From NCBI GenBank assembly GCA_020283715.1, contig JAIQCW010000185.1:1-64000 (forward strand): 64,000 nucleotides of DNA, written 5' to 3'. A model generated the notes under the pieces. The model worked only from the letters and a program-made list of their open reading frames with translations, was not told where the DNA came from and did no database searches. Every line of letters begins with the position of its first letter. Within the stretch, counting starts at the first letter, position 1. A program made the translations under genes and the position numbers. Of the stretch, positions 1-64,000 are shown piece by piece. Source of the DNA: Cytauxzoon felis (taxonomy: Eukaryota > Apicomplexa > Aconoidasida > Piroplasmida > Theileriidae).

Positions 1-45
1 ACTATATATATATATATATATATATTATATTTGTCCATCGTCTCT

Positions 46-686
46 TCCACTCGAGGTTACAGTCCTACTCTCTTCCTCTTGCAGAGAGCTCTCCACCTGA
101 GATCTTTCCACTAGGCGTGGTGCCTCCTCTATTTACTTCCCCCTCAAGCTCCCGTAGATCGCTCTCGGGTAATACACTTGAGGTTACAGCGCATTATCTT
201 CTCCACTCGCCGTTCCACCTGAGGTCGTCTTGTAGACAGCTTCTCTATTAACTTCCCCCTTCGCTTCCCTGAGATCAGCTGCGGGTAGTCCACTTGAGGT
301 CATATTCACTAATTTCACTTTTACATTTTCACCTCCAAAATTTGAAGGAAAATCTGAATTTCTCTGGAAACAACTGACAATATCTCAATCATCATTGAAT
401 GAATATCTGATATTAATACTTCATTGAAAAGGAATTTGATGATTGTATTCAATTTACTGAACCTCACTTAATTCCATTTTATATCCATTGAGATATCCTC
501 ATTTATGTGGATTTCATCACTTTAGACGTATCTCACCGAGATTAGGTTTATAACCTCAGGTGGAAGTGGACTACCCGAAAACGATCTCTGGGAGTTTGAG
601 GGGGAAGTAAAAGGAAGAAGCCACCACGGCGAGTGGAAGGAGAGGTGGACTGGAAAAGGAGTTGGATTGTAACATCGTGTGGAGTG
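46..686. repeat. MHE block with cargo-1 insert
   Basis: Left arm 46-303 has inward units with tags CTCTTGCAGAGAGC, CCACTAGGCGTGG and CCACTCGCCGTT and H- and G-type tails. Cargo-1 lies at 304-556. The right arm has one H tail (CCCGAAAACGATCTCTGGG) and ends TCGTGTGGA. A (TA)n run at 3-32 precedes it. It lies in or after the presumed 3' intron of the leftward coiled-coil gene. Confidence 0.85.
304..556 (-). repeat. Cargo-1 copy (reverse)
   Basis: About 250-bp AT-rich non-coding sequence conserved with copies near 18857, 27291, 51740 and 55480. Landmarks are TTTGAAGGAA, AATATCTCAAT, GAGATATCCTC and CACTTTAG followed by TATCTCACC. It is flanked on both sides by MHE arms, as a passenger would be. 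Confidence 0.8.
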
Positions 687-705
687 TATTATAACTTCAA
701 CATAC

Positions 706-2282
706 GTGATTTTATAATTGAGTGTATGTGTGAGTATATTTTTGAGTCGTAGGCATTCGGCATTGGTATTATGTATTTTATTGGCGTATGTTTCGATAAT
801 TTGTTTATTTGAGTTTATGATTTTATTAATTTCTTGATTGAAGTTATTATTATTATTATTGATGATATTTTGTAATTTATTATTATGATTAATGATCCAG
901 AATAATATATTATTGATATTATTAATAAAATTAAATTCGATAATATTTTGTAGATGTATTAATGAATTATCGATATTAATATTATTAATTAAATGATCAT
1001 TTAATTGTTTTATATTATTAAAATTAAATAAAATATTTAATTCATTATTATTATTTAATAAATTTAATAAATTTAAAATATAATTAGATAAATTATTTAA
1101 TGCATTAATATAAGTATATTTATTATTATCCTTTGGATTTAATTTATTACCATTTATAGTAATATTAGGCATATAAGATAAATCTTTTATTTGATTTAAT
1201 AATTCATTTATATTATCATTTAATTTTATTATTTCTAATTCATTAGATTTTATTTGATTTATATAATTTAATTCATTTAATTTATATTCATTTATATTAT
1301 TTTTTAATAAATTTATATCATTTAATAAAAAATTTTTTTCATTTTCTAATTTATTTAATATAATTTTATTATTTTCTATTTCATATTTTTGTAATTGTAT
1401 TATTGAATATGAATTATCTAATTTTGATTGATATTCATTTAATCCTTCTATATATGACATTCTTTGTTCATTTATTTCATCAAATTTAGATAATACTAGA
1501 TTATATTTATATTGTAATGATTTTATTACATTTATATCATCCGATGTTATCTGGAGGTGAGGGGAATGTTTGAAGTGAGGAGTTTGTAGTTTATTATCAG
1601 AAGTCATTTGATGATGTTTATCAAATGTCGTTTGAGGAAGTTGTTTGAAGTGAGGAGTTTGTAGTTTGTTATCAGAAGTTATTTGATGATGAGGAAGTTG
1701 TTTATCGAAGTGAGGAGGATGTAGTTTATTACTATCGGAGGTTGTTTGTTGTTGAGGGAGTTGTTTATCGAAGTGAGGTTGTTTATCAAAAGTTGTTTGT
1801 AGTTTATTATCAAATGTTGTACGTCCATCATCAAAAGTTGTCTGTTTATTATCATATGTCATCTGATGTTCATCAAATGCTATCATCTGATGTCTTCCAT
1901 CAAATGACATCCGTCCATCATTGAGTGTCATCCCTCCTTCATCACTTTCAATCACTTTACATTCCTTCTTTAAATCATTAGACCATTTTAATAATCTTGT
2001 ACCCTCCTATATATATATAGTAATTAGATACACATGTAAATTATACCTCCTTCAATTCATCAAGTAATAAATTAGTACCCCTTTCATATAATTCCTATAT
2101 TAATGTGTAAATAATAATGATATGAAATTATATCAATTGAAAAAGAGAGAAAATTTTCATCAAACTAACCAAATGATCAAATTTTTTATTAATTTTAAAG
2201 TCATCTAAATGAAGAAAAAAAATTACAACAATTAAATTTCAAATTTCAACAAACCATTATGATATGATTTAATGTCCACCAT
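706..2282 (-). CDS. Asn-rich coiled-coil protein, 3' end not resolved
   Basis: Not recognised by family. I read ATG at 2282 and exons 2282-2255, 2204-2170, 2094-2047 and 2006 to about 706, with introns of 38-75 nt and compatible phases. The N-terminal part (residues about 1-60) is compact and non-repetitive. Next comes a tandem region rich in FDK/TFD/ITSD and LPH motifs, then a long heptad-like coiled coil of Leu, Ile and Asn. At about 706 a GTATGT donor precedes an MHE block, so the frame beyond it (to a stop at 522) probably does not belong to the protein, and further exons would lie left of the window. Divergent from PIG-H. A structural or cytoskeletal role is only inferred. Confidence 0.6.
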
Positions 2283-2629
2283 TTTAATATTAAAAAAAAG
2301 AATATTTAATTAATTTATTATTAAAATTATAAAATAATATTATATAAATTAAATTAAATTATAATCATCTTTTTTAATATATAAAAAATTTCAAATATAA
2401 ATAATATAATCTTATATCATTATCATCTACACATTAGACAGTGCACTCATATATACATTATATAAAAATTATAAATTTATATATTTATATACTTTATAAA
2501 TATATTTCTTTTAATTCTAAATGAATTTATAATAATTATTTATATATAAATAAATTAATTTTATTAATTTAATGAACCCAAGGTAATGAATACCTCTATA
2601 ACTAATACTATAATAAATTATTTATAATA
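2283..2629. other. Divergent intergenic region
   Basis: About 350 bp of very AT-rich DNA between the start codons of the leftward coiled-coil gene and the rightward PIG-H gene. It must hold both promoters. No repeat block and no further ORF is seen. Confidence 0.6.
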
Positions 2630-3304
2630 ATGAAGAAGAATTTAACATTTAGTAAATTGAAAATACCTAATGGTTATATATTTATATCGCAATGTAAACA
2701 TAAATTAATCAATATTTTTATAAAATTTTGTATAATATTAATAATTATTTATATGGTAATTACTTTTTTTATATATTCTTAATTATATATATTCATAATT
2801 TTTAGATTTTTAACTATAATAATGTTAAATCATTCTATATCACACTATTCCTTATACTCATTGGTATAGTAATGTCTAAATGTTTAATTGTAGAAGGTAA
2901 GATTAGATGAAGATTTTGAATTTCAATTCATAAACTCATAGAAAAGCTATTAATGATGGCAAATTTCGGTATACAATTAGAATCTACCAATATATTTGGA
3001 TTTAAGACTGTTAAAAGTATACCCATTGATAATATCAAGCATCTCCTAATCAATGAGGTTAGAATGAACATAAATGACCTCAAATACCTAAAAATATAGG
3101 CATTTATAACATTCGAAGTTATATTCTATATTGTTATTTTAACAAATAATAATGAAGGTAATATTATACCCTTCAAAGTTAGTAACAGTTTCATACATAA
3201 GTTTGACCATGAACTTCATCATATACCATTTATAGGACGCTATACCTAAGCTAGATCACCTCAAAGATATTTACAATACATTCAATACAATTTTTAATAG
3301 ATGA
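2630..3304 (+). CDS. PIGH: GPI-GlcNAc transferase subunit PIG-H
   Basis: Likely subunit of the ER complex that starts GPI anchor synthesis by moving GlcNAc to phosphatidylinositol. Five exons (2630-2755, 2806-2896, 2942-3057, 3100-3177, 3236-3304) with matching phases give 159 aa. Residues about 30-65 form two hydrophobic segments. They are followed by the PIG-H domain signature: a run resembling ESLLxxxxxGVQLE, then IPIDNIKHLLINE and a C-terminal LDHLKDIYNTF. The length suits a compact PIG-H domain protein. GPI-anchored surface proteins are important in piroplasms, so the role fits. The assignment rests on motif order rather than strong identity. Only about 1 kb separates it from adenosine kinase on the same strand. 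Confidence 0.75.
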
Positions 3305-4353
3305 AATAAATTATAATTTCATAACTAATTATACAATAGGATTTCATAAAGATGTATTAACAAATCCAATTAGTATCGCAATCGCAGGTCATTCACTCCA
3401 ATATACACTACACTCCACCTGAGGTCCTCCAGCCGAGATCCAATCACTATCTTCTACTGTTCCACTCGCCGTGGAGGCTTCTTCCAATTACCTATCCCTA
3501 AAGGGTAAAGCCACTCCCAGAGATCGTGGCGGAGGTGGAGGGTAGTGGTGAATGAAGAGTACTGATGTAACCTCAAGTGGAACCCGTAGCTGATCTCAGG
3601 GAAGCGGAGGGGACTAAAAGAAGGAGGCTCCACGCCTAGTGGAAAGAGAGGTGGATTGTAACCTCAGGTGGAGTGGAATGCAAAATAGTACCTAATGTAC
3701 AGTCTTCACTGAGACTGATATTATCTTGTCCAGTGGATTTAAATCTTCAATGTAGTATTATTTGGTATGGATTTACTAATTAAATAGCTTATGTTGAAAT
3801 GTGTAATGGGTTGAATGGTTATTTTATCTTTGACTTATTGCAGCGATGCAATGTACTATTATTTTTTATCGGGTAAGACAAAATTGGCGTTTAAATTTTT
3901 ATTATGGTTTAAGGAGATTAATTAATGTAATTTTAACGAATATGCTTGTGGTGTTGAGGTGAAGTGATACTATCATCTATCCAATACTTGTAGTAATTGT
4001 GTTGGTAATTAACCCGATATTGAAGATTGTACTGGTAAAATTGATGGAATATGGAATTAGAGATATGAAAAAACGATGGCATGAGGTACATATACTTGTA
4101 ATAATATTAGAGTATTGTGTAAATGTATGTTGTTCTCCTGTAAATTTCGGGATGTCCTGATGAAAATGGTGGAATGTTGGGTAAATTTACAAAGTCCCAA
4201 CTCGTTGTTGTCGATTACCAAATTCTTTAACCATACGATACCATGATCTCAAGAGTTGGATATTTTAAGATTATCATTGATCTTGCCTCCAGATTTTAAT
4301 AAGGCTTTGTATACCCATCCACCATTGAACAATTTAATGTGGTAATCATTGAT
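3305..4353. other. Region between PIG-H and adenosine kinase: one MHE block and scattered short open stretches
   Basis: An open stretch at about 3306-3389 ends in a GT donor just before the MHE block. After the block, short possible exons lie near 3843-3871 and 3998-4086; the latter encodes a hydrophobic stretch ending in MKKRWHE. I could not join them into a convincing protein. They may be remnants of a membrane protein gene. Confidence 0.3.
3413..3674. repeat. MHE block
   Basis: Starts CTCCACCTGAGGTC and ends ACCTCAGGTGGAG. The left unit has tag CCACTCGCCGTGG and tail F with stem CCCTAAAGGG. The right unit has tail G (CCCGTAGCTGATCTCAGGG) and tag CCACGCCTAGTGG. Confidence 0.88.
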
Positions 4354-5400
4354 ATGACGGAAGAGGTTAAATTACGAGAAAATTTGGTATATGGTATAGA
4401 AAACCCATTAATTGATATGAATGCAATTGTTGATGATGCTTTGTTTGAGAAATATGGATTGAGACATAATTTACAAAATTATATTGGTGATTGTGCTACT
4501 ACATTATTTGATGAATTATTGGAGAAATATGATGCTAAATGTCATGGTGGTGGTGGTACATATAATACAATGAAGATATTTCAATGGATGTTACAAGAGC
4601 CGAGGAAGGTAGGTACATTTATAGCATGTATTGGTAAGGATAACCTAGGTGAGATATTAAAGAATGATGCACCAAATGAATATTTAGATATATATTATTA
4701 TGAAATGGATAAAGAACTTACTGGTACATGTGCTGTATTAGTTAATAATGGTCATTGTACATTTGTATCTAGACATGGTGGTATTGGTACATTTGATGAA
4801 GACTTTTTTGAATCATCACAGAATTTGAAATTATTAGAAAAAGCCCAATATTATTATATGGCGGGTTTTTTTTTAGTTGCTGGTGAGACATCATTTGTTA
4901 AACTTGCAAAATATGCATACGATAATAATAAATTATTTCTATTTAATCTATCTGCTGTATATCTTACATTATCATATAAAGATCGTTTAGATAAAATTGT
5001 ACCATATTCAGATTATATCTTCTGTAATAATGATGAAGCAAGAGCATATGCTAAAGTGTCTGGATATCCATCAGATAATCTCGAAGATGTGGCTAACTGG
5101 TTAAGGGAATTACCGAAGGTGAATAAAACGAGGGAGAGAGTGGTCATCATCACATGTGGACCTCGTGATACTATAGTAGCTACTGTGAATGGTATAAGCT
5201 TCTATCCAGTTATACCTGTAGATGAAAAAGAAGTTGTTGATACATGTGGTGCTGGTGATTCATTTGTAGGAGGATTTCTATCACAATTAATACAAGGGAA
5301 ATCTATAGATGATTGTATAAGAGCTGGACATTATGCATCAAATTTTATTATTAAAAGATATGGTTGTAATTATTCTGAAATTAAACCAAATTTTAAATGA
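4354..5400 (+). CDS. ADK: Adenosine kinase (PfkB family)
   Basis: Phosphorylates adenosine to AMP. Piroplasms cannot make purines de novo, so this is a salvage enzyme. One exon, 348 aa from the ATG at 4354 (the frame opens slightly upstream without ATG). The N-terminal motif GIENPLIDM, the CHGGGGTYNT glycine stretch, GTFIACIGKDN and the C-terminal anionic-hole motif DTCGAGDSFVGGF are all present; the catalytic Asp of GAGD is near residue 302. Length matches eukaryotic adenosine kinases. No repeat interrupts it. It is the last rightward gene before the leftward DPM1. Confidence 0.95.
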   Translation: MTEEVKLRENLVYGIENPLIDMNAIVDDALFEKYGLRHNLQNYIGDCATTLFDELLEKYDAKCHGGGGTYNTMKIFQWMLQEPRKVGTFIACIGKDNLGEILKNDAPNEYLDIYYYEMDKELTGTCAVLVNNGHCTFVSRHGGIGTFDEDFFESSQNLKLLEKAQYYYMAGFFLVAGETSFVKLAKYAYDNNKLFLFNLSAVYLTLSYKDRLDKIVPYSDYIFCNNDEARAYAKVSGYPSDNLEDVANWLRELPKVNKTRERVVIITCGPRDTIVATVNGISFYPVIPVDEKEVVDTCGAGDSFVGGFLSQLIQGKSIDDCIRAGHYASNFIIKRYGCNYSEIKPNFK

Positions 5401-5637
5401 ATTTTATATTTGTCTTTGTATTTTTATTTCTTAAACCTTAAATTCCTGTAGTGTATTTTAAATTTTAACATTTTAATTTTGACATTTTAAATTTTAACAT
5501 TTTAAATCTGTATTTGTATGTTTAATATTTTAATAATTTTAATTCGTATATATTCTTTCTTATTGTACATAATAAAATGATCTAATATCATTCATTTAAT
5601 ATATATACACACTTAGAATAGTTATATTCAGTTCTAT
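5401..5637. repeat. AT-rich 3' flank with short tandem repeat
   Basis: Downstream of adenosine kinase, about 5455-5510 holds imperfect copies of TTTTAAATTTTAACA. The rest is low-complexity AT DNA. Confidence 0.55.
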
Positions 5638-6209
5638 ACTGAGGTTAGATCCAACTCTTATCCACTCGCCGTGGTGGCGTTCTCTATTTACTTCCCCCTC
5701 CGCTTCCCTGAGATCAGCTACGGGTTCTCCACTTGAGGTCATGTACTCTAATAATAATGTAAATTATAATACAATAATTACTTTCTCTCAATTATTTACA
5801 ACCTTCTTATAACATTATATTAATTTTATGAAATGTAATTATTTATAGATGTCTATTACTACCATATATAGGTAGTATACTTCAATTCATGTTAGTAGTT
5901 AAATAGTATATATATTATAATAATTATTTATATTAATACATATATATCTTCTTACAACTATACATTATCCTTCAATTGTATTGATATATGAGTATATATT
6001 ATATTAAGAGAGAAATCTTCAATAGACATTAATATTGTAGTGGAAATGGTGTTTTTTATCCCTATATTAATGGGGTATATGTGGCGATGAAGAAGGTAGT
6101 GATGTAACCTCAAGTGGATTACCCGTAGCTGATCTCGGGGAAGCGGAGGGGGAGGTAAATAGAAGAGCTGACGGCAGGACGAAACTTGTGGATTGGACCT
6201 CAAGTGGAG
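5638..6209. repeat. MHE block with cargo-2 insert
   Basis: Left arm 5638-5742 (tag CCACTCGCCGTGG, reversed G tail). Cargo-2 in reverse orientation lies at about 5746-6060. The right arm at about 6100-6209 has a G tail and tag GCTGACGGCAGG and ends GGACCTCAAGTGGA. Intergenic, between adenosine kinase and DPM1. Confidence 0.83.
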
Positions 6210-6256
6210 CTGACTAATGATGATTATGGTGTATATAATGTGTGATTAAATTAAGT

Positions 6257-7774
<1,518 letters not shown>

Positions 7775-7973
7775 CCTTTAGGATTTATATGGAAATATTA
7801 TTAAAATTACATTATTTTAAAATTTTTATTAATTTTTTATAAAATATCCTTTCATTTTTAAATTATTATATTATACAATTTTAATATGGATTATTAACAC
7901 ATACTTTAATTACTCTACACATTAATACCTTAGATACACCCTCTAATATACTAAGTATTGTAATTCATGAAAA

Positions 7974-9225
7974 ATGACTGATGAAATCAACCTAGAAAAC
8001 TTCTACAAGACAGATCAGAAATTAACAACTGCCCAGAAAAATAAATTAAAGAAGAAACAAAAACAATACTTACAACAATTACAAGATGAAGAAGAAAGAT
8101 CAAATGGTAAGATGATGAATCCTCAAATTATAACAATTATTATTATATTAAATAGCTAAAGATAAAGGGAAAGAAGAACTAGATGCAATAAATAAAATAT
8201 TAAAACTCGATAATCTAGAAATCTTTCATATCAAAGGTGATGGTAATTGTCTATTCAAGTACGTTTACACATAGAACCTAGAAATAAAGTGTTCTAACTC
8301 CACCTGAGGTCCACTCCTAACTCTCTTCATCCTGCCGTCAGCTCTTCCAATTACCTATCTCTAAAGAGTACAGCCACTCCCAGAGATCGTGGCGGTGAGA
8401 AGGGTAGTGATGGATCATCCATCATGGGAATGATGGAAGATGGTGCTAAGGATGTTAGTACTGGACCTCAAGTGGATCCCGCAGCTGATCTCAGGGAAGC
8501 GGAGGGGGAGGTAAATAGAAGAGCTGACGGCAGGATGAAGAGAGGTGGATTGGACCTCAGGTGGATAGCTGTCTGCATAACGAAGATAAGGTTTAGCATA
8601 CGCATGTTCCCTTCTCTTAATTCTTCATTATATGATAATGTAATGGATTCATCTTTAGTGTCTTTATATATTTAAATTTAGATCTGTCGAACATCAATTG
8701 ATGTCATCGCAAGAGGATTTTATTCCTCGTTATGATCATGTCACATTAAGATCAATGGTCGTTGAGTATTTACGTAATAATAGAAATGTATATGAACCAT
8801 TTATATATGGTAACGATTTACAAGGTATGCTTCTATAATAGACCTAGTACCCCATAATTATATATATAGTTGATGATTATAAATTATATTGTGATAAAAT
8901 GTCTAATGATGGTGAATGGGGGTATGTAAATTGAAAACAATAAAATTAAATTGAATTATAGTGGTGAAATTGAATTACGTGTCATTTCTGAATTATTAAA
9001 ATGTAAAATCATTATACACAACATAGAATCGCCAATAATATATGTACGTTGATATTTTACCCCATGAATATATGCTGTTTTTTTACCCCACTTAATAATA
9101 TATATAATTTAAATACTCCCAATTTATAGGAGCACGATGATGCATTATTTACAATAAATTTATCCCTACATAAACATATTTATACATTAGGATATCATTA
9201 CAACTCCGTAATAACAAAAACATAA
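7974..9225 (+). CDS. OTU-family cysteine protease (deubiquitinase)
   Basis: Predicted to remove ubiquitin or a ubiquitin-like protein. Six exons (7974-8106, 8156-8258, 8682-8824, 8870-8921, 8962-9043, 9130-9225) splice in phase to 202 aa. The N-terminal 45 residues are Lys/Gln-rich and helical. The OTU core starts at IKGDGNCLF with the catalytic Cys at about 76 followed by KSVEHQL. The region after DGEWGGEIEL matches the strand-helix step ending LRVISELL. The C-terminal GYHYNSV supplies the catalytic His at about 194. Length fits an OTUD6-like minimal enzyme. Intron 2 holds an MHE block. Its stop lies 2 bp from the stop of the convergent PHD/ELM2 gene. Confidence 0.87.
8299..8590. repeat. MHE block in OTU intron 2
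   Basis: Left unit tag CCTGCCGTCAGC with tail F (stem CTCTAAAGAG). The centre carries the hairpin TCCATCATGGGAATGATGGA. Right unit tail G with tag GCTGACGGCAGG. Sense order F then G. Confidence 0.87.
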
Positions 9226-9227
9226 TC

Positions 9228-12200
9228 TCATTTACCAGCAGCCATATTATGTCTACGTAATAAATAACCGCGCAGTGTAACCGGTGGTGGATATGGATTA
9301 GTAGGAACCTGACCACGCCTATCCTTAGGCTTCCACTTATTGTCATATTTACGAGTCGGCGGATCACAAACACCTATAAATCACAATATAAAATATATAC
9401 ACGCTATTCACCACACGAAAAACTTATGACTGATCCACCTGAGGTTACATTCCTGCCGTCAGCTCTTCTATTTACTTCCCCTTCCAGCTCCCGCAGATCG
9501 CTTCCAGGTTCTACTTGAGGTCTAATCACTAACCTCTCACCGCCACGATCTCTGGGAGTGGCTTTACTCTTTAGAGATAGGTAATTGGAAGAGGCACCAC
9601 GCCGAGTGGAATAGAGTAGGATTGAACCCTTGGTAGAGGTAACCTCAGGTTGACAATCATTGTATCTCTTCGTATCCGTATGGATGTGTGTGTTTATGTA
9701 CTTACATGTAAAGTTGAAATTGGGATCGTTCATGAATTTGAGTGCCTTATTTGGATCATAATCGGCAAAGTGTAGTATTTTATATGCGAATTCTGGTGAG
9801 AATGGGTGCCATCCTGGACTATTTTTCCAACTTTTAGCACACATTTGAATGAATTCAGCAACTAAAATTGAATTTTCATGTATAAATATAAGTATAACTT
9901 CAGTAAACATACGTTCAAATTCATTCTTTATCACATTGTCCTGGTTTCCCTCCTGTATCCTCTTACGACGAATCTTCTCCAATTGATAAGGAGAATACAT
10001 CAACCTCGCCCAATCCTGACCTATATTAAATTATATTATACAATCCATATTGTTGATACTAGCACAGGTTTACTACAACTATAGTCCACCTGAGGTCCGT
10101 CATCCTCTCTTCCTCCTGCAGACAGCTCTTCTATTTACATTTCTCTAAAGAGTAGAGCCACTCCCAGAGATCGTGGCGGAGGTTGAATGAAGAGTAGTAC
10201 TAGACCTCAGGTGGAGTACCCGTAGCTGATCTCAGGGAAGCGGAGGGGGAAGTAAATAGAAGAGCTGTCTGCAGGACCAACGGTGGAGGCGAGTGGAAGA
10301 AGAGGTGTAGAGATTGGACCTCAGGTGGAGTGCTCAATATGTTCATTTGGTGTAAATAGAGTATGACATACGTTGTGAATTGAGGTTTGCGGAGTCATCG
10401 AGGAAGAATGCGGGTGTGAAAGGTACTTGATGGTTGTATCCGACATTGATTCTGGTGGTGAAGTTTGAACCTTCGGATGCTGGTTTTTTTCTTTTCTTTT
10501 CGTTGGTATCTTCAATTGTTCTTGTTGGGCTTAGTGATGTTCTACTTCCTTTACCAATTGATCCTATTATAATTAGATGATTATAATATAATTCATACCA
10601 TCTAATGCTTGTATATCATCATTTGTAGTTGTTAAACCTTCAGATTCTATAGAACCATCATTACCTTGACCATCTGACATTGATTTCCATTGACATTGTG
10701 GACATGTCCAATCTTTAGTATCGTCCTTTATACGAAAACAATCTAATAAACACTAAATTAATATAAAATGAATTTATTAATATGGGGTTTAAGAAAACTC
10801 ACCTCATTATGATAGAGCAAATCACATTTAGAACATGATAACAATGTGCCTTCTGATATCGAACATTCAGCACAACATGAAGCATTCTCGACAATTTTCA
10901 AAGGCTAAAGAATGAAAAATGAAGATGAAACACTCCAGAATGAAATCAACCAAAGAAGGAATAGAGTGAACGGAAGAGGAGGGATGAAGCTAGGGATGGA
11001 TACTCAAATAAGATGCCACAATGTATGTTGAGGAGTTCTAGGCTTAGGCTTAGCATTTTGATCGTTATACCATTTACCATTTGGTCCAATTACAGATTTA
11101 CTAGGAGTACCAGGATGATAATCAATATCCAAAAGTGCAATGAATATTATCCTTTGCTATCCCTACTGCATTAGTAGTAGGATTACCTTTAACTTGTACT
11201 GTAGGAGGATTAGGTTTATTACTGGAGTCTTTTGTCACTTGAAAGTAAACTTTATTACCAGTAAGAGACGTAGCGTCTACAGTTGTACCACTTTGTTCAG
11301 CCTCAAGATTATTAAAGGCAGAACCTGTGTTATAACCTTGTATTTGTGTATATTCTAAATGTTGCTCTGTGAAATTAATCCCCTTAAGATTAACTTTATC
11401 CTCAGAATTTGCCTTTAAAATGCATACAAGCGCTGATGTTATGGCAAATATTGAAAAGAGAATGCCGATTAACACGTAAATTATAGAAGATTCTATGGAA
11501 CATGACATGATCAACCCAATGAATATACCAGCGAAGGCTAGACTTGCCGTGGCGGAAGATATAATTAGAGGTTCTTTAATAGGAGCATCTGTAATAGTAG
11601 TTGTCCAATTATTGATAGGAGATTTGCCAAGTTCACTTTTAACTTGTTCACTAAAATAAATTCCAACAGCTCCCCATCTTTTAAAAAGATCTACTTCAGC
11701 AGGAACTGGTATAGCATCAGAAGGAGCACTATATTTACCAGGATTAGGACCACCAGAAGTATTTTGAGTTGCATCTCGCGTATCGTATTTGTATTCTATT
11801 TTTCCGTGGGTAGCGTCAGTTGTGTTTTGATTATTAGAAGCTTTGGCATTATCTCCCATTGTGAAAATAAGATGAGTTAATAATAACATATTCCAACATT
11901 GATCGACGGTCCATAGTATGGAGATAAGGCTACATGTGCACAGTGCCAATATGGACGTTTACTCCAATTAGTTGTTCCAGTAACTCCACCTGGTCCATTA
12001 GCTGGAACACCTGCACCATCTAGTATATCCAATAAGCTATACAGAAGGAGTATACAAATACAAATTCTGGCATTATCTGTAGCAGCTTGTGGAGTTCTAC
12101 TGTATAATACAAACACCGCTATCGCACTCGATATCGCAATTCCTCCAAAGGTAAGAGCAGATGTAGATACAATGAATGTGAAGAGGAACAGGGGAGCAGC

Positions 12201-13663
12201 GAGTGACTCGGTATATTTCAGGAATAACAAATATGAGAACATCAGTACAAGTGTAAAGATAACCATCAAAATTCCAATCTCAACAAGTATTAAAATCCTC
12301 GCAAAATTATAAGCGGCTACAAATTTATTAGCCTTATAATTCCTAATTGCATGTTTCTCTACAAAATTTCCCAATACTATAGCAATAATGAAGGTAATGC
12401 ATGTGATTATACCAAAGTAAATAGCACCATATTTAGGATATTTCAAAAGGTCGGGATCATTAACATCTACGGTTTTACAAAGATAAATCCCATACCTTAA
12501 TCCAAATAACAAACCCAGGCCTATAATACCCGAAAATACGTAACCAATTTTAGATGTATCACCGCCTGACTTTAAATGATCATAAAGATCACCATTTTTT
12601 GGCCAATCTAATTGTGCGTTAAGTTTACCTTCATTAGGATCATTACCGCCTTGGTTGGCGGCATCTCTGAGATTCTTAGCCTGGGAAGGAAAATAGTTCG
12701 GGCTCCATATATTCCAACATTGATCGATGGTCCATAGTATGGGGGGATTGCCTTACAATTAGTAATAACAGCATCGGATTTCTCACCAATAGCCCAGATA
12801 TTAGTACCACTATTAGGAGGTTTAAGCTTTACATATCTTGATTCTCTAGCATCAGTAGCATTAAATTCAGGTGCTAGTGCATCTTGTACTCCTTGAATTG
12901 CTGATATTCATCAACAATGATGGATAAACATAGGAAATGATATAATTAATCATCATATAATAAAACCACACATAAACATAACAGCCTTTCCTAACCATAC
13001 TTTAGGGTCTATCTTAGTAGTTTGAGCATCTTTAGCAGCAGTTTCAGGTTCTTGTCCTTTAGCTGAATCTTAAACCGGAGTTCAATCATACCGCCAACTC
13101 TCAACTCGAGGTCCAATCCAACTCTTTTCGTCCTGCAGACAGCTCTTCTCCACCTGAGGTTACAACCTCTATTCCACTCGCCGTGGAGGCCTCTTCTATT
13201 TACTTCCCCCTCCAGCTCCCGTAGATCACTTTCGGGTATTCCACTTGAGGTCCAATCACTAACATCGCCACGATCTCTGGGAGTGGCTATACTCTTTAGA
13301 GATAGGTAAATAGAAGAGCTGACGGCAGGACGACCTCGGGTGGAAATGGAAGAAGAGTTGGATTGTAACTTCAGGTATAAGGATTAGTGGTAAGAGCGGG
13401 TATATTAGAAGAATGGTGGAAGGATTACATATGGAGTAGTTGTCTTGAGAGAAACAAGGTGCAGTATATTAAATGATGGAATCTTATATTGGTTGATTAA
13501 GTTTAATGTATTGTGATGTACTTACTAGTTCATTTTCGACGAGATTGATTTGCGATTCGATATCTTGTGTGATATGATGATCATTTTGAATTGGGTATTC
13601 GGAGTCACTGAAATTTTGTGGAAGTTCGGTTAATGTATTAATATCTTGATTATTATCATTCAT
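9228..13663 (-). CDS. PHD-finger and ELM2-like chromatin protein
   Basis: Probable nuclear histone reader or corepressor component. Exons 13663-13526, 10904-10803, 10752-10599, 10563-10372, 10020-9706 and 9373-9228 join in phase to 348 aa. After a 46-aa acidic N-terminus comes a PHD finger with the zinc ligands CCAEC, CSKCDLLYH, ECLLDCF and WTCPQC (residues about 56-100). A basic linker (KKRKK) follows, then an ELM2-type start (RINVGYNHQVPFTP). The C-terminal part contains AYKILHFADYDPNKAL and a Pro/Arg-rich tail. Intron 1 is about 2.6 kb, enormous for this genome, and holds an MHE block and Tpr-like fragments on the same strand. Introns 4 and 5 also hold MHE blocks. The PHD call is firm, ELM2 less so. 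Confidence 0.8.
9433..9653. repeat. MHE block in PHD/ELM2 intron 5
   Basis: Left tag CCTGCCGTCAGC with reversed H tail; right reversed F (stem CTCTTTAGAG) and tag CCACGCCGAGTGG. Sense order F then H. Confidence 0.86.
10084..10330. repeat. MHE block in PHD/ELM2 intron 4
   Basis: Left unit tag CCTGCAGACAGC and tail F with stem CTCTAAAGAG. Right unit tail G. On the minus (sense) strand the order is G then F, opposite to exonic blocks. Confidence 0.87.
11004..11859 (-). pseudogene. Tpr-like membrane protein fragment, nested in an intron
   Basis: Reading frame from ATG 11859 encodes an Asn/Thr-rich start, the segment PIKEPLIISSATASLAFAG with two or three hydrophobic helices (about residues 95-160), then a Thr/Asn-rich region. 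The first frame stops at 11122. A second frame continues with LLDIDYHPG, GKWYND and a C-terminal LWHLI before a stop at 11004, so a frameshift or an unseen intron separates them. The C-terminal pattern LLD...WYN...WHL recurs in the nested fragments near 16423 and 23250. It resembles the Theileria Tpr / T. equi multi-copy families; this is by eye only. Same strand as the host gene. Confidence 0.55.
11880..13075 (-). pseudogene. Tpr-like multi-TM protein, broken, nested in an intron
   Basis: Two frames. An upstream stretch of about 12700-13075 is broken by stops. A longer frame from about 12707 down to 11877 encodes SPNYFPSQAKNLRDAANQGG, then KIGYVFSGIIGLGLLFGLRYG and four or five further hydrophobic segments, including FGGIAISSAIA. 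That last motif is shared with the fragment nested in RUVBL2 (near 60775), which ties the two to one family. A 34-bp sequence beginning TATTCCAACATTGATCGA occurs at both ends of this frame (about 11889 and 12708). Probably a relic or shuffled copy, not a working gene. Confidence 0.55.
13100..13378. repeat. MHE block in PHD/ELM2 intron 1
   Basis: Left tags CCTGCAGACAGC and CCACTCGCCGTGG with reversed H tail; right reversed F and tag GCTGACGGCAGG. It lies between host exon 1 and the Tpr-like fragments. Sense order F then H. Confidence 0.86.
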
Positions 13664-14605
13664 AATGTAATAAAAAAGTATATAAAATGTTTAGAATAAA
13701 TTCTTGTAATAGGTGTGAGCTATACACAGATGATGTAAAGTATACATAATAGTAATAATAGAAGATTTTTAAAAAAAATTTCTTAATAAATCATATACTA
13801 AATACATGTAAAATAATTTTATATATTAATTATAGTATAGATTTATCTGCGATTTTTTATTTATTTTAATAAATGTCTACACTTATGCATCTACACCGCA
13901 TATATTCATTACCCCTCTAATGTAATTTTGACATTAATTAAATTTTATTAAAAATCTAATGGAAGTCAATTTAAAATATTGAAATTGATGGGAAATCTTG
14001 AAAATTTTAATTGAAAACTTACCAATATTAATAATTTAACATCAATCTAAAGGAAGTATTGAAGGTCGTTCATCAATCCTACTCTCTTCCTCTTACAGAG
14101 AGCTACCACCCTAGGTCCAATCCAACTCTCCTTCCACTCGGCGTGGAGCCCTCTTCCAATTACCTATCTCTAAAGAGTATAGCCACTCCCAGAGATCGTG
14201 GCAGTATTGAAATTCATTCAATCATTCGAAGATCTGAAGATCAAAAGATCGAAGGCACATCGAAACTCAGGATATTAAACCTTATGATATCAAAACTCCA
14301 CCGAGGATCCTAAGGCAAATTGAAACTACTTCAAGGAATATCGCAACTCCTTCACCAAAACTAAGGGTATCAAACCTCAGTATATCAAACCGAAGGTAAA
14401 TTGACAACTCAGGATATCAAAACTCATCACATCATTCCCAAAATCCCTCGTCACTTCGTTCAGTGACATCATTCATCGCTACGCTCTTTAGATTTTCCTT
14501 CCTCGAAGAAAATTTCTTCCTCACTCTGTTCGGATTTCGTTCCTACTCGCTACGCTCGTTTCATTCCGTTCATCTCCTCGCTTCACTCGGAATTTCATCC
14601 TTCAG
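13664..14605. other. Intergenic region upstream of the ankyrin/methyltransferase gene
   Basis: 13664-14060 is plain AT-rich DNA shared as divergent promoter with the PHD/ELM2 gene. 14074-14204 is a half MHE. 14205-14440 has degenerate repeats of GATATCAAAACTC type. 14440-14600 is richer in C/G, contains the hairpin GTCACTTCGTTCAGTGAC and several CGCTACGCTC-like words, and abuts the ATG. Confidence 0.5.
14074..14204. repeat. Half MHE (left units only)
   Basis: Two left-type units with tags CTCTTACAGAGAGC and CCACTCGGCGTGG and a complete F tail ending GAGATCGTGGCAG. No right arm follows, so this is a solo half element. Confidence 0.75.
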
Positions 14606-17600
14606 ATGAATGAATCAATGCAATCATCTCATATTTCATCAATGGATGATGAATCATCTGATAAAGAGACTATAGATTATAATGAAGAATGGTTATATTT
14701 ATTAAGGATAGGTGATTTAAAAGGTGCTATAGAATTATTAAATAATCATCTAGTACAAGATATATATTATAAAAATGAGGATGGTAATACAGCATTACAT
14801 TATGTATGTGCTAATAATTTACCAGAATTAATAGTATTTTTATTAATAGAATGTAAATTTAATTATTGTATATATAATAATAATGGTAATACACCATTAC
14901 AATGGGCAATACAAACAAATAGTCGTCAATCTGTAGAACAAATTTTATATTTCGATTATAAATTACATGAAGATTATTATAATAATTTACAACCCAATGA
15001 ATTTTTAAATCTTGTCAGTAAGTTTTTTTTCTTCCCCCTCCTCCTCACTCCATCCCTCTTCCTCCTCATCTTCCTCACGTCCTCCTCACTCCACCCCTCC
15101 TCTTCCATCCTCCTCATCTTCATCTCATATTCAACATTTATAGAGGGTTATAAATTAAATAATAATAATCAATTAGATTATAATACAAAAATATTTTATA
15201 ATATCATCAATTATCCATCCAATTATAAATCCATCAATAATATTAATCTTATCAAACAAAATCTATTCGGTAAAAGCCTACTCAATGATGCATTCAATTG
15301 TAAAGATGATTATATACTACAATTAATACTAGAACATCCAATCGCAACAATACTCGATCAACAACCCAATCATCATAATGAAAATGACAACAATCCATCT
15401 GAAGTTCAATCCACATCTGTTCCACTCGCCTCCACTGTTGGTCTTGCAGACAGCTCTTCTAATTACTTCCCCGTAAACGGTAATGCCACTCCCGGAGATC
15501 GTGGCGGAAGTATAATCACTGGACCCCAAGTGGAACCCGTAGCTGATCTCAGGGAAGCGAAGGGGGAAGTAAATATAGAAGCCACCACGGCGAGTGGAAA
15601 GGAAGGTGTAGTAAATGTAACCTCAAGTGGACCTGGAAGCGATCTATGGGAGCTGGAAGGGGAAGTAAATAAAGAAGCTGACGGCAGGACCTACGGTGGA
15701 TTGACCTCAAGTGGAGTATTGATGGATAGTATAGATGAGTTGGGATTAGCATCTGTGATACATGAGATGTGTATGGATGGTGGTATGGGTGATGGTCCTA
15801 TAATATTGATACGTGAATTGGAATTACGTGGTGATGATATATTGGATCCATTAGATGCTAATAATGATATAAGTGGTGAAATTATATGGGAAGCATCTAT
15901 AGTTGCATCAAATTGGTATTATTTATTATTAAAAAATGAACAATTTAATAATAAATCTATATTAGAACTTGGTTGTGGTTGTGGTGTTTGTGGTATTTCT
16001 ATACTTAAAGGTATGGAAATGTATAAATTTAAATTAAAAAAATTATTATTAACCGATTATTCAATCAATACTATGAATAATCTACATTTCAATATACAAC
16101 TTAATAAACTTAATATCAATACACAACAAGTCAATTGGACAATCGAATCTACATGGCCACAAGAGGTTTGTTTATATATTATATACCGAAGGTTCTTCAT
16201 CTGAAGCCCAATCCAACTCTCCTTCCACTCGCCGTTCCACCTGATGTTCTCTTGCAGACAGCTCCTTTATTTACCTCCCCTCGGATTCCCATAGATCATC
16301 CTCGGTATCATGTATACTCGGAGGAACAAAAATGTTAAGGAATTTAATCGTTGAATGTATCGGTGTTAAAATTAATTCTACCAGTTCTTTTACCGTTTTT
16401 ATCAAATGGTTTTGTGTATTTATCAGCAGCAGTAGTTCCGTCCCATTCCTCTGCATCGTTTTGTATTTGTGCTCCTGCGAATCTTATGGATTCCGTGAAA
16501 ATGGTTACAGATCACGTATGGAACACCAGAAATCCAACCAATTAAATGCCACCACCATCTTTGACCACCACTAGTGTTATTGTTCCAGTTATAAGCTGGA
16601 GGTTGATTATTATTCCCTGGACCTGTTCCTCCAGGTCCTAATTTATGTCTGTGTTCAGGAGTAGTACAATTATCAACCTCATCCAATAAAAGTGATGGAG
16701 AGGACATAATAGAAAATTATATATCCATATTGATCCTGTAATATGCCTTGAAGATTAGTTTTATTATCCGAATGATTTGGATGTTTACTTTGATCAAGTT
16801 GACCAGCTCCAGTACCAGTTGGTACTTGTGTCCATTTAATCGTATCAGGAAATGGATTATTAGGGGTAGCTTCAGGTTTATAATATTTATATTCCTTGTT
16901 ACTACCAGTACCATATTTCGCTACGCATATCAGTATGGGAACGCCTCCAAAGAAGTATACATGAACATAATGGACATCATTTTCTGTAATAGCTTGACGT
17001 GGACCACCTTCACCAGGTTTAGTTATTGCTGTTCCTCTATTTTTAAATGAAACACTATTCATCTTCTTATATTTCATCTCATTATTTTCAAATCCGAGAG
17101 AATAATGCATGTATACTCGTATTGGATGCATTGGATTGTCATGAGTTTCCCATACAGAAACATTTTCATTACCAGATTGATATCCATTTGTTTTATCTAT
17201 ATGTATATCAATGGTACCACTAACATCAGTTGAATGCTTACCATGCTCTGCTATACCAGGTTTACCATCCACTAATGTCCCTGGTTTACATTGAATGGAA
17301 GACTATAAAGGTCATCTATAACAATATCCTCATGACTATTGCCACCCCAACCATCATAATTATGTCTATTATTAGAAGAATTGACTAGTTGATAATTATT
17401 AGCATCAAGACCCGTAGTACCGGGAAAGACACCATCTTGTAATTGGGTGTGATTATTCCCGCCTGGGTTATAGTCATTTACAGTAGTTTCATTACCACTA
17501 CCACCAGTCTTCTTTTGTATCTTATAAGTACAATCTTGTAGTTTTGTAACGGTATATTTTGAAGTGTGTTTTCCGTGGTTGGTATAATCAGGTTGATTAT

Positions 17601-18170
17601 GATCAGGAGCTAATTTCTGTTGTACCTCTTTATTTGTTGACAATATAATTTATAACCCGTAGCTGATCTACGGGAGCTGGAAGGGGAAGTAAATAGAGAG
17701 GCCTCCACGACCAGTGGGAACAGAGGTGGAAGAAGAGTAGGATTAGACCTCGAGTGGAGTGTATATATATAATATAATAGGTATTTGATGTGATAATAGG
17801 TAGTGATTTGATATATGATTCATTATTGGTTATACCATTATGTAATATAATATCGAGATTATTGAGTAGGCCGAATGGTGAATTATATTATTGTTATAAG
17901 ACAACAAGGGATGGTGTAGATTTATTATTAAATCAGTAAGTGTTATATATATAGAGGTTATATATATTATTATTAGATTAAAATTGTGTGGATTAAATAT
18001 TGAATTACAACAAGCACCTAAAGAATTTTTGAAAAATCCATTAATAAATCAATCTATTGTAAGTTTATTTAATAATAAATAATTAATTATTATATTAGAA
18101 TGTTGGTTATACTTTTTTTACTGATTTATTAAGTGATGATTTTATGCTTGTTCATGCCAAATGGAAATGA
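14606..18170 (+). CDS. Ankyrin-repeat lysine methyltransferase (Methyltransf_16 type)
   Basis: Probable SAM-dependent protein-lysine methyltransferase with an N-terminal ankyrin module. Exons 14606-15017, 15144-16165, 17781-17935, 17977-18058 and 18099-18170 splice in phase. Residues about 50-110 hold two ankyrin repeats (NEDGNTALHYVCANNLPEL, NNNGNTPLQWAI). The methyltransferase part shows GEIIWEASIVASNW, the SAM motif SILELGCGCGVCGI, LLLTDYSINTMNNL and DVIIGSDLIYD. An in-frame MHE (about 15393-15716) sits between the two halves and is probably translated. Intron 2 (16166-17780) contains a nested antigen-like pseudogene on the other strand. The substrate is unknown. Confidence 0.75.
15018..15143 (+). 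other. Intron made almost wholly of a pyrimidine tract
   Basis: Intron 1 of the ankyrin/methyltransferase gene. After GTAAGT it is about 100 nt of C/T with CCTCCTCATCTTC-like repeats before TTTATAG. Most introns here are shorter and A/T-rich. Confidence 0.7.
15393..15716. repeat. In-frame MHE in ankyrin/methyltransferase exon 2
   Basis: Stop-free in the host frame. Peptide landmarks are NATPGDRGG (tail F, stem CCGTAAACGG), PVADLREAKGEVN (tail G) and PGSDLWELEGEVN (tail H). Sense order F, G, H. Confidence 0.85.
16197..16322. repeat. MHE left arm flanking a nested pseudogene
   Basis: Tags CCACTCGCCGTT and CTTGCAGACAGC and a reversed I-type tail. It lies inside intron 2 of the methyltransferase gene, left of the nested antigen-like fragment. 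The matching right arm is at 17653-17760. Confidence 0.78.
16330..17643 (-). pseudogene. T. equi-like antigen-family gene, broken, nested in an intron
   Basis: Three consecutive minus-strand frames. 17643-17272 starts MSTNKEVQQKLAPDHNQ and is Asn/Gly/Thr-rich. 17272-16679 contains HVYFFGGVPILICVAKYG and EYKYYKPEATPNN. 16707-16423 contains SLLLDEVDNCTTPEH, a Gly-rich stretch and a hydrophobic WWWHLIGWISG segment. Frames shift at about 17272-17285 and about 16690, so the gene is broken or has undetected introns. The style, short beta repeats then a C-terminal LLD...C motif and membrane segment, resembles the large T. equi surface families. It lies inside intron 2 of the methyltransferase gene, on the opposite strand, between MHE arms at 16197-16322 and 17653-17760. 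Confidence 0.6.
17653..17760. repeat. MHE right arm flanking a nested pseudogene
   Basis: Starts ACCCGTAGCTGATCTACGGG (a perfect 7-bp stem), continues into an H-like tail and a degenerate GCCTCCACG...CCAGTGG tag, and ends GACCTCGAGTGGAG just before the acceptor of methyltransferase exon 3. Confidence 0.8.
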
Positions 18171-18268
18171 AGTTGGGAGATGATTTCTTATAATTTCTAA
18201 TTTATGTTATTAATATTTTATAAATATTTATTATATATATAAAAAAATTTTTTTATTTATTCAATAAA

Positions 18269-19636
18269 ATGTCAAATGTGTATGAGAATAATGATAAATT
18301 AATAAAAAGGAAAATTAAATCTAATAAAAATAATGAAATTAAGAAATCTGAAATTATTGTAGATGAATATTTAACAAAATTAAAGACAATAAATGGTAAA
18401 TTTAAATATATAACAAAAAATTTTTATATATTATTTTAGATGTACATAATGATAATAATGATGATGATATTATTAATAAATTACATAAAATTAATACAAC
18501 TAATAGATATATCTTCTTTAGTGGTATACCTTTAAATCATAGTATATATACACTCAAATTACTTAAAATACAAAATAAACTTAATCATAAATTACAAAAT
18601 AAAGAACAAGAAATTAATAAACTTAATAATAATATCAATCAATTACAACAAAATAAAATCAATGATTATCATAAATTCGAAATCACAATCACAAAAGCTA
18701 TCAAAATCGGTGCAGCATGCCAACTATTCACACAGTATGTCACATAATGTACAATCCTACTCTTCCACCTGAGGTTACAGTCCTACACTCTTTCCATTGC
18801 ATGGAGCTTCTCTATTTACCTCCCCCTCAAGCTCCCGTGGATCGTTCTCGGGTATAAAATCCAATCTCAACGAGATAAGTCTAAAGTGACGGAATCCATG
18901 TTTGTTCGTATATCTCAATGAATATAAATTGGAATGAAGTGAGATTTGTAAACTAAATAGAATCATCAAAGTCCTCTTGAATGAGATATTGAGATTTATA
19001 ATTCATTCAATATTCATTGAGATATTTTCATAAGTTTCCCCAGAAATTTAGAATTTCCGTCAAATTTTGAGGTTGAAAATGAAGTTAGTGAAATTAGTGT
19101 TAATTGACCTCAAGTGGAGACCTCAACTGGACTACCCGTAGCTGATCTCAGGGAAGCGAAGGGGGAAGTAATTAGAAGAGGCCACCACGGCGAGTGGAAT
19201 ACCTCAGGTGGAGGGATTGTTTATCTTTCATTATATATATGTATATAGTGTATTGGAGTGTATAAATCGTATGAATTATGTTAGATTTATGAGTGGATTG
19301 CGTGGTATATATATGGATTATTTGAATAAGAAATTGAATCGTATGAATCGTAAATCTAAAAAATATAATAATATCGCAATATTAGTAATTGTTGATAAAA
19401 TCCATAAATTATTGATCAATACATTAAATGAACCTATGAATTTAATAAAAAATTCTTTATTTATATCAAATGATTTAAATAAATTAAATTTTAATAAAAA
19501 ATTAAATGAATTAAAATCAAATAAATTAATTTCTAATAAATTTGATGCTGAAGATACACTACTTTGTCGTCTTGAACAACTAATTTTACAAGAAATGAAA
19601 ATGCTCAACTCTGCACGTAATTATAATCTACCCTAA
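18269..19636 (+). CDS. Coiled-coil protein of unknown function
   Basis: Not recognised. Exons 18269-18395, 18440-18734 and 19249-19636 join in phase to about 269 aa. The first 40 residues are Lys-rich. Residues about 85-125 form a short coiled coil (NKLNNNINQLQQN). Exon 3 begins with a conserved-looking amphipathic run (AACQLFTHVLECINRM) and continues as a second coiled coil rich in Leu, Asn and Lys. The large intron 2 carries an MHE block with cargo-1. It starts 98 bp after the methyltransferase stop. A centrosomal, kinetochore or trafficking role is possible but unsupported. Confidence 0.6.
18760..19213. repeat. MHE block with cargo-1 in an intron
   Basis: Left arm tag TTGCATGGAGC with reversed H-like tail. 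Cargo-1 forward at 18857-19105. Right arm has tail G and tag GCCACCACGGCGAGTGG, ending ACCTCAGGTGGAG. Occupies intron 2 of the coiled-coil gene. Confidence 0.84.
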
Positions 19637-19673
19637 AATTTATAATCTAATAGAATATAATCATGTCGTCATC

Positions 19674-20030
19674 TTTTCCAGTCGCCGTTCCACCTGAGGT
19701 TATTCCTGCCGTCAGCTTCTCTATTTACTTCCCCCTCCGCTTCCCTTAGATCAGCTGCGGGTTCCACTCGAGGTCCAGTACTAGTCGTCATTCCACTCTC
19801 CCTGGAGGCCTTATTTACCTCACCTCGACTCCCATGGATCGTCTCGGATATTTCGCCACGATCTCTGGGAGTGGCTTTACTCTTTAGAGATAGGTAATTA
19901 AAAGAGCTGTCTGCAAGACGACCTCAAGTGGAGAAGCTCCATGTGATGGAAAAGACAACCTCAGGTGGAGAGCTCGGCATGAGTAAAGGTGGATATTTAC
20001 CTAGACCTAACGGTCGTCGGATTGACCTAA
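19674..20030. repeat. MHE block, intergenic
   Basis: Tags CCTGCCGTCAGC and CTCTCCCTGGAGG with reversed G and I tails, then reversed F and tag GCTGTCTGCAAG. The right edge continues into CCTAGACCTAACGGTCGTCG, a word found again inside the block at 22325. Confidence 0.82.
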
Positions 20031-20235
20031 TGTAAGTAGACAATAATCAAGTCATTATGATTCATTTTATAAATCATGATAATATATTATAATAATTGTA
20101 ATTTTACTATTATGTTAATAATGTTTAAAATGCCCCACTAATAGATATAAAAGATTAGGATCATAGATCAAATTGTAAATTAATGTTTTTGTCTGCATGA
20201 TGTGTATAATATGAAAATATAATTGATATGAAATA
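20031..20235. other. Promoter region of the FAINT gene
   Basis: About 200 bp of AT-rich DNA between an MHE block and the FAINT gene. No distinct motif recognised. Confidence 0.4.
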
Positions 20236-21300
20236 ATGTGGAACTATGTAATATTATTGGTATTGTATATATATAAATGTAGTTGTGTGAATGAAGATGA
20301 GATATTTAATTTGTCTGATCCATCTACAGAGTCAATGTCATTTAATTTAGTAGAGGGTGGTTTACATTATTATACAGTTAATTTTCAATCATCAAGGAAA
20401 ATATTAGTAGTTGTAGATAATGATCAGATAATATGGGAAAGTGATGTAGAAGGTAGAGTATGTAAATCATTATGTTATCATAAGAGTATTTTATCTGAAG
20501 GATTATTATTATTAGAAATTGCAAATGATGATGGAGAAGAATATAATTTATATTTTGGTTGTAGAGAAAATCAATGGATAGTATTAACAGAAGGATTCTA
20601 TATGAGAAGATTACCAAAACTTGTATCACAACGTGAATTTGATATAAATAATGGTTCAAAAGTATTAAAAATGGAACGTAGATATACATCATGTGGTAAT
20701 ATAATGATTAGTTGTCTTTCAAATGACTTATTTAAAATTGTAAAAGTAATAGATGGTAATAATGTAATTTGGTGTAAAAATAATAATGAAACAAAATGTA
20801 AACAAGCAATTTCATATATTAGAAATAATAAACCTATATTATTATATTTAGATGTTATTATTAATAATAATAGATCAGAAAAAAGATATTTATTATTATT
20901 AAATAATGAATGGGAATTAGTTACAGAACCTGAATATAGAAATATAAAATATATTATACTTAATGAAATTTTTTTAGATTTAAGTGTATTAGATCTTACA
21001 TCTGATTTTGAAACAACAGAAATTATAAGACATGGTTTAATTAAACGTAATTTTATTGCTTATTCAACTGTATATGTTACAAAAGTTTTATGGTTTAATG
21101 ATATTATATGGAATGCTAATAATATATATGAAAAATGTAAAATTGCTACTGTATATATAAAAAATCAACACCCTATACTAATATATTTACTTATAAATGC
21201 ACCCGGTGATATACATTTATATTTTGCAAGATATAATGGAGCATGGATACGTGTCTCAAGATCAATCTTTCTTGGACATTTATCATTACAAAGATCATAA
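20236..21300 (+). CDS. Secreted FAINT (DUF529) domain protein
   Basis: Likely exported protein of the piroplasm FAINT family, whose members are often secreted into or displayed on the host cell. Single exon, 354 aa. Residues 1-18 (MWNYVILLVLYIYKCSC) form a signal peptide. The rest contains three FAINT-like repeats, each with a hydrophobic strand pair, a V(I/L)W (D/E/N) step (QIIWESD, NVIWCKN, DIIWNAN), a Cys-Lys step and a closing W-x-hydrophobic-V/T motif (NQWIVLTE, NEWELVTE, GAWIRVSR). No TM helix or GPI signal is obvious at the C-terminus. No repeat lies inside it. The exact role is unknown. Confidence 0.78.
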   Translation: MWNYVILLVLYIYKCSCVNEDEIFNLSDPSTESMSFNLVEGGLHYYTVNFQSSRKILVVVDNDQIIWESDVEGRVCKSLCYHKSILSEGLLLLEIANDDGEEYNLYFGCRENQWIVLTEGFYMRRLPKLVSQREFDINNGSKVLKMERRYTSCGNIMISCLSNDLFKIVKVIDGNNVIWCKNNNETKCKQAISYIRNNKPILLYLDVIINNNRSEKRYLLLLNNEWELVTEPEYRNIKYIILNEIFLDLSVLDLTSDFETTEIIRHGLIKRNFIAYSTVYVTKVLWFNDIIWNANNIYEKCKIATVYIKNQHPILIYLLINAPGDIHLYFARYNGAWIRVSRSIFLGHLSLQRS

Positions 21301-21418
21301 TTATAAAAATATACCAATTACATATTGTATATTAGCATTAAATAATTTAATGATATATTGTAAATTAATATATTCAATGTCTTACTCTCTCTATATATAA
21401 TATACTCTATATTAACAC

Positions 21419-21972
21419 CTCTACCTGAGGTCCAATCCACCTCTCTTTGTCTTGCAGAAGCTCTTCTATTTACTTCCCCCTCCGCTTCCCTGAGATCAGC
21501 TACGGGTATTACAATTTAGGTATTATCATCATATTCTATATACCCTCTATTATGGGGTGATTACCCCATAGTCCAAATTCATATAGTAATTTCATACTCT
21601 TCCAGTAATTTATAATGTATAATAATACAATTGAAGGATGATATATAGTTGTATGAAGGTATATAAGTATTAATATAAATAATTATTATAATATATATAG
21701 TATATAACTACTAACATGATGTGAAGTATATCACTATTAGGATAATAGTAGATATATATAAATAATTACATATCATAAAATTAATATAATATTACAAGAA
21801 GGTTGTAAGTGATTGAGAGAAAGTAATTATTGTATTATAATAAAATTAATTTAAATGTTATTGTGGATTGGACCTCAGGTGGAGACCTCAAGTGGACTAC
21901 CCGCAGCTGATCTACGGGAAGCGGATGGGGAAGTAAATAGAAGAGCTGACGGCAGGACTGACCTCAGATGGA
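21419..21972. repeat. MHE block with cargo-2 insert, intergenic
   Basis: Left arm 21419-21515 (tag CTTGCAGAAGC, reversed G). Cargo-2 forward at about 21530-21845, opening with the hairpin ATGGGGTGATTACCCCAT. Right arm at about 21860-21972 (tail G, tag GCTGACGGCAGG). Confidence 0.84.
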
Positions 21973-22027
21973 ATGTCGAGTGTGAAATGATAGATAAACT
22001 GTGTATAATTGTATGATTATTAAAAAA

Positions 22028-23999
22028 TTATGGTAAAAGTGCTTCTTGTATGATATTTGCGATTTCGTGTTTATGAGTGTTGGATTTGATATTACGTTTA
22101 ATATATTGCATTACTTTATGATCATATGGTTCCATTGTGATTTCATAACCATTTGATGTTAATTTGGCATAAAATATAATCAATTGATAACCTTGATTAA
22201 AATGAAATGTTAAATCATCACCATTAGTAAACACCTTAAATGGTAATAATGCCATACAATCCAATAATGACTTCAATCTCAATAATCTATATTATCATAG
22301 TAACATCTAATAAATATCCATCTACTCCACTTGAGGTCCTACCGACGACCGTTAGGTCTAGGTCCAATCCACCTCTCTTCGTCTTGCAGAGAGCTCTTCC
22401 ATTTACCTATCCCTGAAGGGTGATGCCACTCCCGGAGATCGTGGCGGTGAGAAGGATAAGACCTCAAGTGGAAGTGGAATACCTGGAAGCGATCTATGGG
22501 AGCTGGAAGGGGAAGTAAATAGAAGAGCTGACGGCAGGACCTCAGGTGGAATAGATATATAGTTGTGTTATTTCAACATACTTTTGATTGGTGTATTCAA
22601 TGGATGGGGTGAGGTTTGTGTTATTTGTGGTGTTATTATTTATTAATTGTTTGATATTATTGTTGATAATATTTAATTCATCATCGAGTTTATTATTTTT
22701 ATCTTTTAATTTTAATAATTTTTCATTTAATTGGATTTTTCTTGTTTTTATCTTTTAATAAATTATAATTTTCAATATTATTATTAGAAATTATAATTTT
22801 TGTACCCTCTAATATCAAATCTAAATCTGATATCAACATCAAATCATTCACATCATTCTGAACATCCATCAACATATTCGCCAAATCATTCTCAGATGAT
22901 ACATCACGATTCTTTGATACATAATCCTCATATAACTATAATTCAATCATTATCATCAACTATAATGCGTCATCCACCTGAGGTCGTCTTGCAGACAGCT
23001 TCTCTATTTAGTTCCCCTTCCAGCTCCCGTGGATCGCTTCCAGGTATTCCACTTCCACTTGAGGTCGATCAGCATTACATTCCCGTTCTTCCGGGTAGAC
23101 ATTTCTTGATCCTCATTAGCTTCGCCACGATCTCCGGGAGTGGCATCACCCTTCAGGGATAGGTAAATAAGGAAGCTGTCTGCAAGACGAAGGAACAGTG
23201 AGTGGGAGGAAAGTAGGATTGAACCTCGGGTCGAGAGGAAGTATAGTATAACAGCCAACCAGAAAAGGTGCCACAAATCATAACGTTTCTCACCACTGGC
23301 ACCGTGATTACCATTATACCAATGTTTATTACTGGGACCACATTCACCAGTTCCTCCATCAATTAAATCCAATATAGTTGGTGGAGAATTATCAACTACA
23401 CTCAGTTGGAATACCATGAAAAAGTTGATGAATGCCTTTAGTACGAGGTTCTCTATCAGCAGTATCCTTTTCAGTACCTTCAGAATCAAATGTACCATAA
23501 TCAATGGAAGTTTTACCAGCACCAAGATTAGCTGTTGGTTGTATATATGCTATAATGTACTCGCAATAAAGATGGAAATTATACCCATCCACTTACGGCC
23601 ATTCCTATCACCAATAATACCAGATTCCTTATCATTACCAGAATTTGCCCCTCCAAACCACGTTTGTTTCCCAACAATTCCCTCCATTATAGACATTAAT
23701 GTTCAACTAACCTTCATATATTTCTCGGCTTCTGGTGTAGATCCGCGTAGAAGAAAGACTACGAGATCATCAATAGCCTCTACAATAGACCTGATTGTAG
23801 GTATAAAAAAATCAATAACCATCTTGATTCAAACCTAGCTGTATCATTAACTTTCTTCAACTCATGACAATCACCTGTAATTAATGGAATTTAAATGATG
23901 AGAATAGACATCAGTTATAAAAATACCATTTGATGATAGAAATTGATTAATTCGGGCTTGGGATGTATTTAAAAAATCAATGATACCTTCTTCGGTCAT
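22028..23999 (-). CDS. Coiled-coil protein with RWD-like end (kinetochore-like?)
   Basis: Exons 23999-23927, 23874-23820, 23790-23712, 22935-22582 and 22286-22028. The phases fit except for a one-base break inside exon 4 at the T5 run 22736-22740; frame is open on both sides and coiled-coil in character. The N-terminus (MTEEGIIDFLNTSQARINQF) is helical, the middle is a coiled coil, and the C-terminal 85 aa read like a small alpha/beta domain (LPFKVFTNGDDLTFHF, YQLIIFYA). That architecture is reminiscent of Spc24/Spc25-type kinetochore subunits, but I cannot confirm it. Intron 3 (22936-23711) contains an MHE block and an antigen-like fragment. It diverges from AsnRS with 132 bp between starts. 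Confidence 0.5.
22325..22550. repeat. MHE block in intron 4 of the kinetochore-like gene
   Basis: Left unit contains the word CGACGACCGTTAGGTCTAGG (complement of the edge at about 20010), tag CTTGCAGAGAGC and tail F (stem CCCTGAAGGG). Right unit tail H, tag GCTGACGGCAGG. Antisense to the host gene. Confidence 0.86.
22972..23236. repeat. MHE block in intron 3 of the kinetochore-like gene
   Basis: Left tag CTTGCAGACAGC with reversed H tail; centre has CCCGTTCTTCCGGG. Right reversed F (stem CCCTTCAGGG) and tag GCTGTCTGCAAG. Adjoins the nested antigen-like fragment. Confidence 0.86.
23237..23690 (-). pseudogene. Antigen-family fragment nested in an intron
   Basis: Short minus-strand frames in sequence: one encoding EGIVGKQTWFGGANSGND and RNGRKWMGIISIFIAS, one encoding KTSIDYGTFDSEGTE, and one with PPTILDLIDGGTGECGP, HWYNGNHG and a hydrophobic LWHLFWLAVILYFL end. 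Frames shift between them. The end matches in style the fragments at 11004 and 16423. It sits between host exons 3 and 4 on the same strand. Most likely a decayed copy. Confidence 0.5.
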
Positions 24000-24131
24000 T
24001 ATAGACAGAGGGTATGTGTAGTGTATGGTAATATGTAATGAATGTATATATGACCATGGGGGAATAGTATATTATAATATTCTAAATTCCAAAGGTTGTA
24101 ATGTAGAAATATTTTCATCACTATAAAAAAA

Positions 24132-26699
24132 ATGACAGTTTTAGGATCGGGTTTACCAACATCATCATTAGTAAAATTAGCACTCAGTAAAGCCAAGGTG
24201 GCATTTGAAACATGTGAAAGGTATGAAAGGATATCTTCAATATTATCAAATCTACGTACAAATCCAGATGATAAAAAATATGAATCAATTCCATTACAAA
24301 TGTCTAACTTATTTGATAGAAATGATGAGAAAATTATAAAAAATAATGTAATACCATTATCAATGTCAGATTTAAATAAATTAATTAATTCAGAACCTTT
24401 AAATTATCAACCTAAATTATTAAAAGTTGTAGGTTGGTGTAAATCTATAAGGAAACAAAATGCTGGTAAATTATTATTTGTTATTTTAAATGATGGTAGT
24501 TGTAAAGCTAATTTACAAATTGTTGTACATGAAGGTGCTGATGGACATAATATAGCATCTAAATGTACATCAGGATCATCAATAAAAGCTACTGGTATAA
24601 TTGTAGCTAGAGATGATGTTAATGCCAATGTTAATGTAGATTCAAGTTATGAAAGTCTAGAATCTGTATCTAATAAATTTGAATTACATGTCAGCTCATT
24701 AGATGGTCATTCAATCGAAGTATTAGGACATAATGTAAATCCAGCTAAATATCCTATAGCTAAAAAATTTATTACCAATGAATTCTTAAGAGAAGTTGCA
24801 CATTTAAGAGCAAGAAGTTATCTAATCAGTGCTGTTATGAGAATAAGAAATGCACTCGCATTCGCTACACACCTTTATTTCCAAAAATTAGGATGCATCT
24901 ACTTCAATTCACCCATTATAACCACCGCAGATTGCGAAGGAGCAGGTGAACTCTTTCAAGTCACAACATTACTCGATGGTACCAAAACACTAGCAGAATT
25001 ATCAACCAAAATGGGACATGGTATGTATTAACCATCTCTTTATTGATCCAAGACCCAATCCACCTGATGTCCAATCCAACTCTTCTTCCACTCGCCGTTC
25101 CACCTGAAGTCGTCTTGCAGACAGCTTCTCTATTTACCTCCCCCTCCGCTTCCCTGAGATCAGCTACGGGTTCCACTCGAGGTCCAGTACTAGTCGTCAT
25201 TCCACTCTCCCTGGAGGCCTTATTTACCTCACCTCGACTCCCATGGATCGTCTCGGATATTTCGCCACGATCTCTGGGAGTGGCTTTACTCTTTAGAGAT
25301 AGGTAATTAAAAGAGCCTCCACGGCGAGTGGGAAGAAGACCTCAGGTGGAAAGCTGTCTGCAAGAGGAAGATAATGGATTGGACCTCGAGTGGATATGTA
25401 TGTATATATGATAAATTTATATAGGTACATTTAAGGAGAAATCATCATTAGTATTTAAGAAGGATTTTTTTTAAGAAGCCGGCATATTTGACATGTAGTG
25501 GTCAATTATCATTAGAGGCATATGCATGTTCGATGGGTAGTGGATATACATTTGGTCCTACATTTCGTGCTGAGAATTCACATACTAATAGACATTTAGC
25601 AGAATTTTGGATGATAGAACCTGAATTAAGTTTTACAGATTTATATGGTAATATGGAAATAGCAGAAGAATATATAAAATTTGTAATCAATTATGTATTA
25701 GATCATTGTATGGATGATATGATTTATTTTGATAATAATATAGAAAATGGATTAATCCAACGATTAAAAAATGTAGTCAATTCCAAATTTGAACGTATTA
25801 CATATAATGATGTTATCGATATATTATTACAACATGAAGAAGATTTCAAAAATGGACTCGTTAAACCTATACTAAATGATAACAACAACAATACATCTAA
25901 AGACTCTACACACGAGGTACAATCCAAATCTTCTTCTCCTGAAGAGAGCTCTTCCACCAAGGTCCAATCACTGTCTTCTCCACTCAGCGTTCCACCTGAG
26001 GTTGGTCTTGCAGACAGCTCTTCTGATTACCTATCCCTGAAGGGTAATGCCACTCCCGGAGATCGTGGCGAAGAATCCGAGACGATCCATGGGAGTCGAG
26101 GTGAGGTAAATAGAGAGGCCACCACGGCGAGTGAAAAAAAGAGTAGTACTAGACCTCGAGTGGAACCCGTAGCTGATCTCAGGGAAGCGAAGGGGGAAGT
26201 AAATAAGGAAGCTGTCTGCAAGACCAACGTTGGACCTCAGGTGGAAGACAAGGTTGTAACATCGAGTGGAGGTGCATTTGAGTATGGTGTATATTGGGGT
26301 ATGGATTTGCAATCAGAGCATGAGCGTTTTATATCTGAGGTAATATTTAAGAAGCCTGTAATAATATATAATTATCCATGTAAGATAAAAGCATTTTATA
26401 TGAGGAAAAATGATGATGGTAAAACATGTGCTGCTATGGATGTTATTGTACCAAAAATTGGTGAACTTGTAGGTGGATCACAACGTGAAGAAAGATTAGA
26501 TATATTATTACAATCAATTAAAGATAATAATTTAAATGAAAAAGATTATTGGTGGTATATAGATCTTAGAAATTATGGTACAATACCACATTCCGGATTC
26601 GGACTCGGATTCGAAAGACTCATCATGATGGTCACAGGAATACAAAATATCAAAGATGTTATTCCATTCCCAAGATCACCCGGTAATGCAGAATTCTAA
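24132..26699 (+). CDS. NARS: Cytosolic asparaginyl-tRNA synthetase
   Basis: Charges tRNA-Asn. Exons 24132-25020 and 25425-26699. The N-terminal anticodon-binding OB fold (KLLKVVGWCKSIRKQ...GKLLFVILNDGS) is followed by the class II core. Motif 2 reads FRAENSHTNRHLAEFWMIEPE, the middle has YWGMDLQSEHERF, and motif 3 reads GFGLGFERLIMMVTG, ending DVIPFPRSPGNAEF. At 25465-25472 a run of eight T throws the frame by one; seven would restore DFF-KKPAYLT, so this is a likely base-call error. An in-frame MHE (25911-26271) inserts about 120 aa into the variable region before YWGMDL. Intron 1 holds another MHE in antisense orientation. Confidence 0.94.
25058..25394. repeat. MHE block in AsnRS intron
   Basis: Left tags CCACTCGCCGTT and CTTGCAGACAGC with reversed G and I tails; right reversed F and tag GCCTCCACGGCGAGTGG. 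A 100-bp core is nearly identical to part of the block at 19674. Antisense order. Confidence 0.87.
25911..26271. repeat. In-frame MHE in AsnRS exon 2
   Basis: Stop-free insert. Peptide landmarks NATPGDRGE (F), SETIHGSRGEVN (I), PVADLREAKGEVN (G). Order F, I, G in the sense direction. Absent from typical AsnRS proteins. Confidence 0.86.
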
Positions 26700-26754
26700 A
26701 TTTTTATAATACCACACATCACAATCAAGACATTTCTAACATACTCGAAGTTCA

Positions 26755-26942
26755 GTCCACCTGAGCTTAGTCCTGCCGTCAGCTCTTCTAATTACCTATC
26801 TCTAAAGAGTATAGCCACTCCCGGAGATCGTGGCGAAAGTATAGTCACTGGACCTCAGGTGGAAACCTCAGGTGGAACCCGTAGCTGATCTACGGGAAGC
26901 GGAGGGGGAAGTAAATAGGAGAGGCCACCACGGCGAGTGGGA
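26755..26942. repeat. MHE block, intergenic
   Basis: Left unit tag CCTGCCGTCAGC with tail F; right unit tail G with the perfect stem CCCGTAG/CTACGGG and tag GGCCACCACGGCGAGTGG. Confidence 0.85.
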
Positions 26943-27191
26943 GGATCTCAAACAGAATGAATGTATATGTACCTGTTTGATAGGGTATATATCTACATTT
27001 GTAAATGGACACTTGATGTTACAATATTTTAATATCATTACACATATTAACAGTTATAAATTTCTTAAATTCAGTATATAATGTATCATAAACTTCAACA
27101 TTAAATTAATCTTGTTGTAAATTTAACACATTATAATTTATTCTATTATATATAATATAACAGCTACAATTGACACCATCGAAAATTATCA

Positions 27192-27655
27192 TCACTTGAA
27201 GACAATCCACCTTTCATCGTCTTGCAGACAGCTTCCTTTATTTACTTTCCCCTCCGCTTCCCTGAGATCAGCTGCGGGTACCACTTGAGGTCAATAATCA
27301 CTGTCATTCACTACTTCATTTTTACCCCTAAAATTTGAAGGAATTTCATCATTTCTGGGGAAACTCTTGAAGATATCTCAATGAATATTGAATGTATTTC
27401 TGATGTTAATACTTCATTGAAGAGGGATATTAATGCTTTATCTATTTTTATCATCCTCAATTCATTCCAATTTATACTCATTGAGATATCCTCCCAAACA
27501 TGAATTCCGTCACTTTAGTCTTATCTCACCCAGATTAGGATTATAACCTCAGGTGGAACCTGGAAGCGATCTATGGGAGCTGGAGGGGGAAATAAATAGA
27601 GAAGGCGCCACGCCTAGTGGATAGACCTCAGGTGTATTGGAACTCAAGTGGATGA
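27192..27655. repeat. MHE block with cargo-1, intergenic
   Basis: Left arm tag CTTGCAGACAGC and reversed G tail. Cargo-1 reverse copy at about 27291-27545. Right arm has tail H and tag GCGCCACGCCTAGTGG and ends AACTCAAGTGGA. Confidence 0.84.
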
Positions 27656-27690
27656 CATTCGTTAGACATAATCGTATGATTGTGTATGGA

Positions 27691-30477
27691 TTAATCTTCT
27701 TCTGTTTCTTTGATGGAGTATTCGGCGATTCGTTGTAGTGTTGTAGATCCCATGGGTTGTATATTTTCGAATGCGAGTCCTGCTTCGGTGGTTTGATCGA
27801 CATTACCGCAATTGGCGAAATCTGATTTATCGAATTGTGGTCCAACAATGGTAGCGAATATTTCTAGTATTCTAAGATCATCTTCACCAAAATGTAATAA
27901 TTCTTCAGCTTGTTTATTAATAACTTCAATAACAGCTAATACACGATCACAATCTTCAGATTTAATAGGTACCCAAGCGACATTTCTAATATCAACACCA
28001 AATCTAGAATCAACATCAGAATCAAATCTATCATCTTCATATGCATTTTCAATAACAATAACTTCACCATTATTAACACATTGTGCAGCTAATCCATGTG
28101 TAAGTGGTGTAATAATTTGTCTACCATCATCAGATGATATAGACCATAAATGATTATGATAACGATCAACAATATAAACAGTACAACGTTCAGCTTGTAA
28201 TAATTTTTTAGCATGTGTAGTTAATGCAACAACACAAGATTGTATACCTAATCTATCACTAAATAATGAATGCATTAATGTTAATAAACCATTAGCCCTT
28301 TCTTTTGTAGCATTTAATTCTCTCTGATGTATAGCTGTTGAAATACAACGTCCACCCATCTCACATATTTGTAATATAAATGTTATCGTATTCAAATCCC
28401 AAATTGATTTATCACAACTAACCAAATCATTAGATAATGTATTCATATTCTCATCCATCATACCAACATCTACTATCTTCAAACTACCCATCGATGATAA
28501 TATATCCATACCATCCAAAGACTTTTCTAACACACCCTCACCACCAGTACATGGAACTTCTCCACTTGAGGTAGTCTTGCCACTCGCCGTTCCACCTGAG
28601 GTCGTCTTGCAGACAGCTAATCCACTTGAGGTCTTTCCACTAGGCGTGGTGCCTCTTCTATTTACCTCACCTCGACTCCCATTGATCGTCTCGGATTCTT
28701 CGCCACGATCTCCGGGAGTGGCATTACCCTTCAGGGATAGGTAATCAGAAGAGCTGTCTGCAAGACCAACCTCAGGTGGAATACCGAGTGGAACAGATGT
28801 GGATTGGACATCGAGTGGAGAGTTATCTGAATGAGTATGAGATGAGGTATGATTTTCATTGGGTTTGTTTGATCTTGTTGTTGTTATATGTTTTTGATTG
28901 TATGATGATGGATATTGTATTGGATTTATAGATTTTTCAATATTATATAATGTGTTTAATTTATTTTTTATAGAATCTGGTGTATTAAATTCACTATTTC
29001 CATAACATTCCAATAAATATTTATCAGCAATACCACTACTTGACGTTCCACCTGAGGTTACATTCCTACCGTCTCCACCTGAGGTCGTCCTGCCGTCAGC
29101 TCTTCTAATTACCTTCCCCTCCGCTTCCCTGAGATCAGCTGCGGGTTCTCCACTCGAGGTTACATTCTTTACACCCTCACTTCCGCCACGATCTCTGGGA
29201 GTGGCTATACCCTTTAGGGATAGGTAATTGGGGGAAGCCTCCACGGCAGTGGGAACAGTAGAAGATAATGATTGGACCTCAGGTGGAGTGTTATCTGCAG
29301 GACGACCTACGGTAGATTTAACATGTGTATTTGTGGTACAAGTATTGGTTGAGTGTTGTATAGATTCAAAAGATGAATTATTCACAGTACCAGCTTCAGT
29401 AGATGAATTTAAATCCTCATTACTAGCTAATTCACACGCCTTTATACCTGCTCCACCAAGGTCCAATCCTACTCTCCTTCCACTAGCTATGGCATCTGAT
29501 GTCGTCTTGCAGACAGCTTCTCTATTTACTTCCCCTTCCAGCTCCCGTAGATCGCTTCCAGGTTCCACTCGAGGTCCGGTACTACTCTTCATTCCACTCG
29601 AGATCGTCTTGCAGACAGCTTCTTTATTTACCTCACCTCGACTCCCATGGATCGTCTCGGATTCTTCGCCACGATCTCCGGGAGTGGCATTACCCTTCAG
29701 GGATAGGTAATCAGAAGAGCTGTCTGCAAGACCAACCTCAGGTGGTGAAGCCTCCACGGCAGTGGGAACAGTGATTGTAACTTCGGGTGGAAGAGATGTT
29801 GTTGGTCCTGAGGTAGATGTAACTTCGGGTGATGTATATGAGTTAAGATGCGATATTATATGATATCCTGGTTTGGGTGAATATATGTATTGATGGTTAT
29901 CTATAAGTTGATAATCATTTGAAGTAATATTAGACACAGCTGCAATACCCCATACTATATGATTAGAATCGAATAATGGGCATAATAATATATTATTAAT
30001 AATAATATCTGTATGTTGATCATAGATTGGTATAAATCTTTGATCATTATGACAATTATCTATTTTAATAATATCACCTGTATTAAATACAGTATGAAAT
30101 ATACCATTATTTATAAGATTAATTTCTTTTTTATGTAATACACCATCTTTAAGCATATAATGTATAACAAGATTATTATTATCTTTATCAGGATAACATA
30201 TTTCAACTAGATCTATATTTAAATTAGATCTAATAGTTTTTAATGTTAATAATATACATTTAACAGGCATAATTTGACACATTAACATATTAGAAAATTT
30301 TAATAATACTAATAATTGTTCTTTAGTTAATATAGATATATCACATAATTGTGTTATAGAACAATTTTTAAAATATGCTCTAAATGATATACTTTCATCA
30401 CCAGTTAAATATAAATCTCTTTCTACTGTCATACCTAAATTATAATTATATATATCATCAGATAAATCCATATCCAT
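27691..30477 (-). CDS. Tandem GAF-domain protein
   Basis: GAF domains bind small ligands such as cyclic nucleotides, or mediate dimers. Single open frame of 928 aa from the ATG at 30477. The first GAF-like region (about residues 65-185, CILLTLKTI...ILLCPLFDSNHIVWGIAAVSN) and the second (about residues 745-890, AERCTVYIVDRYHNHLW, GLAAQCVNNGEVIVIENAYEDDRF, VAWVPIKSEDCDRVLAVIEVIN) are both convincing. There is no phosphodiesterase or cyclase catalytic domain, so it is a GAF-only regulator. Three in-frame MHE blocks separate the domains, inserting about 300 aa. Divergent from CPSF1. Confidence 0.86.
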   Translation of the reverse strand: MDMDLSDDIYNYNLGMTVERDLYLTGDESISFRAYFKNCSITQLCDISILTKEQLLVLLKFSNMLMCQIMPVKCILLTLKTIRSNLNIDLVEICYPDKDNNNLVIHYMLKDGVLHKKEINLINNGIFHTVFNTGDIIKIDNCHNDQRFIPIYDQHTDIIINNILLCPLFDSNHIVWGIAAVSNITSNDYQLIDNHQYIYSPKPGYHIISHLNSYTSPEVTSTSGPTTSLPPEVTITVPTAVEASPPEVGLADSSSDYLSLKGNATPGDRGEESETIHGSRGEVNKEAVCKTISSGMKSSTGPRVEPGSDLRELEGEVNREAVCKTTSDAIASGRRVGLDLGGAGIKACELASNEDLNSSTEAGTVNNSSFESIQHSTNTCTTNTHVKSTVGRPADNTPPEVQSLSSTVPTAVEASPNYLSLKGIATPRDRGGSEGVKNVTSSGEPAADLREAEGKVIRRADGRTTSGGDGRNVTSGGTSSSGIADKYLLECYGNSEFNTPDSIKNKLNTLYNIEKSINPIQYPSSYNQKHITTTRSNKPNENHTSSHTHSDNSPLDVQSTSVPLGIPPEVGLADSSSDYLSLKGNATPGDRGEESETINGSRGEVNRRGTTPSGKTSSGLAVCKTTSGGTASGKTTSSGEVPCTGGEGVLEKSLDGMDILSSMGSLKIVDVGMMDENMNTLSNDLVSCDKSIWDLNTITFILQICEMGGRCISTAIHQRELNATKERANGLLTLMHSLFSDRLGIQSCVVALTTHAKKLLQAERCTVYIVDRYHNHLWSISSDDGRQIITPLTHGLAAQCVNNGEVIVIENAYEDDRFDSDVDSRFGVDIRNVAWVPIKSEDCDRVLAVIEVINKQAEELLHFGEDDLRILEIFATIVGPQFDKSDFANCGNVDQTTEAGLAFENIQPMGSTTLQRIAEYSIKETEED
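28560..28821. repeat. In-frame MHE in the GAF gene (third in sense)
   Basis: On the minus strand the order is F (NATPGDRGE), I (SETINGSRGEVN), then tags. Stop-free. Confidence 0.86.
29047..29315. repeat. In-frame MHE in the GAF gene (second in sense)
   Basis: Minus strand order F ([14 protein letters not shown]), then G (PAADLREAEGKV) and tag RRADGR. Stop-free. Confidence 0.86.
29453..29833. repeat. In-frame MHE in the GAF gene (first in sense)
   Basis: Minus strand order F, I, H ([34 protein letters not shown]). Stop-free. Shares a near-identical F+I core with the AsnRS exonic copy. Confidence 0.86.
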
Positions 30478-30742
30478 ATTTGAATGAAATTTATTATCCT
30501 ATATCCTTTCTTCTAATTATATAATCATTTAACTACATTTAAAATCATATCATTAATAATATATTATTCTGGATCATTAATCATAATAATATATTACAAC
30601 TCTTGTACAATGATAATAGATATATAAGCTGTAATTATAAATTATTATAATTAATTCTACAATTTACTATATATTAATTTATATTTAAAATATTATATAC
30701 ATAAACACACTATATATTTTTTTTACTTATTATAAAGTTAGA

Positions 30743-30782
<40 letters not shown>

Positions 30783-31374
30783 CATGATATACTATCAACT
30801 CTACAACAACAACACTATCAATTACAATTCCAACATGTATTTATAGAAATTATATATTAAATGATTTTATATGCTGGAATTAATTTTAAATTACTAGTTT
30901 ATATATACTTGAAATTATTATCATATAATTATATTACTTTTATCATCTAACAACTGACATCTGGCCACTGTCAACTGACATTAGTCCATAAACAACGTCT
31001 CATTGATGTTGACATGTCGTATTTAATTCACCAAGTTAATATTATAATAATTTATAATCTTAAACATCCATTAATAATATAATATAATATACAATTCAAT
31101 TTTATTGAATTCTATACCTCATACATCTCTCAGTTGATGTTGACAGTAAGTAAGAGTTAATGTCTCAAGAATATCCCTCTCTTGTGTATTATAATGACTA
31201 TAAAATTTTAAATATACAACATAGACTCCTAATAAAATTCAATAGTTAACATGTCTTTTATACATGACATAGACCACATATTTATAATAATTATAGTAAT
31301 ATAAACATCGCAATTATGATTATAAAATTAAATTTTAATATAATCAATACATCTTCAATGTATATATTAATGTA
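30478..31374. promoter_or_regulatory. Long divergent intergenic region with microsatellite
   Basis: About 900 bp between the GAF and CPSF1 starts; must hold both promoters. Contains a (CT)n(TA)n microsatellite at about 30740-30782 and two words of the form TTGATGTTGACA (about 31010 and 31134). No MHE here, which is notable for so long a gap. Confidence 0.45.
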
Positions 31375-34300
31375 ATGACTTCATCTATGCGCTTAGCGTA
31401 TCAAACGCTAACAGAATCATCTGAAGGTAATTTTATACTCTATGGTAATTTTATAACACCGGAATCTAAAGATATATTAATTATTAAAGATAGAGAATTA
31501 TTATTATATAAATTTATAAATGATAATAATAATAATAATACAATTAGAGATTCTAATATACAATTCGTATGTAAAGTATCCTTCTTTGGATCACCTACCA
31601 ATGCTAAAATATTAAAAAATTTTGTAGCTCATGAATATATCTCTGGAGATTCACTTAGCCATACCAATAAATCCTCATACTATCCTAAAGACAAATCTAT
31701 ATCAATCATTGAAAAACAAATACATAATGAAACAAAAAAAACAATAAAAAAAATATACATACAAAAACTACAACCGCAAATACTCATATAGATGTCAACT
31801 CTCCACCTGAGGTCCAATCACTATCTTCTACTGTTCCACTCGGCGTGGAGCCCTCTTCTAATTTGTTATCCCTAAAGGGTGAAGCCACTCCCGGAGATCG
31901 TGGCGATGTTAACCCGGAAGAACAAACATCAAATAGTAAACCCATAAGAACAAAAAAAATATCTACCCGTAAGAACAAAAAAAATCTACCCATAAGAACA
32001 AAAAATGATAACCCGGAAGAACAGACATCCACCGAGGTCCAATCCACGTCTGTTCCTCTTGCAGAGAGCTCTCCACCCGAGGTCCATCCTGCCGTCAGCT
32101 CTTCTAATTACCTATCTCTAAAGAGTAGAGCCACTCCCGGAGATCGTGGCAATAATCCCGTAGCTGATCTCAGGGAAGCGAAGGGAGAGGTAAATAGAGA
32201 AGGCGCCACGCCTAGTGGAATGACGACTAATACTCGACCTCAAATGGAACCCGTAGCTGATCTCAGGGAAGCGGAGGGACAACTAAATAGAGAAGGCTCT
32301 CTGCAAGAGGAAGACAAGGTTGTAACCTCAAGTGGAGAGCTGACGGCGAGTGGAAGAGAGTTGGATTGGACCTCGGTGGATGAATATAAAAATGGGATGA
32401 TAATAACGGATGACATGTTATATTATAATGATATGATATATTGTATTAGTGGTATATTATTAACATTTGAGAATGGTAGAATGATTAGTATATGTTATGA
32501 TAAAGATAAGAATACATTTATTACATTATCTATGCATATATTATCTTATAATGATAATATATATGATACATTATTATGTATTTATGAATGTGATTGGTAT
32601 ATAATGAATGATTATTATGATGATATGATTAGATATGGTATATATTGTAAGAATTATATTATATCATTATGTTATGATAATAAGATATTGAATATATTAA
32701 TATTACAAAGTAAATTTAAATATCCATTAAATATAAATAAATATAAAATGAATTTATTAAATGATATAAATTATAGTGCAAATGGGGTAGAAGAATTAAC
32801 AAATGATAAGAATATAATATTTTATAATTTTTTGAATATAGTACAATATTATAATATAGATATAAATAATAAGATAGGTTTAGATGATAATAGTTATTAT
32901 ATACGTGATATAATATATTTAAATTATAAATTATGTATATTGGGTATATTAATAAGTACAAGACCAGAGAATATATCATTAAATGAATCATTTAATAATA
33001 ATAAAGATATAATAGGTGGTAATAGTTTAATATTTATAAATATAGATGTAAATTTATATAATATAAATATAATATATCGTATAGATTCATTACCATTAAA
33101 TATAATAAAATTAATTAATAATGATTATAATAATAATTTTATATTATATAATAGAGATTTTATAATATGGGGCAATTTATTTAATATAAATATTTATTGG
33201 CAATTTATATCATCATATACAATATTTAATTCTAATATAATAACCCAACAATTGAATGATGACAAGAATAGAAATATATATTTAGAATCGATATCATTAA
33301 ATATAGATTTACAAGATTATATATTAATAAATAATAATAATTATAATGTTTTATTACCAAAAAATAAAGGTAATATATATTTAGGTAAATGTATATATGA
33401 TAATGATAATAATAATTTAATAAATATCCTATGGTTTAATTGTGGTTATATATCATATAATATTAATAATGCTAATATAATTAATATAAATAATAATAAA
33501 ATCACATTAATTACAACAGGTAATGGTACAGAATTATTATTATTATATATTAATATACCAACTGAAATACATTCTTTTATACCCAATATCGATAATTATA
33601 TATATCAAATCAATCTAAATGAAATTCCAATCAACATTAATTTCCAACATACCAATATGCAAAAACAATTCGCACATGTCATACTCAATCTTAAAAATAA
33701 AATACATACACTCGAGGTTACATCCAATCCACCTGAGGTTACAACCACCGTTGGTCTTGCAGACAGCTCTTCTAATTACCTATCTCTAAAGAGTATAGCC
33801 ACTCCCAGAGATCGTGGTGGAAGTATAGTCACTGGACCTCAAGTGGAACCTGGAAGCGATCTACGGGAGCTGGAAGGGGAGCTAAATAGAGAAGCTGTCT
33901 GCAAGACGACCTCAAGTGGAGAAGCCATCACGGCGAGTGGAAAAGAAGGCAGGAATGGACTTCAAGAGGAAGGAACTACATGTGGTAAGGATAAGACTCG
34001 TAAGAGATCAAATAGTAATACTGGTGGTAATAAAAAGAGATCTAAAACTACTAAAGGTAAAAATACTAAAGTTGATGATGGGGATAAAAAACACCATAAT
34101 CCCACAATATTAGATAATAAACCCCATGATGTAGAACTACCCCATGATAATCCCCATAATTCATCAACCGGATCTAATAATACCAACCCAGAAGGACAAA
34201 CCTCGAATGTAGTAGATGTAACCTCAAGTGGACTACCCGAAAGTGATCTACGGGAACTTGAGGGGGAAGTAAATAGAGAAGCCACCACGGCGAGTGGAAA

Positions 34301-37300
34301 GACTTCATGTGGAAAGACATCAGACATTGATATATTATCGGATATGTATATGCCATCATTATGTTATACTATTGATTTGGGTTTGATAAGATATATGTAT
34401 AGAATACGTAATATGGGTATTGTATATGATGCTAAGAATATAAAGTTATATGATTTATGGGATTTTGATTGTAGAGATGATGAAGAAATATGTGATCATA
34501 TCATTAAAATAAGATCTAATAAGAGACGTAGGAAGAAAATTTATATATTACCATATGATAAACAATTAGAAGAATTAGAAAAATTAGATATAAATCGTGG
34601 TAGACAACAAACTATGATTGGTATTTGTAATGATAATCAATTAATTATTATATTAGAAAAAATACCATTACAATTAATAATTAATTTAAAATTAAATTAT
34701 TTTAAATTATATTTTATTTCATTTAATAAATTTATTTTAAATTGTGGGGATAAAAAACACTATAAAATATTAGAAATTAATAATAAATTTAAAATAAATA
34801 ATATTAATTTACAAGAAAATATATTGAAATATTATAAATTTAATAATAATTTTAATATTTATATTACTAATTCTAATATTTACTTCAATCTTTATAATCA
34901 TTTTTATAATCTATCATTATCATTCCTATATAATAATGTCAATAATAAAAAACCCAATACTATACATAATCTAATACCTACAAATGAAACCAATCATAAT
35001 CAACTTTTTTATATTTTGGAGGGTTGTGGGGGTAAAAAACACTATAATACCCCACCTGAGGTTACAACCATCGAGGTCCAATCCAACTCTGTTCCACTCG
35101 GCGTGGAGCCCTCTTCCAATTCACTCCCCGTAAACGGTAATGCCACTCCCAGAGATCGTGGCGAAATTAATAGGATGGGACCTCAAGTGGAATCCGAGAC
35201 GATCTATGGGAGTCGAGGTGAGGTAAATAATGAAGCCACCACGGCGAGTGGAATGAAGTGTAGTACTGGACCTCGAGTGGAACCCGTAGCTGATCTCAGG
35301 GAAGCGAAGGGGGAAGTAAATAGAGAAGCTGACGGCAGGACGAAAAGAGGTGGTAAGACCTCAGGTGGAACAGCGAGTGAAAATGATGACTTCAAGATAA
35401 TATCATGTTACATGTTGGATGATATAGTGGTATTTCATTATATATGTGGTGTATGTTTGGTTTATAGGATAGTATATGATGATCATGTACCTGGATTGAT
35501 ATTTATTAATAGGTTTGATAATATTAAAATTTGTGGTGTATATAATGATGTATTATTAAATTGTATTACTTTATTAGATTATAATAATATATTTAAATGT
35601 ATTAATATTAAAAATGGGGAATGTCTAATTAAATTAAATAATTTATTAAATGTTCCAGAATATTTAAAAGATGGGGTTGATAATGGGGTTAATTATAATA
35701 ATAATTTAGAAGAAATTATATTAATTAAATTAATTAAAATATCCCCATATGATTTAGGCCCTACATTAATTATTATGATTACTGGTAGACCATTATTAAT
35801 ATATAGATGCTATTCAATTAAACCATATATGTTTCAATTATATATACATAAATTCACTATACCCATACCCAGCTCAATCTATACCAATCATAACGGACAA
35901 GTAAAAAATATCAAAATCAAACCAATCACTAATGAATATATCAATCACCCCATAATACATGATACCAGAAAGAAGTTTACTCCACATGAAGTTACAACCT
36001 CGCGTTCTCCTGCAGAGAGCTCTTCCAATTACCTATCTCTAAAGAGTATAGCCACTCCCAGAGATCGTGGTGGAAGTATAGTCACTGGACCTCAAGTGGA
36101 ACCTGAAAGCGATCTACGGGAGCTGGAAGGGGAGCTAAATAGAGAAGCTGTCTGCAAGACGACCTCAAGTGGAGAAGCCACCACGACGAGTGGAAAAGAA
36201 GGCAGGAATGGACTTCAAGAGGAAGGAACTACATGTGGTAAGGATAAGACTCGTAAGAGATCAAATAGTAATACTGGTGGTAATAAAAAGAGATCTAAAA
36301 CTACTAAAGGTAAAAATACTAAAGTTGATGATGGGGATAAAAAACACTATAATGATAATAAACCCCATGATGATCCCCATAATTCATCAACTGGATTAAA
36401 TAATATCAACCCGGAAGAACGTGATATAGTCAATAGACCTCAAGTGGAACCCGTAGCTGATCTCAGGGAAGCGGAGGGGGAGGTAAACAGAAGAGCTGAC
36501 GGCAGGAATGTAACCTCAAGTGGAGAAGGCTCCACGCCTAGTGGGAAGACCTCAGATGGCGGTGGTATATTGATAGATGATATGAATTATGTGACATTGA
36601 CATATCCTTTATGTGAGGTGGTTAATGATGAGGATAGATATGATTTTAATAATCGTTGGAGTGAATTTATACCACCAGTACTTAAATTAACATCGATATG
36701 TAATAGACTTTATATACATGAATATGAAATCGATCATTTATTATTATTAGAAGATGAAGATGATAATAATAAATCCACTACAATACATACACATCATAAT
36801 GTAATACCAAATGAAACAAACAATCATCAACACTCATCCACTACAAATGAAACATATTATGTAGATAGCTCTTCTCCACCTGAGGTTACCTCTACTGTTG
36901 GTCCAACATCTAATCCACTCGGCGTTCCACCCGAGGTCCAATCCAACTCTGATCCACTCGCCGTGGAAGCTTCTTCCAATTACCTATCCCTGAAGGTTAT
37001 AGCCACTCCCGGAGATCGTGGCGAAGTTAGAGGTAATAGGGATGTAACCTCAAGTGGACTACCTGAAAGCGATCTACGGGAGCTGGAAGGGGAAGTAAAT
37101 AGAGAAGGCCGTCTGCAAGACAATGATAGGACCTCAGGTGGTATAGCGAATGGAAGAGTTGGAATGGTTGGTACAAGGGTAGAATTTGTGTATAATATGA
37201 TAGATTACACTGATGATGGTATAAGAAGATTAATATTATTATATACAACAGATAGTAGACTATTATTATGTATACCATCATTATTAGAACAAGATACATA

Positions 37301-40300
37301 TAATTACTCCAAAGAACTTATCAAATCCATCATTCATACACAAAATGATTATAATCATAACTCTCATTCCACTCTTCGTCCTGCAGACAGCTCTCCACCT
37401 GAAGTTACCACCACTGTTCCCACTGCCGTGGAGGCCTCTTCTATTTACCTATCCGTAAACGGTAAAGCCACTCCCAGAGATCGTGGCGATGTCAACCCGG
37501 AGGAACAAAAAGTGTTAACCCGGAAGAACGAAGATAATCAACCCCTAAGAACAGGAAATCTACCCGGAAGAACAAAGAATGTCAACCCGGAAGAACAGAC
37601 TTCCACTGAGGTCCAACACAACTCTCTTCTTCCTGCCGTCAGCTCTTCCAATTCACTCCCCGTAAACGGTAATGCCACTCCCGGAGATCGTGGCGGTGGA
37701 GAGGGTAGTCATTGGACCTCAAGTGGATTACCCGCAGCTGATCTCAGGGAAGCGAAGGGGGAAGTAAATAGAAGAGGCACCACGTCTAGTGGAAGGACCT
37801 CAGGTGGTGAAGACAATGATGTATCTTTGGTGGATGATATATATTGTAATGAGTATTATACAAAGATGTTAAATAATGATGATAAGAGTATGAGTATAGA
37901 ATTGAATTGTTTAAGTATAGATGATGGTAATAGATTAATATATGAGAGTGATATGATAAATAGGGTATATGATTTTGAATTAATAAAAGCTAAATTGATA
38001 TCGGTATCAAATAGAGAATATTATTTAATAAATGATGAGATAATACCAAATATAGAATATGTATTATTAAATATAAATGAGAATAAATATAATAATATAT
38101 ATTATGGTAAATTAATATCAATAGCTATAAAAATGCCTATTGATTGTAAAAAACAATTATTAAATATATTAAATGATAGAATAAATTTACAATTTAAACA
38201 TTTAAATACAGAATTATTATTAAATGATTATAAAATTTCTGATAAAATTGAAATTAATAAACAAATTGAAATATTATTACAAACATTAAATATAATTAAT
38301 AATAATAATTTATTAAATTATAATATTAATGAATTTAAAGATTTTATATTATTATTTCATATATCTAATCTTAATTATTGGTATTTTGAATTTGAAATGG
38401 AACCATTTGAACCTATATTATCAATGTCATTTGGTATCATCGATAATATCGAATATCTACTCGTAGGTACATGTACTAATCTAGGTGAAAATGTTGAAGC
38501 TAGAGGTTTCATATATATACTCAATTTCTATAGCACATGTACACTACCCAATACATTACCACATCCAATCATCACACATCCACTAATATATAATAATCCA
38601 CTCGATGTCCAATCCACATCTGTTCCCACTGCCGTGGAGGCTTCTTCTAATTATCAATCCGTAAACGGTAATGCCACTCCCGGAGATCGTGGCGATGTCA
38701 ACCCGGAAGAACAAAGAATGTTAACCCGGAAGAACGAAGATAATCAACCCGGAAGAACAAAGAATGTTAACCCGGAAGAACGTGATCCTAAAGATGATCT
38801 AACCTCAAGTGGATTACCCGAAAGTGATCTACGGGAACTTGAGGGGGAAGTAAAAGGAAGAGCTGACGGCAGGAATGTAACCTCAGGTAGAACTGGTGTA
38901 GGTGGTGATGTAACCTCGAGTGGATTATCTAAGGAGTTAAGATTTGACATGATATATCGTAGTGGTAGATGTAAGCGTATGAGTGTGTATACAAAGAGGA
39001 TATTTTCGGGTCCGATAACATATATAACATCATTGAGTAGTGATTATGATATGTTATTTAGGGCAAATTTTGATTTTAAAAATGATTTAGAATCATTAAA
39101 AGATACTACAATAGAAAAAACTAATCATAATAAAAAATGGGCACTTAGTCATTTTATGCCAAATTCTAATCATTTTGTACATTCTGTTGGATCATCAATA
39201 TTTGTACATGAAATCACCGATAAACAATTCATTAGAGGTGCATTCACAGAAATACCAATCTGTGTCTCTAACGCATGCGTCTTCAATAAATTCATCATCG
39301 CAGGTGATATCAATAAAGGAATCTCATTCTTCATGTATGTTTATAATACTCCAATCCACTCCACCTGAGGTCCAATCTACTACACCTTCCTTTCCACTCG
39401 GCGTGGAGCCTTCTTCCAATTACCTATCTCTAAAGAGTAAAGCCACTCCCGGAGATCGTGGCGAAATATCCGAGACGATCTATGGGAGTCGAGGTGAGGT
39501 AAATAGAGAAGCTGACGGCAGGAAAGACCTCAGGTGGAAAGGCCTCCACGGCGAGTGGAAGACCTCAATTGGATGTGTATGATATATAAAATATAGGTAT
39601 TGTCATGATGCTACAAGTGATTCAAGGAATATATGTAAGATAGCGAGTACATCACCTAGGGCTGATTTATCAGTTGTTGCTTGTGCACCATTGGTGAATA
39701 AGGAGAATATTGGTATATTATGTAGTGATTTTAATGGTAATTTGATATTATTTTCTAATGTTAAGGATGAAAAGAATAGTAGGGATGTAAGTATTTATAT
39801 AAATTTTTTTATGTATAGATTATAATATTTTTTTTATAGACATTATATGTTGATGCTATTGTTAGATTAGAGAATAAAATTATACAATTTGTTAGAAGAG
39901 AAATGGATTATAATAAAATTGGTCAACCAGTTTGTATGGTAAATTTATATTATCATAAATTTTAATAATTAATATTACAGCTTGGTTGGACAAGAAGTGG
40001 TGGTATTATAAAAATATTTATGCCAGATTCTAAAAAATTTTTATTATTTAAATTAATACAAAATGCATTAGAAAATATTATTGATTTTAAATTTGGTATC
40101 ACACAACAAACATTTTCTGTACCAATTTTATCACCACAAATGAAACAAACACAATTAATATGGCCTAAAGATGATCATATTTTATTATTAGATATATTAA
40201 TGTGTGTTTTTTTTATATATATAATATAATAATTTTATTATATTTAGGAAATTACCATTCCTATCTAATGATAAATTAAATAAAGTACTTGAAAAAATTG

Positions 40301-40383
40301 GAGCTGATGATTATATCAATACAGTAAGTTTATATAAATCAATTCAATATATTATAACATACAGTATGATCTATTCACATTAA
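31375..40383 (+). CDS. CPSF1: CPSF1 / CPSF-A mRNA cleavage and polyadenylation factor
   Basis: Scaffold subunit of the nuclear mRNA 3'-end processing complex. Exons 31375-39334, 39597-39786, 39840-39938, 39981-40201 and 40248-40383 fit in phase. The N-terminus (ILIIKDRELLLYKF) suits the MMS1/CPSF_A beta-propeller. The C-terminus carries the CPSF_A signature: GILCSDFNGNLILF, GGIIKIFMPDSKKFLLFKLI, QNALENIIDF, and KLPFLSNDKLNKVLEKIGAD. One frame break near the A8 runs at about 31732-31752 separates residues 1-138 from the rest; the second frame opens at once, so a base-call error is likely. Seven MHE blocks lie in frame inside the giant exon (about 1000 extra residues) and an eighth lies in intron 1. 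The native length without them would still be large and Asn-rich. Confidence 0.86.
31800..32383. repeat. In-frame MHE block 1 in CPSF1
   Basis: Two F units, two G units, and between them a minisatellite of AACCCGGAAGAAC and CCCATAAGAACAAAA type (NPEEQT, RTKKISTRKN). Sense order F, F, G, G. Confidence 0.85.
33712..34317. repeat. In-frame MHE block 2 in CPSF1 with Lys-rich module
   Basis: F, then H-type (PGSDLRELEGELN), then a 250-bp non-MHE module encoding a basic KTRKRSNSNTGGNKKR stretch, then an H unit ([13 protein letters not shown]). The basic module recurs in block 4. Confidence 0.85.
35050..35383. repeat. In-frame MHE block 3 in CPSF1
   Basis: F (stem CCGTAAACGG), I (SETIYGSRGEVN), G (PVADLREAKGEVN), with tag GCTGACGGCAGG. 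Confidence 0.85.
35980..36561. repeat. In-frame MHE block 4 in CPSF1 with Lys-rich module
   Basis: Near-duplicate of block 2: F, H, the same basic module, then G (PVADLREAEGEVN) with tag GCTGACGGCAGG. Confidence 0.85.
36865..37158. repeat. In-frame MHE block 5 in CPSF1
   Basis: F with a shortened stem (CCCTGAAGGTTA) then H ([13 protein letters not shown]) and tag GGCCGTCTGCAAG. Confidence 0.85.
37365..37806. repeat. In-frame MHE block 6 in CPSF1
   Basis: F (stem CCGTAAACGG), the AACCCGGAAGAAC minisatellite (about 37495-37600), a second F, then G and tag CACCACGTCTAGTGG. Confidence 0.85.
38598..38924. repeat. In-frame MHE block 7 in CPSF1
   Basis: F (stem CCGTAAACGG), four AACCCGGAAGAAC copies, then H (PESDLRELEGEV) with tag GCTGACGGCAGG. 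Confidence 0.85.
39355..39574. repeat. MHE block in CPSF1 intron 1
   Basis: F (stem CTCTAAAGAG), then I (CCGAGACGATCTATGGGAG), tag GCTGACGGCAGG. Sense order F then I. Lies between a GTATGT donor and a TATAG acceptor. Confidence 0.86.
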
Positions 40384-41132
40384 TGAATACTAATCTATTC
40401 TCACTCTAATTTAATCTAATTCTCCAACATTTATTCTATTAATGTTATTCCAATATTATCAGTTATAAGGTAAATGCTCCACCTGTGGTCCATCCTGCCG
40501 TCAGCTCTTCTAATTACCTATCTCTAAAGAGTAAAGCCACTCCCAGAGATCGTGGCGGAAGTGAAGTGATTTCCCTTCAGTTCACATATATCAGCTATGA
40601 ATATTTCAATTTATTTATATCACCTTATTTTTATATACCCTCTATTATGGGGTGATTGCCCCATAGTCCAAATTCATATAGTAATTTATTATACTTCCAG
40701 TAATTTATAATGAATATTAATACAATTGAAGGATGATATATAGTTGTATGATGATATACAAGTATTAATATAAATAATTATTACAATATATATACTATAT
40801 AACTATTAATATGATATGAAGTATACTAGTAACTATATTATACTAATAAAAATACTAATTATATATACTTTTATAAATTATTATAATATTATACGAAGAT
40901 TGTAAATGATTGAGGGAAGATATTTATTACAATAATTTAGATATTATTAGAGGATTGGACCTCAAGTAGAATACCTGGAAGCGATCTATGGGAGCTGGAA
41001 GGGGAAGTAAATAGAAGAAGCTGACGGCAGGATTAGACCTCAAGTGGAAAAGAGGATATTGGATGATAAGATGAAGGAAATGACTTCGAATAATAGAGTA
41101 TATATATAGTATATTGAATGAGATTAGTATTT
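40384..41132. other. Convergent intergenic region CPSF1 / eRF1
   Basis: Holds the 3' flanks of both genes and one MHE block with cargo-2 (40478-41049). No other feature seen. Confidence 0.5.
40478..41049. repeat. MHE block with cargo-2, intergenic
   Basis: Left unit tag CCTGCCGTCAGC with full tail F. Cargo-2 forward at about 40630-40930 with the ATGGGGTGATTGCCCCAT hairpin. Right unit tail H and tag GCTGACGGCAGG. Confidence 0.84.
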
Positions 41133-42890
41133 TTAGATAAAGTCATCATTATCGGTATTATAATCTTCTTCATAATCGTTCATATCGAGTTTATATCTTA
41201 GAATACCACCGATACCACCGAATCCTGAGCAGAATTGTGAACCTTCTTGTGATTTATTAGTAATAAAATCTAAAGTTGTACCATATTTTTGATAATTATT
41301 GATAAGCCATTCAGTTAATAAAATTTTATCAACAACATCTAAATCTGCATTAGTATTTGGATCTTTAAATAAAGATTCATCTCTTTCTTGTTCAGCAGTT
41401 AATAATAATACTGAAGTTTCACCAGTAATATTATTTTTAACAGTTGTTCTAATTATATCTAATGATTCATATATTATTAAAATTTCAATCATTCCACCAT
41501 CAAGTGCATTTATTGTATCATTAACACCATATACATATTTTCCTGTATCATGTGCAACTTCATCAAAAAATCTTTTTATTAATTTCTTTTCATGTATAAA
41601 TTTAACATTTTGTAAACATTCTGATGATAATTCTATAGCTTGTTGAAAACCATTCTCACCACCATATGATACATCAACTATTTTTATTACTTTAGATAAT
41701 AATCTTGGATCAAACATATCAGAATTATGTAAATCATTTTTAAAATCAGCATTACCAGCTAATATTAATCCACTTATATTCGGTTTATCATTAGTTATAA
41801 ACATTAATACAGCATTCTCAGCAACCTTTCTTATATAATTATGACGCTTCTCCATACGTAAACGAGCAAATCTTAATGCCGATTGACCACCCCTACCATG
41901 CTTCTTTGGCAAATCTACCGTAAAACTATGCAATATCTATAATATTTTTATATTACGAAGTTAATACTCCACTCGAGGTCCAATCATACTCTTCTTCCCG
42001 CTCGCCATTCCACCCGAGGTCCAATCCAATTCTCCTTCTCTTGCAGAGAGCTCCTCCAATTACCTATCTCTAAAGAGTAAAGCCACTCCCAGAGATCGTG
42101 GCGGAGGTGAAAGTAGTGATGGAATGAAGTCTAGTACTGGACCTCAAGTGGAACCCGAGAGCGATCCACGGGAGCTTGAGGGGGAGGTAAATAGAGAAGG
42201 CCACCACGGCGAGTGGAAGGAGAGTGGGATTGGACCTCGAGTGGAGTGGATTGTTTCATTACAATGTAGTTAAACAAACCTCTTTGGTTGATCCTTGGAT
42301 TGTACCATAGAGTGCTCCATTACCGTCCATAATGATGAAACCGAATTTTTCATCACTTTCTAATAATTCATGTAATGCCTGTAATTTATATAATTTAGAT
42401 TTTATGAGTAATGGTAATTAACCTCTACGTGAAATTTGTTATCGCATAAATACAGAGATGTATTTATGGGTTTAAATGGTTCAAAATCTATTGATACTTT
42501 CTTTTCTTTACCATCATCAGTAATTACAGTACCACAGTATACAACAAGACCATTTGGAGGTGTAGTCCGATATAATTTAAGTCCTATGATATATCATTGT
42601 ATATAATTTCTATAAAAATACATACTCTGCTGTGTAGATGTAATAGCAGATAGTACAGATAAGCGATTAACTCTTGATTTAATATTAGATGCTGTACCAA
42701 ATTCATCAGCTAGTAGTTTAGCTATACGTGCAATTTCATCTTTAGGTCTTATAATTAAACTAATCATACTAGTACCATTCCTATAATATATATAAAATAT
42801 ATAATTAAATTATTACCCTCTAGCTGATTCAAGCCTCTGTATTAGCTTTTTAATCTTCCATTGCTCTATATTTTGGTCAACAACTTCCAT
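41133..42890 (-). CDS. ETF1: Translation release factor eRF1
   Basis: Recognises all three stop codons and triggers peptide release in the cytosol. Exons 42890-42817, 42780-42626, 42583-42423, 42378-42280 and 41936-41133 join in phase to 430 aa (human 437). Key motifs are intact: NIKS at residues 57-60 and YLCDNKF for stop-codon reading, GRGGQS with the catalytic GGQ at 179-181, and the C-terminal domain ([18 protein letters not shown]) that binds eRF3, with an acidic tail. Intron 4 (41937-42279) contains an MHE block in antisense orientation. Confidence 0.97.
41968..42247. repeat. MHE block in eRF1 intron 4
   Basis: Left tags CCCGCTCGCCATT and CTTGCAGAGAGC with tail F; right tail H variant (CCCGAGAGCGATCCACGGGAG) with tag GGCCACCACGGCGAGTGG. 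Antisense to the host. Confidence 0.87.
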
Positions 42891-43289
42891 TATGATTAAT
42901 ATATTAGAGTCGTAATTAATACAAAATTTACTAGTTTAATACTAACAATTAATTAGACATAGGTACACAAAATTAACAACTTTAATGAGATTTATATAAA
43001 TTACTAAAAATTATTAGAATATAATGGGTAATTTACAACATTGTTTATGATATATCATGGTGCCACCATTATGTACATTATAAAGACAGTTTTATCAGAA
43101 AAATAAAAAGATTAGATATAAATATATGTTTTAATATAATAATTGTAGATGATAATTAAATTAAATTAATATATATTTAAAGTTAAAATTTTGGAATAGC
43201 TATGTTTTGCTTCTTGAAGTTGGATTAATTTTATTTTTGGTTGATTTATATATGATATTATATTATATAATGGATGGATTGATTATATA
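42891..43289. other. Divergent intergenic region eRF1 / Pam16
   Basis: About 400 bp of AT-rich DNA holding both promoters. No repeat block or ORF seen. Confidence 0.5.
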
Positions 43290-43643
43290 ATGTTACCAAT
43301 TAGGCCATTGGCACGTGTATTGACCCAAGTTTTTTGGGTAGCAGGTGGAAGTATAATAAGGGCTACATATAAGGCTTATAAAGAGACTGTTACTAATACT
43401 CATGGTCCTGTTGGATCATATTTTAGACAGATGTCACCTGAAGAGGCTGCTAAAATTCTTGGTTTTGTATCGCATAGGGGTTTAACACAATCACAGATAA
43501 TTGAAGCTCATAATAGGCTTGTATCTATTAATTCTGCATCAAAAAATTTTGCTGGTTCACCTTATTTAGTTGAACGTATTGATGTAGCTAAATATATATT
43601 AACTATTAATATGAAGGATAATAATCATAATGGAAGTTTTTGA
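43290..43643 (+). CDS. PAM16: Mitochondrial import motor subunit Pam16/Tim16
   Basis: J-like protein that docks the J protein Pam18 at the inner-membrane TIM23 import motor and restrains it. Single exon, 117 aa, the usual Pam16 length. The start LARVLTQVFWVAGGSIIRATYKAYKE matches the conserved N-terminal helix. MSPEEAAKILGF and LTQSQIIEAHNRLVSINS form the J-like fold, which lacks the HPD motif as expected. GSPYLVERIDVAKYIL closes it. Its motor partner, mitochondrial HSP70, is encoded about 4 kb downstream. Only 41 nt separate its stop from the next ATG. Confidence 0.92.
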   Translation: MLPIRPLARVLTQVFWVAGGSIIRATYKAYKETVTNTHGPVGSYFRQMSPEEAAKILGFVSHRGLTQSQIIEAHNRLVSINSASKNFAGSPYLVERIDVAKYILTINMKDNNHNGSF

Positions 43644-43684
43644 ATATAAATGTATATAAAGATGTAAATTCATTTAATACCATC

Positions 43685-46600
43685 ATGAAGTTGTTGGAGA
43701 TTAATTCATATAACAAAATTACAAATTCCTCGAGAATATATTCATTTAATTCCGTCAATTCATTTAATACCATAAAAAAGTCCTCGAAGATAAACCCATC
43801 CACTTCCGTCAATTCATCTAAGTATATAAAGTATAAAGTATCATTATATAGTCCATATAAATTAAATGGTTTAATTAAATGTTTATTAATACCATACTTT
43901 GGTAAAAATAATCCTATTCTAAATATATTTAATGTGAATAATACTCAAGTCAATGTAAATAATAATCTTCAAGTAAATATAAATTACAATAGGAATATAT
44001 TTAATTATACAGCATTAATATTAATACATTTATATAATTATGGATTAATATTAACACATTATCATTATATTAAATTATTAAATATAATTATATTAAATAT
44101 AAATGATATAAATAATATAAATATAAATATTGTATTAAATAGTTTAATAATATGTAATAAATTAATATTAAAATTAAATAAATATAAAAATAATATAAAA
44201 ATTAATAATAATATAAATAATTTATTAAATTTAATAAATTTATATATAAATAATATTATAAATAAAATTTTACCATTATTAAATAATAATAATAATATAA
44301 TTATTTATGAATTTGTTAATATATTATATAAATTAAATATTAATAATAATAAATTTAATAAATTATTAATTAATAATTTTTATAATAATAATATTTATTT
44401 ATCTAATAATGAATTAATTAATTTATTAGAATATACACTCTATCTCAATCTAAATGAATTAAATAATGAAATCATTACACTCTTATTATATAATTTCTAT
44501 AATCTTAAATGGATACAATTAATGAATGTAGTAAATATACTTTATAATCATAACCTCAAATCTACCCAATTCATACAAGAAATCATCAAATTCTTATCAA
44601 ATTCCGATTGCTGTATACCTGAAGTCTATCCTACCGTCAGCTCTTCCACCGAGGTCCAATACACATCTCTTCGTCCTACCATCAGCTCTCCACCAGAGGT
44701 TACAACCAATGTTCCACTCGGCGTGGAGCCCTCCTCCAATTACCTATCCGTAAACGGTAATGCCACTCCCGGAGATCGTGGTGAGGGTTGTGATGGATCA
44801 TCCATCATGGGAATGATGGAAGATGGTGCTAAGGATGTGTTGGATGTAACCTCAAGTGGAATACCTGTAAGCGATCTACGGGAGCTGGAAGGGGAAGTAA
44901 ATAGAGAAGCTGTCTGCAAGACGACCTCAGGTGGAACAGCGAGTGGAATGAAGAGTAGGATTGGACCTCAAGTGGAACCCGCAGCTGATCTCAGGGAGGC
45001 GGAGGGGGAATTAAATAAGAGAGCTGTCTGCAAGACGAAAAGAGGTGGAGAAGACGTCATTAGACCTCGAGTGGAACCCGAGAGTGATCTCAGGGAGCTT
45101 GAGGGGGAAGTAAATAGAGAAGGCCACCACGGCGAGTGGAAGACCTCAGGTGGAGAAGCTGACGGCAGGACAAAGAGACGTGGATTAGACATCGAGTGGA
45201 ACAAGGTTGTAAGTTCATATGGAAGAACTTCAAGTGGATATAATGGAAAGTATGTGACATCAGTTGTTATTGATGATGTAAATCCTCATCCTAGGATATA
45301 TTATATTCATCCTAGTGATGTTTGTAGGATATTAATGTTGATGAATAAATTTGATATAGTAGATCAGGATTTTTATGAATTAATATTGATGTATATATCG
45401 ATAATTAATGATAAATATATTAATAAATGTAATATAGATGAATTATTATCATTAATTTCAATAATACCTAATGTTAATAATAAATTTAAAGGTAAATTTA
45501 TAAATTATATTTCAAATATTTTATTAAAACATTTAATACAATTTAATACACCATATAGAATTAAATGTTTATTTAATATACTTGTTAATATCGACTTTAG
45601 ACATTTACCTTTAAATTTATTAACATCTAATATTTGGATTTTAAGTCATGGTTATTCAAATCTACCATCAATTATTAAATTGATTTTAAATGATTTAAAT
45701 GTTAATACTATATTAAATATTATTATCACTTATAGTCTAATTTTATATCCATCAAATTCTACTATTAATAAACTCATTGATGAATCATTACATCTAGTCA
45801 TTAATAATTTCCATATCCCATCATTAATCAATAATAATCTCAAATTATCCAATCATAATATACTAACTTCTCCACCTGAGGTCCAATCCAACTCTGTTCC
45901 ACTCGCCGTGGAGGCTTCTCCCAATTACCTATCTCTAAAGAGTAGAGCCACTCCCAGAGATCGTGGCGGTGAAGGTAGTGATGAAGGTTGTGATGGATCA
46001 TCCATCATGGGAATGATGGAAGATGGTGCTAAGGATGTGTTGGATGTAACCTCAAGTGAACTACCCGAGAGCGATCTACGGGAGCTGGAAGGGGAAGTAA
46101 ATGGAAGAGCTGACGGCAGGACGAAAAGAGGTGATAAGACTTCAGGTGGTAAAGATAGTGATTTGAAATCGATTATAACTATAGATGAGTATGATAGATA
46201 TGTATATGATACATCAAAGAGGGCGAATTATAAATATCTTAAAAGGGGTGATTCTGGATGTAGGAGTTATAAGAGTCTTGATAGAATAGTGAAATATAAG
46301 ATTGATGTTGGTTCTATTGATAATATGATATTAAATAGTTCAAGAATTAATAATAATGAATCATTGAGTATAATACGTAATATTTATAAAAGTTTATATA
46401 TTTATTATTATTTAACAATTGAAAATAATTCATTAAGATTTTTATCATTGAAAACACTTGAGATGTTAATAAATTTTATAAAGTTATATGAAATTTATTT
46501 ACCAATTCTAACAACAAAATTTGATACAATAGATCAAGACTATACTCTTTATAATATAATTAATAATGATAATAAAAAATTTAAAAAATTAATTAAATCA

Positions 46601-47101
46601 ATAAATTTATCTTATTTAGATCCTAGATTTATTATAAATTCTGGTATAGATTATAAAAATTTTATTATAAATAGGATTAAAATTAAAAATAAATTTGGAC
46701 GATTTAGATGTAATAATATAAATGAATTAAAAATACAAAAGAGTAAAATTAAACTTAATTGGTATCATTTTAATAATAATAATAAAGATATTAAAAGATT
46801 AATTCGATCAAATAAAATACAATATTTATATAAAGAATTAAATAAACAAATTAATAATACAAGTTTTAAAATTCAATCGATTTATAATGATGATAATAAA
46901 ATTGATTATTTCCATTCATTTATTAATAATCAATTAAATAATGGTTATATAATTGTTAATAATAATAATAATCAATTAAAGTATTTAAAAGTATCAAAAT
47001 TACATAAAGAAATTTATTACACATTAAATACTTTTATAACCTCTAAATTATATTTAGAAAAACATGCTGGACCATACTATATAGATATAACTTTAATTTA
47101 A
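43685..47101 (+). CDS. Large Asn-rich helical protein, RAP-type organelle RNA factor?
   Basis: Tentative. One open frame (first ATG 43685, opening to 43640). The N-terminal 60 residues are basic, Ser/Asn-rich and nearly free of acidic residues, so mitochondrial targeting is plausible. Two long helical-repeat regions (about residues 95-320 and 535-735) of Leu, Ile and Asn resemble the helical repeats of apicomplexan FASTK/RAP proteins. The C-terminus LEKHAGPYYIDITLI resembles the strand that precedes a RAP domain, but the domain itself does not follow, so the end may be truncated or continue in an unseen exon. Two in-frame MHE blocks (44612-45230, 45868-46150) lie between repeat regions. Confidence 0.5.
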   Translation: MKLLEINSYNKITNSSRIYSFNSVNSFNTIKKSSKINPSTSVNSSKYIKYKVSLYSPYKLNGLIKCLLIPYFGKNNPILNIFNVNNTQVNVNNNLQVNINYNRNIFNYTALILIHLYNYGLILTHYHYIKLLNIIILNINDINNININIVLNSLIICNKLILKLNKYKNNIKINNNINNLLNLINLYINNIINKILPLLNNNNNIIIYEFVNILYKLNINNNKFNKLLINNFYNNNIYLSNNELINLLEYTLYLNLNELNNEIITLLLYNFYNLKWIQLMNVVNILYNHNLKSTQFIQEIIKFLSNSDCCIPEVYPTVSSSTEVQYTSLRPTISSPPEVTTNVPLGVEPSSNYLSVNGNATPGDRGEGCDGSSIMGMMEDGAKDVLDVTSSGIPVSDLRELEGEVNREAVCKTTSGGTASGMKSRIGPQVEPAADLREAEGELNKRAVCKTKRGGEDVIRPRVEPESDLRELEGEVNREGHHGEWKTSGGEADGRTKRRGLDIEWNKVVSSYGRTSSGYNGKYVTSVVIDDVNPHPRIYYIHPSDVCRILMLMNKFDIVDQDFYELILMYISIINDKYINKCNIDELLSLISIIPNVNNKFKGKFINYISNILLKHLIQFNTPYRIKCLFNILVNIDFRHLPLNLLTSNIWILSHGYSNLPSIIKLILNDLNVNTILNIIITYSLILYPSNSTINKLIDESLHLVINNFHIPSLINNNLKLSNHNILTSPPEVQSNSVPLAVEASPNYLSLKSRATPRDRGGEGSDEGCDGSSIMGMMEDGAKDVLDVTSSELPESDLRELEGEVNGRADGRTKRGDKTSGGKDSDLKSIITIDEYDRYVYDTSKRANYKYLKRGDSGCRSYKSLDRIVKYKIDVGSIDNMILNSSRINNNESLSIIRNIYKSLYIYYYLTIENNSLRFLSLKTLEMLINFIKLYEIYLPILTTKFDTIDQDYTLYNIINNDNKKFKKLIKSINLSYLDPRFIINSGIDYKNFIINRIKIKNKFGRFRCNNINELKIQKSKIKLNWYHFNNNNKDIKRLIRSNKIQYLYKELNKQINNTSFKIQSIYNDDNKIDYFHSFINNQLNNGYIIVNNNNNQLKYLKVSKLHKEIYYTLNTFITSKLYLEKHAGPYYIDITLI
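44612..45230. repeat. In-frame MHE block 1 in the RAP-type gene
   Basis: F (stem CCGTAAACGG), the TCCATCATGGGAATGATGGA hairpin, then H, G and H units with tags for GCTGTCTGCAAG and GCCACCACGGCGAGTGG. Largest non-CPSF1 block. Stop-free in frame. Confidence 0.86.
45868..46150. repeat. In-frame MHE block 2 in the RAP-type gene
   Basis: F (stem CTCTAAAGAG), again the TCCATCATGGGAATGATGGA hairpin, then H ([13 protein letters not shown]) with tag GCTGACGGCAGG. About 75 bp of its centre duplicates block 1. Confidence 0.86.
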
Positions 47102-47707
47102 ATTATAATTTAATATATTATTTATAACTTGCCCAATATTTGTTCAAAATGTGGGGTTGCCCTACATTTGTAATATGTATATTATATTTATGATTATAAT
47201 AAGATGATTTAGCATTCAATAATTAAATTGAGTAGTGAGATATATTATTTTATTAATGATTATCTAGTTGAAATGATGAATTTATACATTTAAAAATTTT
47301 TCAAATTTACTACATAAAATCCATCTAGTATTTTATTCATCATTTAAGTTGTTAAATTGAAGTATAATATTATAACTACTATAATTATCTTCTCTTAATC
47401 ATTTATAATTGAAGGATGGTACTGTGTTAATATTTATTGAAGTGTATATAGTTAGTATTATTATATATATAATATAGTTACTAGAATAGTATCAATTCAT
47501 GTTAGTAGTTATATATTATATATATTATTATAATTATTTATATTAATACTTATATACCATCATATATCTACTAACATGATGTGAAGTTACTATCTTCACT
47601 ATATTATACTTATAATAATATCAACTCAACTAACTCCAATAAATTAACACAGTACTAAACTTCAGTTGTAAAAGACTATACATCGGATATAAATAATTTA
47701 GAGTAGA
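47102..47707. other. Convergent intergenic region with long palindrome
   Basis: AT-rich. Contains an imperfect inverted repeat at 47405-47678 related to cargo-2 but without MHE arms. No ORF. Confidence 0.55.
47405..47678. repeat. Cargo-2-related foldback (long palindrome)
   Basis: Left side GGTACTGTGTTAATATTTA pairs with right side TAAATTAACACAGTACT, and CATGTTAGTAG pairs with CTACTAACATG nearer the centre. Shares ACTAACATGATGTGAAGT with the cargo-2 copies. Looks like a foldback MITE. Confidence 0.7.
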
Positions 47708-49669
47708 TTAATTTGATTTATTTTCAGATGTTTCATCATTTTCATTTGGTTTCGATTGATTATTTGAATTTTGATACATTTTTTGTGATACTTTCCATGA
47801 TAATTCTTGTAGTGTTTTATGTGAATTTTTGATATCATCAATATTATCACTAGTCATTTTATTTTTTAATTCTTGTAATGAGTCTTGTAATTCTTGTAAT
47901 TCTGATGAATCAATTTTATCTTTAAAATCTGATAATTGTTTTTCTACAGAATAACATAATGTTTCAGCATCATTTTTAGCATCAATTAATTGTTTTCTTT
48001 GTTCATCTGATTGTTTAAATGCTTCAGCATCTTTAACCATTCTTTCAACTTGTTCATCAGTTAAACCACCAGATGATTGTATAGTAATTTCTTGTTTTTT
48101 ACCAGTAGATTTATCAACAGCTGATATATTCATAATACCATTAGCATCTACATCAAATGTAACTTCAATTTGTGGTACACCTCTTGGTGCTGGTGGTATA
48201 CCAACTAAATCAAATTGTCCTAATAATTGATTATCTGAAGCCATACCACGTTCACCTTGATATACTTTAATACCAACTTGTGTTTGATTATCAGCAGCTG
48301 TAGAAAATATTTGTGATTTTTTTGTAGGAATTGTAGTATTCCTATTAATTAAACGTGTAAATACACCACCTAATGTTTCTATACCTAATGATAATGGACA
48401 AACATCTAATAATAATAAATCTTTTATTTCACCTTTTAATACACCAGCTTGTATAGCAGCACCCATTGCAACAGCTTCATCAGGATTAATAGATTTTGAT
48501 GGTTCTTTACCAAATATTTTACGTACAACTTCTGTTACCTTTGGCATCCTTGTCATACCACCAACTAATATTATATCATTTAATTCAGATGTATTTATAC
48601 CAGCATCTTTAACACATTTTTCACATGGATCTATAGTACCCTGTAATAAATCATTACATATCTCTTCCAATTTAGCTCTTGTTAATTTAACCTGTAAATG
48701 TTTAGGTCCAGCCTTATCTGCAGTTATAAATGGTAAATTTATCTCAGTCTGTGTCTTTGTAGATAATTCAATCTTTGCATTCTCAGCAGCCTCTCTTAAT
48801 CTCTGTAATGCCAATTTATCTGATTTCAAATCAATACCACTGGATTTTTTAAATTCATTTATCAAATGTTGTAATATCCTCTGATCAAAATCTTCACCAC
48901 CCAATGATGTATTACCATTTGTAGCTTTAACTTCAAATACACCACCCAATATCTCCAATATAGATATATCAAATGTACCACCACCTAAATCATAAACAGC
49001 TATAGTTTTACCATCGTTTTTCTCCAATCCAAATGCTAATGCAGCAGCAGTTGGTTCATTAATAATACGAAGTACCTCCAAACCAGCAATTTTACCTGCA
49101 TCCTTTGTAGCTTGTCTTTGTGAATCACTAAAATAAGCAGGTACAGTAATAACAGCTTTATTAACACTCCTACCCAAATATGTCTCTGCAGTCTCCTTCA
49201 TCTTTGTCAATACATAAGCTCCGATTTGACTTGGAGAATATTGCTTACCATGAGCTTCAATCCAAGCATCACCATTACTAGCTCTCACAATCTTATAAGG
49301 TAATATACCCTTCTCCTTCTTTGTTTCATCATCATCATACTTCCTACCAATAAATCTCTTTGTAGCAAATACAGTGTTCTCAGGATTTGTAACAGCTTGA
49401 CGTTTGGCTACAACACCAACCAAACGTTGCCCATCATCAGTAAACGCAACCACACTAGGTGTAGTTCTCATACCCTCAGCATTTTCTATAACCTTGGGAG
49501 TACTTCCCTCCATTATAGCGACACAAGAATTAGTTGTACCCAAATCTATACCAACCACATCACCCTGTACCTTAGCACGTAATATACGTGATGTATTCAA
49601 ATTACGAGCACCATAATAATTATTAAACAATGATGAACATCTAGAATATAACCTCCTAATAGACTTCAT
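47708..49669 (-). CDS. HSPA9: Mitochondrial HSP70 (mortalin/DnaK type)
   Basis: ATP-driven chaperone of the matrix and motor of protein import. One intron-free frame of 653 aa. Residues 1-35 are Arg/Ser/Asn-rich without acidic residues, a presequence. The nucleotide-binding domain shows [16 protein letters not shown], the organellar [30 protein letters not shown] and [12 protein letters not shown]. The substrate-binding domain starts [16 protein letters not shown] and the lid ends in an Asn/Ser/Glu-rich tail. It has no MHE insert, unlike many neighbours. Functional partner of Pam16 above. Confidence 0.99.
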
Positions 49670-50369
49670 TTTTTTTAATACATATAAATATACTTTTATA
49701 CAAGAACTGAATTTATATTAGACTGCTTTATATTATGAACATTGCAATATTCAAATTATAACTACTATTTGTTTAAATCAAATAGTTGGCAACTTCTTTT
49801 AAAGATTCTCCCAACTATACCTACTACAAAGGTTTTAGAACAATATAGACATACAATAATACTCTAGAATAATTATATTTTATTTTTTGCCTTTATTGTT
49901 ACACTAACTACTATTCTTACAAAGCTATAATCACATCAAACGGATGATAATTTAATCACCGGTTCTTGTGGGGAAAGATTGGGTCTAGATTCTACAATTA
50001 ACAATCCTATGAGCTATTTAAACTTTACTAATTATTTTATTTTCATCTAATTTCAATTTCAAATTAACATTCTCCATAAGTATACTAGTAAAGTGGTCTA
50101 ATATATTGTAATTTATTTATTAAACGTTCATTTGTCTACTACTCCCTTATTTTGCCATTATCATCCGTTTTTCTCGGCCATCTATCATTTATGGAGTTTA
50201 AATTAATATTTATTATTAATATTATATACAAAATATTGTGAATATTATCCATACTTGTCTTTTACATTCCTCCACTAATACTCGTGTTATAATGTGTGGT
50301 ACTATAAATGTATGTGTTATAGTTATTTACATTATATAATCTTGGTGTTTTTGTATTTAATACTCCCAT
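49670..50369. other. Divergent intergenic region after HSP70
   Basis: 700 bp with more mixed composition than usual. 49790-50000 contains short inverted words and a GATGATAA box, which could suit a small RNA, but I cannot support a call. No MHE. Confidence 0.35.
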
Positions 50370-50852
50370 ATGTTTCCGTTGACTTTACTTTTGAAATTAG
50401 CATTGATTGTACACATTTTGTTAGATGATGTTATAGAATCGCATTTTTGTACACCGACATTGTGTAAATTATGTTGTAGGCCTGTACAGATTGGTTGTAT
50501 AAATAGATTTACTCGTGTTGGTAGTGGAATATTATTGACTAATAATATATCTTGTCAGGTATTTTGATATTATATACAGATTATTATTGTTATTATAGGA
50601 TTGTAATTGTAGTAATCCTGATATTGGTATGTAAATGTAATATTAATAATTTTTTTTATTGTATTAATAGGATGTGGATGGATTGGTGAGAAGTTTAATC
50701 GTGTTGAATGTACATCATGTGAATATATAAATAATAATATTGATATGTTAGTTATTATTACATATTAATTTTAATATTACAGTGAGAATAAAACATCTAT
50801 ATCTGGTTGTGGTAAAAATATAATTTCTGGAGCATTAGTATATATAGATTAA
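50370..50852 (+). CDS. Small Cys-rich secreted protein
   Basis: Not recognised. Exons 50370-50558, 50599-50626, 50670-50746 and 50783-50852 join in phase to 120 aa. Residues 1-18 (MFPLTLLLKLALIVHILL) form a signal peptide. The mature part has 12 or so cysteines in CxxC-like spacing (CKLCC, CNCSNPDIGC, CTSCEY), so a compact disulfide-bonded fold is likely. No TM segment follows. Only 23 nt separate its stop from the next ATG, so the two genes may share a promoter or be co-transcribed. Confidence 0.6.
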
Positions 50853-50875
50853 TAAATTTTTTTTTAAAATTTCAA

Positions 50876-52502
50876 ATGTCTGATAAAATTATTGTACATT
50901 ATCAACAATTTTGGTTACCATTAGAATTAGATGATGGATTAAATAATATAAATAATAAAATTGAAATAATATTAGAACCATTTGTAATACAATTATGTTT
51001 ATTAAGGAAATTAACAAAATTAAGAATAATATTAATACCATCTGTTTATAATAATTTTATGGATGGTGAATTACCAGCATCATTATTTAATAATTTAGAA
51101 TGTAATAATGGTATACCTTTAAGACAAAATAAATTAATAAATAATTTAATTATTAAAGCTAATGAATATAATAATATTAATTCTATAGAAATTATTAGTA
51201 AATTTGAATTTTATGATTATAAATCTAATAATAATTTTAAATTTAATATACAAAATGATATTATTCTACCAAATTTTATACATTTTAATCTAAGATTTAT
51301 TATTTTATATATATTATGGTTACATCCTATAATTTCTACCAATTTTACTAAAAATGTTATATTAAATTCTATGCCATTACCATATTCTCTTTATTTTTAT
51401 TATCATACACTCAATAATATCAAATATAAATGTAATTTAAATGGTTACTCAAATCTTAATTATACAATCAATGAATTATATATACTACTACAAGGTATTC
51501 AAACCATACTCAAAAGAAAATCATACAATAATCTACACGGGTTCGTACTCAATTAATACAATTAAATACACCTACTTTTTCACTCGCCATTCCACCTCAG
51601 GTCTTTCCACTCGCCGTTCCACCTGAGGTTACATCCTCATCACTACCTTCAGTTCCACCTTCCATTCCACTCGCCATGGTGGCCTTCTTATTTACTTCCC
51701 CTTCCAGCTCCCGTAGATCGCTTCCAGGTAATCCACCTGAGGTTAAAAATCTTATTTCGATGAGATAAGACTAAAGTGACAGAATCCACACAAATGAGGA
51801 TATCTCAATGAATTCAACTAAGATTCCAATAGAATTAAGTAAACTCAATACAATCATCAAATTCCTTTTCAATAAAGTATTGACATCAGAAATACATTAA
51901 ATATTCATTGAGATATCTTCATGAGTTTCCCCAGAAATTCAGTATTTCCTTCAAATTTTAGAGGTAAAAGTGAAATTAGTCATTGGACCTCAGGTGTAGA
52001 CCTCAAGTGGAAAACCCGTAGCTGATCTCAGGGAAGCGGAGGGGGAAGTAATTAGAGAAGCTGACGGCAGGATTAGACCTCAAGTGGAGAGCTGTCTGCA
52101 AGACAAGAAAATGACCTCAGGTGGAAAGTGGGAATTTTCGGTGGATAACAGTTTGCTCATCACATTTATATGTATATTAATTTTCAATATTTATTATATA
52201 GTATGACAAATTTATTGGAAGGATCGATATTTTCAAATTTGGCTGTGTTGTTTAGTATTCCTTGTAAAGGTTTGTTGATTTATTTGATATGATTATAAAT
52301 TCGATTAGATATAGAAGATATATTGAATTTACATTATGATTTCATAGATTTGAAGTTGTATTGTATAAAATTGAATAAGGAATTGGATTTATTATCATTA
52401 AAACCGCCATTCCTATCAGGAGATACCATGTCTATCGCAAGTTTTAATTGTAATTCTAGGTGGTCGAAATTGATGAATTATATAAGTGGCTTATTAGAGT
52501 GA
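50876..52502 (+). CDS. Metaxin/GST-like protein (tentative)
   Basis: Exons 50876-51540, 52202-52269 and 52309-52502 join in phase to 308 aa. The first third (IEIILEPFVIQLCLLRKLTK, then GIPLRQNKLINNLI) resembles a thioredoxin-like fold with the metaxin-style LR-containing region. A long middle part is Asn/Ile-rich and helical. The C-terminus has PPFLSGDTMSIASF, similar to the GST-C motif FLxGDxxSLADF. Metaxins help sort outer-membrane proteins of mitochondria, but the match is weak. Intron 1 (51541-52201) holds an MHE block with cargo-1. Confidence 0.4.
51580..52126. repeat. MHE block with cargo-1 in an intron
   Basis: Left arm tags CCACTCGCCGTT and CCACTCGCCATGG with reversed H. Cargo-1 forward at about 51742-51985. 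Right arm has tail G with tags GCTGACGGCAGG and GCTGTCTGCAAG. Confidence 0.84.
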
Positions 52503-52651
52503 ATTTTACAATTAAAAACATACAGGTCTTGTTTTTATTGTTGTACTAGGCAAAGTAGATATTTTATTACTGTAATTCTATCTCCATTTAAAATACTTAT
52601 AAATTTCATTAAATTATAATTTTACACACTTGTACATATTATACTCTGTTC

Positions 52652-52990
52652 TTATCTGAATAAATCTGGCCGATATCCATATCTCTTTAGCCATCCTTCT
52701 CTAGCTACTTGTAAAAATGCTAATTTAGACATTCTTGTAAATCTAAAAATGCCACGAGCATAACCACCATTGATACATCTCATACGTATCCTATATAAAC
52801 CGACTTTATTATCGATATATATATGACCTTTTAAGCCAAAATTGCGATAAATCACTTTATAAATTCTATTATTAACTTCAGATTCCCTGAATAAACGTCT
52901 AGATAAATAATCACGTTGGACCCAGTTCTTAAATGAAGGAAATCCTATAGGCGGATCCAGAATTATAGGTCCAGGATTCCTAGCCGCCAT
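52652..52990 (-). CDS. MRPS14: Mitochondrial ribosomal protein uS14m
   Basis: Small-subunit mitoribosomal protein. Single exon, 112 aa. The central RDYLSRRLFRESEVNNRIYKV is the basic helix. The C-terminal RIRMRCINGGYARGIFRFTR followed by MSKLAFLQVAREGWLKRYG corresponds to the uS14 core (RCxxTGRxRG...FGLSRxxFRExAxxG), with the zinc cysteines missing as in most mitochondrial forms. 58 bp downstream of the TFIIF alpha gene on the same strand. Confidence 0.78.
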   Translation of the reverse strand: MAARNPGPIILDPPIGFPSFKNWVQRDYLSRRLFRESEVNNRIYKVIYRNFGLKGHIYIDNKVGLYRIRMRCINGGYARGIFRFTRMSKLAFLQVAREGWLKRYGYRPDLFR

Positions 52991-53048
52991 TTATATAATA
53001 CAAATAAATATTATTTTTAGATAAATTAATATTTTTTTTAAAAATATT

Positions 53049-55102
53049 TTACTTTAAATATTCAGGTTTACACATTATGTACTTGACCTTTTTACCATCA
53101 CGCTCCTCAGACATCATCGTACACTTCTTTTGTATCACACTCTGTAGATATCATATACATATATCAGTAGATTCAGAGAGCCAATTCCATCAATACACCT
53201 TCAATTGAGGTCTAATCCATCTATACTTTGTCTTGCAGTTCCACCTGTCGTTGTCTTGCAGACAGCTCTTCTATTTACATCCCCCTTCGCTTCCCATGGA
53301 TCGTCTCGGATTCTTCACCACGATCTCCGGGAGTGGTTCTACTCTTTAGAGATAGGTAATTGGAAGAGCTGTCTGCAAGACGAAAGAAAGGTGGTTGTAA
53401 CCTCAGGTGGAACACGATGTTGTATAACCTTGGGTACTTGACTCTCTCATTATATTTGCTGGGTTAGGAGTGTATATATACCTGTATGGTTCTGAAATCG
53501 TCATTTTTCTCTTTGATATTAAAGTGTTCGAGTATGGACTGAGTGAGGATTTGATGAATAATAAGATGTAACATACTTTAACAGTAACTTTTCCCATGTT
53601 TTGTTTAAGGAATTTTAAAATTCTCTCCTCCATACTGGAAGATTTATCATCGGTCTTTACAGATTTTTTATTTGTAGTGTCAGTAGCAACGTCAGATTTA
53701 TTCGTCTTCGACGACGATGAGACTACAGAGGAACCATCTTCATCTTCTGAGTACTGTTTCAATTCTTCATCAACTTCTCTCTCTTCTTGTTGTATCAAAA
53801 GATTTTTCATTTTCTATAATTAAAAATTAAAACAATAAAAATCTCAACTCACATGACCATAAAGTGATAATTTCTGTTGATTGAATGGATTATCATCCAT
53901 AGTCTCAGACTGACTTTGAACAGTCACTGGATATAATTCCTCATCATCACTGGGCACGTCACCATCATAATCCCATCCCAAAGCAGTCTTAGTACCACTA
54001 TATATATATAAGATGAATGTATATCATTCAAAAAAAGTAAATGATCAGGCTCTCCACCAATAGTAGAATCCTGTATTCCACTAGGCATGGTGCCTCTCCA
54101 GCCGAGGTTAGTCCTGCCGTCAGCTTCTCTATCTACTTATCTCTAAAGAGTATAGCCACTCCCGGAGATCGTGGCGAAGGTAGAGGTGTATTGTACATGA
54201 CCTCAGTGGAAACCCGAAAGTGATCTACGGGAACTTGAGGGGGAAGTAATTAGAAGAAGCCTCCACGCCAAGTGGGATCAGAGGTTGTAACCTCAGGTGG
54301 AGTATACAACATTTCTTTTAGTTCATTCATTGATTGACAAACCTCTTATTATAGCTATCGCTTTTATCTGAGTTTCTTCTACTGCGATCTTCGCTTGGTG
54401 TTGTTTCGTCTATTTTAGTGATTTTTCTGAGCCGCTCTTCGATGTTAGTATCCTCCTGTATATGGTGAGGATTAAATTTATTTGAGATGCATACCTTATC
54501 TAGACTACCGAGTGTGTCTATTTTCTGTTTATGAACTATATGTGGTTCTAAAACCTTATATTGATTTATAGGTACTAATAAGATGTTATCATCACCCTGA
54601 ATTTGAAATTATCAATTAGTAATTGGTTATAATGGAGGAAATAACTTTCAATTGGAAAATTAAATTTTCAATTTACCTTTTTTTCTACAAGCATAAAATA
54701 ACAATCTGTGTCAATAGTTGATGGTTTGACTTTATAGTCTTTGGATTTACTATTATTTGTACTTTGTACTCTCCAGTGTGTAACATCTTTTGTATTTGCG
54801 ATGCCTTCATCCTAATGTATAGAAAAATATTTCAATTTTCTACGTACAATTGAGGTTAATGTATCAAATTTAAAGTTTATTGATAAATCAGACGAACATA
54901 CAACACCAATATTATTATTTTCGGAATTATCCAATTTTAATTTGTATCTAAAGCCATCTTCTCTTAATAAACGTTCATTTAACTATAAGATTTTATTATT
55001 ATACATATTTTTAAACTTAATTACCTCAGGTTTCTTTGACGTCTTGTCAAAATTTAATAAATTCATCAAAGGACTATTAGAAATATTTATATTATTACTC
55101 AT
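53049..55102 (-). CDS. GTF2F1: TFIIF alpha subunit (RAP74-like)
   Basis: General transcription factor subunit acting with RNA polymerase II. Nine exons (55102-55025, 54982-54848, 54811-54677, 54596-54495, 54455-54343, 53997-53853, 53813-53577, 53538-53482, 53141-53049) join perfectly in phase to 364 aa. The N-terminal part (VTHWRVQSTNN...DCYFMLVEKK, ILLVPINQYKVLEP) suits the dimerisation barrel. GWDYDGDVPSDDEE marks the conserved GxDFD segment. A Ser/Glu-rich acidic linker follows, then the winged helix (ILKFLKQNMGKVTVK, SILEHFNIKEKNDDFRTIQ, KYIMCKPEYLK). Introns 5 and 8 hold MHE blocks in opposite orientations. Confidence 0.78.
53201..53414. repeat. MHE block in TFIIF alpha intron 8
   Basis: Left tags CTTGCAGTTCC and CTTGCAGACAGC with a reversed I-type tail; right reversed F and tag GCTGTCTGCAAG. 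Sense order F then I. Confidence 0.86.
54047..54301. repeat. MHE block in TFIIF alpha intron 5
   Basis: Left tags CCACTAGGCATGG and CCTGCCGTCAGC with tail F; right tail H (CCCGAAAGTGATCTACGGG) and tag GCCTCCACGCCAAGTGG. Antisense order. Confidence 0.86.
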
Positions 55103-55974
55103 ATTTTATTATTTATATTGTCTAACACTATGGTATGGTACCATTAATTACACCGACATATTATTCACCATAAATTACTTAATGAATAATAATACATTAT
55201 TTTTATCTATCCATTAGTTATTTAATCGTATGAGGTTGATTCAAGTTAAGAATACAATATATATTAATAAGGTGTAAGGATACTATTTCAACATATTTTT
55301 CAACGCCCAGCAAGGCTATCTCTATCTCCCATTCAAACTCCCGTAGATCGTTTTCTGGTTCCACTTGAGGTTACGTCTTCTATCTTCTTTGCCACCTTCT
55401 CAATGTCTTGCAGACAGCTCTTCTATTTACCTTCCCTTCCAGCTCCCGTAGATCGCTTCCAGGTTCCACTTGAGGTTAAAATCTAATCTCGTCAGATAAG
55501 ACTAAAGTGATGATATTCACTCAAGTTAGGATATCTCAATCAATATAAATTGGAATTAAGTGAGGATTAGTAAACTCAATACAATCATCAAATTCCTTTT
55601 CAATGAGATATTAACATCTGAAATTCATTCAATCGTCACTCTACAATCTTCAGTAGTTTCCGAAGAATTTCAGGATTTCCTTCAATTTTTGGGAGTAAAA
55701 ATGAAGGTAGTGAAATTAGTTATTGTAACCTCAAGTGGAACCCGTAGCTGATCTCAGGGAAGCGAAGGGGAAGTAAATAGAAGAGGCGCCACGCCTAGTG
55801 GAAGAGTGTAGGACTAGACTTCAGGTGTAGGAGAGGACGTGGTATATAAGTATGTATTATATTTTAAAAAGTTGGAGTTAATTATTAATATTCAATTAAG
55901 AAGATTTTACAGTGTATAATTTTCATGTGTTCGTTATATAAATGACGATTACATGATATATTACTTGTTTAAAA
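55103..55974. other. Region between TFIIF alpha and PCNA
   Basis: AT-rich promoter of TFIIF alpha (55103-55310), then an MHE block with cargo-1 (55315-55830), then the short 3' flank of PCNA. Confidence 0.5.
55315..55830. repeat. MHE block with cargo-1, intergenic
   Basis: Left arm degenerate H, then tag CTTGCAGACAGC with reversed H. Cargo-1 forward at about 55482-55722. Right arm has tail G and tag GCGCCACGCCTAGTGG. Confidence 0.84.
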
Positions 55975-57261
55975 TTAAGATTCAGTTTCCATTTCATCAT
56001 CAATTTTAGGTGCAAGATAAAATTTAAGTTCACCTAATACTTGCCCATGCTTTTGTTCATTTTCAGCAATACCATCTCTAACATCATATCTAACTTCAAT
56101 AGGACGATTTTGACTTAATCCAAATGTAACAGTATCACTTAGACATCCACTCTATATAAAATATTTAATTATAATAATAAATCTATACCTTTGTAAACAT
56201 TAATAAATATTTTGTAGCATAAGATTGTTTAATTGGATTTACAACCTATATATATATTATTATCTCTATATAAATAAACTAACTCTAATACTAACACCAC
56301 AATCACCCTCTGATGATGGTGGACGATTACGTAATACAACTTCACCATGACCCAAATCACCCTGGGTAGAAAATGTTATAGCATTCTTAGATACTTCCAT
56401 CTTTATAGTATCAGAAAATTCATTCATTTGTTTACATATATTCGTCAATTCCTTTGAACTTATCGTCACTTCAGCATCAAAACCAGAATTCTCAGGTATA
56501 CTCAATACATCCTGCTCTATCGACATCAACTTCAATGAAAAACTAGATACACGATCCTCAACTATATATGTTATATATCATCCACACAATAATACATCTT
56601 ATCTTCACTTCACCTGAGGTCTTTCCACTAGGCGTGGTGCCTTTCTTATTTACCTCCCCCTCCGCTTCCCGTAGATCAGCTACGGGTTCCACTTGAGGTC
56701 TCCACCTGAGGTCCAGTGACTATACTTCGGCCACAATCTCCGGGAGTGGTTATACTCTTTAGAGATAGGTAAATAGGATAGCTGTCTGCAAGACCAACGG
56801 TGGTGGTAACCTCAGGTGGAGAGCCACCACACCTAATGGGAAGATAAGGTGGAGTAGACAACATTAGTTGTAATTGTTTGTGTAGGTGTGTGTACGAACC
56901 TGTATTTTCGAATACGAATGTAATGAGGTCTTTATCTTCTTCGCTTTGTATAAGTACGGAATCGTTATTAGAGCATGATTTGAATGCTTTAGTGACGGAG
57001 TTGATGTTGATACCTAGTGCTCTTGGTCGATCACATCTGTATAATAAGAATCCACCTATGATTGTATTATAATGTAAAATTAAAAAATATATACATACTT
57101 TCATGTAATTTAAGATGTACTAATGCAATATGATTTCCATCAAGGGCTTGTAATGTCATTCCACTTGCATCAAAGTCTACATTACCATCACTGATTAGAT
57201 CACGCACACAATCGAAAATACGGCGGAGTATCACCGCATTACTCAACTTCAACTCCAACAT
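55975..57261 (-). CDS. PCNA: Proliferating cell nuclear antigen (sliding clamp)
   Basis: Trimeric DNA clamp for replication and repair. Exons 57261-57099, 57055-56900, 56561-56284, 56245-56189 and 56151-55975 join in phase to 276 aa, close to Plasmodium PCNA1. Visible landmarks: MLELKLSNAVILRRIFDCVR, DASGMTLQALDGNHIALVHL, YRCDRPRALGININ, LKLMSIEQDVLSIPE in the interdomain loop, TISSKELTNICKQMNEFSD, and TVTFGLSQNRPIEVRYDV with the acidic C-terminal end. Intron 2 (56562-56899) holds an MHE block in the sense orientation. Confidence 0.97.
56608..56855. repeat. MHE block in PCNA intron 2
   Basis: Left tag CCACTAGGCGTGG with reversed G (perfect CCCGTAG/CTACGGG stem); right reversed F and tag GCTGTCTGCAAG, with a second tag CCACCACACCTAATGG. 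Sense order F then G. Confidence 0.86.
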
Positions 57262-57513
57262 TTTATATAAAACGATAATTATGATTAAAATATTTCAATA
57301 ATCATTAGAAGGATATAAACAATCCTATTGGGCGTTATACTACTTACTATACACATGTCTAATATATTGGTATTATTAGGTGGAATGGTTATATCATATA
57401 ATAATTTTTTTTCAAAATTATTGATTTATATACTTAAATAATGATTTTATAAATATATTTATGTTTAATGTAATGTATATTTTTTTTCAAAAATTTTTAT
57501 TCAATAAATAAAC
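57262..57513. other. Divergent promoter region PCNA / TMCO1
   Basis: About 250 bp, AT-rich, with poly-T runs before the TMCO1 start. No repeat block. Confidence 0.5.
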
Positions 57514-58229
57514 ATGGATGAAGTTACAGTATCTCAACCTGTACATATTACTACATTTGATAAAAAAGATTTGCTCCAATTAATGTTTTTTTCTATTTTA
57601 TTAGGAGTTGCAAATGAATTAGTAACTTGGTTCTTTTTATATCGTAAAGAAAGTTTTAAAAAATCGCATGAAGAAATATGTGACTTGTATGAAGATTATT
57701 GCCGGGCAACAGTTGTACGTAAGTTGTAGTATATTTAAAAACCCTATAATATTTAATTATAATACAGCAACAAGTAAAACTGCAATATTAAATGGTGAAA
57801 CACCTGGACGTCTATTTATATCAAAATCAAAGTACGTTTAATCCCAATATAATTATAAAATTCATAGACAATTAAGATCACATCGTAATATTACTACCAT
57901 TTTAACTGGTGTTTCATTTATGGCTCTAATGCCTGTTATTATGAGCTTCTTTGAATCATCTGTTATTGCAAAATTACCATTTGAACCATTACCAATTGTA
58001 GCACTCTTTACACACAGTAAATTATTAGGAAATGATCGTACAGATTGTACAGCTACTGCTTTATATACAATCGTTTCTATGATCTCCAGATTTTATACCA
58101 AAATATTATTAGGGTAAGTATATAAATTCATATACACCTAATTCTATTCCAAATAGATATGGTCCACCAGTTTCTACCTTTAAAGAAACTATAATACAAG
58201 AATCTGTAAATAGGGAGTCTATTAAATGA
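57514..58229 (+). CDS. TMCO1: TMCO1-family ER calcium channel / insertase
   Basis: ER membrane protein of the Oxa1/GET1 superfamily, described as a calcium-load-activated channel and translocon-associated insertase. Exons 57514-57718, 57768-57831, 57868-58113 and 58157-58229 join in phase to 195 aa (human 188). TM1 is near residues 20-40 (LMFFSILLGVANELVTWFFLY), followed by a coiled cytosolic hairpin. TM2 includes TGVSFMALMPVIMSFF, then the family signature VIAKLPFEPLPIVALFTHSK, LLGNDRTDC and the last helices. It ends with a short polar tail. No MHE inside. Confidence 0.9.
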
Positions 58230-58460
58230 ATAATTTAAAGGGCCTTAATTAACGCTTCAACACACTCTCGACTAAAAAAATTTTTTCCTATTGGATTTTA
58301 TCACATAAATCACTAAATTTACCTGTTTTATAATGAAAATGTTTCTAAAATTCATCAATATACATGTATAATTCACCGAATTTCCACACATTTATCCTTG
58401 AGATTCCGTGGTGGTATAGTGTATAGCATATTGTCCATTTCAAGTAAATTTGATATAAAA

Positions 58461-61829
<3,369 letters not shown>

Positions 61830-61936
61830 AACATATAATAAATCTAAAATTAAATTAAAATATTTTAATTGTACCATAGTACATTATAATTATATAGAAA
61901 TACAATAGTTCCGAGTTTCAGTCATATCGACACCTA

Positions 61937-62167
61937 TCCACTCCACCTGAGGTTACCACTCCTTTACCACTCGCCGTGGAGGCCTCTTCTATTTACTTCC
62001 CCCTCCGCTTCCCTGAGATCAGCTGCGGGTATTCCACTTGAGGTTACATCCTCACTACCTCTACATTCGCCACGATCTCCGGGAGTGGCTATACTCTTTA
62101 GAGATAGGTAATTGGGAGAGGCTCCACGCCTAGTGGAAGAAGAGTGGGATCGGACTTCGAGTGGAAG
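61937..62167. repeat. MHE block, intergenic
   Basis: Left tag CCACTCGCCGTGG with reversed G; right reversed F and tag GGCTCCACGCCTAGTGG. Lies between the convergent RUVBL2 and the one-TM gene. Confidence 0.86.
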
Positions 62168-62201
62168 TGTATTATTGGTAATAATATTGAATATGTGTGG
62201 A

Positions 62202-63291
62202 TTAATTTGTGGGTAGTTTTTGTAGATTTCTATATTTGGGTGGTATATAATCTTCTGGGTTGATATCTGGATTTCTCCATTTTTTAGCTCTTCTAGCTTC
62301 AGCATATTGTACGTATGAATGATGATCAAGTACATGACCTAAATTATGCCATACAAAATGTTTGAAATATTCATCATGAGGCATTGATGCTTCAGGTGGT
62401 TCAAATCTTTGTTTCCATAATGATTCAACAAATACAAATATAAATGGGAATAAAAAACTACCATATAAAATATACATAAATCTCCAACGGTATTTAGCCG
62501 ATTGCCATATCTCAGATATTGTATAACGATTAATAAAATTTTTTACATCAAAAAATTTAACCAATTCATCCTCATTAAATGCATTTACTGATGGTAAACG
62601 ATAACTTGCATAATTATAACCACCATGCATAGGCTTACGTCCCATATTTAACTTCTGCATAGGATTATCAACCACACCATCCGGATTCAATTCATTATAT
62701 ATCGCATCACTACGAAGCTCCGGTAATTTTATACCTATAAATATATTATTTGTCACATAAACATAAATATATATAACATCAACCGTAATCAGCTCTCCAC
62801 CCGAGGTCCATCCTGCCGTCAGCTTCTTTATTTACATATCTCTAAAGAGTAGAGCCACTCCCGGAGATCGTGGCCGAAGTATAGTCACTGGACCTAAGGT
62901 GGTGACCTCAAGTGGATTACCCGTAGCTGATCTCAGGGAAGCGAAGGGGGAGGTAATTGGAAGAGGCCTCCACGGCGAGTGGAATGGCGAATGGGGAGAT
63001 GGAAGGATTGGACCTCGAGTGGAGAGATGTCTACGAGGCTAAATGATTGGCCACGTGGTGAGACAAATAAAAACGGATAATAACGGTAGAGAGTTTAATA
63101 TTAAAATATCCAATTTACATTTACCATGCATATGTAAACAAACCTTTAGCAACTGCTCTTTCTAAACGTTTTTCTTCATTATGATGTACATCATGCAGGG
63201 TAGGGTGATATACAACACCAGCTCCCGGTTTGAAACTAACAAGTGGACTTATTCGAAATATATATAAAGGTTTAGATAGTTTAATATTCAT
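62202..63291 (-). CDS. Conserved-looking one-TM protein, probably mitochondrial
   Basis: Not recognised. Exons 63291-63144 and 62734-62202 join in phase to 226 aa. The N-terminus is basic and hydrophobic (MNIKLSKPLYIFRISPLVSF), compatible with mitochondrial import. The only strong TM helix is MYILYGSFLFPFIFVFVESLW (near residue 150). The C-terminal third is His/Tyr/Arg-rich (YFKHFVWHNLGHVLDHHSY, then RRAKKWRNPDINPEDYIPP). This layout is typical of accessory subunits of the alveolate respiratory chain or ATP synthase, but that is inference. The single intron holds an MHE block in antisense orientation. Confidence 0.6.
62797..63024. repeat. MHE block in the one-TM gene intron
   Basis: Left tag CCTGCCGTCAGC with tail F; right tail G and tag GGCCTCCACGGCGAGTGG. 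Antisense to the host. Confidence 0.87.
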
Positions 63292-63603
63292 ATTTAAACC
63301 ATCTATAATTAATTAGATTGTATTAAATATACTATGCGTACAACGCACTAGGAACACCACACTATGATCATGTTACAACTGGCAATATGATTATCATATA
63401 TTTCAACTATATGACCAGTTGTAAATAAATTTAAACAATAAACACTTTATAAAATAGTGGAATTTCAATATATATCAGTATATACCTTTAAAATAATCAC
63501 ATAAATTACATATAATACCTCTACTAATTAGATTGAATACACATTTAATTTACAAAAGATTTAAAGTGAATTGAAAAATCTTGAAATTTTATGTGGTATA
63601 ATT
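63292..63603. other. Intergenic region
   Basis: About 310 bp of AT-rich DNA between two leftward genes. A short inverted pair, CAACTGGCAATATG and ATATGACCAGTTG, lies near 63376-63422. Nothing else seen. Confidence 0.4.
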
Positions 63604-63819
63604 TTATAAATGTCTTTTACCAGAAAATAGCCCAGAGCGACTGTCATCTAGACCTTCCCTAGAGTGGAAGTATTGCTTATTAGAATCACATGTACGTTCG
63701 AAAATTTCAACTTCTTTAACACATTTTTCTATTTTATTATCATTTTGAATTAGACAATCACGCAATGGTTTCATCATACAATAATCTTCAGGTTTCCTAC
63801 GTATTTGTTTCTTTGGCAT
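63604..63819 (-). CDS. Small protein with paired cysteines, CHCH-like
   Basis: Single frame of 71 aa. Cysteines lie at CMMKPLRDC, then NKIEKC and FERTC, giving spacings of about 7, 10 and 10 residues in two predicted helices. That resembles small intermembrane-space CHCH/CX9C proteins (COX assembly type), although the spacing is not canonical and the C-terminus (SREGLDDSRSGLF) is unfamiliar. Start MPKKQIRRKPEDY is basic. Could also be any small soluble protein. Confidence 0.55.
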   Translation of the reverse strand: MPKKQIRRKPEDYCMMKPLRDCLIQNDNKIEKCVKEVEIFERTCDSNKQYFHSREGLDDSRSGLFSGKRHL

Positions 63820-64000
63820 TTTCTAAAATATCATAAAAATAAGTTTCTTATATCATTATAAAGATTTTTATAATCATTTGAATTTTTTATTAGCATTTTA
63901 TATTCATTATACAAATCAATTGAAAAATTATTTCTACTGGTTGTATCCTCATATGTTAACTTTAACATGGCCATATCGTACTAAATTGTGTAATATAATT
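63820..64000. other. Right edge, upstream of the small Cys protein
   Basis: 180 bp of AT-rich promoter-like DNA reaching the window edge. No ORF or repeat seen. Confidence 0.4.

Follow-up and report, generated by a model that had tools for sequence, protein, structure and literature searches.

Rickettsia palindromic elements (RPEs) are presented, in the excerpted text of PMC10969869, as selfish palindromic repeats of ~150 bp, in ten families, that lie in frame in unrelated protein genes. The REP/BIME elements of bacteria, which are extragenic and accompanied by RAYT tyrosine transposases, form mosaic arrays of inverted palindromic units whose palindromes are kept by complementary changes (PMC2817692, in excerpt), and Foldback elements (FB, Tm1) consist of composite inverted repeats of subrepeats around a centre, with target duplications of, for the most part, 9 bp and a putative transposase in the case of Tm1 (PMC3169594, in excerpt). 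The repeat blocks described here, from the nucleus of the apicomplexan Cytauxzoon felis, resemble each of these in part. Like RPEs, they are palindromic and hairpin-forming (by three folds and by stem pairing), and they reside in frame in unrelated protein genes such as those for AsnRS and CPSF; unlike the rickettsial elements, they are nuclear, are also intronic, occur several to a gene, and are mosaics of freely shuffling units. Retention in cDNA is on record for one gene, cf76. These comparisons support RPEs as the nearest system in behaviour, as had been suggested from the sequence. The mosaic of inverted palindromic units is common to REP/BIMEs, although the C. felis genome has no Y1_Tnp match; the composite arms recall Foldback elements, although searches for a target duplication and for a MULE gene both came up empty; and terminal inverted repeats are present as in MITEs, whereas a target-site duplication was not found. 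Volvox mtDNA reportedly has palindromic, apparently selfish repeats scattered through it, and organelle GC clusters and palindromic elements are said to be alike in this respect, though they are organellar and the C. felis blocks are nuclear, larger and composite.

The window analysed is a 64-kb stretch (64,000 nt) of the C. felis genome. It contains 152 sites of the terminal motif, or CORE, with at most one mismatch (shuffles: mean 0.36, largest 3), 97 of them exact, and the 8.62 Mb assembly holds 6,816 exact copies. The shared motif is confirmed, and the reading as one family of modular hairpins, at high density in the nuclear genome of a piroplasm, is supported. Landmark clustering places 55 blocks across the window (46..63024), compared with the originally stated number of about 45. 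Genome-wide we estimate 3,300–3,900 blocks, occupying 8.5–10% of the genome, in introns, intergenic DNA and in-frame coding exons. The description as GC-rich islands is borne out overall (51.2% GC in blocks vs 28.9% in the surroundings), with the exception of AT-rich centres in some blocks: module ‘E’ at 290..563 (+), with inverted COREs at its bounds, and again at 27281-27556, 51733-51997 and 55466-55738, and module ‘F’ at 5729..6117 (+) and 21421-21882. The family is confirmed as thousands of GC-rich, hairpin-forming mosaic blocks in the C. felis nucleus. No Rfam family is found in the window at the gathering threshold, in keeping with the expectation that no known annotated family would match, and no earlier description of the repeat was found among literature titles and abstract openings; a survey published in 2022 and covering 64 genomes of apicomplexans lists, in the portion available, no transposable elements for C. 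felis (PMC9141347). With Rfam E-values up to 1, a single sub-threshold snoRNA-like match appears at 12865-12960.

Individual blocks are long, imperfect hairpins, both arms being strings of interchangeable units around a variable centre, and within a unit the order is CORE, spacer, tag hairpin, TTCTATTTAC linker and tail hairpin. The canonical block at 10085..10329 (+) reads CORE-spacer-tag-linker-D ... CORE-tail A-linker-tag-spacer-CORE and forms a fold-back rod (RNA fold, z -9.9); rod-like folds were obtained for all three blocks chosen for folding, the others being the AsnRS exonic block (25900-26272; RNA fold, z -5.2) and 3405-3680 (DNA fold, z -3.5), which spans a canonical block (3414..3672, +) with no open frame. 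Units were predicted to point to the block centre, and the order ‘>’ then ‘<’ is kept in 135 of 136 sampled blocks, although the motif pattern applied there picks up both kinds in just 57 of them. The four separate tails originally distinguished are really a single hairpin in variant forms, with rarer stems besides; its 11-nt loop, TCCCNNAGATC, is fixed. Tail stems covary and are nearly all Watson-Crick (G-U in 3 of 744 cells), with 96.4% pairing vs 59.1% in shuffles, while two of the five measures in the stem-pairing analysis are no higher than shuffles; covariation without G-U could alternatively come from mechanical palindrome correction, which does not require the hairpin itself. A recognisable tag is present in 236 of 248 units, and tags and tails combine freely, as predicted: for the 217 tagged units whose tail is A, B or D, a chi2 test shows no association (p = 0.73, the g4 row being small). 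Tag hairpins with a stem of at least 4 are in modest excess (83 of 119; mononucleotide shuffles, mean 54, maximum 66).

Decay is more advanced in outer units than in inner units, with 0.91, 0.50, 0.42 and 0.38 CORE mismatches from outermost to innermost (paired p 8e-8, tag-like matches having been filtered out of the CORE count), a gradient that could also reflect stronger constraint inside. The proposition that no two blocks are the same nearly holds: the most similar pair, 96.7% identical over 364 nt, is a duplication within the CPSF gene. Of the 14 near-identical tracts listed, this duplication alone continues beyond the block edge in each copy, and the remaining 13 all fall short of a whole block. 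Shared tracts stop within tags at 1.69 times the rate expected from length, within COREs at 1.03 times and within tail loops at 0.07 times; part of the tag excess is trivial, since identity breaks off at alternative tags.

A large number of blocks sit in frame within coding exons, in the sense orientation wherever orientation can be read. Among 30 blocks with coding flanks, defined by open frames rather than transcripts, 23 are in phase and open, compared with 19 of 459 control frames (4%; P 2e-26), these 23 not being fully independent because five are in one gene; six of the seven failures are out of phase and one has a stop. The proportion of 23 in 30 is near that of ordinary exons (2190/2705), and the 21 of 21 blocks labelled exonic in a further count are open by construction, the labels having been picked by openness, so that this count is informative only for non-exonic blocks. 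A finer split is passed by 32 of 41 block-strand pairs, in which the D hairpin, counted by eye, is sense in 20, antisense in none and unreadable in 12; over all 136 blocks it is on the plus strand in 43, on the minus strand in 42 and absent from 51. The original prediction, which cast the blocks as interrupters of introns, overlooked this in-frame exon insertion and translation. On the suggestion that blocks interrupt most introns longer than 200 nt, two introns were read by homology and by eye and both contain a block: one at 8299..8565 (+; stops in two of three plus frames), in a gene whose exons read GDGNCLF...SVEHQL and which we take to be OTU-like, and one in the AsnRS gene at 25059..25394 (-; antisense D hairpin, each of the three plus frames interrupted by stops, splice sites by eye).

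The exonic block of the AsnRS gene (25908..26272, +; Pfam PF00152) is an in-frame insert of ~133 aa separating conserved motifs, its outer degenerate units having been placed by eye (landmark clustering gives 25991-26270); the insert is missing in all seven relatives compared, and the genome has one full AsnRS locus. The CPSF-A gene carries exonic blocks on the + strand at 33707..34313, 35051..35369, 35981..36560 (which shares the 364-nt stretch with the 33.7 kb block), 36875..37808 (more than one block), and 38597..38924, the last flanked by conserved segments, and these inserts are missing in relatives' CPSF proteins. At the start of its ORF (31802..32336, +), 32072-32336 is open and in phase, and neither 31802-31904 nor the merged block passes the flank test upstream; at its end, the block at 39360..39573 (+) has flanks in phase and an internal stop and is counted against. 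Further exonic blocks lie between an ankyrin domain and a methyltransferase domain (15394..15715, +), in a 1153-aa ORF without Pfam match (44689..45238 and 45871..46150, both +), and in a GAF-domain gene (27691-30477, -) that hosts three (28561..28819, 29035..29287 and 29504..29791, all -). The peptide of the 29504..29791 block, used as a database query, retrieved only alleles of the C. felis antigen cf76, which matches this genome at 100% over 723 aa and carries two blocks.

We think it probable that the blocks are fold-back DNA repeats of a selfish family resident in the C. felis nucleus, spreading in a hairpin-dependent manner, with exonic copies tolerated. Blocks would spread and grow by hairpin-dependent copying on folded single-stranded or cruciform DNA, through template switching or opening of the hairpin tip, with new units entering near the block centre; exonic copies would persist only where orientation and phase leave them open, and would then be translated into peptide inserts that are tolerated and probably disordered. 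Against selfish spread, no move was seen directly, nor any empty site or target-site duplication, nor an enzyme among the four families searched. A non-autonomous cut-and-paste element, a MITE or Mutator-like Foldback with a transposase that has disappeared or has diverged beyond recognition, would explain the terminal inverted repeats and the composite inverted-repeat arms flanking a centre, as in Foldback-type Tm1 (PMC3169594, in excerpt); we regard it as unlikely, as the units are heterogeneous, only the CPSF duplication among the listed tracts exceeds the block edge in both copies, and target-site duplications, which the original prediction had proposed looking for, do not rise above the shuffle maximum in the best rows (73 blocks; lengths 2-6 and 8; offsets 0-3). 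The DDE_3 and MULE profiles, the sole DDE-type families searched, have no match in the genome, and the Y1_Tnp (RAYT) profile has none either (5 of 14 control genomes are positive); with RVT_1, which matched one ORF that we read by eye as telomerase, these four families yield no candidate mobility enzyme. A LINE-mobilised SINE fits poorly with the same RVT_1 search, which gave no reverse transcriptase besides this ORF. Ancient repeats that recombination, gene conversion and template switching at replication have shuffled and made uniform, with no transposition, would account for the exchange of units between blocks, for chimeric tails joined at the loop, and for the cf76 alleles, which differ by whole units within one block; alone, however, such processes do not put blocks into genes that are block-free in relatives (AsnRS, CPSF), and we consider this quite unlikely.

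That the blocks are introner-like, the exonic ones being spliced out, is suggested by CORE ends that by eye look like splice sites (GAG|GT, CAG|G) and by the intronic location of some blocks. This reading is largely refuted already and is very improbable: exonic blocks stay open and in phase, both intronic blocks examined sit by eye within larger introns that have their own splice sites outside the block, so that block ends are not the splice sites there, and the single-exon cf76 was amplified from DNase-treated cDNA as its full 2172-bp ORF, blocks included (PMC3748084), which shows retention in mRNA for this one gene. An assembly chimera or contamination has a negligible chance of being correct, although the assembly is from 454 data with some cat reads (PMC3748084), since exact COREs occur across the genome and cf76, with its blocks, was amplified from cDNA in independent work that sequenced it in eleven samples (PMC3748084), which refutes contamination for cf76 and agrees with the original expectation. 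A bacterial or viral source was likewise rejected: the D hairpin pattern has four isolated bacterial matches, none rickettsial, and no viral match, and by rough reckoning one or a few bacterial matches are expected by chance. A plasmid search with one block as query gave no match.

The selfish fold-back family could quite possibly be the first nuclear counterpart of RPEs—living mobile DNA hairpins with no recognised transposase that grow from the centre and double as coding sequence—in which case related peptides would have been seeded across many unrelated proteins, including two stretches of a vaccine-candidate antigen. One undescribed repeat makes up about a tenth of the genome of this pathogen, published as free of transposable elements. 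The in-frame residence of a probably selfish hairpin in exons of a eukaryote is unusual for a cell nucleus, and it makes the absorption of selfish inserts by proteins directly accessible to testing. There is also a practical bearing, as the vaccine-candidate antigen under study, cf76, includes repeat blocks, and serology with block-bearing antigens may be measuring a shared peptide. Two of the published cf76 fragment primers lie in repeat sequence, one of them having 9 exact sites in the genome.

The CORE motif that terminates each block, CCACYTGAGGTY, occurs at 152 sites with at most one mismatch in the 64 kb window, compared with 0.36 expected from shuffles, and 6,816 exact copies are present in the assembly (8,623,106 bases, 181 contigs), where the reversed control has none. 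A non-random working sample of 216,083 bases from six contigs, window included (the whole of C108, C1, C2, C3 and C100, with C4 up to 60 kb), contains 136 blocks as defined by landmark clustering, of which 55 fall within the window; the median length is 226.5 nt and the total is 29,771 bases. Scaling from genome-wide counts of the core, loop and D hairpin gives a genome estimate of 3,341–3,918 blocks, or 8.5–9.9% of the genome. The GC content in the sample is 51.2% within blocks versus 28.9% outside, and blocks do form GC-rich islands in AT-rich DNA. The proposed repeat family is genuine, not an artefact, and odder than the original prediction reported. A FAINT/DUF529 gene in the window is consistent with a piroplasm.

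A canonical block consists, in order, of CORE, a spacer, a tag, the linker TTCTATTTAC, hairpin D, a spacer and an inverted CORE, followed by an inverted tail (A, B or C), linker, tag, spacer and CORE. All tails share a fixed loop, TCCCNNAGATC, closed by a stem that is GCCAC/GTGGC in D, GCT/AGC in A, AGC/GCT in B and GAC/GTC in C; rarer stem pairs carry this loop too, and the four predicted types are one hairpin. Of 248 tail copies, 236 can form a stem of at least 3 bp (mean 84 and maximum 106 when partners are shuffled). In a set of 56 different copies from the window, pairing reaches 96.4% of stem cells versus 59.1% in shuffles, and the covariation score is 0.974 versus 0.267 (slid versions reach at most 0.350); the same copies show no excess of pairs changed on both sides (3 versus 3.0 in shuffles) or of further pair types (5 versus 7.8). 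G-U occurs in 3 of 744 tail stem cells, a scarcity less in keeping with an RNA helix than with a DNA hairpin or mechanical palindrome correction. Stem pairing is lacking in twelve tail copies (11 stem types), most of which, by eye, resemble fusions between the left half of one tail and the right half of a different one. Tags are small hairpins too, with a modest excess over a mononucleotide shuffle, and they combine freely with tails as predicted (chi2 3.58, p 0.73, over the 217 units that have tail A, B or D, leaving out 12 of 248 units with no recognised tag and 19 with other tails). Rod folds of three hand-picked blocks gave z values of −9.9 and −5.2 as RNA and −3.5 as DNA. Some blocks have AT-rich centres between inverted COREs, either module E (~275 nt) or module F (390–470 nt); the latter, at window positions 5729–6117 and 21421–21882, seems by eye to have its own inverted repeats and may be a relic of a longer element.

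The original prediction overlooked the blocks lying in frame within coding exons. Exonic blocks were called from their flanks only, to avoid circularity, requiring each flank to have a 210-nt open stretch, both on one strand, counted from 20 nt outside the block. Thirty of the 117 merged blocks in the sample have coding flanks, and in 23 of these both flanks are in one phase with no intervening stop; six others are out of phase and one contains a stop. Where coding flanks are lacking, 19 of 459 block frames are open, which gives the 23 of 30 a P of 2e-26 assuming independent blocks; five of the 23 share one gene. Of 2,705 draws of block-free 240-nt segments with equivalent flanks, 2,190 keep phase and lack stops, so exonic blocks resemble ordinary exon in both respects. 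When blocks are divided more finely, 41 block-strand pairs have coding flanks, of which 32 pass, seven are out of phase and two have stops. Among the 32 that pass, the D hairpin reads sense in 20 and never antisense, with 12 unreadable, compared with 43 plus, 42 minus and 51 without an exact match across all 136 blocks. Coding compatibility looks like a family-wide property, because non-exonic D-bearing blocks average 1.7 stops in the coding frame versus 3.8 and 5.9 in the other sense frames, and are open in 18 of 64 cases in the coding frame versus 1 of 128 in the others; exonic copies that went unrecognised may be among these blocks.

Two genes were compared with relatives. Asparaginyl-tRNA synthetase (AsnRS) has a single full locus in the assembly, weaker matches on three other contigs being taken for other class II synthetases, unprofiled. 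In its catalytic domain, conserved motifs are separated by ~133 additional residues; at this point seven relatives (T. equi, T. annulata, three Babesia species, Plasmodium gonderi and one other protein) have either nothing or a short loop. An intron of the gene holds another block, which is oppositely oriented and has stops in all plus frames. Compared with relatives, the second AsnRS exon has a frame slip in a T run (window 25425–25490); a homopolymer error in the 454 assembly is the probable cause. The 2,507-aa CPSF-A ORF aligns with the CPSF of Babesia ovata, the sole ortholog from the search, in six collinear BLAST segments, none overlapping a block; residues 2230–2370, with one block inside, correspond to 1586–1606. 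A 364-nt intragenic CPSF-A duplication (window 33728–34090 and 35981–36343; 96.7% identity) includes a block and adjoining coding DNA, and in the translation of window 31845–39368 a further peptide module, NPEEQ...RTKN...NPEEQ, recurs between block arms and is perhaps another centre module.

A block peptide of the GAF-domain ORF, compared with 5.8 billion proteins (scope: those of roughly 510–1,620 aa sharing short words with it), gave two matches among 427 candidates, both alleles of the C. felis surface antigen cf76. The longer allele matches one open frame, C114:6540–8708, at 100% over 723 aa; the published position is contig00195:6540–8711 (PMC6310948), which suggests that the assembly analysed is the published one of C. 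felis. According to PMC3748084, cf76 has a single exon; its 2,172-bp ORF and fragments of it were obtained by amplification from cDNA of DNase-treated RNA, then cloned and sequenced, and were also expressed in vitro. Sera of surviving cats recognised the full-length protein and C-terminal region strongly and the other two fragments more weakly. As this full ORF holds two blocks, at least these two are retained in mRNA. Two of the fragment primers listed there read as block sequence, one having nine exact genomic sites and the other none in the 216,083-base sample; repeat sequence in antigen and primers may affect cf76 serology and PCR. At the protein level, the two database alleles differ chiefly in or just upstream of the first block, by extra CORE-spacer-tag units and altered tags. 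The 30-bp tandem repeat reported in the C-terminal region (PMC3748084) probably corresponds, by our identification, to the duplicated unit EADGRNVTSGG, which measures 33 nt here. Many of 94 further cf76 matches in the genome sit in long open frames (62 candidates scored out of 3,347). In subsequent vaccine work cf76 was less immunogenic than antigen c88 (PMC10058880).

Decay of CORE is graded along the arms, mean mismatches being 0.91, 0.50, 0.42 and 0.38 from outside inward (147 arms, tag-like matches excluded), and the outermost copy is worse than the inner in 77 arms and better in 33 (p 8e-8). Among 14 near-identical inter-block tracts listed, the CPSF intragenic duplication alone has both copies extending beyond a block edge; no block is covered in full by any of the remaining 13. 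The target-site duplications envisaged in the original prediction were sought at 73 blocks and found at none, DDE_3, MULE and Y1_Tnp have no matches in the genome, and the sole ORF matching RVT_1 reads as telomerase. On these grounds we favour a model in which a folded DNA hairpin would spread and grow by a copying step near its centre, selection then removing exon copies that break the reading frame.

No title or abstract among the matches listed in the literature searched describes the family, and PMC9141347 reports no transposable elements in C. felis. The predicted analogy with Rickettsia palindromic elements is upheld insofar as the C. felis family works likewise (PMC10969869), and its blocks are built as a mosaic similar to BIME or Foldback, but it fails a tested defining feature of each of the three. 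On the minus strand, window 12865–12960 gives a sub-threshold Rfam match to the C/D snoRNA snR55 (29.3 bits, E 0.79, gathering threshold 50).
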